From Strigamia acuminata (lineage: Eukaryota > Arthropoda > Chilopoda > Geophilomorpha > Linotaeniidae), in the NCBI GenBank assembly GCA_949358305.1, contig OX442316.1, forward strand, positions 310,001-374,000: a stretch of DNA of 64,000 bases, written 5' to 3'. Made by a program: the position numbers and the translations under genes. Positions 1 through 64,000 of the stretch are shown in pieces; position 1 is the first letter of the stretch, and each line of letters starts with the position of its first letter. The notes beneath the pieces were generated by a model. The model was not told the DNA's origin and searched no databases. It worked only from the letters and a program-made list of their open reading frames with translations.

Positions 1-1179
1 AGACCAATGTCTCTGAATGTTCAGAAATAGTGTTTAAACCTTAGTAGAAGGCTCCAATGTAAGTTTTAGAAACATCCAACCAATGATTTGGGAGAATAGA
101 CTTTTGATCTCATCACAGTTGACTTAACACAAACACCACAAGACCAATGTCTCTGAACGTTCAGAAATAGTGTTTAAACTTTAGTAGAAGGCTCCAATGT
201 AAGTTTTAGAAACATCCAACCAATGATTTGGGAGAATAGACTTTTGATCTCATCACAGTTGACTTAGCACAAACACCACAAGTCCAATGTCTCTGAATGT
301 TTAGAAATAGTGTTTAAACCTTAGTAGAAGCCTTCAATATAAGTTTTAGCAACACCCAAGCAATAAATTTTGAAAAAAAAATTTTGAGCTTATTTCACAT
401 CGCAGTTGACTTAGCACAAACACCACAAGACCAATGTCTCTGAATGTTCAGAAATAGTGTTTAAACCTTAGTAGAAGGCTCCAATGTAAATTTTAGAAAC
501 ATCCAACCGATGATTTGGGAGAATCGACTTTTGATCTCATCACAGTTGACTTAGCACAAACACCACAAGACCAATGTCTCTGAATGTTCAGAAATAGTGT
601 TTAAACCTTAGTAGAAGGCTCCAATGTAAGTTTTAGAAACATCCAACCAATGATTTGGGAGAATAGACTTTGATCTCATCACAGTTGACTTAGCACAAAC
701 ACCACAAGACCAATGTCTCTGAATGTTCAGAAATAGTTTTTAAACCTTAGTAGAAGCCTTCAATGTAAGTTTTAGCAACATCCAAGCAATGATTTGGGAG
801 AATAGACTTTTGATCTCATCACAGTTGACTTAGCACAAACACCACAAGACCAATGTCTCTGAATGTTCAGAAATAGTGTTTAAACCTTAGTAGAAGGCTC
901 TAATGTAAGTTTTAGAAACATCCAACCAATGATTTGGGAGAATAGACTTTTGATCTCATCACAGTTGACTTAGCACAAACACCACAAGACCAATGTCTCT
1001 GAATGTTCAGAAATAGTGTTTAAACCTTAGTAGAAGGCTCCAATGTAAGTTTTAGAAACATCCAACCAATGATTTGGGAGAATAGACTTTGATCTCATCA
1101 CAGTTGACTTAGCACAAACACCACAAGACCAATGTCTCTGAATGTTCAGAAATAGTTTTTAAACCTTAGTAGAAGCCTT

Positions 1180-4090
1180 CAATGTAAGTTTTAGCAACAT
1201 CCAAGCAATGATTTGGGAGAATAGACTTTTGATCTCATCACAGTTGACTTAGCACAAACACCACAAGACCAATGTCTCTGAATGTTCAGAAATGGTGTTT
1301 AAACCTTAGTAGAAGGCTCCAATGTAAGTTTTAGAAACATCCAACCAATGATTTGGGAGAATAGACTTTTGATCTCATCACAGTTGACTTAGCACAAACA
1401 CCACAAGACCAATGTCTCTGAATGTTCAGAAATAGTTTTTAAACCTTAGTAGAAGCCTTCAATGTAAGTTTTAGCAACATCCAAGCAATGATTTGGGAGA
1501 ATAGACTTTTGATCTCATCACAGTTGACTTAGCACAAACACCACAAGTCCAATGTCTCTGAATGTTTAGAAATAGTGTTTAAACCTTAGTAGAAGCCTTC
1601 AATATAAGTTTTAGCAACACCCAAGCAATAAATTTTGAAAAAAAAATTTTGAGCTTATTTCACATCGCAGTTGACTTAGCACAAACACCACAAGACCAAT
1701 GTCTCTGAATGTTCAGAAATAGTGTTTAAACCTTAGTAGAAGGCTCCAATGTAAATTTTAGAAACATCCAACCGATGATTTGGGAGAATCGACTTTTGAT
1801 CTCATCACAATTGACTTAGCACAAACACCACAAGACCAATGTCTCTGAATGTTCAGAAATAGTGTTTAAACCTTAGTAGAAGGCTCCAATGTAAGTTTTA
1901 GAAACATCCAACCGATGATTTGGGAGAATCGACTTTTGATCTCATCACAATTGACTTAGCACAAACACCACAAGACCAATGTCTCTGAATGTTCAGAAAT
2001 AGTGTTTAAACCTTAGTAGAAGGCTCCAATGTAAGTTTTAGAAACATCCAACCGATGATTTGGTTGAATAGACTTTGATCTCATCACAGTTGACTTAGCA
2101 CAAACACCACAAGACCAATGTCTCTGAATGTTCAGAAATAGTTTTTAAACCTTAGTAGAAGCCTTCAATGTAAGTTTTAGCAACATCCAAGCAATGATTT
2201 GGGAGAATAGACTTTTGATCTCATCACAGTTGACTTAGCACAAACACCACAAGACCAATGTCTCTGAATGTTCAGAAATAGTGTTTAAACCTTAGTAGAA
2301 GGCTCCAATGTAAGTTTTAGAAACATCCAACCAATGATTTGGGAGAATAGACTTTTGATCTCATCACAGTTGACTTAGCACAAACACCACAAGACCAATG
2401 TCTCTGAATGTTCAGAAATAGTTTTTAAACCTTAGTAGAAGCCTTCAATGTAAGTTTTAGCAACATCCAAGCAATGATTTGGGAGAATAGACTTTTGATC
2501 TCATCACAGTTGACTTAGCACAAACACCACAAGTCCAATGTCTCTGAATGTTTAGAAATAGTGTTTAAACCTTAGTAGAAGCCTTCAATATAAGTTTTAG
2601 CAACACCCAAGCAATAAATTTTGAAAAAAAAATTTTGAGCTTATTTCACATCGCAGTTGACTTAGCACAAACACCACAAGACCAATGTCTCTGAATGTTC
2701 AGAAATAGTGTTTAAACCTTAGTAGAAGGCTCCAATGTAAATTTTAGAAACATCCAACCGATGATTTGGGAGAATCGACTTTTGATCTCATCACAATTGA
2801 CTTAGCACAAACACCACAAGACCAATGTCTCTGAATGTTCAGAAATAGTGTTTAAACCTTAGTAGAAGGCTCCAATGTAAGTTTTAGAAACATCCAACCG
2901 ATGATTTGGTTGAATAGACTTTTGATCTCATCACAGTTGACTTAGCACAAACACCACAAGTCCAATGTCTCTGAATGTTCAGAAATAGTGTTTAAACCTT
3001 AGTAGAAGGCTCCAATGTAAGTTTTAGAAACATCCAACCAATGATTTGGGAGAATAGACTTTTGATCTCATCACAGTTGACTTAGCACAAACACCACAAG
3101 ACCAATGTCTCTGAACGTTCAGAAATAGTGTTTAAACTTTAGTAGAAGCCTTCAATATAAGTTTTAGCAACACCCAAGCATTAAATTTTGAAAAAAAAAT
3201 TTTGAGCTCATTTCACATCGCAGTTGACTTAGCACAAACACCACAAGACCAATGTCTCTGAATGTTCAGAAATAGTGTTTAAACCTTAGTAGAAGGCTCC
3301 AATGTAAGTTTTAGAAACATCTAACCAATGATTTGGGAGAATAGACTTTGATCTCATCACAGTTGACTTAGCACAAACACCACAAGACCAATGTCTCTGA
3401 ATGTTCAGAAATAGTTTTTAAACCTTAGTAGAAGCCTTCAATGTAAGTTTTAGCAACATCCAAGCAATGATTTGGGAGAATAGACTTTTGATCTCATCAC
3501 AGTTGACTTAGCACAAACACCACAAGACCAATGTCTCTGTATGTTCAGAAATAGTGTTTAAACCTTAGTAGAAGGCTCCAATGTAAGTTTTAGAAACATC
3601 CAACCAATGATTTGGGAGAATAGACTTTTGATCTCATCACAGTTGACTTAGCACAAACACCACAAGACCAATGTCTCTGAATGTTCAGAAATAGTTTTTA
3701 AACCTTAGTAGAAGCCTTCAATGTAAGTTTTAGCAACATCCAAGCAATGATTTGGGAGAATAGACTTTGATCTCATCACAGTTGACTTAGCACAAACACC
3801 ACAAGTCCAATGTCTCTGAATGTTTAGAAATAGTGTTTAAACCTTAGTAGAAGCCTTCAATATAAGTTTTAGCAACACCCAAGCAATAAATTTTGAAAAA
3901 AAAATTTTGAGCTTATTTCACATCGCAGTTGACTTAGCACAAACACCACAAGACCAATGTCTCTGAATGTTCAGAAATAGTGTTTAAACCTTAATAGAAG
4001 CCTTCAATATAAGTTTTAGCAACACCCAAGCAATAAATTTTGAAAAAAAAAATTTGAGCTTATTTCACATCGCAGTTGACTTAGCACAAA
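1180..4090. repeat. Higher-order block copied to about 7417-10327
   Basis: This multi-monomer block is repeated at an offset of 6237 bp. Shared private variants prove it: AAATGGTG at 1291 and 7528, the 147-bp variant ending in GAGCTCATTTC near 3207 and 9444, CTCTGTATG near 3536 and 9773, and the ten-A variant near 4040 and 10277. The left breakpoint falls in a chimeric monomer at about 7421. Beyond about 4090/10327 the two copies follow different monomer orders. Confidence 0.85.
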
Positions 4091-6945
4091 CACCACAAGA
4101 CCAATGTCTCTGAATGTTCAGAAATAGTGTTTAAACCTTAGTAGAAGGCTCCAATGTAAATTTTAGAAACATCCAACCGATGATTTGGGAGAATCGACTT
4201 TTGATCTCATCACAATTGACTTAGCACAAACACCACAAGACCAATGTCTCTGAATGTTCAGAAATAGTGTTTAAAACTTAGTAGAAGGCTTCAATGTAAG
4301 TTTTAGAAACATCCAACCGATGATTTGGTTGAATAGACTTTTGATCTCATCACAGTTGACTTAGCACAAACACCACAAGTCCAATGTCTCTGAATGTTCA
4401 GAAATAGTGTTTAAACCTTAGTAGAAGGCTCCAATGTAAGTTTTAGAAACATCCAACCAATGATTTGGGAGAATAGACTTTTGATCTCATCACAGTTGAC
4501 TTAGCACAAACACCACAAGACCAATGTCTCTGAACGTTCAGAAATAGTGTTTAAACTTTAGTAGAAGCCTTCAATATAAGTTTTAGCAACACCCAAGCAT
4601 TAAATTTTGAAAAAAAAATTTTGAGCTTATTTCACATCGCAGTTGACTTAGCACAAACACCACAAGACCAATGTCTCTGAATGTTCAGAAATAGTGTTTA
4701 AACCTTAATAGAAGCCTTCAATATAAGTTTTAGCAACACCCAAGCAATAAATTTTGAAAAAAAAATTTTGAGCTTATTTTACATTGCAGTTGACTTAGCA
4801 CAAACACCACAAGACCAATGTCTCTGAATGTTCAGAAATAGTGTTTAAACCTTAGTAGAAGGCTCCAATGTAAGTTTTAGAAACATCCAACCAATGATTT
4901 GGGAGAATAGACTTTGATCTCATCACAGTTGACTTAGCACAAACACCACAAGACCAATGTCTCTGAATGTTCAGAAATAGTGTTTAAAACTTAGTAGAAG
5001 GCTTCAATGTAAGTTTTAGAAACATCCAACCGATGATTTGGTTGAATAGACTTTTGATCTCATCACAGTTGACTTAGCACAAACACCACAAGTCCAATGT
5101 CTCTGAATGTTCAGAAATAGTGTTTAAACCTTAGTAGAAGGCTCCAATGTAAGTTTTAGAAACATCCAACCAATGATTTGGGAGAATAGACTTTTGATCT
5201 CATCACAGTTGACTTAGCACAAACACCACAAGACCAATGTCTCTGTATGTTCAGAAATAGTGTTTAAACCTTAGTAGAAGGCTCCAATGTAAGTTTTAGA
5301 AACATCCAACCAATGATTTGGGAGAATAGACTTTTGATCTCATCACAGTTGACTTAGCACAAACACCACAAGACCAATGTCTCTGAATGTTCAGAAATAG
5401 TTTTTAAACCTTAGTAGAAGCCTTCAATGTAAGTTTTAGCAACATCCAAGCAATGATTTGGGAGAATAGACTTTGATCTCATCACAGTTGACTTAGCACA
5501 AACACCACAAGTCCAATGTCTCTGAATGTTTAGAAATAGTGTTTAAACCTTAGTAGAAGCCTTCAATATAAGTTTTAGCAACACCCAAGCAATAAATTTT
5601 GAAAAAAAAATTTTGAGCTTATTTCACATCGCAGTTGACTTAGCACAAACACCACAAGACCAATGTCTCTGAATGTTCAGAAATAGTGTTTAAACCTTAA
5701 TAGAAGCCTTCAATATAAGTTTTAGCAACACCCAAGCAATAAATTTTGAAAAAAAAAATTTGAGCTTATTTCACATCGCAGTTGACTTAGCACAAACACC
5801 ACAAGACCAATGTCTCTGAATGTTCAGAAATAGTGTTTAAACCTTAGTAGAAGGCTCCAATGTAAATTTTAGAAACATCCAACCGATGATTTGGGAGAAT
5901 CGACTTTTGATCTCATCACAATTGACTTAGCACAAACACCACAAGACCAATGTCTCTGAATGTTCAGAAATAGTGTTTAAAACTTAGTAGAAGGCTTCAA
6001 TGTAAGTTTTAGAAACATCCAACCGATGATTTGGTTGAATAGACTTTTGATCTCATCACAGTTGACTTAGCACAAACACCACAAGTCCAATGTCTCTGAA
6101 TGTTCAGAAATAGTGTTTAAACCTTAGTAGAAGGCTCCAATGTAAGTTTTAGAAACATCCAACCAATGATTTGGGAGAATAGACTTTTGATCTCATCACA
6201 GTTGACTTAGCACAAACACCACAAGACCAATGTCTCTGAACGTTCAGAAATAGTGTTTAAACTTTAGTAGAAGCCTTCAATATAAGTTTTAGCAACACCC
6301 AAGCATTAAATTTTGAAAAAAAAATTTTGAGCTTATTTCACATCGCAGTTGACTTAGCACAAACACCACAAGACCAATGTCTCTGAATGTTCAGAAATAG
6401 TGTTTAAACCTTAATAGAAGCCTTCAATATAAGTTTTAGCAACACCCAAGCAATAAATTTTGAAAAAAAAATTTTGAGCTTATTTTACATCGCAGTTGAC
6501 TTAGCACAAACACCACAAGACCAATGTCTCTGAATGTTCAGAAATAGTGTTTAAACCTTAGTAGAAGGCTCCAATGTAAGTTTTAGAAACATCCAACCAA
6601 TGATTTGGGAGAATAGACTTTGATCTCATCACAGTTGACTTAGCACAAACACCACAAGACCAATGTCTCTGAATGTTCAGAAATAGTGTTTAAAACTTAG
6701 TAGAAGGCTTCAATGTAAGTTTTAGAAACATCCAACCGATGATTTGGTTGAATAGACTTTTGATCTCATCACAGTTGACTTAGCACAAACACCACAAGTC
6801 CAATGTCTCTGAATGTTCAGAAATAGTGTTTAAACCTTAGTAGAAGGCTCCAATGTAAGTTTTAGAAACATCCAACCAATGATTTGGGAGAATAGACTTT
6901 TGATCTCATCACAGTTGACTTAGCACAAACACCACAAGACCAATG
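3540..6945. repeat. Two tandem ~1706-bp (12-monomer) higher-order units
   Basis: Marker variants recur with a 1706-bp offset: CTCTGTATG (3540 and 5246), CCTTAATAGAAG (3993 and 5699), the ten-A tract (about 4044 and 5750) and TTTAAAACTTAG (about 4274 and 5980). The length fits twelve monomers with four of 147 bp and two of 139 bp. The copies diverge at about 5240/6945. Part of the unit reappears near 12329-14019. Confidence 0.8.
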
Positions 6946-9900
6946 TCTCTGAACGTTCAGAAATAGTGTTTAAACTTTAGTAGAAGCCTTCAATATAAGT
7001 TTTAGCAACACCCAAGCATTAAATTTTGAAAAAAAAATTTTGAGCTTATTTTACATCGCAGTTGACTTAGCACAAACACCACAAGACCAATGTCTCTGAA
7101 TGTTCAGAAATAGTGTTTAAACCTTAGTAGAAGGCTCCAATGTAAGTTTTAGAAACATCCAACCAATGATTTGGGAGAATAGACTTTGATCTCATCACAG
7201 TTGACTTAGCACAAACACCACAAGACCAATGTCTCTGAATGTTCAGAAATAGTGTTTAAAACTTAGTAGAAGGCTTCAATGTAAGTTTTAGAAACATCCA
7301 ACCGATGATTTGGTTGAATAGACTTTTGATCTCATCACAGTTGACTTAGCACAAACACCACAAGTCCAATGTCTCTGAATGTTCAGAAATAGTGTTTAAA
7401 CCTTAGTAGAAGGCTCCAATGTAAGTTTTAGCAACATCCAAGCAATGATTTGGGAGAATAGACTTTTGATCTCATCACAGTTGACTTAGCACAAACACCA
7501 CAAGACCAATGTCTCTGAATGTTCAGAAATGGTGTTTAAACCTTAGTAGAAGGCTCCAATGTAAGTTTTAGAAACATCCAACCAATGATTTGGGAGAATA
7601 GACTTTTGATCTCATCACAGTTGACTTAGCACAAACACCACAAGACCAATGTCTCTGAATGTTCAGAAATAGTTTTTAAACCTTAGTAGAAGCCTTCAAT
7701 GTAAGTTTTAGCAACATCCAAGCAATGATTTGGGAGAATAGACTTTTGATCTCATCACAGTTGACTTAGCACAAACACCACAAGTCCAATGTCTCTGAAT
7801 GTTTAGAAATAGTGTTTAAACCTTAGTAGAAGCCTTCAATATAAGTTTTAGCAACACCCAAGCAATAAATTTTGAAAAAAAAATTTTGAGCTTATTTCAC
7901 ATCGCAGTTGACTTAGCACAAACACCACAAGACCAATGTCTCTGAATGTTCAGAAATAGTGTTTAAACCTTAGTAGAAGGCTCCAATGTAAATTTTAGAA
8001 ACATCCAACCGATGATTTGGGAGAATCGACTTTTGATCTCATCACAATTGACTTAGCACAAACACCACAAGACCAATGTCTCTGAATGTTCAGAAATAGT
8101 GTTTAAACCTTAGTAGAAGGCTCCAATGTAAGTTTTAGAAACATCCAACCGATGATTTGGGAGAATCGACTTTTGATCTCATCACAATTGACTTAGCACA
8201 AACACCACAAGACCAATGTCTCTGAATGTTCAGAAATAGTGTTTAAACCTTAGTAGAAGGCTCCAATGTAAGTTTTAGAAACATCCAACCGATGATTTGG
8301 TTGAATAGACTTTGATCTCATCACAGTTGACTTAGCACAAACACCACAAGACCAATGTCTCTGAATGTTCAGAAATAGTTTTTAAACCTTAGTAGAAGCC
8401 TTCAATGTAAGTTTTAGCAACATCCAAGCAATGATTTGGGAGAATAGACTTTTGATCTCATCACAGTTGACTTAGCACAAACACCACAAGACCAATGTCT
8501 CTGAATGTTCAGAAATAGTGTTTAAACCTTAGTAGAAGGCTCCAATGTAAGTTTTAGAAACATCCAACCAATGATTTGGGAGAATAGACTTTTGATCTCA
8601 TCACAGTTGACTTAGCACAAACACCACAAGACCAATGTCTCTGAATGTTCAGAAATAGTTTTTAAACCTTAGTAGAAGCCTTCAATGTAAGTTTTAGCAA
8701 CATCCAAGCAATGATTTGGGAGAATAGACTTTTGATCTCATCACAGTTGACTTAGCACAAACACCACAAGTCCAATGTCTCTGAATGTTTAGAAATAGTG
8801 TTTAAACCTTAGTAGAAGCCTTCAATATAAGTTTTAGCAACACCCAAGCAATAAATTTTGAAAAAAAAATTTTGAGCTTATTTCACATCGCAGTTGACTT
8901 AGCACAAACACCACAAGACCAATGTCTCTGAATGTTCAGAAATAGTGTTTAAACCTTAGTAGAAGGCTCCAATGTAAATTTTAGAAACATCCAACCGATG
9001 ATTTGGGAGAATCGACTTTTGATCTCATCACAATTGACTTAGCACAAACACCACAAGACCAATGTCTCTGAATGTTCAGAAATAGTGTTTAAACCTTAGT
9101 AGAAGGCTCCAATGTAAGTTTTAGAAACATCCAACCGATGATTTGGTTGAATAGACTTTTGATCTCATCACAGTTGACTTAGCACAAACACCACAAGTCC
9201 AATGTCTCTGAATGTTCAGAAATAGTGTTTAAACCTTAGTAGAAGGCTCCAATGTAAGTTTTAGAAACATCCAACCAATGATTTGGGAGAATAGACTTTT
9301 GATCTCATCACAGTTGACTTAGCACAAACACCACAAGACCAATGTCTCTGAACGTTCAGAAATAGTGTTTAAACTTTAGTAGAAGCCTTCAATATAAGTT
9401 TTAGCAACACCCAAGCATTAAATTTTGAAAAAAAAATTTTGAGCTCATTTCACATCGCAGTTGACTTAGCACAAACACCACAAGACCAATGTCTCTGAAT
9501 GTTCAGAAATAGTGTTTAAACCTTAGTAGAAGGCTCCAATGTAAGTTTTAGAAACATCTAACCAATGATTTGGGAGAATAGACTTTGATCTCATCACAGT
9601 TGACTTAGCACAAACACCACAAGACCAATGTCTCTGAATGTTCAGAAATAGTTTTTAAACCTTAGTAGAAGCCTTCAATGTAAGTTTTAGCAACATCCAA
9701 GCAATGATTTGGGAGAATAGACTTTTGATCTCATCACAGTTGACTTAGCACAAACACCACAAGACCAATGTCTCTGTATGTTCAGAAATAGTGTTTAAAC
9801 CTTAGTAGAAGGCTCCAATGTAAGTTTTAGAAACATCCAACCAATGATTTGGGAGAATAGACTTTTGATCTCATCACAGTTGACTTAGCACAAACACCAC

Positions 9901-10334
9901 AAGACCAATGTCTCTGAATGTTCAGAAATAGTTTTTAAACCTTAGTAGAAGCCTTCAATGTAAGTTTTAGCAACATCCAAGCAATGATTTGGGAGAATAG
10001 ACTTTGATCTCATCACAGTTGACTTAGCACAAACACCACAAGTCCAATGTCTCTGAATGTTTAGAAATAGTGTTTAAACCTTAGTAGAAGCCTTCAATAT
10101 AAGTTTTAGCAACACCCAAGCAATAAATTTTGAAAAAAAAATTTTGAGCTTATTTCACATCGCAGTTGACTTAGCACAAACACCACAAGACCAATGTCTC
10201 TGAATGTTCAGAAATAGTGTTTAAACCTTAATAGAAGCCTTCAATATAAGTTTTAGCAACACCCAAGCAATAAATTTTGAAAAAAAAAATTTGAGCTTAT
10301 TTCACATCGCAGTTGACTTAGCACAAACACCACA

Positions 10335-13300
10335 AGTCCAATGTCTCTGAATGTTTAGAAATAGTGTTTAAACCTTAGTAGAAGCCTTCAATATAAGTTT
10401 TAGCAACACCCAAGCAATAAATTTTGAAAAAAAAATTTTGAGCTTATTTCACATCGCAGTTGACTTAGCACAAACACCACAAGACCAATGTCTCTGAATG
10501 TTCAGAAATAGTGTTTAAACCTTAGTAGAAGGCTCCAATGTAAATTTTAGAAACATCCAACCGATGATTTGGGAGAATCGACTTTTGATCTCATCACAAT
10601 TGACTTAGCACAAACACCACAAGACCAATGTCTCTGAATGTTCAGAAATAGTGTTTAAACCTTAGTAGAAGGCTCCAATGTAAGTTTTAGAAACATCCAA
10701 CCGATGATTTGGGAGAATCGACTTTTGATCTCATCACAATTGACTTAGCACAAACACCACAAGACCAATGTCTCTGAATGTTCAGAAATAGTGTTTAAAC
10801 CTTAGTAGAAGGCTCCAATGTAAGTTTTAGAAACATCCAACCGATGATTTGGTTGAATAGACTTTGATCTCATCACAGTTGACTTAGCACAAACACCACA
10901 AGACCAATGTCTCTGAATGTTCAGAAATAGTTTTTAAACCTTAGTAGAAGCCTTCAATGTAAGTTTTAGCAACATCCAAGCAATGATTTGGGAGAATAGA
11001 CTTTTGATCTCATCACAGTTGACTTAGCACAAACACCACAAGACCAATGTCTCTGAATGTTCAGAAATAGTGTTTAAACCTTAGTAGAAGGCTCCAATGT
11101 AAGTTTTAGAAACATCCAACCAATGATTTGGGAGAATAGACTTTTGATCTCATCACAGTTGACTTAGCACAAACACCACAAGACCAATGTCTCTGAATGT
11201 TCAGAAATAGTTTTTAAACCTTAGTAGAAGCCTTCAATGTAAGTTTTAGCAACATCCAAGCAATGATTTGGGAGAATAGACTTTTGATCTCATCACAGTT
11301 GACTTAGCACAAACACCACAAGTCCAATGTCTCTGAATGTTTAGAAATAGTGTTTAAACCTTAGTAGAAGCCTTCAATATAAGTTTTAGCAACACCCAAG
11401 CAATAAATTTTGAAAAAAAAATTTTGAGCTTATTTCACATCGCAGTTGACTTAGCACAAACACCACAAGACTAATGTCTCTGAATGTTCAGAAATAGTGT
11501 TTAAACCTTAGTAGAAGGCTCCAATGTAAATTTTAGAAACATCCAACCGATGATTTGGGAGAATCGACTTTTGATCTCATCACAATTGACTTAGCACAAA
11601 CACCACAAGACCAATGTCTCTGAATGTTCAGAAATAGTGTTTAAACCTTAGTAGAAGGCTCCAATGTAAGTTTTAGAAACATCCAACCGATGATTTGGTT
11701 GAATAGACTTTTGATCTCATCACAGTTGACTTAGCACAAACACCACAAGTCCAATGTCTCTGAATGTTCAGAAATAGTGTTTAAACCTTAGTAGAAGGCT
11801 CCAATGTAAGTTTTAGAAACATCCAACCAATGATTTGGGAGAATAGACTTTTGATCTCATCACAGTTGACTTAGCACAAACACCACAAGACCAATGTCTC
11901 TGAACGTTCAGAAATAGTGTTTAAACTTTAGTAGAAGCCTTCAATATAAGTTTTAGCAACACCCAAGCATTAAATTTTGAAAAAAAAATTTTGAGCTCAT
12001 TTCACATCGCAGTTGACTTAGCACAAACACCACAAGACCAATGTCTCTGAATGTTCAGAAATAGTGTTTAAACCTTAGTAGAAGGCTCCAATGTAAGTTT
12101 TAGAAACATCTAACCAATGATTTGGGAGAATAGACTTTGATCTCATCACAGTTGACTTAGCACAAACACCACAAGACCAATGTCTCTGAATGTTCAGAAA
12201 TAGTTTTTAAACCTTAGTAGAAGCCTTCAATGTAAGTTTTAGCAACATCCAAGCAATGATTTGGGAGAATAGACTTTTGATCTCATCACAGTTGACTTAG
12301 CACAAACACCACAAGACCAATGTCTCTGTATGTTCAGAAATAGTGTTTAAACCTTAGTAGAAGGCTCCAATGTAAGTTTTAGAAACATCCAACCAATGAT
12401 TTGGGAGAATAGACTTTTGATCTCATCACAGTTGACTTAGCACAAACACCACAAGACCAATGTCTCTGAATGTTCAGAAATAGTTTTTAAACCTTAGTAG
12501 AAGCCTTCAATGTAAGTTTTAGCAACATCCAAGCAATGATTTGGGAGAATAGACTTTGATCTCATCACAGTTGACTTAGCACAAACACCACAAGTCCAAT
12601 GTCTCTGAATGTTTAGAAATAGTGTTTAAACCTTAGTAGAAGCCTTCAATATAAGTTTTAGCAACACCCAAGCAATAAATTTTGAAAAAAAAATTTTGAG
12701 CTTATTTCACATCGCAGTTGACTTAGCACAAACACCACAAGACCAATGTCTCTGAATGTTCAGAAATAGTGTTTAAACCTTAATAGAAGCCTTCAATATA
12801 AGTTTTAGCAACACCCAAGCAATAAATTTTGAAAAAAAAAATTTGAGCTTATTTCACATCGCAGTTGACTTAGCACAAACACCACAAGACCAATGTCTCT
12901 GAATGTTCAGAAATAGTGTTTAAACCTTAGTAGAAGGCTCCAATGTAAATTTTAGAAACATCCAACCGATGATTTGGGAGAATCGACTTTTGATCTCATC
13001 ACAATTGACTTAGCACAAACACCACAAGACCAATGTCTCTGAATGTTCAGAAATAGTGTTTAAAACTTAGTAGAAGGCTTCAATGTAAGTTTTAGAAACA
13101 TCCAACCGATGATTTGGTTGAATAGACTTTTGATCTCATCACAGTTGACTTAGCACAAACACCACAAGTCCAATGTCTCTGAATGTTCAGAAATAGTGTT
13201 TAAACCTTAGTAGAAGGCTCCAATGTAAGTTTTAGAAACATCCAACCAATGATTTGGGAGAATAGACTTTTGATCTCATCACAGTTGACTTAGCACAAAC

Positions 13301-14019
13301 ACCACAAGACCAATGTCTCTGAACGTTCAGAAATAGTGTTTAAACTTTAGTAGAAGCCTTCAATATAAGTTTTAGCAACACCCAAGCATTAAATTTTGAA
13401 AAAAAAATTTTGAGCTTATTTCACATCGCAGTTGACTTAGCACAAACACCACAAGACCAATGTCTCTGAATGTTCAGAAATAGTGTTTAAACCTTAATAG
13501 AAGCCTTCAATATAAGTTTTAGCAACACCCAAGCAATAAATTTTGAAAAAAAAATTTTGAGCTTATTTTACATCGCAGTTGACTTAGCACAAACACCACA
13601 AGACCAATGTCTCTGAATGTTCAGAAATAGTGTTTAAACCTTAGTAGAAGGCTCCAATGTAAGTTTTAGAAACATCCAACCAATGATTTGGGAGAATAGA
13701 CTTTGATCTCATCACAGTTGACTTAGCACAAACACCACAAGACCAATGTCTCTGAATGTTCAGAAATAGTGTTTAAAACTTAGTAGAAGGCTTCAATGTA
13801 AGTTTTAGAAACATCCAACCGATGATTTGGTTGAATAGACTTTTGATCTCATCACAGTTGACTTAGCACAAACACCACAAGTCCAATGTCTCTGAATGTT
13901 CAGAAATAGTGTTTAAACCTTAGTAGAAGGCTCCAATGTAAGTTTTAGAAACATCCAACCAATGATTTGGGAGAATAGACTTTTGATCTCATCACAGTTG
14001 ACTTAGCACAAACACCACA
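10335..14019. repeat. Copy of block 1546-5230 (offset 8789 bp)
   Basis: The order of monomer variants from 1546 to about 5230 is repeated here at a constant offset of 8789 bp. It includes the GAACGTTC plus 147-bp variant, CTCTGTATG, the ten-A tract and TTTAAAACTTAG. A few single-base differences are visible, such as GACTAATG at 11470 where the source has GACCAATG. The agreement ends where 5246 reads CTCTGTATG but the copy reads CTCTGAACG. Confidence 0.8.
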
Positions 14020-16559
14020 AGACCAATGTCTCTGAACGTTCAGAAATAGTGTTTAAACTTTAGTAGAAGCCTTCAATATAAGTTTTAGCAACACCCAAGC
14101 ATTAAATTTTGAAAAAAAAATTTTGAGCTTATTTCACATCGCAGTTGACTTAGCACAAACACCACAAGACCAATGTCTCTGAATGTTCAGAAATAGTGTT
14201 TAAACCTTAATAGAAGCCTTCAATATAAGTTTTAGCAACACCCAAGCAATAAATTTTGAAAAAAAAATTTTGAGCTTATTTCACATCGCAGTTGACTTAG
14301 CACAAACACCACAAGACCAATGTCTCTGAATGTTCAGAAATAGTGTTTAAACCTTAGTAGAAGGCTCCAATGTAAGTTTTAGAAACATTCAACCGATGAT
14401 TTGGGAGAATAGACTTTTGATCTCATCACAGTTGACTTAGCACAAACACCACAAGACCCATGTCTCTGAATGTTCAGAAATAGTGTTTAAACCTTAGTAG
14501 AAGGCTCCAATGTAAGTTTTAGAAACATCCAACCAATGATTTGGGAGAATAGACTTTTGATCTCATCACAGTTGACTTAGCACAAACACCACAAGTCCAA
14601 TGTCTCTGAATGTTTAGAAATAGTGTTTAAACCTTAGTAGAAGCCTTCAATATAAGTTTTAGCAACACCCAAGCAATAAATTTTGAAAAAAAAATTTTGA
14701 GCTTATTTCACATCGCAGTTGACTTAGCACAAACACCACAAGACCAATGTCTCTGAATGTTCAGAAATAGTGTTTAAACCTTAGTAGAAGGCTCCAATGT
14801 AAGTTTTAGAAACATCCAACCAATGATTTGGAAGAATAGACTTTTGATCTCATCACAGTTGACTTAGCACAAACACCACAAGACCAATGTCTCTGAACGT
14901 TCAGAAATAGTGTTTAAACCTTAGTAGAAGGCTCCAATGTAAGTTTTAGAAACATTCAACCGATGATTTGGGAGAATAGACTTTTGATCTCATCACAGTT
15001 GACTTAGCACAAACACCACAAGATTAATGTCTCTGAAAGTTCAGAAATAGTATTTAAACCTTAGTAGAAGGCTCCAATGTAAGTTTTAGAAACATCCAAC
15101 CAATGATTTGAGAGAATAGACTTTTGATCTCATCACAGTTGACTTAGCACAAACACCACAGGTCCAATGTCTCTGAATGTTCAGAAATAGTATTTAAACC
15201 TTAGTAGAAGGCTCCAATGTAAGTTTTAGAAACATCCAACCAATGATTTGAGAGAATAGACTTTTGATCTCATCACAGTTGACTTAGCACAAACACCACA
15301 GGTCCAATGTCTCTGAATGTTCAGAAATAGTGTTTAAACCTTAGTAGAAGGCTCCAATGTAAGTTTTAGAAACATCCAACCGATGATTTGGGCGAATAGA
15401 CTTTTGATCTCATCACAGTTGACTTAGCACAAACACCACAAGACCAATGTCTCTGAATGTTCAGAAATAGTGTTTAAACCTTAGTAGAAGGCTCCAATGT
15501 AAGTTTTAGAAACATCCAACCGATGATTTGGGCGAATAAACTTTTGATCTCATCACAGTTGACTTAGCACAAACACCACAAGACCAATGTCTCTGAATGT
15601 TCAGAAATAGTGTTTAAACCTTAGTAGAAGGCTCCAATGTAAGTTTTAGAAACATTCAACCGATGATTTGGGAGAATAGACTTTTGATCTCATCACAGTT
15701 GACTTAGCACAAACACCACAAGACCAATGTCTCTGAATGTTCAGAAATAGTGTTTAAACCTTAGTAGAAGGCTCCAATGTAAGTTTTAGAAACATTCAAC
15801 CGATGATTTGGGAGAATAGACTTTTGATCTCATCACAGTTGACTTAGCACAAACACCACAAGACCAATGTCTCTGAATGTTCAGAAATAGTGTTTAAACC
15901 TTAGTAGAAGGCTCCAATGTAAGTTTTAGAAACATTCAACCGATGATTTGGGAGAATAGACTTTTGATCTCATCACAGTTGACTTAGCACAAACACCACA
16001 AGACCAATGTCTCTGAATGTTCAGAAATAGTGTTTAAACCTTAGTAGAAGGCTCCAATGTAAGTTTTAGAAACATTCAACCGATGATTTGGGAGAATAGA
16101 CTTTTGATCTCATCACAGTTGACTTAGCACAAACACCACAAGACCAATGTCTCTGAATATTCAGAAATAGTGTTTAAACCTTAGTAGAAGGCTCCAATGT
16201 AAGTTTTAGAAACATCCAACCAATGATTTGGGAGAATAGACTTTGATCTCATCACAGTTGACTTAGCACAAACACCACAAAACCAATGTCTCTGAATGTT
16301 CAGAAATAGTGTTTAAACCTTAGTAGAAGGCTCCAATGTAAGTTTTAGAAACATCCAACCAATGATTTGGGAGAATAGACTTTTGATCTCATCACAGTTG
16401 ACTTAGCACAAACACCACAAGACCAATGTCTCTGAATGTTCAGAAATAGTGTTTAAACCTTAGTAGAAGGCTCCAATGTAAGTTTTAGAAACATCCAACC
16501 GATGATTTGGGAGAATCGACTTTTGATCTCATCACAGTTGACTTAGCACAAACACCACA

Positions 16560-18840
16560 AGACCAATGTCTCTGAATGTTCAGAAATAGTGTTTAAACCT
16601 TAGTAGAAGGCTCCAATGTAAGTTTTAGAAACATCCAACCAATGATTTGGGAGAATAGACTTTTGATCTCATCACAGTTGACTTAGCACAAACACCACAA
16701 GACCAATGTCTCTGAACGTTCAGAAATAGTGTTTAAACCTTAGTAGAAGCCTTCAATATAAGTTTTAGCAACACCCAAGCATTAAATTTTGAAAAAAAAA
16801 TTTTGAGCTCATTTCACATCGCAGTTGACTTAGCACAAACACCACAAGACCAATGTCTCTGAATGTTCAGAAATAGTGTTTAAACCTTAGTAGAAGGCTC
16901 CAATGTAAGTTTTAGAAACATCCAACCAATGATTTGGGAGAATAGACTTTTGATCTCATCACAGTTGACTTAGCACAAACACCACAAGACCAATGTCTCT
17001 GAACGTTCAGAAATAGTGTTTAAACCTTAGTAGAAGGCTCCAATGTAAGTTTTAGAAACATCCAACCAATGATTTGGGAGAATAAACTTTTGATCTCATC
17101 ACAGTTGACTTAGCACAAACACCACAAGACCAATGTCTCTGAATGTTCAGAAATAGTGTTTAAACCTTAGTAGAAGCCTTCAATATAAGTTTTAGCAACA
17201 CCCAAGCAATAAAATTTGAAGAAAAAAATTTTGAGCTTATTTCACATCGCAGTTGACTTAGCACAAACACCACAAGACCAATGTCTCTGAATGTTCAGAA
17301 ATAGTGTTTAAACCTTAGTAGAAGCCTCCAATGTAAGTTTTAGAAACATCCAACCAATGATTTGGGAGAATAGACTTTTGATCTCATCACAGTTGACTTA
17401 ACACAAACACCACAAGTCCAATGTCTCTGAATGTTTAGAAATAGTGTTTAAACCTTAGTAGAAGCCTTCAATATAAGTTTTAGCAACACCCAAGCAATAA
17501 ATTTTGAAAAAAAAATTTTGAGCTTATTTCACATCGCAGTTGACTTAGCACAAACACCACAAGACCAATGTCTCTGAATGTTCAGAAATAGTGTTTAAAC
17601 CTTAGTAGAAGGCTCCAATGTAAGTTTTAGAAACATTCAACCGATGATTTGGGAGAATAGACTTTTGATCTCATCACAGTTGACTTAGCACAAACACCAC
17701 AAGACCAATGTCTCTGAATGTTCAGAAATAGTGTTTAAACCTTAGTAGAAGGCTCCAATGTAAGTTTTAGAAACATCCAACCAATGATTTGGGAGAATAG
17801 ACTTTTGATCTCATCACAGTTGACTTAGCACAAACACCACAAGACCAATGTCTCTGAACGTTCAGAAATAGTGTTTAAACCTTAGTAGAAGCCTTCAATA
17901 TAAGTTTTAGCAACACCCAAGCATTAAATTTTGAAAAAAAAATTTTGAGCTCATTTCACATCGCAGTTGACTTAGCACAAACACCACAAGACCAATGTCT
18001 CTGAATGTTCAGAAATAGTGTTTAAACCTTAGTAGAAGGCTCCAATGTAAGTTTTAGAAACATCCAACCAATGATTTGGGAGAATAGACTTTTGATCTCA
18101 TCACAGTTGACTTAGCACAAACACCACAAGACCAATGTCTCTGAACGTTCAGAAATAGTGTTTAAACCTTAGTAGAAGGCTCCAATGTAAGTTTTAGAAA
18201 CATCCAACCAATGATTTGGGAGAATAAACTTTTGATCTCATCACAGTTGACTTAGCACAAACACCACAAGACCAATGTCTCTGAATGTTCAGAAATAGTG
18301 TTTAAACCTTAGTAGAAGCCTTCAATATAAGTTTTAGCAACACCCAAGCAATAAAATTTGAAAAAAAAATTTTGAGCTTATTTCACATCGCAGTTGACTT
18401 AGCACAAACACCACAAGACCAATGTCTCTGAATGTTCAGAAATAGTGTTTAAACCTTAGTAGAAGCCTCCAATGTAAGTTTTAGAAACATCCAACCAATG
18501 ATTTGGGAGAATAGACTTTTGATCTCATCACAGTTGACTTAACACAAACACCACAAGTCCAATGTCTCTGAATGTTTAGAAATAGTGTTTAAACCTTAGT
18601 AGAAGCCTTCAATATAAGTTTTAGCAACACCCAAGCAATAAATTTTGAAAAAAAAATTTTGAGCTTATTTCACATCGCAGTTGACTTAGCACAAACACCA
18701 CAAGACCAATGTCTCTGAATGTTCAGAAATAGTGTTTAAACCTTAGTAGAAGGCTCCAATGTAAGTTTTAGAAACATTCAACCGATGATTTGGGAGAATA
18801 GACTTTTGATCTCATCACAGTTGACTTAGCATAAACACCA
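16560..18840. repeat. Two tandem ~1141-bp (8-monomer) higher-order units
   Basis: Units at about 16560-17700 and 17701-18840 share the same order of variants. These are a GAACGTTC 147-bp monomer with GAGCTCATTTC, a GAATAAACTTTTG monomer, an ATAAAATTTGAA 147-bp monomer, a GAAGCCTCC chimera and GACTTAACAC. The offset is 1141-1142 bp, with one indel in the A-tract (AAGAAAAAAA in the first unit only). The length fits five 140-bp plus three 147-bp monomers. Confidence 0.8.
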
Positions 18841-19110
18841 CAAGACCAATGTCTCTGAATGTTCAGAAATAGTGTTTAAACCTTAGTAGAAGGCTCCAAT
18901 GTAAGTTTTAGAAACATCCAACCAATGATTTGGGAGAATAGACTTTTGATCTCATCACAGTTGACTTAGCACAAACACCACAAGTCCAATGTCTCTGAAT
19001 GTTTAGAAATAGTGTTTAAACCTTAGTAGAGGCCTTCAATATAAGTTTTAGCAACACCCAAGCAATAAATTTTGAAAAAAAAATTTTGAGCTTATTTCAC
19101 ATCGCAGTTG

Positions 19111-19114
19111 ACTT
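19111..19114. repeat. Target-site duplication ACTT, left copy, BEL/Pao element 1
   Basis: Satellite reading GTTGACTT is interrupted by the LTR start TGTTGC. The same ACTT follows the other LTR end at 28534-28537, where the satellite resumes as ACTTAGCAC. A 4-bp duplication suits the BEL/Pao superfamily. Confidence 0.93.
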
Positions 19115-20675
19115 TGTTGCAGGTCAACAAGACAGATAGAAAGGAATGGCGATGCGTATCCAAATTCAAGACACTTGAGCTCGCCCAAGGTCGTATGGCG
19201 TGGCTAGTACGAAAATCGCACTGGGGAGCAATAAATCCGCAACAAATGGCATTGTTGTACCGCTGGAACAATGTGGAGAACACCTGCACCAAGTATCCAA
19301 TAGGTGGCGGAAACATAAGTTGGCCTGAGAATTTTTAAACTACTCACTACACATTGAATGTGTTTGAAAATAAACCTAAAACAAGAGCTAATAAAACACA
19401 ACACATTTATTCAAAGGTTGGTTAATAACTGAAGAAATTACAGCAATTAGATTGGTTCTTAGAGAACCGCACATGCGCAGTACCGAATATGGCACGCGCC
19501 AGGCCGATAGCGGCGAAATACAGATACACGAAAGATTCCGTTACCATGGTAACGGAGGAAACAAGATTACGGCAAAGTTGGCATTTGCTTAAAAATGCAC
19601 TAAAAATACATTGAATTACATTGAAATGACCACAAGAATGCGGTGAACAAAAAAGCTAATCACAACAATGTCCAAAAACACGTTAAACAATGAGATATTT
19701 GCAATAAACCGATCTCGGAAAGAAAGGATTGACGATAGCCAATCACAGGCCAGGAAAATTACATAACGATCACATTTGAATTTCGATCTGTACAAAAGCA
19801 CAAAATTATCAAAGAATACATACTGAATAATAACGCAATGTAATAGTAAATGCAAATTATGTGATATAAAATACAAAAATAACGGTTACATTGTGTAATC
19901 GTCGCTTGGGACAAACATGGCGACCGGCGAACATAACAAAGGTGTTGGATCAAACATGGCGTCCGGCGAACATAACATCGGCGGCAAAACTACACGTAAA
20001 ATGAATGTAAAAACACTAAATGTAAATAATCAATAAAGTATCGATTAAATTATAAGAATAATTATCAATTCTCTTCACAAAACATCGGAATAAAATACAC
20101 AGATTGAATAAATACGAATTTATCGGCCAAACGAACATTCCCGGCTGCGCTTTTATGGCAGACGGAAACGAACGTTCAAACCAATCAAACGGAACTTCCA
20201 AAGCAGTTTTGATGCATCTAGATAGAAAGAGCATGCTTGAATTAGTCTAAACGAATGCTTAATAAAATTCCAAGGGATTTGAAAAGTACTAAACAAAAGG
20301 TTAGAAGACGGAACCGTAACTTTACGGGAAACAGAAAAATGACGTCACTAGCATCGCAAATGTATGCTAGGGAACGAAAATTGCACCAAAACAGTTCGGA
20401 ATCAACACAAACTCTCAAAAAACAAGTGAATAAGTCAATAAATGCACGGAATAAGATATTTGAAATCAATACAAAGCATAAACACTACTAAATATTGAAA
20501 AGTATGAATAAAAATCAAGTCAAAACACTTTAATAAGCAATAAAAATCTGAAAAGTGAAAAAATACCAATTAGGCAAAGGAAATTAAAACACTTAAAGAT
20601 TTTAATCAACTCAAAGTAAATGGTAAAAATATTGACAATAAAATAGCACAACAATTTCTACGCTGTCTTGCAACA
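19115..20675 (-). repeat. 3' LTR of BEL/Pao element 1
   Basis: This 1561-bp LTR has the same sequence as 26973-28533 apart from three visible substitutions. In sense (minus) order it shows two CGCCATGTTT-containing repeats (19977-19951 and 19938-19912), the palindrome GTTACCATGGTAAC (19540-19553), a TGCGCATGTGC-type NRF1-like motif (19469-19480), the inverted repeat GGTTCT/AGAACC (19454-19468) and an AATAAA poly(A) signal (19406-19411). Short open frames inside it are not conserved as proteins and are treated as chance. Confidence 0.95.
19406..19411 (-). terminator. Poly(A) signal AATAAA in 3' LTR, element 1
   Basis: AATAAA on the minus strand lies downstream of the promoter-like motifs of the LTR. 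Element 2 has AATAAA at the matching place (40751-40756). This makes it the likely cleavage and polyadenylation signal that ends the R region. Confidence 0.6.
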
Positions 20676-20735
20676 GCGAATTGCCGGCGAGAGGACAGAG
20701 ATGGAGAACCACGCAAAAAATCACAAAAAAAAAAA
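20676..20735 (-). other. Short 3' untranslated segment between pol stop and 3' LTR, element 1
   Basis: The 60 bases between the stop codon and the LTR should hold the polypurine tract. Read in sense, they are T-rich and then pyrimidine-rich, ending CTCTCGCCGGCAATTCGC directly before the LTR. No purine tract is present. Element 2 has the same ending, so this is conserved rather than a mutation. Confidence 0.75.
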
Positions 20736-23700
20736 TCACTCAAGTTCTAGGGCTCTCACATGCTTGACTGACCTTTTCAACTCACGTCCATCGGGTAGCA
20801 CAACTTTTATCACACGGATTTGACCATCCTCACCGGGAAAAATTTCTTTTATCCTGGCAAGTGGCCAAAAATATGGGTTAGTACCCATTTTTTCTAGAAG
20901 CACTATTTGGTCTACTTTAGGGTTTTTGAAGAACTTATCACCTTTGGATTCATAAAAATTCCTCAATTGCATGAGGTAACTCTTTTTCCAAATTTTCCAG
21001 AACTCCCAAATAAATTGGCGTCGTTTAATGTCCAGTTTTCTCAAATCGGATTTTTTAATTGCACTCAATTGTTTGTTTATTACGTATTTAGGCATACCTC
21101 CGGTTAGAAAGTTTTCAGGTGCCAAAATTCTACCACCATCAACACTGTCGGGGACATAAGATAAAGGTCGTGAATTTAGCACTGAACTAATTTCCAGAGC
21201 CAAAGTTTGGAGAGTTTCTAAGTCTACGGTGCTGCGCAACAATGTCTTTCGAAGTTTATCTTTTACTGAGCGGACTAGACGTTCCCACGCTCCGCCCATC
21301 CATGGAGACAGCGGTGGGATGAATGTCCATAGCACCCTTTTTTCAGATAGGAATGTTTTCACATCTTTATGACCGATGAGTTTTCCCCACGATTGTAATT
21401 CGAGGCTTCCGCGCTCAAACGTCTTACTGTTGTCAGAGAAAATCTTCCCGGGGTATCCATAGCGTGCCCCAAATCTTCTCATTGCAAGCAAAAACTTTGG
21501 CACAGAAAGGTCCTCTGATACTTCTAAATGTATGGAACGGGTCACCATACACGTAAAAAGCAAGATATATACTTTTTTCTTTTCTTTCTTGTTGCTGCCG
21601 ACATAAATGGGACCCAAGTGGTCAACTCCGGTGTTTTGAAATGGCGCCGCTGGTGTCACACGTTCAGCAGGAAGGTCACCCGTTGAAGGGTTGTTGCGTG
21701 CAAGTTTTCCTCGTCGGCAAATCTCACATTCTCGAATAACTGTTTGTATAGTTCTTCGTCCTCTAATAATCCAAAATCGTTCGCGTAGGTGATACAAAGT
21801 TTCGCTTATGTCACCGTGAAGCAACTCCAAATGCACTTTTTTAATTAACAGTCTTGTTATCCAACTATCATAATGCAAAATAATTGGATACACTTCATCA
21901 AATGTCAATAAAGATTTTTTCAAGCGGCTACGAAGTCGAAGTAATCCGTCCTCGTCAATGAAGAGCTCGAAATTGCGTAGGGTGGAGTGTTTAGACAGTT
22001 TTCTTTTGTTTTTCACATCATCAATCTCCTCAGAAAAATGTAATTTCTGAGAAAACTGCAGGATCTTCAATTGGTTGTCCTCTAACTCGAGTGGCGAGAG
22101 AGGCTCACCGCGCAAAAGTTTGTTTTTCCATCGCAAAATGTATGAGAAAACTCTCAAAAGTCGGTTGTAATTTCGGAATCGTTTGAAGAATCGACCAATA
22201 AAGCTTTCTGTCACTTGAATTGTCATCACAACGATTTTTCGTTCTTCTTCTGGAAGATCCTCTTGTATAATTTCTCTTTCTTCCAGTTTCGAGACATCAA
22301 CTCCAAACCACCAAAGTTTATTGTTCATCAATGTTTTTGAGTTATGTGGTCGAGTTAATAAATCTGCTGGGTTAAATTCCGTTGGTACATGAGACCATTG
22401 TTTGGGTTTGGTTGAAGAAGTAATTTCTTGCACACGGTTCGAGACGTATGGCTTCCACACGTTTTTGTCACTATTTATCCATGCTAAAGTTATGGTGGAG
22501 TCCGAGTAGTATCGCACTTCAGTGACTGGGTACCCGGGAAGAAAGTTTTCTAACAGGTACTTGGTCATCCTAACTCCAACCACTGCTGCAGTTAATTCAA
22601 GTCGAGGAAGAGTCACTTTTTTCGTCGGCGCAATACGACATTTACTCAACAATAAAGTTCTTTTGCCCTCCAGATTGACGACAAAAATTGAACAGCCAAA
22701 TGCCTTTGTGCTTGCGTCACAGAAAACTTCTAAAGTGATGTCTTGACCGGAATAAGTCTGCAGCCAACGTTGTACTTTCAATTCTTTCAATTTTTGTATG
22801 TCTTGACTCCATTCTTCGACTTCTTTTTTCTCTGAGTCAAGAATCTTTTCATCCCAGTTTTTTGTTCTAATCCAGATTGCTTGAACTAGCAGTTTCATTT
22901 GAAGCACAACAGGAGCAATGAGTCCCATTGGATCGAATATGGAAGCCATTAATGAAACAACTTCTCGCTTTGTATTCGGAATTTTTTTAATTGTCGGAAT
23001 GTTAAACATCATGACATCTTCTGCCGTGTTCCACAATATTCCAAGCATTTTTATAATTCCTAAGTCCGAAAACTCCTCTCCTCGCATATGAAAACCTTCT
23101 TTTTTCAAATTGTTGAAGACGTCCTTGCTTGAGGTCGCCCACTTCACGAGGGGAAGCTTTCCGTCGTCTAATATCATTTTCAGTTTCTCGCAATGTGATG
23201 TTGTGTCGGCTGTAAAATCTCCTCCTGACGTCAAATCATCCATGAAGATTCCATCATCGAGTGCGTCGACTTCTTTTGCATGAGTTTCTTCAAATGGTTT
23301 CGCTTGTTTCCTAATCGTCGCACACAAGAGGAATGGAGAAGAAATGACGCCAAATGGCACGACAATCATTCGCAGAACCATTAGATTATTCCACAAATTT
23401 TGCCAGGAGTATGGCTCTTTGAAATAGTCACGAGCGACCCACAAAAAACGTAAAAAGTTTGTTTGAGTTGGGTTGATCATAACCTGGAGAAACGCTTGCT
23501 TAATGTCTGCTATTATTGGAATACAATAGAGACGGAATCTCACAATAACGAGAATTAAGTCTGGGTTGAGGGAAGGTCCCGGAAATAGACAGTCATTGAG
23601 GGAAAGTTTCCCCTTCTTGGATGAAGACGCGTTGAACACTACTCGAAATTTCGTCGTGTCTCGATCCTCCTTGATTACAGGATGGTGAGGTATATTGTAT

Positions 23701-25976
23701 GTTCCTTTCTTCAGAAAACGCTCTTCTTTTGGGACTTCCTCCGCGTGATTTTCGTGAATATACTGCCACATGGACTCGTCGTAACGTTTTTTGTAATCCT
23801 CGTTGGCATCTATTCTTTTGAGCGTGTTAGCCAGTTGGTTCATGGCCAACTCCCAATTGGATTCCAAGTCGACTTCCTGTCCATTGAATGGAAGCACGAC
23901 TTCATAACGTCCATCGTCTAGACGCTTCGTAGTTGATTCGAATCGATCGCGAATAAAGTCGGATTCTTTTTCTCCCGCGTTTATTCCGATTGCTTCCAAG
24001 TTCCACAGCTTGTCCAATTTTTCTTGGATGTCTAAGTCGCATGTATTGCAACATGTTGTCAATTCTTCCTCATCTTCGAATAAATTGGTGTTCCCCGCCG
24101 CTCCGGACAAGACCCAACCAAAAATTGTATTTATTAATCCAAGATCTGCGTTTACTTTTTTCTTGCCGTCCTTAACGACCTTCCACCACACGTCGACTCC
24201 TAAAAGCACATCGATTTGAGAAGTCTTAGCTGGTAGGTCTTCAGCAAGTTCAAGGTTTAACTTCTTCACCTTGTCTATTATTGATGAGTTAAGAATGCCC
24301 TGCACTCGTGGCAAATTTTCCACAGAAAGCATTGAAAGTTTCAAATCTTGAGTGTCATTTTTACTCTGCAGTGTGACATTAAACACATCATAGTCCGTGG
24401 CTGCTGGAGACGAGTCGTTGAATCTCTGTGTGGTGGCAGAGACACTGCCGCATTTTTTCAGTTTCAGTCTTTCAACAAATTCTTTTGTGATGAACGATCG
24501 ATGGCTTCCCGGATCAATCATCCCTCGAATGCTGTGAGTTCCTCCTGATTTTGTTTTGAGGTCCGCGGTGAATATCATTAGTTGTAGAGTCGTCGAGATT
24601 GCGCATGAAACATGTGTTGTTACTTGTGGCTCCTTCGGCTTCTCCGCAGCGCTCGTTGAATTCTTCACCTCGGATTTTTTGCATATTGTGGAGTGGTGTC
24701 GCCCACCACAATGTTTACAAGAAAATTTGACCTTGCAGTCTCCCACTCTATGTCCAGTTCGGAAACAGTTAAAACACAGTCTGTTTTTCTTTACTATTTC
24801 GATTTTCGCGTTGATTTCGAAATCCTTTTTACAAGAGCCGTTTAAATGTTCTTCATCACAAAAAATGCACTTGCTTGTCCTTGAAGGCGCACTCTTGCTG
24901 TCAGATTTCGTTTCATTCTTTGTTTTGGCACTAGTAGACTGCTTGGCGTCTTGAGTAGCTGCGCACGTGGTCATTGAACCTTTCACTTTCGGTTTCTCCA
25001 CTTCAGATTTTTCATTCTTGTCTTTTTTCGATTTTTCAGAAACGCTTTCAGTTCGTTCGGCCATCGCAACTTCATTCACAAAGAAATTGAGCAACGTAAC
25101 AATGTTCTTATTTTGTATTCCGTGAACCTGGTAAAATCTTAATGCCATTGAAGTTGGAAACTTGCTAATTATGTCGGGCAATAAGAAAGCTCCGGAAGTC
25201 TGAATAGGAATTTTAAGCTGCTCTAAAAGTCTAATAGTCGCAGAAATCTTGGTCAAGTTTGTTTTTATCGATTTTGTTGGATAAATACTCGAAACCACTT
25301 TTAATTCTCGAATTGATTTTATTAACGCAGTTTGTTGTGCATCCTCATCACCAAAATGTCTTTCGAGTTCTTCTCTTGCAAGGTCATAGGATTCCTCGAT
25401 CAGGGGAAAAGTTGAGATGAGAATCGCCGCTTCTCCAGTACACATAGTTTGTAAATACTGGAGTTTTTCAATGTTACTCAGGTCTGGATCCTTGTGTACG
25501 GAGGTCTCAAAGTTGCTTTTGAATGTTCTGTACTTCAAAATATCTCCGTCGAATTTTACGGAATCCAGTTTGGGCAGCTTCGAATTTTTTCTAAACGTTG
25601 CTGTCGCGTTCAAGGTTGTATTCTGGTTTGAGCTTGTCGACGTATTTAATCTTCCTCCCAAAGTTGGAAGTGATCGCTTTGAAATTTCGTATCTCGTGCG
25701 AAGAAGATCCACTCTTGCTTGCATAGTCTCAAGCTTGTCAATGCATTCTAGATAATAGCCGTGGTCCGAATATTCCTGTAGATCATTCAGCGCACCGACT
25801 ATTCTCGTTTCTTTTGGGTTCGCAGTTTGAACCAGCGCTTCCAGTTCACCTGGATCTGCTGTCTTCTCCGATATAGACAACAAATGATTCATTGCAGTGA
25901 TTTGCGATTCCCAACGTTGTTGTTGCACTTCGATTTGATCCTCAGTTAGAAGATCTCTCATTGTAGGTTCCGCCAT
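20736..25976 (-). CDS. gag-pol: Gag-Pol polyprotein, BEL/Pao element 1
   Basis: One intact frame of 1746 residues encodes the whole replication machinery. The ATG at 25976 has a good context (AAAATGG). Residues 1-330 are Gag-like (DUF1759 type, with a KLPKL...F-G-D block near 133-146). Zinc knuckles are at C370/C373/H377/C382, C401/C404/H409/C414 and C420/C423/H428/C432. The protease site is IDPG (D488) rather than the usual D-T/S-G. Reverse transcriptase shows motif A ADIKQAF (D824) and FMDD (911-914). RNase H has D1087, E1127 and D1159. Integrase has the HHCC finger H1382/H1387/C1417/C1420 and catalytic D1452, D1515 and E1565, followed by a DUF5641-like C-terminus ending near residue 1743. 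Gag and Pol are fused with no frameshift, as is common in BEL/Pao; processing is presumably by the internal protease. It resembles the element 2 protein throughout, least in the first 130 residues. Nothing in the frame suggests it is dead. Confidence 0.96.
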   Translation of the reverse strand: MAEPTMRDLLTEDQIEVQQQRWESQITAMNHLLSISEKTADPGELEALVQTANPKETRIVGALNDLQEYSDHGYYLECIDKLETMQARVDLLRTRYEISKRSLPTLGGRLNTSTSSNQNTTLNATATFRKNSKLPKLDSVKFDGDILKYRTFKSNFETSVHKDPDLSNIEKLQYLQTMCTGEAAILISTFPLIEESYDLAREELERHFGDEDAQQTALIKSIRELKVVSSIYPTKSIKTNLTKISATIRLLEQLKIPIQTSGAFLLPDIISKFPTSMALRFYQVHGIQNKNIVTLLNFFVNEVAMAERTESVSEKSKKDKNEKSEVEKPKVKGSMTTCAATQDAKQSTSAKTKNETKSDSKSAPSRTSKCIFCDEEHLNGSCKKDFEINAKIEIVKKNRLCFNCFRTGHRVGDCKVKFSCKHCGGRHHSTICKKSEVKNSTSAAEKPKEPQVTTHVSCAISTTLQLMIFTADLKTKSGGTHSIRGMIDPGSHRSFITKEFVERLKLKKCGSVSATTQRFNDSSPAATDYDVFNVTLQSKNDTQDLKLSMLSVENLPRVQGILNSSIIDKVKKLNLELAEDLPAKTSQIDVLLGVDVWWKVVKDGKKKVNADLGLINTIFGWVLSGAAGNTNLFEDEEELTTCCNTCDLDIQEKLDKLWNLEAIGINAGEKESDFIRDRFESTTKRLDDGRYEVVLPFNGQEVDLESNWELAMNQLANTLKRIDANEDYKKRYDESMWQYIHENHAEEVPKEERFLKKGTYNIPHHPVIKEDRDTTKFRVVFNASSSKKGKLSLNDCLFPGPSLNPDLILVIVRFRLYCIPIIADIKQAFLQVMINPTQTNFLRFLWVARDYFKEPYSWQNLWNNLMVLRMIVVPFGVISSPFLLCATIRKQAKPFEETHAKEVDALDDGIFMDDLTSGGDFTADTTSHCEKLKMILDDGKLPLVKWATSSKDVFNNLKKEGFHMRGEEFSDLGIIKMLGILWNTAEDVMMFNIPTIKKIPNTKREVVSLMASIFDPMGLIAPVVLQMKLLVQAIWIRTKNWDEKILDSEKKEVEEWSQDIQKLKELKVQRWLQTYSGQDITLEVFCDASTKAFGCSIFVVNLEGKRTLLLSKCRIAPTKKVTLPRLELTAAVVGVRMTKYLLENFLPGYPVTEVRYYSDSTITLAWINSDKNVWKPYVSNRVQEITSSTKPKQWSHVPTEFNPADLLTRPHNSKTLMNNKLWWFGVDVSKLEEREIIQEDLPEEERKIVVMTIQVTESFIGRFFKRFRNYNRLLRVFSYILRWKNKLLRGEPLSPLELEDNQLKILQFSQKLHFSEEIDDVKNKRKLSKHSTLRNFELFIDEDGLLRLRSRLKKSLLTFDEVYPIILHYDSWITRLLIKKVHLELLHGDISETLYHLRERFWIIRGRRTIQTVIRECEICRRGKLARNNPSTGDLPAERVTPAAPFQNTGVDHLGPIYVGSNKKEKKKVYILLFTCMVTRSIHLEVSEDLSVPKFLLAMRRFGARYGYPGKIFSDNSKTFERGSLELQSWGKLIGHKDVKTFLSEKRVLWTFIPPLSPWMGGAWERLVRSVKDKLRKTLLRSTVDLETLQTLALEISSVLNSRPLSYVPDSVDGGRILAPENFLTGGMPKYVINKQLSAIKKSDLRKLDIKRRQFIWEFWKIWKKSYLMQLRNFYESKGDKFFKNPKVDQIVLLEKMGTNPYFWPLARIKEIFPGEDGQIRVIKVVLPDGRELKRSVKHVRALELE

Positions 25977-26054
25977 TTTCTCTGTCCTCTCTCACAAAAA
26001 ATTCGGCTGTGAAATTTGGAAAGAACAGATAAAAACGGGCATGACAATTCAACT

Positions 26055-26192
26055 TTGTTTTAATTTTTAAGAGAATAAACCTTTTTATTTTATCCCCCAA
26101 AAATATCTCAATATTCACGGTTTTTGTTTTAACTTTAAAGAGAATAAACTTTTTAATTTTATCCCCCAAAAAGCACTCAATTTTCACGGTCC
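26055..26192 (-). repeat. Two 69-bp tandem repeats in the leader of element 1
   Basis: GAGAATAAAC and ATCCCCCAAAAA recur 69 bp apart (26071/26140 and 26092/26161). In sense each unit carries TTTTTGGGGGAT followed by a TTTATTCTCTT block. Element 2 has one copy of the same G5 motif just before its gag (around 41838), so the duplication is specific to element 1. Confidence 0.8.
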
Positions 26193-26211
26193 TTGGTGAC
26201 ACGTGAGAATT

Positions 26212-27174
26212 TTAGAATATCAAATGTTTGGCCAATCGAGGATGACCAAAAATTTGAGCGGTTTTTGTGTACGTAAATAAAACGTGACACAATATTCTGC
26301 ACAGTTTGAAAATAATTGACGGTTCGTTTTGCAACAAAGCACGCCAATAAACTCTTTTGAAAACAATTGACGGTTCGTTTTGCAACAAAACACGCCAATA
26401 ACTCCTAACATTAAATTTTGACTCTACTGACAGCTTATTCAACTTGAAACTAGTCAGTTCTACTCGAAATAAATCTAATCTCCCCCGCTTATGGCGGTTA
26501 TAGTGGAGAACTAAGCATGCAATGAAAAAACACTTCAAAAGTTGTAAAATAGACACTTTATCGAAATTTTCCCGAAAACCAACAAATGCAACTACCAAAA
26601 TCCCATAAAGACACTTGATACAGTTCCCCTTAATAACCAAAATCTCCAAAATTTCAATTTCATAAGGCAAAACACTGTAAAATGCAATTATTCCAGGGGC
26701 GAATCCGCTTTCCAACACGACGCGTTGTGTTATCCAGTGTTGTGACCTTGAACTCCAACTGCATGCACACTTTTGTTCGTTTTCGCCGCCAAAGAAGTCC
26801 CCGTCGTAACTTCTGTCACGTTGAACGTTGACTCTTGACATGGGTGACGAAACACGAACGTATTGTTCCTCCGTCGCACCAAACACTTTTTCAAACGTAT
26901 TGATGATGCACTGGAAAAACTCACGAATTGCAGACGGAATCCTGGTCACGGCTACCAAAGGCTTCGTATCTGTGTTGCAGGTCAACAAGACAGATAGAAA
27001 GGAATGGCGATGCGTATCCAAATTCAAGACACTTGAGCTCGCCCAAGGTCGTATGGCGTGGCTAGTACGAAAATCGCACTGGAGAGCAATAAATCCGCAA
27101 CAAATGGCATTGTTGTACCGCTGGAACAATGTGGAGAACACCTGCACCAAGTATCCAATAGGTGGCGGAAACAT
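26212..27174 (-). CDS. Leader ORF spanning 5' LTR, primer site and leader, element 1 (hypothetical)
   Basis: This frame of 320 codons has an ATG at 27174. It starts inside the 5' LTR (about 67 codons), reads through the LTR end and putative primer site, and ends before gag. I recognise no domain. Its middle part matches the leader ORF of element 2 (40900-41751) in the same frame: VTRI-SA-RE, YVRVSS, a GD pair, ITQR-VL and FAPG-IAF. Nucleotides there differ mostly without breaking the frame. A 51-bp in-frame tandem duplication (26305-26406) adds 17 residues. It may be a small accessory protein, an upstream regulatory ORF, or a chance frame in a conserved leader RNA. Conservation favours some function but does not prove translation. 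Confidence 0.4.
   Translation of the reverse strand: MFPPPIGYLVQVFSTLFQRYNNAICCGFIALQCDFRTSHAIRPWASSSVLNLDTHRHSFLSVLLTCNTDTKPLVAVTRIPSAIREFFQCIINTFEKVFGATEEQYVRVSSPMSRVNVQRDRSYDGDFFGGENEQKCACSWSSRSQHWITQRVVLESGFAPGIIAFYSVLPYEIEILEILVIKGNCIKCLYGILVVAFVGFRENFDKVSILQLLKCFFIACLVLHYNRHKRGRLDLFRVELTSFKLNKLSVESKFNVRSYWRVLLQNEPSIVFKRVYWRALLQNEPSIIFKLCRILCHVLFTYTKTAQIFGHPRLAKHLIF
26305..26406 (-). repeat. Two 51-bp tandem repeats, in frame with the leader ORF
   Basis: TTTGAAAA-AATTGACGG and GCAACAAA-CACGCCAATAA recur exactly 51 bp (17 codons) apart, as 26305-26355 and 26356-26406. The period keeps the leader reading frame open. Confidence 0.85.
26939..26957 (-). promoter_or_regulatory. Candidate primer-binding site, element 1
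   Basis: In sense the site reads TGGTAGCCGTGACCAGGAT, 15 nt from the 5' LTR end. Element 2 has TGGTGCACGTGACCAGGAT at the same 15-nt spacing (41066-41084). A TGG start and a long conserved tail fit a tRNA 3' end, but I could not assign the tRNA. The 15-nt gap is longer than usual. Confidence 0.5.
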
Positions 27175-27397
27175 AAGTTGGCCTGAGAATTTTTAAACTA
27201 CTCACTACACATTGAATGTGTTTGAAAATAAACCTAAAACAAGAGCTAATAAAACACAACACATTTATTCAAAGGTTGGTTAATAACTGAAGAAATTACA
27301 GCAATTAGATTGGTTCTTAGAGAACCGCACATGCGCAGTACCGAATATGGCACGCGCCAGGCCGATAGCGGCGAAATACAGATACACGAAAGATTCC

Positions 27398-27411
27398 GTT
27401 ACCATGGTAAC
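27398..27411. promoter_or_regulatory. RFX X-box-like palindrome in 5' LTR, element 1
   Basis: GTTACCATGGTAAC is a perfect 14-bp palindrome matching the X-box pattern bound by RFX transcription factors (GTNRCC...RGYAAC). The matching position of element 2 holds GTTGCTATGACAAC (40609-40622), so the half-sites are kept while other bases changed. Binding is inferred from the motif. Confidence 0.55.
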
Positions 27412-27769
27412 GGAGGAAACAAGATTACGGCAAAGTTGGCATTTGCTTAAAAATGCACTAAAAATACATTGAATTACATTGAAATGACCACAAGAATGCG
27501 GTGAACAAAAAAGCTAATCACAACAATGTCCAAAAACACGTTAAACAATGAGATATTTGCAATAAACCGATCTCGGAAAGAAAGGATTGACGATAGCCAA
27601 TCACAGGCCAGGAAAATTACATAACGATCACATTTGAATTTCGATCTGTACAAAAGCACAAAATTATCAAAGAATACATACTGAATAATAACGCAATGTA
27701 ATAGTAAATGCAAATTATGTGATATAAAATACAAAAATAACGGTTACATTGTGTAATCGTCGCTTGGGA

Positions 27770-27835
27770 CAAACATGGCGACCGGCGAACATAACAAAGG
27801 TGTTGGATCAAACATGGCGTCCGGCGAACATAACA
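27770..27835 (-). promoter_or_regulatory. Paired CGCCATGTTT (YY1-like) repeats in 5' LTR, element 1
   Basis: Two 27-bp repeats, 39 bp apart start to start, each contain CGCCATGTTT in sense, which fits the YY1/Pho core GCCATNTT. Sense upstream of each core is TGTTATGTTCGCCGG. Element 2 has the same pair at the same 39-bp spacing (40190-40250). YY1-type sites often lie at transcription starts, so this may mark the LTR start site. Confidence 0.5.
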
Positions 27836-28533
27836 TCGGCGGCAAAACTACATGTAAAATGAATGTAAAAACACTAAATGTAAATAATCAATAAAGTATC
27901 GATTAAATTATAAGAATAATTATCAATTCTCTTCACAAAACATCGGAATAAAATACACAGATTGAATAAATACGAATTTATCGGCCAAACGAACATTCCC
28001 GGCTGCGCTTTTATGGCAGACGGAAACAAACGTTCAAACCAATCAAACGGAACTTCCAAAGCAGTTTTGATGCATCTAGATAGAAAGAGCATGCTTGAAT
28101 TAGTCTAAACGAATGCTTAATAAAATTCCAAGGGATTTGAAAAGTACTAAACAAAAGGTTAGAAGACGGAACCGTAACTTTACGGGAAACAGAAAAATGA
28201 CGTCACTAGCATCGCAAATGTATGCTAGGGAACGAAAATTGCACCAAAACAGTTCGGAATCAACACAAACTCTCAAAAAACAAGTGAATAAGTCAATAAA
28301 TGCACGGAATAAGATATTTGAAATCAATACAAAGCATAAACACTACTAAATATTGAAAAGTATGAATAAAAATCAAGTCAAAACACTTTAATAAGCAATA
28401 AAAATCTGAAAAGTGAAAAAATACCAATTAGGCAAAGGAAATTAAAACACTTAAAGATTTTAATCAACTCAAAGTAAATGGTAAAAATATTGACAATAAA
28501 ATAGCACAACAATTTCTACGCTGTCTTGCAACA

Positions 28534-28537
28534 ACTT
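28534..28537. repeat. Target-site duplication ACTT, right copy, element 1
   Basis: ACTT directly follows the LTR end GCAACA and continues as AGCACAAACACC, the normal satellite sequence. It matches 19111-19114. Confidence 0.93.
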
Positions 28538-31500
28538 AGCACAAACACCACAAGACCAATGTCTCTGAATGTTCAGAAATAGTGTTTAAACCTTAGTAGA
28601 AGGCTCCAATGTAAGTTTTAGAAACATCCAACCAATGATTTGGAAGAATAGACTTTTGATCTCATCACAGTTGACTTAGCACAAACACCACAAGACCAAT
28701 GTCTCTGAACGTTCAGAAATAGTGTTTAAACCTTAGTAGAAGGCTCCAATGTAAGTTTTAGAAACATTCAACCGATGATTTGGGAGAATAGACTTTTGAT
28801 CTCATCACAGTTGACTTAGCACAAACACCACAAGATTAATGTCTCTGAATGTTCAGAAATAGTATTTAAACCTTAGTAGAAGGCTCCAATGTAAGTTTTA
28901 GAAACATCCAACCAATGATTTGAGAGAATAGACTTTTGATCTCATCACAGTTGACTTAGCACAAACACCACAGGTCCAATGTCTCTGAATGTTCAGAAAT
29001 AGTGTTTAAACCTTAGTAGAAGGCTCCAATGTAAGTTTTAGAAACATCCAACCAATGATTTGGGAGAATAGACTTTTGATCTCATCACAGTTGACTTAGC
29101 ACAAACACCACAAGACCAATGTCTCTGAACATTCAGAAATAGTGTTTAAACCTTAGTAGAAGCCTTCAATATAAGTTTTAGCAACACCCAAGCATTAAAT
29201 TTTGAAAAAAAAATTTTGAGCTTATTTCACATCGCAGTTGACTTAGCACAAACACCACAAGACCAATGTCTCTGAATGTTCAGAAATAGTGTTTAAACCT
29301 TAGTAGAAGGCTCCAATGTAAGTTTTAGAAACATCCAACCAATGATTTGGGAGAATAGACTTTTGATCTCATCACAGTTGACTTAGCACAAACACCACAA
29401 GACCAATGTCTCTGAATGTTCAGAAATAGTGTTTAAACCTTAGTAGAAGGCTCCAATGTAAGTTTTAGAAACATCCAACCGATGATTTGGGAGAATCGAC
29501 TTTTGATCTCATCACAGTTGACTTAGCACAAACACCACAAGACCAATGTCTCTGAATGTTCAGAAATAGTGTTTAAACCTTAGTAGAAGGTTCCAATGTA
29601 AGTTTTAGAAACATCCAACCAATGATTTGGGAGAATAGACTTTTGATCTCATCACAGTTGACTTAGCACAAACACCACAAGACCAATGTCTCTGAACGTT
29701 CAGAAATAGTGTTTAAACCTTAGTAGAAGCCTTCAATATAAGTTTTAGCAACACCCAAGCATTAAATTTTGAAAAAAAAATTTTGAGCTCATTTCACATC
29801 GCAGTTGACTTAGCACAAACACCACAAGACCAATGTCTCTGAATGTTCAGAAATAGTGTTTAAACCTTAGTAGAAGGCTCCAATGTAAGTTTTAGAAACA
29901 TCCAACCAATGATTTGGGAGAATAGACTTTTGATCTCATCACAGTTGACTTAGCACAAACACCACAAGACCAATGTCTCTGAACGTTCAGAAATAGTGTT
30001 TAAACCTTAGTAGAAGGCTCCAATGTAAGTTTTAGAAACATCCAACCAATGATTTGGGAGAATAAACTTTTGATCTCATCACAGTTGACTTAGCACAAAC
30101 ACCACAAGACCAATGTCTCTGAATGTTCAGAAATAGTGTTTAAACCTTAGTAGAAGCCTTCAATATAAGTTTTAGCAACACCCAAGCAATAAAATTTGAA
30201 AAAAAAATTTTGAGCTTATTTCACATCGCAGTTGACTTAGCACAAACACCAGAAGACCAATGTCTCTGAATGTTCAGAAATAGTGTTTAAACCTTAGTAG
30301 AAGCCTCCAATGTAAGTTTTAGAAACATCCAACCAATGATTTGGGAGAATAGACTTTTGATCTCATCACAGTTGACTTAACACAAACACCACAAGACCAA
30401 TGTCTCTGAACGTTCAGAAATAGTGTTTAAACTTTAGTAGAAGGCTCCAATGTAAGTTTTAGAAACATCCAACCAATGATTTGGGAGAATAGACTTTTGA
30501 TCTCATCACAGTTGACTTAGCACAAACACCACAAGTCCAATGTCTCTGAATGTTTAGAAATAGTGTTTAAACCTTAGTAGAAGCCTTCAATATAAGTTTT
30601 AGCAACACCCAAGCAATAAATTTTGAAAAAAAAATTTTGAGCTTATTTCACATCGCAGTTGACTTAGCACAAACACCACAAGACCAATGTCTCTGAATGT
30701 TCAGAAATAGTGTTTAAACCTTAGTAGAAGGCTCCAATGTAAGTTTTAGAAACATCCAACCGATAATTTGGAAGAATAGACTTTTGATCTCATCGCAGTT
30801 GACTTAGCACAAACACCACAAGACCAATGTTTCTGAATGTTCAGAAATAGTGTTTAAACCTTAGTAGAAGGCTCTAATGTAAGTTTTAGAAACATTCAAC
30901 CGATGATTTGGGAGAATAGACTTTTGATCTCATCACAGTTGACTTAGCACAAACACCACAAGTCCAATGTCTCTGAATGTTCAGAAATAGTGTTTAAACC
31001 TTAGTAGAAGCCTTCAATATAAGTTTTAGCAACACCCAAGCATTAAATTTTGAAAAAAAAATTTTGAGCTCATTTCACATCGCAGTTGACTTAGCACAAA
31101 CACCACAAGACCAATGTCTCTGAATGTTCAGAAATAGTGTTTAAACCTTAGTAGAAGCCTTCAATATAAGTTTTAGCAACACCCAAGCAATAAAATTTGA
31201 AAAAAAAATTTTGAGCTTATTTCACATCGCAGTTGACTTAGCACAAACACCACAAGACCAATGTCTCTAAATGTTCAGAAATAGTGTTTAAACCTTAGTA
31301 GAAGGCTCCAATGTAAGTTTTAGAAACATCCAACCAATGATTTGGGAGAATAGACTTTTGATCTCATCACAGTTGACTTAGCACAAACACCACAAGACCA
31401 ATGTCTCTGAATGTTCAGAAATAGTGTTTAAACCTTAGTAGAAGGCTCCAATGTAAGTTTTAGAAACATCCAACCGATGATTTGGGCGAATAGACTTTTG

Positions 31501-32242
31501 ATCTCATCACAGTTGACTTAGCACAAACACCACAAGACCAATGTCTCTGAATGTTCAGAAATAGTGTTTAAACCTTAGTAGAAGGCTCCAATGTAAGTTT
31601 TAGAAACATTCAACCGATGATTTGGGAGAACAGATTTTTGATCTCATCACAGTTGACTTAGCACAAACACCACAAGACCAATGTCTCTGAATGTTCAGAA
31701 ATAGTGTTTAAACCTTAGTAGAAGGCTCCAATGTAAGTTTTAGAAACATTCAACCGATGATTTGGGAGAATAGACTTTTGATCTCATCACAGTTGACTTA
31801 GCACAAACACCACAAGACCAATGTCTCTGAATGTTCAGAAATAGTGTTTAAACCTTAGTAGAAGGCTCCAATGTAAGTTTTAGAAACATCCAACCAATGA
31901 TTTGGGAGAATAGACTTTTGATCTCATCACAGTTGACTTAGCACAAACACCACAAGACCAATGTCTCTGAATGTTCAGAAATAGTGTTTAAACCTTAGTA
32001 GAAGGCTCCAATGTAAGTTTTAGAAACATTCAACCGATGATTTGGGAGAATAGACTTTTGATCTCATCACAGTTGACTTAGCACAAACACCACAAGACCA
32101 ATGTCTCTGAATGTTCAGAAATAGTGTTTAAAACTTAGTAGAAGGCTCCAATGTAAGTTTTAGAAACATCCAACCAATGATTTGGGAGAATAGACTTTTG
32201 ATCTCATCACAGTTGACTTAGCACAAACACCACAAGACCAAT

Positions 32243-34818
32243 GTTTCTGAATGTTCAGAAATAGTGTTTAAACCTTAGTAGAAGGCTCTAATGTAAGTTT
32301 TAGAAACATTCAACCGATGATTTGGGAGAATAGACTTTTGATCTCATCACAGTTGACTTAGCACAAACACCACAAGTCCAATGTCTCTGAATGTTCAGAA
32401 ATAGTGTTTAAACCTTAGTAGAAGCCTTCAATATAAGTTTTAGCAACACCCAAGCATTAAATTTTGAAAAAAAAATTTTGAGCTCATTTCACATCGCAGT
32501 TGACTTAGCACAAACACCACAAGACCAATGTCTCTGAATGTTCAGAAATAGTGTTTAAACCTTAGTAGAAGCCTTCAATATAAGTTTTAGCAACACCCAA
32601 GCAATAAAATTTGAAAAAAAAATTTTGAGCTTATTTCACATCGCAGTTGACTTAGCACAAACACCACAAGACCAATGTCTCTAAATGTTCAGAAATAGTG
32701 TTTAAACCTTAGTAGAAGGCTCCAATGTAAGTTTTAGAAACATCCAACCAATGATTTGGGAGAATAGACTTTTGATCTCATCACAGTTGACTTAGCACAA
32801 ACACCACAAGACCAATGTCTCTGAACGTTCAGAAATAGTGTTTAAACCTTAGTAGAAGCCTTCAATATAAGTTTTAGCAACACCCGAGCATTAAATTTTG
32901 AAAAAAAAATTTTGAGCTCATTTCACATCGCAGTTGACTTAGCACAAACACCACAAGACCAATGTCTCTGAATGTTCAGAAATAGTGTTTAAACCTTAGT
33001 AGAAGGCTCCAATGTAAGTTTTAGAAACATCCAACCAATGATTTGGGAGAATAGACTTTTGATCTCATCACAGTTGACTTAACACAAACACCACAAGACC
33101 AATGTCTCTGAACGTTCAGAAATAGTGTTTAAACTTTAGTAGAAGGCTCCAATGTAAGTTTTAGAAACATCCAACCAATGATTTGGGAGAATAGACTTTT
33201 GATCTCATCACAGTTGACTTAGCACAAACACCACAAGTCCAATGTCTCTGAATGTTTAGAAATAGTGTTTAAACCTTAGTAGAAGCCTTCAATATAAGTT
33301 TTAGCAACACCCAAGCAATAAATTTTGAAAAAAAAATTTTGAGCTTATTTCACATCGCAGTTGACTTAGCACAAACACCACAAGACCAATGTCTCTGAAT
33401 GTTCAGAAATAGTGTTTAAACCTTAGTAGAAGGCTCCAATGTAAGTTTTAGAAACATCCAACCGATAATTTGGAAGAATAGACTTTTGATCTCATCACAG
33501 TTGACTTAGCACAAACACCACAAGACCAATGTTTCTGAATGTTCAGAAATAGTGTTTAAACCTTAGTAGAAGGCTCTAATGTAAGTTTTAGAAACATTCA
33601 ACCGATGATTTGGGAGAATAGACTTTTGATCTCATCACAGTTGACTTAGCACAAACACCACAAGTCCAATGTCTCTGAATGTTCAGAAATAGTGTTTAAA
33701 CCTTAGTAGAAGCCTTCAATATAAGTTTTAGCAACACCCAAGCATTAAATTTTGAAAAAAAAATTTTGAGCTCATTTCACATCGCAGTTGACTTAGCACA
33801 AACACCACAAGCCCAATGTCTCTGAATGTTCAGAAATAGTGTTTAAACCTTAGTAGAAGCCTTCAATATAAGTTTTAGCAACACCCAAGCAATAAAATTT
33901 GAAAAAAAAATTTTGAGCTTATTTCACATCGCAGTTGACTTAGCACAAACACCACAAGACCAATGTCTCTAAATGTTCAGAAATAGTGTTTAAACCTTAG
34001 TAGAAGGCTCCAATGTAAGTTTTAGAAACATCCAACCAATGATTTGGGAGAATAGACTTTTGATCTCATCACAGTTGACTTAGCACAAACACCACAAGAC
34101 CAATGTCTCTGAACGTTCAGAAATAGTGTTTAAACCTTAGTAGAAGCCTTCAATATAAGTTTTAGCAACACCCGAGCATTAAATTTTGAAAAAAAAATTT
34201 TGAGCTCATTTCACATCGCAGTTGACTTAGCACAAACACCACAAGACCAATGTCTCTGAATGTTCAGAAATAGTGTTTAAACCTTAGTAGAAGGCTCCAA
34301 TGTAAGTTTTAGAAACATCCAACCAATGATTTGGGAGAATAGACTTTTGATCTCATCACAGTTGACTTAACACAAACACCACAAGACCAATGTCTCTGAA
34401 CGTTCAGAAATAGTGTTTAAACTTTAGTAGAAGGCTCCAATGTAAGTTTTAGAAACATCCAACCAATGATTTGGGAGAATAGACTTTTGATCTCATCACA
34501 GTTGACTTAGCACAAACACCACAAGTCCAATGTCTCTGAATGTTTAGAAATAGTGTTTAAACCTTAGTAGAAGCCTTCAATATAAGTTTTAGCAACACCC
34601 AAGCAATAAATTTTGAAAAAAAAATTTTGAGCTTATTTCACATCGCAGTTGACTTAGCACAAACACCACAAGACCAATGTCTCTGAATGTTCAGAAATAG
34701 TGTTTAAACCTTAGTAGAAGGCTCCAATGTAAGTTTTAGAAACATCCAACCAATGATTTGGGAGAATAGACTTTTGATCTCATCACAGTTGACTTAGCAC
34801 AAACACCACAAGACCAAT
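32243..34818. repeat. Two tandem ~1288-bp (9-monomer) higher-order units
   Basis: GACCAATGTTTCTG (32243 and 33531), the private variant CACCCGAGCATT (32881 and 34169) and GACTTAACAC (33081 and 34369) all recur at 1288 bp. The length fits five 140-bp and four 147-bp monomers. The boundaries are approximate. Confidence 0.75.
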
Positions 34819-34866
34819 GTCTCTGAATGTTCAGAAATAGTGTTTAAACCTTAGTAGAAGCCTTCA

Positions 34867-36014
34867 ATATAAGTTTTAGCAACACCCAAGCAATAAAATT
34901 TGAAAAAAAAATTTTGAGCTTATTTTACATCGCAGTTGACTTAGCACAAACACCACAAGACCAATGTCTCTAAATGTTCGGAAATAGTGTTTAAACCTTA
35001 GTAGAAGGCTCCAATGTAAGTTTTAGAAACATCCAACCAATGATTTGGGAGAATAGACTTTTGATCTCATCACAGTTGACTTAGCACAAACACCACAAGA
35101 CCAATGTCTCTGAACGTTCAGAAATAGTGTTTAAACCTTAGTAGAAGCCTTCAATATAAGTTTTAGCAACACCCAAGCATTAAATTTTGAAAAAAAAATT
35201 TTGAACTCATTTCACATCGCAGTTGACTTAGCACAAACACCACAAGACCAATGTCTCTGAATGTTCAGAAATAGTGTTTAAACCTTAGTAGAAGGCTCCA
35301 ATGTAAGTTTTAGAAACATCCAACCAATGATTTGGGAGAATAGACTTTTGATCTCATCACAGTTGACTTAGCACAAACACCACAAGACCAATGTCTCTGA
35401 ACGTTCAGAAATAGTGTTTAAACCTTAGTAGAAGGCTCCAATATAAGTTTTAGCAACACCCAAGCAATAAAATTTGAAAAAAAAATTTTGAGCTTATTTT
35501 ACATCGCAGTTGACTTAGCACAAACACCACAAGACCAATGTCTCTAAATGTTCGGAAATAGTGTTTAAACCTTAGTAGAAGGCTCCAATGTAAGTTTTAG
35601 AAACATCCAACCAATGATTTGGGAGAATAGACTTTTGATCTCATCACAGTTGACTTAGCACAAACACCACAAGACCAATGTCTCTGAACGTTCAGAAATA
35701 GTGTTTAAACCTTAGTAGAAGCCTTCAATATAAGTTTTAGCAACACCCAAGCATTAAATTTTGAAAAAAAAATTTTGAACTCATTTCACATCGCAGTTGA
35801 CTTAGCACAAACACCACAAGACCAATGTCTCTGAATGTTCAGAAATAGTGTTTAAACCTTAGTAGAAGGCTCCAATGTAAGTTTTAGAAACATCCAACCA
35901 ATGATTTGGGAGAATAGACTTTTGATCTCATCACAGTTGACTTAGCACAAACACCACAAGACCAATGTCTCTGAACGTTCAGAAATAGTGTTTAAACCTT
36001 AGTAGAAGGCTCCA
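34867..36014. repeat. Tandem 574-bp (4-monomer) duplication with chimeric junction
   Basis: The unit 34867-35440 is repeated as 35441-36014, marked by AATGTTCGGAAATAG at 34980 and 35554 and by GCTTATTTTACATCG. At the junction (35431-35450) one monomer reads GAAGGCTCCAATATAAG: type A on the left, type B on the right. This is what an unequal crossover between the two types leaves. Confidence 0.85.
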
Positions 36015-39000
36015 ATGTAAGTTTTAGAAACATCCAACCAATGATTTGGGAGAATAAACTTTTGATCTCATCACAGTTGACTTAGCACAAACACCACAAG
36101 ACCAATGTCTCTGAATGTTCAGAAATAATGTTTAAACCTTAGTAGAAGCCTTCAATATAAGTTTTAGCAACACCCAAGCAATAAAATTTGAAAAAAAAAT
36201 TTTGAGCTTATTTCACATCGCAGTTGACTTAGCACAAACACCACAAGACCAATGTCTCTGAATGTTCAGAAATAGTGTTTAAACCTTAGTAGAAGGCTCC
36301 AATGTAAGTTTTAGAAACATCCAACCAATGATTTGGGAGAATAGACTTTTGATCTCATCACAGTTGACTTAACACAAACACCACAAGACCAATGTCTCTG
36401 AACGTTCAGAAATAGTGTTTAAACTTTAGTAGAAGGCTCCAATGTAAGTTTTAGAAACATCCAACCAATGATTTGGGAGAATAAACTTTTGATCTCATCA
36501 CAGTTGACTTAGCACAAACACCACAAGTCCAATGTCTCTGAATGTTTAGAAATAGTGTTTAAACCTTAGTAGAAGCCTTCAATATAAGTTTTAGCAACAC
36601 CCAAGCAATAAATTTTGAAAAAAAAATTTTGAGCTTATTTCACATCGCAGTTGACTTAGCACAAACACCACAAGACCAATGTCTCTGAATGTTCAGAAAT
36701 AGTGTTTAAACCTTAGTAGAAGGCTCCAATGTAAGTTTTAGAAACATCCAACCGATAATTTGGGAGAATAGACTTTTGATCTCATCACAGTTGACTTAGC
36801 ACAAACACCACAAGACCAATGTTTCTGAATGTTCAGAAATAGTGTTTAAACCTTAGTAGAAGGCTCTAATGTAAGTTTTAGAAACATTCAACCGATGATT
36901 TGGGAGAATAGACTTTTGATCTCATCACAGTTGACTTAGCACAAACACCACAAGACCAATGTCTCTGAAAGTTCAGAAATAGTGTTTAAACCTTAGTAGA
37001 AGGCTCCAATGTAAGTTTTAGAAACATCCAACCGATGATTTGGTTGAATAGACTTTTGATCTCATCACAGTTGACTTAGCACAAACACCACAAGTCCAAT
37101 GTCTCTGAATGTTCAGAAATAGTGTTTAAACCTTAGTAGAAGCCTTCAATATAAGTTTTAGCAACACCCAATCATTAAATTTTGAAAAAAAAATTTTGAG
37201 CTTATTTCACATTGCAGTTGACTTAGCACAAACACCACAAGACCAATGTCTCTAAATGTTCAGAAATAGTGTTTAAACCTTAGTAGAAGGCTCCAATGTA
37301 AGTTTTAGAAACATCCAACCAATGATTTGGGAGAATAGACTTTTGATCTCATCACAGTTGACTTAGCACAAACACCACAAGACCAATGTCTCTGAATGTT
37401 CAGAAATAGTGTTTAAACCTTAGTAGAAGGCTTCAATGTAAGTTTTAGAAACATCCAACCAATGATTTGGGAGAATAGACTTTGATCTCATCACAGTTGA
37501 CTTAGCACAAACACCACAAGACCAATGTCTCTGAATGTTCAGAAATAGTGTTTAAACCTTAGTAGAAGGCTCCAATGTAAGTTTTAGAAACATCCAACCG
37601 ATGATTTGGGAGAATCGACTTTTGATCTCATCACAGTTGACTTAGCACAAACACCACAAGACCAATGTCTCTGAACGTTCAGAAATAGTGTTTAAACCTT
37701 AGTAGAAGGCTCCAATGTAAGTTTTAGAAACATCCAACCAATGATTTGGGAGAATAAACTTTTGATCTCATCACAGTTGACTTAGCACAAACACCACAAG
37801 ACCAATGTCTCTGAATGTTCAGAAATAATGTTTAAACCTTAGTATAAGCCTTCAATATAAGTTTTAGCAACACCCAAGCAATAAAATTTGAAAAAAAAAT
37901 TTTGAGCTTATTTCACATCGCAGTTGACTTAGCACAAACACCACAAGACCAATGTCTCTAAATGTTCAGAAATAGTGTTTAAACCTTAGTAGAAGGCTCC
38001 AATGTAAGTTTTAGAAACATCCAACCAATGATTTGGGAGAATAGACTTTTGATCTCATCACAGTTGACTTAGCACAAACACCACAAGACCAATGTCTCTG
38101 AATGTTCAGAAATAGTGTTTAAACCTTAGTAGAAGGCTCCAATGTAAGTTTTAGAAACATCCAACCAATGATTTGGGAGAATAGACTTTGATCTCATCAC
38201 AGTTGACTTAGCACAAACACCACAAGACCAATGTCTCTGAATGTTCAGAAATAGTGTTTAAACCTTAGTAGAAGCCTTCAATGTAAGTTTTAGCAACATC
38301 CAAGCAATGATTTGGGAGAATAGACTTTTGATCTCATCACAGTTGACTTAGCACAAACACCACAAAACCAATGTCTCTGAATGTTCAGAAATAGTGTTTA
38401 AACCTTAGTAGAAGGCTCCAATGTAAGTTTTAGAAACATCCAACCAATGATTTGGGAGAATAGACTTTTGATCTCATCACAGTTGACTTAGCACAAACAC
38501 CACAAGACCAATGTCTCTGAATGTTCAGAAATAGTGTTTAAACCTTAGTAGAAGGCTCCAATGTAAGTTTTAGAAACATCCAACCGATGATTTGGGAGAA
38601 TCGACTTTTGATCTCATCACAGTTGACTTAGCACAAACACCACAAGACCAATGTCTCTGAATGTTCAGAAATAGTGTTTAAACCTTAGTAGAAGGCTCCA
38701 ATGTAAGTTTTAGAAACATCCAACCGATGATTTGGGAGAATTGACTTTTGATCTCATCACAGTTGACTTAGCACAAACACCACAAGACCAATGTCTCTGA
38801 ATGTTCAGAAATAGTGTTTAAACCTTAGTAGAAGGCTCCAATGTAAGTTTTAGAAACATCCAACCAATGATTTGGGAGAATAGACTTTTGATCTCATCAC
38901 AGTTGACTTAGCACAAACACCACAAGACCAATGTCTCTGAACGTTCAGAAATAGTGTTTAAACCTTAGTAGAAGCCTTCAATATAAGTTTTAGCAACACC

Positions 39001-39479
39001 CAAGCATTAAATTTTGAAAAAAAAATTTTGAGCTTATTTCACATCGCAGTTGACTTAGCACAAACACCACAAGACCAATGTCTCTGAATGTTCAGAAATA
39101 GTGTTTAAACCTTAGTAGAAGGCTCCAATGTAAGTTTTAGAAACATCCAACCAATGATTTGGGAGAATAGACTTTTGATCTCATCACAGTTGACTTAGCA
39201 CAAACACCACAAGACCAATGTCTCTGAACGTTCAGAAATAGTGTTTAAACTTTAGTAGAAGGCTCCAATGTAAGTTTTAGAAACATCCAACCAATGATTT
39301 GGGAGAATAAACTTTTGATCTGATCACAGTTGACTTAGCACAAACACCACAAGTCCAATGTCTCTGAATGTTTAGAAATAGTGTTTAAACCTTAGTAGAA
39401 GCCTTCAATATAAGTTTTAGCAACACCCAAGCAATAAATTTTGAAAAAAAAATTTTGAGCTTATTTCACATCGCAGTTG

Positions 39480-39483
39480 ACTT
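39480..39483. repeat. Target-site duplication ACTT, left copy, element 2
   Basis: Satellite GTTGACTT is followed by the LTR start TGTTGCAAGAC. The partner copy is at 50374-50377. It is the same satellite position as for element 1. Confidence 0.93.
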
Positions 39484-40189
39484 TGTTGCAAGACAGCGTG
39501 GAAGAATTGTTGTGCTGAGATTGTTTCAATAAATATTACTAATTGCTTTTATTTGTTTAATTTTCCTTTAGTGTTTTATTTTTCATAATTAATTGATATT
39601 TTTCACTTTACAGGAATTTTGACTTATTAAAATGTTTTTCACTGATTTTTATTGTCACTTTTCGATTTAATGTAGTGTTAATACCTTGCTATTATTTTAT
39701 TCGTGTCTTTTTGAGTGCATTTATGAACCTTTCTATTAATTTTCCCTGATTTTGTGTTTATTGCGTGCAGTTCTAATGTTTTCTTCGTTTTCTGGCATAC
39801 ATTTGCGATGCTCGATACGTCATTTTTCGGTTCCTAGCGGACTTTTGCTTCCGTCTTCTAACCTTTCGTTTTGTGCTTTAGAATTCATTTGGATTTCTTT
39901 TTACATTTGTTTCTGACTAATTCAAGTCTGTTCTTTCTTTCTGGATGCATTAGAACTGCCCAAAATGCTTCGATCGGTTGTTTCTAACGTTCGTTGTCGG
40001 CTGCCGTAAAAGCGTAGCCGAGAATGTTCGGTTCGTTCAACATTTTCGTATTTATTAAACTTGTGTGTATTCTTTCAGTATTTTGTGATAAGAATTAATA
40101 ATTATTCTTGTATTTTATTCGATACTTTATTTGTTATTTACATTAAGTGCTTTATATTCCAATTCCGAATTGTTTTGACGCTTTTGCAA

Positions 40190-40250
40190 TGTTCGCCGGA
40201 CGCCATGTTTGATCCAATAACTTTGTTATGTTCGCCGGTCGCCATGTTTG
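40190..40250 (+). promoter_or_regulatory. Paired CGCCATGTTT (YY1-like) repeats in 5' LTR, element 2
   Basis: TGTTCGCCGG(A/T)CGCCATGTTTG occurs at 40190-40211 and 40229-40250, 39 bp apart, exactly the spacing in element 1. The core fits YY1/Pho (GCCATNTT). A CAATGTAACCG stretch follows in both elements. Confidence 0.5.
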
Positions 40251-40608
40251 TCCCAAGCGACGATTACACAATGTAACCGTTATTTTTGTATTTTTTATTC
40301 TTATAATCTGCATTTACTATTTCATTTCGAAGTGTTTTCACCTGTATTCTTTGCTATTTTTGCATTTTTATTCCGTTCGGAATTCAAATGTTTTGATTGC
40401 ATCATTTTGCTTGACGCTGATTGGCTGTCTCGATCGTCTGCTTGACGATCATTGTTTTCGTTCCGTTTGCACTGTTTTACTTTTCTGATCTTATTGTTGT
40501 GATTAGATTAAATATTCCTGGTATTCTTGTGATCATTTTAGTGTATCACAATCGTTAATTCGTGCAGTTTTTATGTAACTACAACTTTGCTGTGATTTCG
40601 TTTCCTCC

Positions 40609-40622
40609 GTTGCTATGACAAC
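40609..40622. promoter_or_regulatory. RFX X-box-like element in 5' LTR, element 2
   Basis: GTTGCTATGACAAC fits the X-box dyad. It lies within CCGTTG...CAACGG, a longer inverted repeat. The homologous element 1 site is a perfect palindrome with different inner bases. Confidence 0.5.
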
Positions 40623-40750
40623 GGAGTTTCTTTTGTATCTGTATTTCGCCGCTATCGGCTTGGCGCGTGCCGTATTGGGTACTGCGCATGTGCGGTTCCT
40701 CAGGAACCAATGTAATCAGTGTATTTTCTTCAGTTCTCAACCAACTTTTT

Positions 40751-40756
40751 AATAAA
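40751..40756 (+). terminator. Poly(A) signal AATAAA in LTR, element 2
   Basis: AATAAA is followed by a T-rich stretch (GTTGTTTTTTGTTAAC). Its position relative to the X-box and NRF1-like motifs matches element 1. The working copy would be in the 3' LTR at 48515-48520. Confidence 0.55.
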
Positions 40757-40899
40757 CAAGTTGTTTTTTGTTAACTCCCGTGTTTTCTATTTTCAACCTT
40801 AGTTTTCAATGTGTTGTGAGTAGTTAAGCCTTTCCCTGGATTAGCCATTGATTCAGCACTCCATTGGATATTAATCAACGGTGTTCCCATCAATGTTCC

Positions 40900-41751
40900 A
40901 TGCATTCAACAATAGTTTTCAGTGCGGATTTGTGTTCTCAGCGCGGTTTTCGTACGAATTTAACAATACGATCACTTGAGTTTTTAGAAGCGGGAAATTC
41001 AAATAGCCCCGACCCCATTCATAGCTGTTTGGTGTTGACAGACCGCAACATCGAATACGTTCTTTTGGTGCACGTGACCAGGATATCGTCTGCTTTTCGT
41101 GAGTGTTTCCGTTACGTCAGTGATACGTTTGCTTGTTCATCTGGTTCGAGCAGCGGAATTTACGTTCGTGTGTCGTCGTCAGCAAAGCGTGTCGTCGTTC
41201 AATGTGACTACAGTCGCAACGGTGACATTTTGTGCGTCGATTACGAACATTTGAGTGCCAGCAACGATTTTCTACGGTCGCCATCTTGGATAAGGATAAC
41301 ACAACGCGCTGTGCTGAGATGTCGATTCGCCCCTGGATTTATTGCTTTTCTTGTGTTTTATCATTCAGTGCATTTATTTTGGAGGTTTTGTTTGCATGAG
41401 GGTATTGTTTTGGGTATTCTTTTTGGTGTTATTGCTGTTTCATATGCTAATCTTAAGGGAAATTTAGTAAAAGTGAATTTTATTGCAAATTGTTTTAGTG
41501 TTTTCTTTAATTTTATGCATGCATCTCCATATAACTGGCATAACCAGGGGAGATTTAGATTTTTTGAAGCTAGTCGCTGGTCAGTCTCTCATTGCAAGAG
41601 CTGTCAGTTATTAACGTTAAAATTTAATAGTGATTTTCGTGCGAATTTCGTTCCAAACGAATCGCCGAAAATATTTCAAACTTGTGTAGGACTTTTTGAG
41701 TCACGTTTTTCATACGTGATCAAGGTCGCTCGTTTGTTTTGGCATCCTTGA
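40900..41751 (+). CDS. Leader ORF spanning LTR end and leader, element 2 (hypothetical)
   Basis: This frame of 283 codons runs from the ATG at 40900, inside the last 151 bases of the LTR, through the LTR end and candidate primer site, and stops 208 bases before gag-pol. The frame is open from 40864 upstream of the ATG. I recognise no known domain. Its middle third matches the element 1 leader ORF (26212-27174) in the same frame (VTRI-SA-RE, YVRVSS, ITQR-VL, FAPG-IAF), after which the two diverge. A tryptophan- and phenylalanine-rich tail follows. It may be an accessory protein, a translational control ORF or a chance frame. Confidence 0.4.
   Translation: MHSTIVFSADLCSQRGFRTNLTIRSLEFLEAGNSNSPDPIHSCLVLTDRNIEYVLLVHVTRISSAFRECFRYVSDTFACSSGSSSGIYVRVSSSAKRVVVQCDYSRNGDILCVDYEHLSASNDFLRSPSWIRITQRAVLRCRFAPGFIAFLVFYHSVHLFWRFCLHEGIVLGILFGVIAVSYANLKGNLVKVNFIANCFSVFFNFMHASPYNWHNQGRFRFFEASRWSVSHCKSCQLLTLKFNSDFRANFVPNESPKIFQTCVGLFESRFSYVIKVARLFWHP
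41066..41084 (+). promoter_or_regulatory. Candidate primer-binding site, element 2
   Basis: TGGTGCACGTGACCAGGAT begins 15 nt after the LTR end. It shares TGGT and CGTGACCAGGAT with the element 1 site at the same spacing. The primer tRNA is not identified. Confidence 0.5.
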
Positions 41752-41959
41752 TTGTCAAAACACTCGATATTCTTGTGCATTTTCAATTGATTTTTTGTCA
41801 TTTGGGCAATTAAACGTTGAAAAATTCTGTGTATTTTTGGGGGATAAAATTGAAAATTTTATTCTTTTAAAAAATTGAAAGCGAAGTGTTTTTTGTCAAA
41901 CGAGATTTTATCTTCCTTTTCGAAATTTGCAGCCGTGAATTTGTGAGAGGAGAGAAAAC

Positions 41960-44900
41960 ATGGCAGATCCTTCCGTGCAAAACATGATCACTCCAGAACA
42001 ACTCGAAATTTTGGAAACAAAATGGGAAGCGCTACTCACTTCACTCTCCGCTTTGCTGACTGTATCGGAGCAGACCAGTGACCCGGGAGAGTTGGAGGCG
42101 CTGCTATCTACAGCAAATATTCGAGAGACACGTGCTGTCAATGAACTCAATGATCTTCAAATACATTCTGAACATGGATTTTATCTTGAAGCCATTGAAA
42201 AACTCGAGGCAGTTCAAACAAGAGTGGATCTTCTCCGCAGACGTTGGGAAGTATCGAAACGGTCCCTTCCTACACTGGGAGGACGACTAAATATGTCAAC
42301 TGCATCTGGCGGTCATACGACAATGAATGCTTCTTTCCGAAAAATCCAGAAATTGCCAAAATTGGAGTCTGTGAAGTTCGATGGGGACATTTTGAAGTAC
42401 AAGACCTTCAAAAGTAACTTCGAAACTTCAGTTCATAAGGACCCAGACTTAAGCGATGTGGAAAAGCTTCAATATCTACAAACAATGTGTGTTGGCGAAG
42501 CAGCCACTTTGATTTCAACTTTTCCCTTGATCGAGGAATCATACCATTTGGCTCGTGAAGAGTTGGAGAGGAACTACGGGGATGAGGACGCACAGCAAAC
42601 TGCCCTCATCAGATCAATTAGAGAAATGAAAATTGTTACGAGTGTCTATCCAACTAAAGCGTTAAGAACAAATTTAACCAAAATTTCTTCCACCGTCAGA
42701 CTCCTTGAGCAATTGAAAATACCAATACAAACTTCAGGTGCTTTTCTCATGCCGGATATTATCAGCAAATTTCCAACTCAGATGGCATTGCGTTTTTATC
42801 AGGTGCATGGAATTCAAAACAAAAACATTATGACACTACTTGACTTTTTCTTGAAAGAAGTAGCTATGGCGGAAAGAACTGACAATTCTTCTCATTCTGA
42901 AAAGGTGAAGAAGGAGAAAACTGAAGTCGAGAAAGGCAAGCAAAAGGGTTCCATGACCACGTGTGCTGCGACTCAAGATTCTAAGCCGCAATCAAATGCT
43001 AAAGTGAAGTCCGGAGAGTCCAAACAAGACAACAAATCTTCCAACTCGAAGACCATCAAGTGTATTTTTTGTGAAGAAGACCATTTGAATGGTTCATGCA
43101 AAAAGGAATTCGAAGTTAATGCGAAGATTGAAATCATCAAAAAGAATAGACTTTGCTTCAATTGTTTTAGAACTGGCCATCGCGTCGGGGACTGTAAAGT
43201 GAAGTTTTCCTGCAAACATTGTGGCGGAAGACACCACTCCACAATTTGCAAAAAGTCAGATGTGAAGAATTCATCAAGCGTTGTCGAGAAGCCCAAGGAG
43301 TCACAAGTGACAACACACGTCTCGTGCACGATCTCCGCGACTCTTCAATTAATGATATTTACTGCGAACCTCAAAACCAAAAATGGAGGATCCCACAACA
43401 TCAGAGGAATGATAGATCCAGGCAGTCACCGATCCTTCATAACTACTGAGTTAGTAGAAAGAATCAAGTTGAAAAAATGCGGCAGCATTTCGGCCACGAC
43501 ACAACGCTTTAATGATTCTACTCCTGCTTCAACGGATTATGACGTTTTTAACGTTACTTTGAAAAGCAGAAATGACACGCAAGAAATCAAAATGACAATG
43601 TTATCGGTCGAGAATCTACCAAGAGTGCAAGGAATTTTAAACTCCACTGTAATAGAAAAGGTGAAAGGATTAAATCTTGAGTTGGCTGAAGAATTACCTG
43701 CCAAAACATCCCAAATTGACATTTTATTAGGAGTGGATGTTTGGTGGAAAATTCTGAAAGACGGCAAGAGGAAAATCAACGAGGATTTGGGCCTTATAAA
43801 CACTTTATTTGGCTGGGTTCTCACCGGTGCAGCTGGAAACATCGATTTGTTTGATGATGAAGCCGACTTAACCACGTGTTGCAACACTTGCAACGTTGAC
43901 ATAAATGAGAAGTTGGACAAATTGTGGAATTTGGAGGCAATTGGTATAAATGCTGGTGAAAAAGAATCCGATTTCACAAGAGATCGCTTTGAAGCCACAA
44001 CGAAACGTCTTGACGACGGAAGATATGAAGTGATGCTTCCCTTTAATGGACAAGAAACTGACTTAGATTCCAACTGGGAACTCGCCATGAACCAATTAGC
44101 CAACACGCTTAAACGAATCGATGCAAATGAGGACTATAAAAAACGATACGACGACTCGATGTGGCAGTACATCGAGGAAAATCACGCGGAGGAAGTCCCA
44201 AAGGAGGAACGTTTTCTCAAGAAGGGGATATATAATATACCTCACCACCCCGTCATAAAAGAGGATCGTGATACTTCTAAATTTAGAATAGTATTTAACG
44301 CGTCTTCATCCAAGAAGGGAAAACTTTCCCTCAATGACTGTTTATTTCCGGGACCTTCCCTCAACCCTGACTTAATTCTTGTTATTGTGAGATTTCGCCT
44401 CTATTGCATCCCGATAATAGCGGATATCAAGCAGGCATTTCTGCAGGTTATGATCAACCCGACTCAAAGAAACTTTTTACGCTTTCTGTGGGTGGCTCGT
44501 GATTATTTTAAGCAGCCTTATTCGTGGCAAAACCTGTGGAACAATATTATGATCCTGAGAATGATCGTCGTGCCCTTTGGTGTTATTTCCTCACCATTCC
44601 TCCTATGCGCAACCATTCGAAAACATGCAAAACAATTCGAGAAAACACACGCAAAAGAAGTTGATGCGCTTGATGATGGAATTTTTATGGATGACTTAAC
44701 ATCTGGAGGAGATTTTCCAGCCGACACGACGACACATTGCGAGAGATTAAAAATGATTTTAGACAGCGGAAAACTTCCCCTTGTGAAGTGGGCGACTTGC
44801 AGTAAAGACGTCTTCGAGAACTTGAAAAAAGAGGGATTCCACATGCGGGGCGAGGAATTTTCTAGTCTTGGAATCATTAAAATGCTCGGCATACTGTGGG

Positions 44901-47194
44901 ACACAGAAAAAGACATGATAATGTTTAAAATGCCGAAAATTGAAAAAATTCCGATTACGAAGCGAGAAGTTGTCTCATTTTTAGCATCAATTTTCGATCC
45001 CATGGGACTCTTGGCTCCTGTGATTCTGCAAATGAAATTGCTCATTCAAGCGATCTGGGCTCGGACGAAAAAATGGGATGAAAAGATTCTTGATTCAGAG
45101 AAAAAAGAAATTGAAGAATGGAATTCCGACATCCAACAACTCAAGGAACTAAAAGTTCAACGTTGGTTAAACACTTATTCAGGTCAGGAAATAACCCTTG
45201 AAGTTTTTTGCGACGCCAGCACAAAAGCATTTGGCTGCACGATTTTTGTCGTCAACGTGGAGGGCAAAAGAACATTGTTGTTAAGTAAATGCCGCATTGC
45301 GCCGGCCAAAAAAGTTACTCTTCCTCGACTCGAATTAACAGCAGCAGTGGTTGGAGTCAGAATGACAAAATATCTGCTCGAGAACTTTCTTCCTGGATAC
45401 CCCGTCACTGAAGTTCGTTACTACTCGGACTCCACTATCACACTCGCCTGGATTAATTCAGACAAAAATGTTTGGAAACCGTATGTCTCAAACCGTGTTC
45501 AGGAAATTGTTTCCTTTTCCAAGCCTGAGCAATGGTCTCATGTGCCAACCGAATTCAACCCAGCTGACCTATTGACCCGTCCACACAACTCAAAAACATT
45601 GATGAACAATAAACTTTGGTGGGACGGTGTTGATGTATCAAAACTGGAAAAGAAAGAAGTTATACAGGAAAACCCACCCGATGAAGAGAGAAAATTAATT
45701 GTTATGACTATTCAAGTAAAAGAGAATTTTATTTACAAATTTTTCCGACGTTTTAGCAATTACAATCGACTTTTGAGAGTGTTTTCCTACATAATGAGAT
45801 GGAAAAGTCAACTTGTTCGCGGTGAGCCCCTCTCGCCACTCGAGTTGGAGGCAAACCAACTGAAGATCCTAAAACTTTCGCAGAAATTGCATTTTTTGGA
45901 GGAAGTTGAGGATGTGAAAAACAAAAAGGAATTAAGCAAACATTCCACTTTAAAGAATTTTGAGCTCTTTATTGACGAAAACGGATTACTGAGACTTCGA
46001 AGCCGTTTGAAAAAATCTTTGTTGACATTTGATGAAGTCTATCCCATTATTTTGCATTACGATAGTTGGATAACACGACTGTTGATCAGAAAAGCACATC
46101 TAGAACTACTTCACGGTGATATTAGTGAAACCCTTTATCACTTACGTGAACAATTTTGGATCATAAGAGGAAGAAAAACAATTCAGACAGTGATTCGAGA
46201 GTGTGCAATTTGCAGACGTGCTAAACTTGCGAGAAATAACCCTTCTACTGGTGACCTTCCCACTGAACGCGTAACTCCAGCGGCTCCATTCCAACACACT
46301 GGAATTGATCATCTTGGACCCATTTATGTTGGCAACAACAAAAAGGAACGAAAAAAGGTTTATATTCTTTTATTCACGTGCATGGTGACAAGAAGCTTGC
46401 ACTTAGAAGTGTCCGAAGATCTTTCTGTTCCCAAGTTTTTGTTAGCAATGCGACGATTTGGAGCTCGTTTTGGCTATCCTGCCAAAATATTCTCAGATAA
46501 TAGCAAAACATTCGAACGTGGTAGTGTGGAGTTACAATCATGGGGCAAGCTCATTGGTCACAAGGACATACAGACTTTCCTATCTGAAAAAAGAGTGTTA
46601 TGGACTTTTATTCCACCACTGTCCCCCTGGATGGGAGGGGCATGGGAACGCCTTGTCCGTTCAGTTAAAGATAAACTTCGAAAAACTTTGCTTCGATATA
46701 CCGTTGATTTGGAGACTCTTCAAACCTTAGCTTTGGAAATTAGTTCCGTATTAAATTCAAGACCTTTATCCTACGTTCCCGACAGTGTTGATGGAGGCAG
46801 AATTTTGGCGCCTGAAAATTTTTTAACCGGTGGTTTACCAAAATACCTTATAAACAAAAAATTGAGTGCCATCAAAAAGACGGATTTAAGAAAATTAGAC
46901 ATTAAACGCAGACAGTTCATTTGGGAATTTTGGAGAGTGTGGAGAAAAAGTTACCTTATGCAATTGCGAAATTTTTATGAAACCAAAGGCGATAGAAATT
47001 TCAAAAGTCCCAAAGTGAATCAGATTGTGTTGTTAGAAAAAATAGGAACAAATCCCTATTTTTGGCCACTTGCCCGGATAAAGGAGATTTTTCCAGGTGA
47101 GGATGGTTTTACTCGAGTCATTAAAGTAGTGCTACCAGATGGACGTGAACTGAAAAGATCAGTTAAGCATGTGAGAGCTCTTGAACTGGACTGA
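41960..47194 (+). CDS. gag-pol: Gag-Pol polyprotein, BEL/Pao element 2
   Basis: One intact frame of 1744 residues starts at an ATG in a strong context (AACATGG). Landmarks sit two residues earlier than in element 1. Zinc knuckles are at C368/C371/H375/C380, C399/C402/H407/C412 and C418-C430. The protease-like IDPG has D486. Reverse transcriptase has ADIKQAF (D822) and FMDD (909-912). RNase H has D1085, E1125 and D1157. The integrase HHCC finger is at H1380/H1385/C1415/C1418, with catalytic D1450, D1513 and E1563 and 49 residues between the last two. The C-terminal 60 residues form the DUF5641-like module. Agreement with element 1 is very high from the knuckles to the end and lower in residues 1-130. 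No stop or frameshift is seen, so the element looks autonomous. Confidence 0.96.
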   Translation: MADPSVQNMITPEQLEILETKWEALLTSLSALLTVSEQTSDPGELEALLSTANIRETRAVNELNDLQIHSEHGFYLEAIEKLEAVQTRVDLLRRRWEVSKRSLPTLGGRLNMSTASGGHTTMNASFRKIQKLPKLESVKFDGDILKYKTFKSNFETSVHKDPDLSDVEKLQYLQTMCVGEAATLISTFPLIEESYHLAREELERNYGDEDAQQTALIRSIREMKIVTSVYPTKALRTNLTKISSTVRLLEQLKIPIQTSGAFLMPDIISKFPTQMALRFYQVHGIQNKNIMTLLDFFLKEVAMAERTDNSSHSEKVKKEKTEVEKGKQKGSMTTCAATQDSKPQSNAKVKSGESKQDNKSSNSKTIKCIFCEEDHLNGSCKKEFEVNAKIEIIKKNRLCFNCFRTGHRVGDCKVKFSCKHCGGRHHSTICKKSDVKNSSSVVEKPKESQVTTHVSCTISATLQLMIFTANLKTKNGGSHNIRGMIDPGSHRSFITTELVERIKLKKCGSISATTQRFNDSTPASTDYDVFNVTLKSRNDTQEIKMTMLSVENLPRVQGILNSTVIEKVKGLNLELAEELPAKTSQIDILLGVDVWWKILKDGKRKINEDLGLINTLFGWVLTGAAGNIDLFDDEADLTTCCNTCNVDINEKLDKLWNLEAIGINAGEKESDFTRDRFEATTKRLDDGRYEVMLPFNGQETDLDSNWELAMNQLANTLKRIDANEDYKKRYDDSMWQYIEENHAEEVPKEERFLKKGIYNIPHHPVIKEDRDTSKFRIVFNASSSKKGKLSLNDCLFPGPSLNPDLILVIVRFRLYCIPIIADIKQAFLQVMINPTQRNFLRFLWVARDYFKQPYSWQNLWNNIMILRMIVVPFGVISSPFLLCATIRKHAKQFEKTHAKEVDALDDGIFMDDLTSGGDFPADTTTHCERLKMILDSGKLPLVKWATCSKDVFENLKKEGFHMRGEEFSSLGIIKMLGILWDTEKDMIMFKMPKIEKIPITKREVVSFLASIFDPMGLLAPVILQMKLLIQAIWARTKKWDEKILDSEKKEIEEWNSDIQQLKELKVQRWLNTYSGQEITLEVFCDASTKAFGCTIFVVNVEGKRTLLLSKCRIAPAKKVTLPRLELTAAVVGVRMTKYLLENFLPGYPVTEVRYYSDSTITLAWINSDKNVWKPYVSNRVQEIVSFSKPEQWSHVPTEFNPADLLTRPHNSKTLMNNKLWWDGVDVSKLEKKEVIQENPPDEERKLIVMTIQVKENFIYKFFRRFSNYNRLLRVFSYIMRWKSQLVRGEPLSPLELEANQLKILKLSQKLHFLEEVEDVKNKKELSKHSTLKNFELFIDENGLLRLRSRLKKSLLTFDEVYPIILHYDSWITRLLIRKAHLELLHGDISETLYHLREQFWIIRGRKTIQTVIRECAICRRAKLARNNPSTGDLPTERVTPAAPFQHTGIDHLGPIYVGNNKKERKKVYILLFTCMVTRSLHLEVSEDLSVPKFLLAMRRFGARFGYPAKIFSDNSKTFERGSVELQSWGKLIGHKDIQTFLSEKRVLWTFIPPLSPWMGGAWERLVRSVKDKLRKTLLRYTVDLETLQTLALEISSVLNSRPLSYVPDSVDGGRILAPENFLTGGLPKYLINKKLSAIKKTDLRKLDIKRRQFIWEFWRVWRKSYLMQLRNFYETKGDRNFKSPKVNQIVLLEKIGTNPYFWPLARIKEIFPGEDGFTRVIKVVLPDGRELKRSVKHVRALELD

Positions 47195-47247
47195 TTTGTT
47201 TGAGCTCGTTGTGTTTTCTCTTCTCTGTTCTCTCGCCGGCAATTCGC
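47195..47247 (+). other. 3' untranslated segment before the 3' LTR, element 2
   Basis: These 53 bases are pyrimidine-rich (TTTTCTCTTCTCTGTTCTCT) and end in CGCCGGCAATTCGC next to the LTR. No polypurine tract is visible. The last 18 bases match element 1 exactly. Confidence 0.75.
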
Positions 47248-50200
47248 TGTTGCAAGACAGCGTGGAAGAATTGTTGTGCTGAGATTGTTTCAATAAATAT
47301 TACTAATTGCTTTTATTTGTTTAATTTTCCTTTAGTGTTTTATTTTTCATAATTAATTGATATTTTTCACTTTACAGGAATTTTGACTTATTAAAATGTT
47401 TTTCACTGATTTTTATTGTCACTTTTCGATTTAATGTAGTGTTAATACCTTGCTATTATTTTATTCGTGTCTTTTTGAGTGCATTTATGAACCTTTCTAT
47501 TAATTTTCCCTGATTTTGTGTTTATTGCGTGCAGTTCTAATGTTTTCTTCGTTTTCTGGCATACATTTGCGATGCTCGATACGTCATTTTTCGGTTCCTA
47601 GCGGACTTTTGCTTCCATCTTCTAACCTTTCGTTTTGTGCTTTAGAATTCATTTGGATTTCTTTTTACATTTGTTTCTGACTAATTCAAGTCTGTTCTTT
47701 CTTTCTGGATGCATTAGAACTGCCCAAAATGCTTCGATCGGTTGTTTCTAACGTTCGTTGTCGGCTGCCGTAAAAGCGTAGCCGAGAATGTTCGGTTCGT
47801 TCAACATTTTCGTATTTATTAAACTTGTGTGTATTCTTTCAGTATTTTGTGATAAGAATTAATAATTATTCTTGTATTTTATTCGATACTTTATTTGTTA
47901 TTTACATTAAGTGCTTTATATTCCAATTCCGAATTGTTTTGACGCTTTTGCAATGTTCGCCGGACGCCATGTTTGATCCAATACCTTTGTTATGTTCGCC
48001 GGTCGCCATGTTTGTCCCAAGCGACGATTACACAATGTAACCGTTATTTTTGTATTTTTTATTCTTATAATCTGCATTTACTATTTCATTTCGAAGTGTT
48101 TTCACCTGTATTCTTTGCTATTTTTGCATTTTTATTCCGTTCGGAATTCAAATGTTTTGATTGCATCATTTTGCTTGACGCTGATTGGCTGTCTCGATCG
48201 TCTGCTTGACGATCATTGTTTTCGTTCCGTTTGCACTGTTTTACTTTTCTGATCTTATTGTTGTGATTAGATTAAATATTCCTGGTATTCTTGTGATCAT
48301 TTTAGTGTATCACAATCGTTAATTCGTGCAGTTTTTATGTAACTACAACTTTGCTGTGATTTCGTTTCCTCCGTTGCTATGACAACGGAGTTTCTTTTGT
48401 ATCTGTATTTCGCCGCTATCGGCTTGGCGCGTGCCGTATTGGGTACTGCGCATGTGCGGTTCCTCAGGAACCAATGTAATCAGTGTATTTTCTTCAGTTC
48501 TCAACCAACTTTTTAATAAACAAGTTGTTTTTTGTTAACTCCCGTGTTTTCTATTTTCAACCTTAGTTTTCAATGTGTTGTGAGTAGTTAAGCCTTTCCC
48601 TGGATTAGCCATTGATTCAGCACTCCATTGGATATTAATCAACGGTGTTCCCATCAATAGGGGGTTTCATTATATGAATGATTTTGCAATTTTGTGATTT
48701 TGCATTAATCACAAAATCATTATTTTTTGATGCCTCCAAAAATGAGTTTACATTGAATTAACCCAGTCAATTTTGCAATTGTGTGATCTGGACGATTTTG
48801 TGATTTTTGAGTATTGTCATGTGATATCTGTTCTACCAATCACATTCACATTCACTAAAGCACAAAAGAGTAAAAACACAAAATCCCAAAAACATCTAAA
48901 AGGTAGTTTTTGTGATTTTGATAAGAAGTGATTTTGAGGCTTGTGAAACTCAAAACAAAATGGAGGCATCCAAGCTCTATCTAAGTGGCTAACTTGTATC
49001 CTTGTATATCATCAAAATGCTGATGCATCCATGACTGTATAACAGCTAGGAAACTCAATACTTCGATTCGGGTAAAAAAAAGTACCGATTCAGGGCGATT
49101 CAGGGCGATTTTAGCGGGTGCCCGAATGGAAATTCAGGCGGAAATGTTCGTCGCGTATCGTTTTTTATTGTTTTCTATGTCAAGATGAGCTCGGAAAATT
49201 ATGGAACCAAGCTCATTTTGAAGAGGAGACAATTCTGCACAAGCCTGTATTTTTTACTTTTTGATTCGGGCGAGGAAAAGTGCCGATTCGGGCCATCTTA
49301 GCGGGGGACCGAATGGGAAAATTTGGAAATTTGGTGCAGAATTTGGATTCGAGATTCGACCATGACAAAACCAAAAATTCGTAAAATTAACCGAATGAAA
49401 TGTTTAAAACAGGTTTCCAGAGAAGAAAATTCCGCTGAAAACGATGGTACAGATAACTTTTTGATCGGATTAACCGTTGATTTTAAATTTTGGAAAAAAC
49501 GATCTTTTTTGGGTTGATTTATAAGAAAAAGTTGGAAAAAGTGGTTGAATAATAAAGGAGGACAAAATAGCAGGTTGCAGTGGTTTGGGCCAAAATTGAA
49601 TTGGCTGGATTGGCGTTGGGTTTGGGTTAACTTTTGGGTTTGATTGTGTTTGGGTATTGGCCAGATTGGCATTGGTTTTAGTTTGGTGTGGTTTGGGTTT
49701 GGGTTGCATTATTATGGGTTTGGTTTAGTTTTGCAAAAATTTATTTTATGATTTGGTTGTATACATTTGTCTGATCTATGGCTTTGGCTTTGTGGGTGAA
49801 CAGCTAGTATTTATTAAAATGCACCTTATTAAAAAATATTTTGTTCCATCACACAAATAAGAACTAGTTTTTTTGCATCACATTTTAAAATTGGTTGGAT
49901 ATAACTATAACCTAATATGGTGGATAGGAAGTCACGTGACTATTTAAATAATTGCAAAATTGCAAAATTATGAGATTGTTTTTGAAACTAATTATTAATC
50001 ACAATTTGTGATGGCCACTTGGATTGAGTTTGGCTGCTGCCATCTTTTCCAAAATAGCAAAACTACCTTTGATTTTGTGATTGTGTATTTTTTCTGTTTT
50101 GTGTTTTTGCAATTATGCACATGATTGGTGGAACTGATATCATGTGACAAATCCAAAAGTGCAAAATTGCTAAAGTTGCAAAATTACAAAATTGCTTCAT

Positions 50201-50373
50201 TAATGAAACCCCCTATTGTTCCATGCATTCAACAATAGTTTTCAGTGCGGATTTGTGTTCTCAGCGCGGTTTTCGTACGAATTTAACAATACGATCACTT
50301 GAGTTTTTAGAAGCGGGAAATTCAAATAGCCCCGACCCCATTCATAGCTGTTTGGTGTTGACAGACCGCAACA
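47248..50373 (+). repeat. 3' LTR of element 2, interrupted by a DNA transposon
   Basis: The LTR copy occupies 47248-48658 and 50218-50373, with a 1559-bp interruption (1556-bp element plus 3 bp). The offset to the 5' LTR is exactly 7764 before the insert. Motifs are repeated here at 47954-48014 (CGCCATGTTT pair), 48373-48386 (X-box-like) and 48515-48520 (AATAAA). The insert lies after the poly(A) signal, in U5, so it may not prevent 3' end formation. Confidence 0.93.
48659..50214. mobile_element. Non-autonomous DNA transposon with long imperfect terminal inverted repeats
   Basis: This 1556-bp insert has ends AGGGGGTTTCATTA and TAATGAAACCCCCT. Inverted similarity reaches about 300 bp inward, for example TGATATCTGTTCTACCAATCA near the left against its diverged complement near 50131-50151. 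Removing it plus 3 bp restores the intact LTR sequence CATCAATGTTCC. The flanking triplets are AAT and ATT, so either a 3-bp duplication has mutated or the ends pair further. The interior is low-complexity, with repeated GATTCGGG/GGGCGATT and TGGGTTTGGTTT runs, and contains no transposase. A 3-bp duplication and G-rich ends would suit PIF/Harbinger, but I am not sure of the superfamily. Confidence 0.8.
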
Positions 50374-50377
50374 ACTT
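50374..50377. repeat. Target-site duplication ACTT, right copy, element 2
   Basis: ACTT follows the LTR end GCAACA and continues into AGCACAAACACC satellite. It matches 39480-39483. Confidence 0.93.
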
Positions 50378-51082
50378 AGCACAAACACCACAAGACCAAT
50401 GTCTCTGAATGTTCAGAAATAGTGTTTAAACCTTAGTAGAAGGCTCCAATGTAAGTTTTAGAAACATCCAACCAATGATTTGGGAGAATAGACTTTTGAT
50501 CTCATCACAGTTGACTTAGCACAAACACCACAAGACCAATGTCTCTGAATGTTCAGAAATAGTGTTTAAACCTTAGTAGAAGGCTCCAATGTAAGTTTTA
50601 GAAACATCCAACCAATGATTTGGGAGAATAGACTTTTGATCTCATCACAGTTGACTTAGCACAAACACCACAAGACCAATGTCTCTGAATGTTCAGAAAT
50701 AGTGTTTAAACCTTAGTAGAAGGCTCCAATGTAAGTTTTAGAAACATCCAACCAATGATTTGGGAGAATAGACTTTGATCTCATCACAGTTGACTTAGCA
50801 CAAACACCACAAGACCAATGTCTCTGAATGTTCAGAAATAGTGTTTAAACCTTAGTAGAAGGCTCCAATGTAAGTTTTAGAAACATCCAACCAATGATTT
50901 GGGAGAATAGACTTTTGATCTCATCACAGTTGACTTAGCACAAACACCACAAGACCAATGTCTCTGAATGTTCAGAAATAGTGTTTAAACCTTAGTAGAA
51001 GCCTTCAATATAAGTTTTAGCAACACCCAAGCAATAAAATTTGAAAAAAAAATTTTGAGCTTATTTCACATCGCAGTTGACT
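50374..51082. repeat. Satellite array C
   Basis: About five monomers of the same satellite lie between BEL/Pao element 2 and the Gypsy element. The last is a 147-bp type cut at CGCAGTTGACT by the Gypsy LTR. No gene is present. Confidence 0.96.
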
Positions 51083-51539
51083 TGTGACGGTTACACTGTC
51101 AAACACTTTGTTAATATAGGACGAACATTTCACCGATAGATGGCGCTGGTACGTTTTAGCGGTAATTTCAAATTTCGACAATTTTTGAGTGAATAAAATA
51201 TAAATTACTATTTATATTTTATTCCACTGCAACTTTATACACTTTTAAATACTTTTGGATGTTTAAATACTAGTTGATTTATTTGTCACATAATTCTATT
51301 GAATTATGTGCAAACTCTACACCTGGTGAAGTCACCCCCCATCACCCACTGTGAGTTGGACTCCTTTTGGATTATAGTCAAAGGGACTTAATCCAAAATG
51401 TGTCCTGCGTATCCAGTTCCTGTAGTGGACCTAGTAGAAGACTATGTCCTGAGTATCCACTTCCTATGATCTGGGATTGGATGGATTTGACTGCCCGGTG
51501 ATCCCATTGGATCACTGAACAGCTATTCTCCTCACCGAG

Positions 51540-51546
51540 TATATAT
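51540..51546 (+). promoter_or_regulatory. Probable TATA box, Gypsy 5' LTR
   Basis: TATATAT is followed by CCCCCTGCAAAACGGATATAGCTCG. It is the only clear TATA-like motif well upstream of the AATAAA at 52562. A transcription start about 30 bp downstream is inference. Confidence 0.45.
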
Positions 51547-51672
51547 CCCCCTGCAAAACGGATATAGCTCGCTCTTGTTCTGTTTTTGTTTGATACTGAT
51601 ATTACTTGAGCACATATTATACTTCTCTGCGTTCCGACAATCCGTTGTAGAAATACTTTGTATTTAGTGTAA

Positions 51673-51940
51673 GTATCTAGAGTGGGTAGAAGACTCACAG
51701 ACACACTTCCCGCCTCTTCATGCCAACATTCCGTTGTAGAAATGTAGTAACTAGAGTGGAGAGATTCACAGACACATTTAAGTGTAGTATCTAGAGTGGG
51801 GTACAACCCACAGACGCACTCCCTCCAGCTTCATGCCAACATTCCGTTGTAGAGTGCAGAATCTAGAGTGGAGTAAAATTCACAGACGCATTGGTAATGT
51901 AGAATCTAGAGTGGAGTATTTATATTTCACAGACGCATTA
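51673..51940 (+). repeat. Five imperfect direct repeats, ATCTAGAGTGG...CACAGACGCA
   Basis: Each unit has GTAG-ATCTAGAGTGG-G followed by a short variable stretch and TCACAGACRCA; unit spacing is irregular. Copies start near 51673, 51748, 51788, 51849 and 51902. TTCCGTTGTAG accompanies several of them, with ATGCCAACA in front of it twice. They would lie in the transcribed R region if the TATA box is right. They could be protein-binding sites (compare the clustered insulator sites of Drosophila gypsy) or RNA structures. Confidence 0.7.
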
Positions 51941-52561
51941 TCAGAGTGATCGACGCGGAGTAATTTCCCGGTTACTCTCCCGCCAGCCAGGACCGAGTGG
52001 AGTAATTTCCCGGCGATGGATAACCTTTCCTGCGAGATATTTCGATTCAATTCGTTATTGGTTTGACGGAACATTTAAGTCTAACTTAGATGTTGATTGC
52101 ACTCGGGGCAAAAATAGCTCGGCGCTATTTTAATATATTTTACTTATTTTCATAGTTTTAGTTAAGTTTGTGACTATAAAATATCATGATCAATTCCATA
52201 GAATTAATATGAATATTTATTCTCACATTGTTACATCTCGCAATAATTATTGATTACAATAATTATCTGCGACGCGATGTGTGTGACGATACAGAAAAGT
52301 CAACCGCACCTCTCGGATATAACCCACCCAGCCTAACCATTTACACGCCTTTTAGAACCAAACCCCGGACCATTTAGAAGCCAAAGCCATTCATAGATGA
52401 CATCTTTTACGTCACAGCAATAAGACCGTTACAAATTCTTATTGCATGACTGAAGCCTTCAAATGATATTATTTCAGGGCTTTTGCCAAATAACTGTATA
52501 GTTTAACTTATCGTCATTTTAGCCACTTGTAGGCATAGTATTTTTATAAGGTTCAAACCGG

Positions 52562-52567
52562 AATAAA
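52562..52567 (+). terminator. Poly(A) signal AATAAA, Gypsy LTR
   Basis: AATAAA lies about 105 bp before the LTR end and is followed by TGTTATATGTTTTG. The working copy would be in the 3' LTR, outside the window. Confidence 0.5.
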
Positions 52568-52674
52568 TGTTATATGTTTTGAGAAAACATCAGGTTTGCA
52601 TATTTTACATTTTCACACGGATAGTTCACACTTTAGTTTAGCAATTGCTATCTCCAGAAGGTAATCGTCACACG

Positions 52675-52692
52675 TGGAGGTTCCACCGAGAT
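52675..52692 (+). promoter_or_regulatory. Primer-binding site, tRNA-Gln
   Basis: TGGAGGTTCCACCGAGAT starts two bases after the LTR. It is the complement of the 3' end of animal tRNA-Gln (acceptor GGTTCCA paired with TGGAACC, then T-CCA). Confidence 0.85.
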
Positions 52693-53535
52693 AGGTTGCA
52701 TTTTATTGAAGTGAACTCTGTGATCAAGTGTAAAATTGAAAAATGAATTTTTTGATTATTTTATGTAGATATTATAATTAGAAAATTTCCGATTTTTCTC
52801 TATAAATTTACTGTGAAATATTCATTTGTTTTCAAAAAATTCTCATTATCTTTTGGAAATATTTGGAGTCGAATTTTTGGATTATTTTGAAAACTCATTA
52901 TAATTCCGAATCTCTTACGAAAAAATCTATTTTGATTTTCCCAGAATATTCGGCTATATTCTGAAAAATTGCGAAACCTTGAATTTCGATCAAAAACGAA
53001 TTTGACTAGAAATTCTGCTGACTAAAAAATAAAAAGTTAAAATATTTTATGTTACTGGTTAAAAACTTGACTAGTTTTCTATTGTTCTGTCAATGTTAGG
53101 AATTATGATTTTTTAATCCCTGACAAGGTAAAGAATGTGCCAAAGAGAGCCACTCACGATGCAGCTCGGAGTAGGTCATCCAGATGTGACATTGTTGAGA
53201 ATTTCGGGTTAGAAATTATCAGAAATTTTTCAACATCGCCAATCGCAGCAGACTGTCTTGACAAAGGAGATTTTCCGGAAGCTAGTTTGACAACCAATAT
53301 TCAGCCACACTTGCTTTTCGACAGTGCGACCATCCAGTTGTGCCTTTGTGACCAGTGCCCGTTTGGACCATTCTTGACCACGCAACAGGACAGTTTTTTC
53401 CCGAAGCCACTTCAGTTTTAGCAGCTAAGGTTGTATTTTTTCAAATTATTTCTTAGTTTAATATTAAGCGTGTTACATTTACGCTAGTCAGTTAAAGTTT
53501 ATTTTTTCTTTTGTACGTGTATTTCTTTGAGTATT
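52693..53535 (+). other. Untranslated leader of the Gypsy-type element
   Basis: AT-rich sequence with several short ATG frames and no convincing protein. A strong splice-donor-like site, AAG/GTAAAG, lies at 53127/53128 and could serve subgenomic RNA. The GTG-started frame from 53137 to 53421 shows no recognisable motif and is not called. Confidence 0.6.
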
Positions 53536-55584
53536 ATGGCCCGTAGACCTGTAAGAGTTCGTGGAACACGAGGAAATCGTGGAGCACGACGACGTGGTGG
53601 TATGTGTGAAACACCAAGAGGAATTGTGGAGTCTGATTTAGAAAGCCAGGGGGAAGAAAATGTTCCTAGAGACGTTTCCAACCCAGGTAGTTCTCAAACG
53701 GATCCACTATCCGTCCCGCATGATTTAGAGGTTTACTGTCGCCATTACCAATTGGAAGTGACGCAGTTTTCCTCTCTGTGTGAAGCTCAACAATACACGG
53801 CGAATAATCATCACGAGAGAAATCGTGTAATTACTCCCGATGTAGTTGTAACCAACGAACGAAGTGTTTCTGTAGATCGAACTGGCCCTCGTTCACCGGC
53901 CACATATCGCTACCAGCAATTACCTGGATGGCAAATAAATGTTGCTCGTGACGACAATGGGCAGTTAAATTCTTCATTATCCGTTCAACCTTCGATTCAG
54001 TTACCAGCTAGTTCTTGGCGATCGAATTCGGCCGAAAGAATGGGAAATTCCGGACAAGGAAATATTTCTGCGCCAATTTCCCGAAATTTGCCAAGTGCGA
54101 CGGCAGTAAATAATAATTTACCCGCTCCCACTGGGAATTTGAATGATTCTTTTCGAGTTCCACAGCCTCGAACTAATCTGTCGGTCCTACCAAGGGGGAG
54201 AAATGAAAATTATCAAAATTTTCAATCTCACACCCAATCTGATGGGGATTTTAGGAATTATAGAAATTCCCGCTCTCAGGGTGGACGAGCTCCGCCGAGA
54301 AATCAACGATTTCCCAGAGCTCCTGGTGACCCTCGTGACTCCGATCCTAACTCGAGTAGTGACGAATCTCACGCTGGTGGAGGGGGAAATTATAACAATA
54401 ATTTCCACCGACGTAATAATTCTCGTTCTCCTCCGCCACCTAATAGACGCCAAAATTTTCGAGAAGAACCAAATCCGCCACTCAGAGACCAAGAAAGTCG
54501 GTCTACACCCAATTCGAACTCTGCTTCTAATTTGTCAGACGAAAACGTAAAACAAATTATTCAGGGTTTGGTTGGTCAGATTCGAAGCCCGAGTAATCCC
54601 AGTCAGAATTTTGGAAAAGGAATCGAGATTCCTATTTTTGACGGGAAACAGACAGAGGTTGCGCGATTCCTTGAAATCGTCAAAGCTGTCGCACTCGGGA
54701 AAGGCATTCCTTTAGACGACATGGTACACACTGCTGTACCTGGACGACTATTAGGCCATGCACAACGTTGGTTCCATAAGCAACGCCATACTTTTAACAG
54801 TTGGCGAACTTTCGAAGCCTCTTTTCTCGATTGTTTCGACCTCGTTCCACTTACAAGAGAAAGGCGACTTCTTAATGTAAAACAACGAGCCGACGAATCA
54901 CTTTATAGTTTTCTTCTGCGTTATACGCAAGAACAAGGTGAAGTGCCGCCAGGTGATAAAACTGGACGTGCGCAATTATTCGACAATCTAACTCAAGAAA
55001 GTTTCACGGCGTTATGTACACAAGGAATGTATGGTAACTTTACAGTAGATGACATTCTACAATATGTAGGAGCAAATCGCTCTAAGTTTGAAAGTTCTCA
55101 ACTTGCAGCCAAATTGGAGTACGATAATCGAGAGAATCATCCTACTCCCAAACTTCACGAAAAATCTAAGATTTTTCCATCCAAAACCTCACTACGTTTA
55201 ACGCAAACACAAGATGAAGTTGAAGATGAAGACGAGTCGGAAAATGACGACTCAACTGACGATGGTTCAATGGAGCGATTATTTGCCGCCCAGTATGAAA
55301 AAACTACTGGAAAATGCTTTTTCTGTCACGAGCCTGGACATTTTAAAAGAGAATGTCCCGCTCTTGCCAAAAAATTAGCAGGGAAATCAGACTCGTTAAA
55401 TACAAATAAAAGATTTAACCACTCTGCTCCCAACCCCGAGTTTAAACGACCCAAACAAAATTGGGTTACGTCAGAAACTTTAGACTCCAAATTTACTGAC
55501 TTCCAGAAAAACATGGTTGACCTGTTAATTAAGCATTTACCAGCAGCCACTGAGTCAGTCACTCCCGATGAGACAAAAAACTGA
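53536..55584 (+). CDS. gag: Gag protein, Gypsy-type element
   Basis: This frame of 682 residues starts at the ATG at 53536 (A at -3, G at +4). The frame is open a little upstream, but only with TTG. The first 25 residues are basic and Arg/Gly-rich (RVRGTRGNRGARRRGG), as in RNA-binding tails. Residues about 100-340 are low-complexity, rich in Asn, Arg, Pro and Ser. A helical region with the look of Retrotrans_gag (RWFHKQRHTFNSW...SFLLRYTQ) spans about 365-510. An acidic stretch (near 560-577) precedes one CCHC zinc knuckle, C594/C597/H602/C607. It assembles the particle and binds genomic RNA. The stop TGA at 55582 overlaps the -1 frameshift signal feeding pol. Confidence 0.92.
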   Translation: MARRPVRVRGTRGNRGARRRGGMCETPRGIVESDLESQGEENVPRDVSNPGSSQTDPLSVPHDLEVYCRHYQLEVTQFSSLCEAQQYTANNHHERNRVITPDVVVTNERSVSVDRTGPRSPATYRYQQLPGWQINVARDDNGQLNSSLSVQPSIQLPASSWRSNSAERMGNSGQGNISAPISRNLPSATAVNNNLPAPTGNLNDSFRVPQPRTNLSVLPRGRNENYQNFQSHTQSDGDFRNYRNSRSQGGRAPPRNQRFPRAPGDPRDSDPNSSSDESHAGGGGNYNNNFHRRNNSRSPPPPNRRQNFREEPNPPLRDQESRSTPNSNSASNLSDENVKQIIQGLVGQIRSPSNPSQNFGKGIEIPIFDGKQTEVARFLEIVKAVALGKGIPLDDMVHTAVPGRLLGHAQRWFHKQRHTFNSWRTFEASFLDCFDLVPLTRERRLLNVKQRADESLYSFLLRYTQEQGEVPPGDKTGRAQLFDNLTQESFTALCTQGMYGNFTVDDILQYVGANRSKFESSQLAAKLEYDNRENHPTPKLHEKSKIFPSKTSLRLTQTQDEVEDEDESENDDSTDDGSMERLFAAQYEKTTGKCFFCHEPGHFKRECPALAKKLAGKSDSLNTNKRFNHSAPNPEFKRPKQNWVTSETLDSKFTDFQKNMVDLLIKHLPAATESVTPDETKN

Positions 55585-55615
55585 TTCAGGGGGTTGTTCA
55601 AGTTGCCCAACCCCC
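55575..55615 (+). promoter_or_regulatory. -1 programmed ribosomal frameshift signal (gag to pol)
   Basis: The slippery heptamer A AAA AAC occupies 55575-55581 in gag frame (ACA AAA AAC), immediately followed by the gag stop TGA. After a 7-nt spacer comes a stem of 8 bp, GGGGGTTG (55589-55596) with CAACCCCC (55608-55615), and an 11-nt loop. A -1 shift enters exactly the pol frame, which is open from 55572. All three parts of the canonical signal are present at the usual spacing. Confidence 0.88.
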
Positions 55616-58600
55616 GCCTAACGAGTTGTTTCCTCTCTCGGAATTTTCAAATGATTTATTTTTTCATAAAAAAGAAATTAAAATAAGACATAAGCCTAGT
55701 CATCTCACAGTACCTTATGTCGATGATTCGAAGAATAAACCACCATCGTTGGTCATTTCTTACGAAGCAGTGCCTGTCTGTCGGAAAGCTAGTAGTTCCA
55801 CTGGTGGTGTCGATGAGAATTTAAAAATCATGACAGACCAACTAGAAAATTTGAGTATTTTCAGTGGAAGTTGGAATGCGCCAAAGAAACCGCTTGTACC
55901 CAAAGTTTTCAAGTTAAGGAAAATTCTTAAACTTGAAAAATGGAACAAGAAAGAACGAAAAATATTTCTTGGCAAACTTTGCAATAGCAAATTAATTAAT
56001 GGTGGCAAAGATGATCCGCGTATGAATGTCCAAATTGGAGGTTTAGATTACAACGCACTAATGGACTCTGGAGCCACCCAATGTTTTATTGGAGTACAAC
56101 TCCTTTCAAACACAGAAATTCCGGTGGAATTCATACAAGAATGTCCCCGCGGAATGCGTGTCTGCGCGGTCGGAATAGATCACCGACCTATCGGTCAAGT
56201 TTGTCTTTGTGTCAAATGGGCCGATAAAAGGAGAGTTACACCTATGACCTTCATAATTCTACACAAGAATGTATGTGGGTTGATTTTGGGTCACAATTTT
56301 ATGCGTAGAACGGGGATAAACCCTAATCCTCGACGGGCTGTGTTCACCTGTGATGACATGCCCGGATGGACAGCGCCATACGAGACCACTGAACTTAACT
56401 GTTGTTTAGCAAGCATTAGGACTTTGGGTCTCCAAGGTGAAGGAACTCCCACTTCACCTGATTGGGCAGAAAAACTCGTCGAAGGCTGCAACAGCTCGGC
56501 GGAAGAAAAACGGTTACTCGTAAACGTTCTTTTGCAATTAAAAAACGTATTTCGAGATCAATTGGGCTGTACGAAGGTGGCCAAGCACAGCATCAAGTTT
56601 AAACCTGGTGCTACTTGGAAACACCAGCCATATAGAATGTACAATCCAGCCAAGAAGGCCATTATGACGGAATTGGTCGAGGAGTTAGAGGCTGATGGGT
56701 TAATCGAACCTGCCACTGGCCCTTATATAAGTCACCCCGTCATAGTGGCTAAACCCGGCGGGAAGTATCGATTATGTATCGACTACCGCTGGTTGAATGC
56801 GATCACAGAAGTTGATGCAATTCAAATGCCAAGTATTGACCTATTAATTCACCATACTAATCAGGCCAAGTACTTTACATCCATTGATTTAACTAAAGGT
56901 TATCATCAAATGGAAATGGAGGAGGAGGATAAGAGCAAAACTGCTTTTTACACTCCAAAAGGCAAATTTCAATTCAAGAGACTGCCATTTGGTCTTTGTA
57001 ATGCACCTAGCTCTTTTCAACACCTCATGACTACCGTATTGGGTGACTCTTTATATAAACATGCTCTGGTCTATTTAGACGATATAATTATTTTTTCTGA
57101 CACATGGGAAAATCATTTATTACATATTAAAGACGTACTTGAGAAGTTAGATGCTGCAAATCTAACTATCAATAAAGACAAGTCAAAATTTGGTCGAACA
57201 TCATTACGATTTTTAGGCCATTTAATTTCCGAGGGATCTCTTCTTCCAGACCCGGACAAAGTCTCGGCTGTAAGGAATTTTCCCAAACCAACTTGTTCTA
57301 AAGACATTCAGAGATTTGTAGGACTTGCGAATTTTTTCCGAAAATTCATTCCTAACATCGCAAATATTGCTCGTCCATTGACCAATATTATGCATGATCA
57401 AGCAAAGTTTGTGTGGGATGATCCACAAACAACTGCATTCGAAACTATCAAAGATATTTTGTGTGACAAGGACCAAGCCCTTCTCCACATGCCAGATATG
57501 AATAAGCCTTTTGTCATTTTGACAGATGCTTCTCATTCAGGTTTAGGTGCAGTACTCTGTCAAGACGTAGAATTATTCTGTGAAAAGAAACAGAAATTAA
57601 TTATGGTCCCAAAAGCAGTCGCGTACGCCAGTCGAGTGTTACACGGGGCCGAAGTAAGGTATTCTACGCCGGAATTGGAGTGTTTGGCCGTTGTATGGGC
57701 AATCGAAAGATTTCGCCCTTATATTGAATACACGACTTTCACTCTCGAGTCCGATGCTAAGGCCCTTAGCTGGTTGATGAGTACGCCGGAACCATCGGGA
57801 AGGTTTGGTCGTTGGGCCGTCAAAATACAATGTGGCGCGTTTAAAATTATTTTTAGACGCGGTGCAATGAACCAAGTAGCGGACGCATTATCACGCGCTC
57901 CACTGTCTGCACTAGACACTCCGGATTATGATTATATCGAACCAGAGGAGATCACCCATTTCTATCCAACTTGGAATGGAAACAGGTGTGCATCTTTACA
58001 AGTGACGGAGACTGAGCGCAAACATTTTCTCACAAATGTTGGCCTTAGTTTGGATTTTTTCTCAGAATCATATAATCCAGTTAGATTTCATGATTCTGGA
58101 GAAAAGGGGGAGGAAGAAGGATGTACGAGAGAAAATTGCAGACATATAGATGTCCACAATTGTAATCACGAAAATGTACACACTGCGCTAACAGATATCC
58201 TAAAAGTAGTTCCGCCGACGCGAGACGAAATTATCGAAGCGCAGCTTAAAGATCCAGCATGTAGTAAAATCCTTGTTTACCTAAAAGGAGACGAAAAATT
58301 AAAAAATCGTATCACGGATAAACATTGGTTAAATGCGATTCGTGGCTACACTCTCGACGAACCGGAAGAAAATAAAGGTGTTATGCTAATTTATTTTGCT
58401 CCGACCGATGAGGAGGAGTTAAACGACTCCGGCAACGGGTTTAAGGCGGTAATTCCACGCTCTCTCGTGAGACGTGCATTATTCGCATGCCATGGCCACC
58501 CACTTACAGGACACGCTGGCATGAGTAAAACCCTAGATAGAGCAAAGAAGATGTATTTCTGGCCTAGAATGAGCAAAGACACTCGAAACTACGTTCGCAG

Positions 58601-59861
58601 TTGCACTCATTGCCAACAATACAAACCTAGTCAACACCAAAAGCATCGGGCAAGCTATACACCCCACAACATGACCAACCCATGGGAGACAATAAGCATT
58701 GACCTGATGGGACCAAAGCCAGCTGGTCGTTCACAATTAAAATGGATTTTAGTAATCATTGATAATTGTACAAAATGGATTGAAGTCTTCCCACTAGCAA
58801 CTGCATCAAGTGAATGCATTGTTAATAAGATGAGCGAAGTTTTCCACCGTTGGGGATATCCAAAAAAGATAATCTCCGACAACGGCAAACAATTCGTGTC
58901 AACAATATTTAATGATTTTTGTCGAAAAAATCACGTAGATATTGCTCACATTAGCCCATATCACGCTGCCGCTAATATTACAGAGCGGGCTAACAGGACT
59001 TTAAAAATGATGTTAGCTTTATACTCAGACATTCACTCTCACTGGCCAAAATATTTAAATTCTTTTGCCTTTGCGATGCGCACCGCTAAGTCCGAGGCAA
59101 CAAATTGTTCTCCGATGATTCTTAATACAGGAAGAATCGTTCCTTTGCCATTTGACCCGCGTATTACTAAACACGCCATCAAATTCGACAAAGAGAACCC
59201 CGAAGCTTATGTCTATAGTATTTTAGACGTAATTAGACGTGCACACAGCGAAATGCATCGGAAAATTCAATCGAATTACGAAAAGCATGATCGACTACAT
59301 AAAGACAAATATTATATTTGTCAATTTGCCAAAGGAGATCTCGTGTGGAAAGCCACACATATTTTATCAAATAAAGATAAAGGGATTTCGGCAGGATTCG
59401 CTGAGAAACGTGATGGACCTTGGGAAATTACGGCTATTCTCGGCGGAGGTTCCTACACGCTACGGAAGCTCTCCGACAATTCAAAAGCAAAAGCGATCAA
59501 CATACAGGATTTAATGCCTTATATCCCAAGTTACCCGATTGAGGAATGGACATTAGATCAGAAAGTCGGTACCAACGAGTCACACCCGACTCCAGATTGG
59601 ATGGCAGGTCAGGTTATTAATTCTTCAGAATTAATAAATGAACCTGTGTCCATAGAAACAGGGGATTTAGTTGAAGAGAAAGAGGAGGAAACTTCTCAGA
59701 TTTCTTCTAAAGAGGACGAAACTCCTCAAAATCCGTCTAAAAAGAGGAAAAGATTTCCATCTCCCGTTCAACAGTCTAAACGTAGACCCAAGCCGAACAC
59801 AAAATACGTGACCGATTTTGTACAACTCATAAATTGTTTAACACAAGTCAAGTTGGGTTAG
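55581..59861 (+). CDS. pol: Pol polyprotein (protease, RT, RNase H, integrase), Gypsy-type element
   Basis: Pol has no early ATG. It is reached by -1 frameshifting at 55575-55581, and I start it at the first codon after the slip. Numbered from the in-frame TTG at 55626 (1411 residues), the landmarks are as follows. Aspartic protease: DSG at 147-149. Reverse transcriptase: motif A D421, LPFGLCNAPSSFQ (453-465) and YLDD (483-486). RNase H: D634, E683, D710 and D753. Integrase: HHCC finger H958/H963/C993/C996, then D1026, D1085 and E1120, the exact D,D-35-E spacing. A GPW-containing C-terminal segment (from 1264) resembles the GPY/F module. No chromodomain is recognisable; the tail is acidic, then basic (KKRKRFPSP). 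The frame is intact. An unconserved insert of about 80 residues (770-850) separates RNase H from integrase. Confidence 0.95.
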   Translation: MIQGVVQVAQPPPNELFPLSEFSNDLFFHKKEIKIRHKPSHLTVPYVDDSKNKPPSLVISYEAVPVCRKASSSTGGVDENLKIMTDQLENLSIFSGSWNAPKKPLVPKVFKLRKILKLEKWNKKERKIFLGKLCNSKLINGGKDDPRMNVQIGGLDYNALMDSGATQCFIGVQLLSNTEIPVEFIQECPRGMRVCAVGIDHRPIGQVCLCVKWADKRRVTPMTFIILHKNVCGLILGHNFMRRTGINPNPRRAVFTCDDMPGWTAPYETTELNCCLASIRTLGLQGEGTPTSPDWAEKLVEGCNSSAEEKRLLVNVLLQLKNVFRDQLGCTKVAKHSIKFKPGATWKHQPYRMYNPAKKAIMTELVEELEADGLIEPATGPYISHPVIVAKPGGKYRLCIDYRWLNAITEVDAIQMPSIDLLIHHTNQAKYFTSIDLTKGYHQMEMEEEDKSKTAFYTPKGKFQFKRLPFGLCNAPSSFQHLMTTVLGDSLYKHALVYLDDIIIFSDTWENHLLHIKDVLEKLDAANLTINKDKSKFGRTSLRFLGHLISEGSLLPDPDKVSAVRNFPKPTCSKDIQRFVGLANFFRKFIPNIANIARPLTNIMHDQAKFVWDDPQTTAFETIKDILCDKDQALLHMPDMNKPFVILTDASHSGLGAVLCQDVELFCEKKQKLIMVPKAVAYASRVLHGAEVRYSTPELECLAVVWAIERFRPYIEYTTFTLESDAKALSWLMSTPEPSGRFGRWAVKIQCGAFKIIFRRGAMNQVADALSRAPLSALDTPDYDYIEPEEITHFYPTWNGNRCASLQVTETERKHFLTNVGLSLDFFSESYNPVRFHDSGEKGEEEGCTRENCRHIDVHNCNHENVHTALTDILKVVPPTRDEIIEAQLKDPACSKILVYLKGDEKLKNRITDKHWLNAIRGYTLDEPEENKGVMLIYFAPTDEEELNDSGNGFKAVIPRSLVRRALFACHGHPLTGHAGMSKTLDRAKKMYFWPRMSKDTRNYVRSCTHCQQYKPSQHQKHRASYTPHNMTNPWETISIDLMGPKPAGRSQLKWILVIIDNCTKWIEVFPLATASSECIVNKMSEVFHRWGYPKKIISDNGKQFVSTIFNDFCRKNHVDIAHISPYHAAANITERANRTLKMMLALYSDIHSHWPKYLNSFAFAMRTAKSEATNCSPMILNTGRIVPLPFDPRITKHAIKFDKENPEAYVYSILDVIRRAHSEMHRKIQSNYEKHDRLHKDKYYICQFAKGDLVWKATHILSNKDKGISAGFAEKRDGPWEITAILGGGSYTLRKLSDNSKAKAINIQDLMPYIPSYPIEEWTLDQKVGTNESHPTPDWMAGQVINSSELINEPVSIETGDLVEEKEEETSQISSKEDETPQNPSKKRKRFPSPVQQSKRRPKPNTKYVTDFVQLINCLTQVKLG

Positions 59862-60480
59862 GACACAATATATTGAAAATATTTTATTTTTTAAATAAAT
59901 ATTTCCAATCATATTCACGAAGGATTGTTAAATTTTATTAATAAAAACATTTCACCAATGTAGATAAAATTTAACAAATGTTTGAGTTATTTCTACACGG
60001 CCGATTGTATTTAAATTAATCTACGTGTAAACATTTACTTGAAACTATGTTTTCCCCCTTTGGGTTAATAGAAACTTCGAGATGAGTAATTACAAACCAA
60101 TCAAATTACTCCTCGAAACTCCCCTTAACCCCTGGTTTGAGATTATCACTCACTTGTTCGCCAAGTTTTGTACTGGACTGAAATCAAGGATTATTCTCGA
60201 CTTTTCGACACTTCAACGGATTTTCGCTGGAATTTAGTGAGTTAAAATCTAGATGATTTTGAACACTTATCGTTTATTTTACTGATTTTTTCATTTGACG
60301 AATATCAGTTCAAATTCAGAAATTATCGACACGACGCTGATTATCGAAACCATTTCGTGGCAAAATCACAAGGAACCTTCCCGCGAATTCACTACGTGAT
60401 TTTCCGGTAAATATTTAAGCAATATTTTGTCAAAATTAATAATATTTTGACATTAATTGACGACATTTATTTTGGTTAAG
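59862..60480 (+). other. Non-coding spacer after pol, Gypsy-type element
   Basis: AT-rich sequence with no long frame. It ends in TTTATTTTGGTTAAG, which could act as a splice acceptor for the following GC-richer segment. Nothing else is recognised. Confidence 0.5.
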
Positions 60481-60624
60481 CGTCCATTACGGCAGACTTA
60501 GAATTTGCACGTGCCGCACAACGTCTTTATCGGCCAACATCGCCGGAACCGAGCAGCCCTCGCAAATACGCGAAGCTAGACGTTAAACTAGCCAAATATA
60601 CCCTGTTAGGACTGCACCTAGTTA
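60481..60624 (+). other. Possible internal exon joining to ORF3 (inferred)
   Basis: This 144-bp segment is clearly GC-richer than its flanks. It is open for 47 codons in the phase that, after removal of 60625-61151, continues into ORF3. It is preceded by TTAAG and followed by a consensus donor GTAAGT (60625-60630). An acceptor AG stands at 61150-61151 after a T-run. It has no ATG of its own. The exon call is inference from signals and phase only; an alternative is that the segment is a remnant of an older gene. Confidence 0.35.
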
Positions 60625-61156
60625 GTAAGTGTTTATTTTATAAAAGATAAAAAATATCGCTTAAATTCCTTTGAAATTGGTGAGCATACATGTGTTAACA
60701 AGTCACGTGTATGATACTAACGAACGCCACCAGATGTCGGTGATAGATTTTTACTCGGACGAATTATAGAGTTATTCGTACAGTTAAAAATCATGTATAT
60801 TGTCAGATACTAAAAATACTGCAAAAATATTTTTTAATATTTTGACAGGTTGTTTAGTTATTATGTCGTTTAGATGTAAAAATTAGGTTTATTTTATTTA
60901 ATAAACACTAATTTGAATAGTTTTTCAACGATATTGTTTTAAAGGATAAGATGAAATTATCTACCAAGTCAAGAATAATTATTAATGTTAATAATTATTC
61001 GACAAATGAAGGAAACCCGCTAACAAAAGGAACTTAAGAATTTAATTGCGAAATTAATCCAGTTGTTGGTCGACAATTAATTTAATTTGAAATTAAATTA
61101 ATTACCGACAGTTTGATTCGTGTTCTCAAATAAAATTTATATTTTTTGAAGATGCA
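60625..61156 (+). other. AT-rich stretch before ORF3, possible intron 60625-61151
   Basis: It begins GTAAGT and ends TTTTTTGAAG with AG at 61150-61151, and is much more AT-rich than the segments on both sides. No frame was seen. Without splicing it is simply a spacer. The bases 61152-61160 (ATGCAATGA) form a two-codon upstream ORF whose stop overlaps the ORF3 start. Confidence 0.4.
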
Positions 61157-62812
61157 ATGAGTCGCCGAGGTCGTGCTAGCAAGCGACAGTACGTGCATTG
61201 GGATCCAGAAGAGTCTGAAGAACCGGATTATCGCTTTGTTAATCCCTCCTCTGACCCCGAGCTCGTCGCCAACTGGGCCCGTGATAACCCGGATCTCGTA
61301 CCGCCCCGAATTAGGACCGCCATGGGTGTTAGCCCGACCGACTCACGTCCTTCCAGAGGCCGTCAAGCGAGTCAGCGTGTCGTAACCTATGATGCGCCCC
61401 ACGAGACTCCGAATTGGGATTTTTCTGACGACTCGTCACAATACTCCCGTTCTGCTTCAAGGAGACGGCGCCAAGACGACTTCTCACAAGAAGAAGAATC
61501 TTATGAGGAAGCTCCGCCCCAGACTACCAGCAGACCATTTGCTCGACCACGAAATCCTCGCGATACCGCTAGTCGAGGAAAAACCGGCAAGTCCAAAGGA
61601 CCCACCAAGTCCACGTTGGCATCTTCATCCGAGGCGTTGACCCGCCCAACATCGCAAGCTCGCTCATTATCGGAGCTCAACTTACCGATTTATCGGAAGC
61701 AACGGCGAGAACATGTATTTCGCGACATGGAAGCTGCCGCCTTGGGAACCAACATCATGCCGAAGTCGAAACTGATGTTCTGCCCATTGTGCGCAGGATG
61801 CGGATGGTTGTCGTCCTTGTTATCCGGCATTCACGCCGTGGTCTGTGTGAACTGTCACGGTGGTAAACGCGTTGCCATATCCAGCATGTGGAATGAAGAA
61901 ATTCTTCCATTTATCGTCAAGGGGCTAAGTACGCCGACAGCACGCAATTGGGCGATGTGTCGCGAATGTGGCCTCATCCACCAGGGCCCGGAGCAGGCTA
62001 TTTATGTAGACCCGGCACAAATGTCCAGCACCTCGACTCCACGAGGAGGATTTACGGAGCCACAACGCGAGCCGGAAACCCCCACCCCTGCGATTGATGG
62101 AACTTCAGTCGTCTCGGCGGAAAACGAACCAATGTCAGTTGTTGCGTCTGATTCTCCGCCGGTTGCCTCCGATTCTGGTCTGCAAACCGCCGCTTCTCCA
62201 GAGGGAACATCGACTAACAACATGATTGTAGCGACTATTCCGCTCCCCGAAGTAAGCGACGCTGCTGAACCGGTCATTTTACTGGTTCACCCATACATGC
62301 CAAGACCAAACATGTCGCTCACGGAGCAAACTAAGGCGGAAGTGGAACATTATTTCCCAATTTTATTGGAAGCAGCTAAGCGTATTAGTGTGTCGATTTC
62401 AAACGACCAAATTCCAGATTTGAGCGTGCCGCTGGCCGTGATCCAATGGATTTTTCATCCATCCCGGCCGGAATCCTTTCAAACTCGCTCTTTCATTTGG
62501 TGTAAGATTTTGCAACAGGTCTCAGCAGCAGCACACCCATTGATTCGTGAGGGATGGCACTCTGGCTTACCCGACCATCACTTGGTTTTTTCCGAGCCAA
62601 CCAGCGCTAACACCATTCCGTTAGGAGGGCCTGATCCCCTGGAAGTATTCACCGAGGAACAACACAGAATGCTCCTGAATCCCCTGGCCCATGACGTTGA
62701 GCCAGATGCAGTACCGGAATTGGTAGCTATGCAACTTAATTCTCCACCCGCAGCCGTCTCGGAAGTTGTTACATCCATGGAAGGATTCATTGAGGATGAA
62801 GAGTTGGACTAG
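61157..62812 (+). CDS. ORF3, Cys-rich accessory protein in the env position (unknown function)
   Basis: This frame of 551 residues has an ATG at 61157. It sits where errantiviruses carry env, but has no signal peptide, no membrane segment and no visible glycosylated ectodomain, so it is not an envelope protein by eye. Residues 1-190 are Arg/Ser-rich and disordered-looking (SRRGRASKR; SRSASRRRR at 97-105). A Cys module follows: C209/C212/C215, C230/C233 and C268/C271 with H275. CPLCAGCGW and CVNCHGGKR resemble the CxxCxGxG repeats of DnaJ-type zinc domains. A Pro/Ser/Thr-rich linker (280-370) leads to a helical C-terminal region (about 385-470) and an acidic end. GC content is visibly higher than in gag-pol, hinting at a separate origin. 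It may bind zinc and nucleic acid or chromatin; this is inference. Confidence 0.8.
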   Translation: MSRRGRASKRQYVHWDPEESEEPDYRFVNPSSDPELVANWARDNPDLVPPRIRTAMGVSPTDSRPSRGRQASQRVVTYDAPHETPNWDFSDDSSQYSRSASRRRRQDDFSQEEESYEEAPPQTTSRPFARPRNPRDTASRGKTGKSKGPTKSTLASSSEALTRPTSQARSLSELNLPIYRKQRREHVFRDMEAAALGTNIMPKSKLMFCPLCAGCGWLSSLLSGIHAVVCVNCHGGKRVAISSMWNEEILPFIVKGLSTPTARNWAMCRECGLIHQGPEQAIYVDPAQMSSTSTPRGGFTEPQREPETPTPAIDGTSVVSAENEPMSVVASDSPPVASDSGLQTAASPEGTSTNNMIVATIPLPEVSDAAEPVILLVHPYMPRPNMSLTEQTKAEVEHYFPILLEAAKRISVSISNDQIPDLSVPLAVIQWIFHPSRPESFQTRSFIWCKILQQVSAAAHPLIREGWHSGLPDHHLVFSEPTSANTIPLGGPDPLEVFTEEQHRMLLNPLAHDVEPDAVPELVAMQLNSPPAAVSEVVTSMEGFIEDEELD

Positions 62813-63458
62813 AAAGCGTCAACGATGTCGGGATCCGTTACTTTCCCGATATCTTTCCTTTTAGGCAAGACCAGAAGTAACGAGTCCATTTTCTCCATCT
62901 CCATTTCTTGACCCGAGTTGAAACAAAGATTTAGTCAGGTTCAGGTGTATTTTATGCCGTTTTTTGTGAATAATTCAAAGATCTTTAATATTTAAACTAA
63001 CAATTCTGTTAAAATTTGATTACGAGTCAATGTGAGTTTGTTTATATGAATACTAATTTTAATACTTGAATTTTAACGTGTAAAGTGTTATTTTGCAAAT
63101 CATTACATTTCCAGTGAGAAGTTAAGTTTTGTGAAAATAATTGTTAAATTTTATTAATCATTTGTTTGATACAAGAGTTTGGTGTTAGTTTAAGTTATCG
63201 CCTTTTCTTGATGCAGTTGTAAGTCCACCTGTAAAGAGAGATTGGAATTATTATTAATAATTGAGAGTTTTATAATCCTAATAAATATTTTTTGAAGCAT
63301 TTGATTAAGAAATACGCTTTATTTATACTATTAAGATATAAAATAAAGGTTTTTACTTACCAAGGATTACAGCTCCAGTTCCAGAGATGACAGTGTGGTC
63401 TTGATCCTCAAGATATTCGGAATAAATAGTATGTTAATACAGGTATTAACATATATTT
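62813..63458 (+). other. 3' non-coding region, Gypsy-type element
   Basis: AT-rich sequence between the ORF3 stop and the polypurine tract. No frame, repeat or RNA gene was recognised. Confidence 0.6.
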
Positions 63459-63468
63459 AAGGGGGACT
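63459..63468 (+). promoter_or_regulatory. Polypurine tract, Gypsy-type element
   Basis: AAGGGGGACT stands directly before the 3' LTR start TGTGACG. It is the only purine run of this kind there and should prime plus-strand DNA synthesis. Confidence 0.8.
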
Positions 63469-64000
63469 TGTGACGGTTACACTGTCAAACACTTTGTTAA
63501 TATAGGACGAACATTTCACCGATAGATGGCGCTGGTACGTTTTAGCGGTAATTTCAAATTTCGACAATTTTTGAGTGAATAAAATATAAATTACTATTTA
63601 TATTTTATTCCACTGCAACTTTATACACTTTTAAATACTTTTGGATGTTTAAATACTAGTTGATTTATTTGTCACATAATTCTATTGAATTATGTGCAAA
63701 CTCTACACCTGGTGAAGTCACCCCCCATCACCCACTGTGAGTTGGACTCCTTTTGGATTATAGTCAAAGGGACTTAATCCAAAATGTGTCCTGCGTATCC
63801 AGTTCCTGTAGTGGACCTAGTAGAAGACTATGTCCTGAGTATCCACTTCCTATGATCTGGGATTGGATGGATTTGACTGCCCGGTGATCCCATTGGATCA
63901 CTGAACAGCTATTCTCCTCACCGAGTATATATCCCCCTGCAAAACGGATATAGCTCGCTCTTGTTCTGTTTTTGTTTGATACTGATATTACTTGAGCACA
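63469..64000 (+). repeat. 3' LTR of the Gypsy-type element, first 532 bp
   Basis: It matches 51083-51614 with no difference that I could find, at a constant offset of 12386. The window ends inside U3, so the promoter, repeat cluster and poly(A) copy are not seen. Confidence 0.95.

Follow-up and report, generated by a model that had tools for sequence, protein, structure and literature searches.

RIRE7, a Ty3/Gypsy element of rice, is reportedly inserted preferentially into the TrsD tandem repeat of pericentromeric heterochromatin. Another rice element, the Ty1/copia retrotransposon Tos17, has a palindromic target that is quoted in PMC6911290 as ANGTT-TSD-AACNT (TSD, target site duplication). 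For nested plant LTR retrotransposons, excerpts of the same paper describe a weak palindrome preference and a higher predicted nucleosome occupancy at the targets (PMC6911290), and the plant CRM centromeric retrotransposons accumulate with satellite arrays, according to excerpts of PMC3059260. On the targeting of BEL/Pao elements the literature, at the level of titles and abstracts, holds little, and no junction map of the kind presented here was found at that level, in a search that covered few subscription journals; the map given here is a testable one.

The stretch of DNA analysed here (the window, 64,000 nucleotides) is C4:310001-374000, C4 being contig OX442316.1, and the genome searched comprises 237.5 Mb in 157 contigs. 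The window carries a satellite with monomers of two lengths, type A of 140 bp (154 of 211) and type B of 147 bp (57 of 211), which is interrupted by three LTR retrotransposons, El1, El2 and El3. One 25-mer of this satellite has 33,559 exact copies genome-wide, and an Rfam search of the window gave no match. With tens of thousands of near-identical monomers, the site choice of an integrase becomes readable at single-base resolution from one assembly.

Three insertions in the window

The features of the window are the following:

1..19114, forward strand: satellite array of A and B monomers; the final ACTT (19111-19114) is the left TSD of El1
19115..28533, pol on the reverse strand: El1, BEL/Pao; LTRs of 1561 bp (19115-20675 and 26973-28533) with 3 mismatches
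28534..39483, forward strand: satellite array; ACTT at 28534-28537 is the right TSD of El1, ACTT at 39480-39483 the left TSD of El2
39484..50373, forward strand: El2, BEL/Pao of a subfamily other than that of El1; 5' LTR of 1567 bp (39484-41050); LTR pair with 2 mismatches
50374..51082, forward strand: satellite array of few monomers; ACTT at 50374-50377 is the right TSD of El2, GACT at 51079-51082 the left TSD of El3
51083..64000, forward strand, and on to C4:375058 outside the window: El3, Ty3/Gypsy; LTRs of 1590 bp with 0 mismatches

The three junctions are confirmed as real. With a slash at the boundary, the satellite breaks after 19114 at El1 (GTTGACTT/TGTTGCAGG), after 39483 at El2 (GTTGACTT/TGTTGCAAG) and after 51082 at El3 (GTTGACT/TGTGACGG). 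The right junctions read GCAACA/ACTTAGCAC for both El1 and El2 and CGTCACA/GACTTAGCAC for El3, which ends at C4:375058 and is followed by its right TSD, GACT, at C4:375059-375062. A preliminary description of this DNA had claimed that three LTR elements break the satellite at the same point (19114, 39483 and 51082/51083), that the BEL/Pao pair has identical ACTT duplications, and that the Gypsy site is 1 bp off the BEL/Pao site. All of this is borne out by the junctions and TSDs, since ACTT was read on both sides of El1 and of El2, and the GACT of El3 lies one base upstream. The LTR pairs are nearly identical (differences at 3 of 1561, 2 of 1567 and 0 of 1590 bases, respectively), from which it follows that the three elements are young, separate insertions. 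On a uniform 140-bp target, two further insertions would fall within 1 bp of the first with a probability of about (3/140)^2 = 4.6e-4.

TSDs of BEL/Pao elements are short, 4-6 bp. El1 and El2 are assigned to this superfamily by PF05380 (Pao-type peptidase A17), PF03564 (DUF1759) and PF18701 (DUF5641), found above cut-off in one pol frame of each, and also by paired TG...CA LTRs and the short TSD ACTT. They lie on opposite strands, and are 91% identical in their integrase pieces and about 76% in their LTRs. Those relatives of the El2 integrase piece that bear a name come from animals; examples are several Lepidoptera, Trichinella (38% identity) and the centipede Strigamia, at 47% across 58% of the query. 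The 3' LTR of El2 runs from 47248 to 50373 and is split by a 1.56-kb insert (window 48659-50216), which is about 99% like an element at C4:291149, in opposite orientation.

The pol of El3 has the Ty3/Gypsy arrangement (RVT_1, RT_RNaseH, Integrase_H2C2, rve), its 5' LTR spans 51083-52672 and its 3' LTR starts at 63469. After pol there is a third open frame (window 61157-62812, 551 aa) with no Pfam match at E 0.001. GACT precedes both LTRs of this element: at 51079-51082 it is the satellite TSD, and at 63465-63468 the end of a purine-rich stretch, GGGGGACT.

Insertion sites over the monomer

Positions in the monomer are numbered with the G of GTTGACTT as position 1. Junctions were collected genome-wide by searching for satellite anchors that have TGTTGCR, the kind of LTR end seen in El1 and El2, no more than 30 bases after them. 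As anchors had to be exact, the scans cover neither junctions that have diverged nor TGTTTC ends or LTRs of other types; every TGTTGCR end is presumably BEL/Pao. Nested double matches were dropped before counting. The five scans gave:

Right scan, positions -19 to 11: 100 matches, 98 kept (two nested dropped); ACTT 29, GCAC 12, CAGT-type 10
Left scan, positions 1 to 31: 98 kept (two nested dropped) from the 100 listed of 137 matches, in contig order with later contigs absent; among matches listed, CAAA-type 25, ACTT 19, GCAC-type 13, AGAC-type 12
Right scan, positions 20 to 50: 45 matches; TCTC 18, AGAC-type 15
Left scan, positions 67 to 97: 38 matches, 37 kept (one nested dropped); AAGG-type 12
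Left scan, positions 94 to 124: 47 matches; TGGG-type 11, GACT-type 10, AAGC 7

Reversed-pattern controls gave 0 matches in each of the five scans. Rows from one contig and strand that had the same site and end letter and lay no more than 100 kb apart may be co-amplified copies; they were merged, and the collapsed maxima were then 27 of 88 (ACTT, right scan of -19 to 11), 20 of 85 (left scan of 1 to 31), 16 of 40 (right scan of 20 to 50) and 11 of 33 (left scan of 67 to 97). The observed chi-square was reached by 0 of 20,000 uniform simulations in each of these four scans, and left and right scans agree with a Pearson coefficient of 0.97 on positions 1-11 and again on 20-31. A strongly non-uniform placement of TGTTGC-type insertions over the monomer is thus supported.

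Of the 124 positions mapped (51-66 lie outside the map), 72 have no events, and 60% of the averaged events fall on the ten highest; the number of effective sites is about 21. GTTG/ACTT, at position 5, has the highest averaged count genome-wide (21.5; collapsed left-scan count, 16), both figures leaving out C4:8967707, a TAAC rather than an ACTT junction. The share of ACTT is about 10.6% of events, slightly high with C4:8967707 counted in. Also hot are CAAA (position 13), TCTC (position 33), AGAC (position 24), AAGG, CAGT and GCAC, the first three being nearly equal to ACTT. The check that had been proposed, plotting junctions per monomer, has thus largely been run: the distribution is far from flat, but it has many peaks and not one, and of the supposed hotspot at a single base there stands the top rank of ACTT, while its uniqueness does not. 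A single-base hotspot is ruled out by this map. Two random TGTTGC-type insertions would share a base in about 4.8% of cases under the map vs 0.7% under uniform placement. Once the map is known, it is unremarkable that one window has two BEL/Pao elements at ACTT, and the preference itself becomes the result.

ACTT right junctions are found on 13 contigs, and ACTT sites carry at least three LTR end types, those of El1, of El2 and of C4:536721, whose end has no BLAST match to the El1/El2 ends. Nine element-sized left-right pairs (1.5-10.9 kb), El1 and El2 included, have ACTT on both sides; two longer ACTT pairs, of 17.8 and 34.0 kb, may be wrong pairings. All three window insertions come after a type B monomer. 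A preference for type B is ruled out, with 4 of 19 ACTT left junctions after type B among the matches listed vs 57 of the 211 monomers in the window (Fisher test, P = 1, with 5 of 19 used, the TAAC row of C4:8967707 being counted as B).

Within C4:120001-384000 the satellite is interrupted 12 times; seven interruptions read as LTR insertions, and the other five are elements with terminal inverted repeats. The TSDs of the seven are GTTG, CAAA, CAGT, GAAG, ACTT, ACTT and GACT, starting at monomer positions 1, 13, 139, 70, 5, 5 and 4. An arc of 15 bp thus takes in six of the seven, a tightness matched by 83 of 200,000 uniform simulations in a post hoc comparison that includes the three window sites. 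As one start is at 70, this is a cluster plus an outlier rather than one base; the insertions at positions 1 and 70, C4:143458 and C4:294245, are oppositely oriented members of one family.

Some further details were noticed on C4. Four near-identical elements of 421-422 bp with AGGGGTTTCAT inverted ends (C4:138888-139309, 166565-166985, 170240-170661 and 177134-177555; loci L049, L046 and L045) share their satellite point and flanks and are most likely one co-amplified insertion. A different element, of 1557 bp (C4:291149-292705, L033), has ends similar to AGGGGTTTCAT and lies between the same flanks. A 901-bp element with CACTGGAAAA inverted ends (C4:549250-550150; L007, L008) breaks the satellite at AGACC, near an LTR hot site. 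Finally, the 38-kb interruption at C4:252121-290206 is composite; its ends are LTR-like, its TSD is CAGT, and further El1/El2-family U3 ends lie inside it, at C4:267747 and 284903.

Distribution of the two families

The U3 end common to El1 and El2 was searched with a flank letter chosen to avoid internal copies, two of which still passed, and it occurs at 147 places genome-wide, 100 of them listed. Among these 100, the 20 on C1 are all confined to 64.28-66.72 Mb (on that contig the satellite 25-mer has its first listed exact match at 64.59 Mb), 12 of the 13 on C4 lie within the first 0.73 Mb, and none is on C2 or C3. Of 56 flanks read, 36 are satellite, 18 non-satellite and two internal; with the last left out, the proportion in satellite is 36 of 54. 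The satellite flanks fall on the sites of the map (position 5 six times, -1 six times, 13 four times and 24 three times), and at position 5 the family is found in both orientations. The listed BEL/Pao U3 ends are therefore concentrated in satellite-bearing segments, by targeting or by selective retention.

No such concentration was found for the Gypsy family of El3, for which the exact 22-mer of the U3 start, a probe that misses diverged copies, occurs at 16 places, that is eight pairs or copies, genome-wide. These are scattered over C1 (25.9M), C3 (5.5M, 9.1M, 14.8M and 17.0M), C4 (361k, El3), C6 (11.3M) and C8 (4.6M), and El3 is the only one of the eight seen in satellite, flanks having been read for El3 alone. 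Consequently, the Gypsy part of the pattern amounts to one event, and a hotspot shared by the two superfamilies is unsupported. Of the earlier claim that two superfamilies and both orientations meet at one hotspot, the opposite orientation of El1 and El2 holds and the Gypsy half is unsupported. The chance of one Gypsy event within 1 bp of ACTT is about 3 in 140, and the position of El3 at GACT beside ACTT is probably a coincidence.

The 22-mer replaced a scan for TGTGACG, which was discarded as a Gypsy junction test: 99 of the 100 matches listed (990 in total) have the length of the CTGTGACGTCAAATG satellite variant, which itself contains TGTGACG, and only C4:375052 (El3, position 4) differs. 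The CTGTGACGTCAAATG variant is common on C3 at about 15.64 Mb and on C5 at about 12.45-13.87 Mb.

Origin of the preference

The contribution of the target sequence was estimated with a symmetric half-site matrix of six positions, trained on part of the monomer, which ranks the held-out part with Spearman coefficients of 0.34 and 0.41 (0.39 and 0.47 on square roots; jackknife, 0.41). Six was the best among six widths tried, all of which gave coefficients of 0.18-0.47, and positions 7-10 from the TSD centre gave no signal. In a base-composition test the permutation counts were 1370 of 20,000 with event weights, which is borderline, and 211 of 20,000 with square roots. Outside the satellite, 17 distinct flanks fit the half-site mildly, a fit reached by 301 of 4000 letter shuffles. 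The matrix ranks ACTT 20th among 124 positions and TGGG 51st; sequence alone thus fails to account for the height of either. YR-N4-YR as a full rule is ruled out, because ACTT and GCAC each conform to just one half of the pattern and two YR sites, at -10 and 47, are without insertions.

On balance, the main cause is probably the accumulation of BEL/Pao elements in the satellite together with an integrase site preference within the monomer. A young BEL/Pao group would build up in satellite domains, and its integrases would pick 4-bp targets by a weak, roughly symmetric preference for sequence or bendability that extends some 6 bp from the TSD centre in each direction, with a half-site tendency of G, T, pyrimidine, purine and then the TSD. 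Tens of thousands of near-identical monomers present the same target over and over, which would turn such a weak preference into a constant comb of favoured bases headed by GTTG/ACTT. An occasional meeting of two BEL/Pao copies at ACTT would then be expected, and the Gypsy element at GACT would most likely be luck. The integrase would be the chooser, nucleosome wrapping perhaps adding to the choice.

A more novel reading, possible but doubtful, is that a BEL/Pao lineage has taken this one satellite as its niche, its complex being directed to the arrays and integrating, in each nucleosome-sized monomer, at a fixed set of bases that are exposed or pliable and spaced about 10 bp. If so, the satellite would be a natural integration-site assay.

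The main rival, which seems rather unlikely, is that chromatin does the choosing: a nucleosome-sized monomer would be wrapped in a fixed phase, and its exposed grooves, about 10 bp apart, would be attacked by integration complexes, whether or not these are tethered to a satellite-bound protein. Monomers of 140 and 147 bp would suit such wrapping, peak heights are left unexplained by sequence, and the peaks at 112, 122, 133, 145 (=5), 153 (=13), 164 (=24) and 173 (=33) are 8-12 bp apart, and among periods of 4-30 bp the best was 10.2 bp. This periodicity is suggestive only and not significant, as permutation gives 1290 of 20,000 for periods of 10.0-10.7 bp, 2579 for 9.5-11.5 bp and 14,800 for any period; moreover, strong peaks (139 and 10) stand off the comb, and the phase is a predicted one.

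Under co-amplification, a few insertions would have been multiplied along with the satellite and the shared sites would be copies. Series of this appearance do exist, at C9:946646-1009414 (GCAC), C11:281785-293163 (GTCT) and C40 (GCTC), but the peaks survive collapsing, and for El1 and El2 the idea is contradicted by their different LTRs and strands and their young LTR pairs. The preliminary description had already argued against it, from the two superfamilies and both orientations. As a general account it is very improbable and fails, because right junctions at ACTT occur on 13 contigs, one family is found there in either orientation, no fewer than three types of LTR end are represented, and there are nine element-sized ACTT-ACTT pairs. 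Chance or an assembly artefact behind all three junctions is equally remote, since chance is adequate for the single Gypsy event alone, uniform placement is excluded for TGTTGC-type ends, and the TSDs are perfect, the LTR pairs near-identical and the satellite continuous on both sides.

The three-element coincidence thus splits into a real preference and, probably, one bystander; most likely it is two parts preference and one part luck.

Comparison with known systems

Among the systems mentioned at the outset, RIRE7 with TrsD, as far as the title of its report goes, resembles the BEL/Pao elements described here as an LTR retrotransposon favouring a tandem repeat; RIRE7 is a plant Gypsy element, whereas here the element is BEL/Pao, the host probably an animal and the map at base level. 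CRM elements, in excerpts of PMC3059260, share the accumulation alongside satellite arrays. Tos17, as quoted in PMC6911290, likewise prefers flanks that are symmetric about the TSD and has GT in its half-site, although it has a 5-bp TSD and belongs to another superfamily, and the BEL/Pao preference is weaker and derived mainly from one repeated target. The nested plant LTR elements, in excerpts of the same source, are alike in their weak palindrome preference, which was, however, averaged across many targets without a fixed satellite base (PMC6911290). The BEL/Pao preference is real and of an ordinary kind, and what is unusual is the resolution at which it can be seen.
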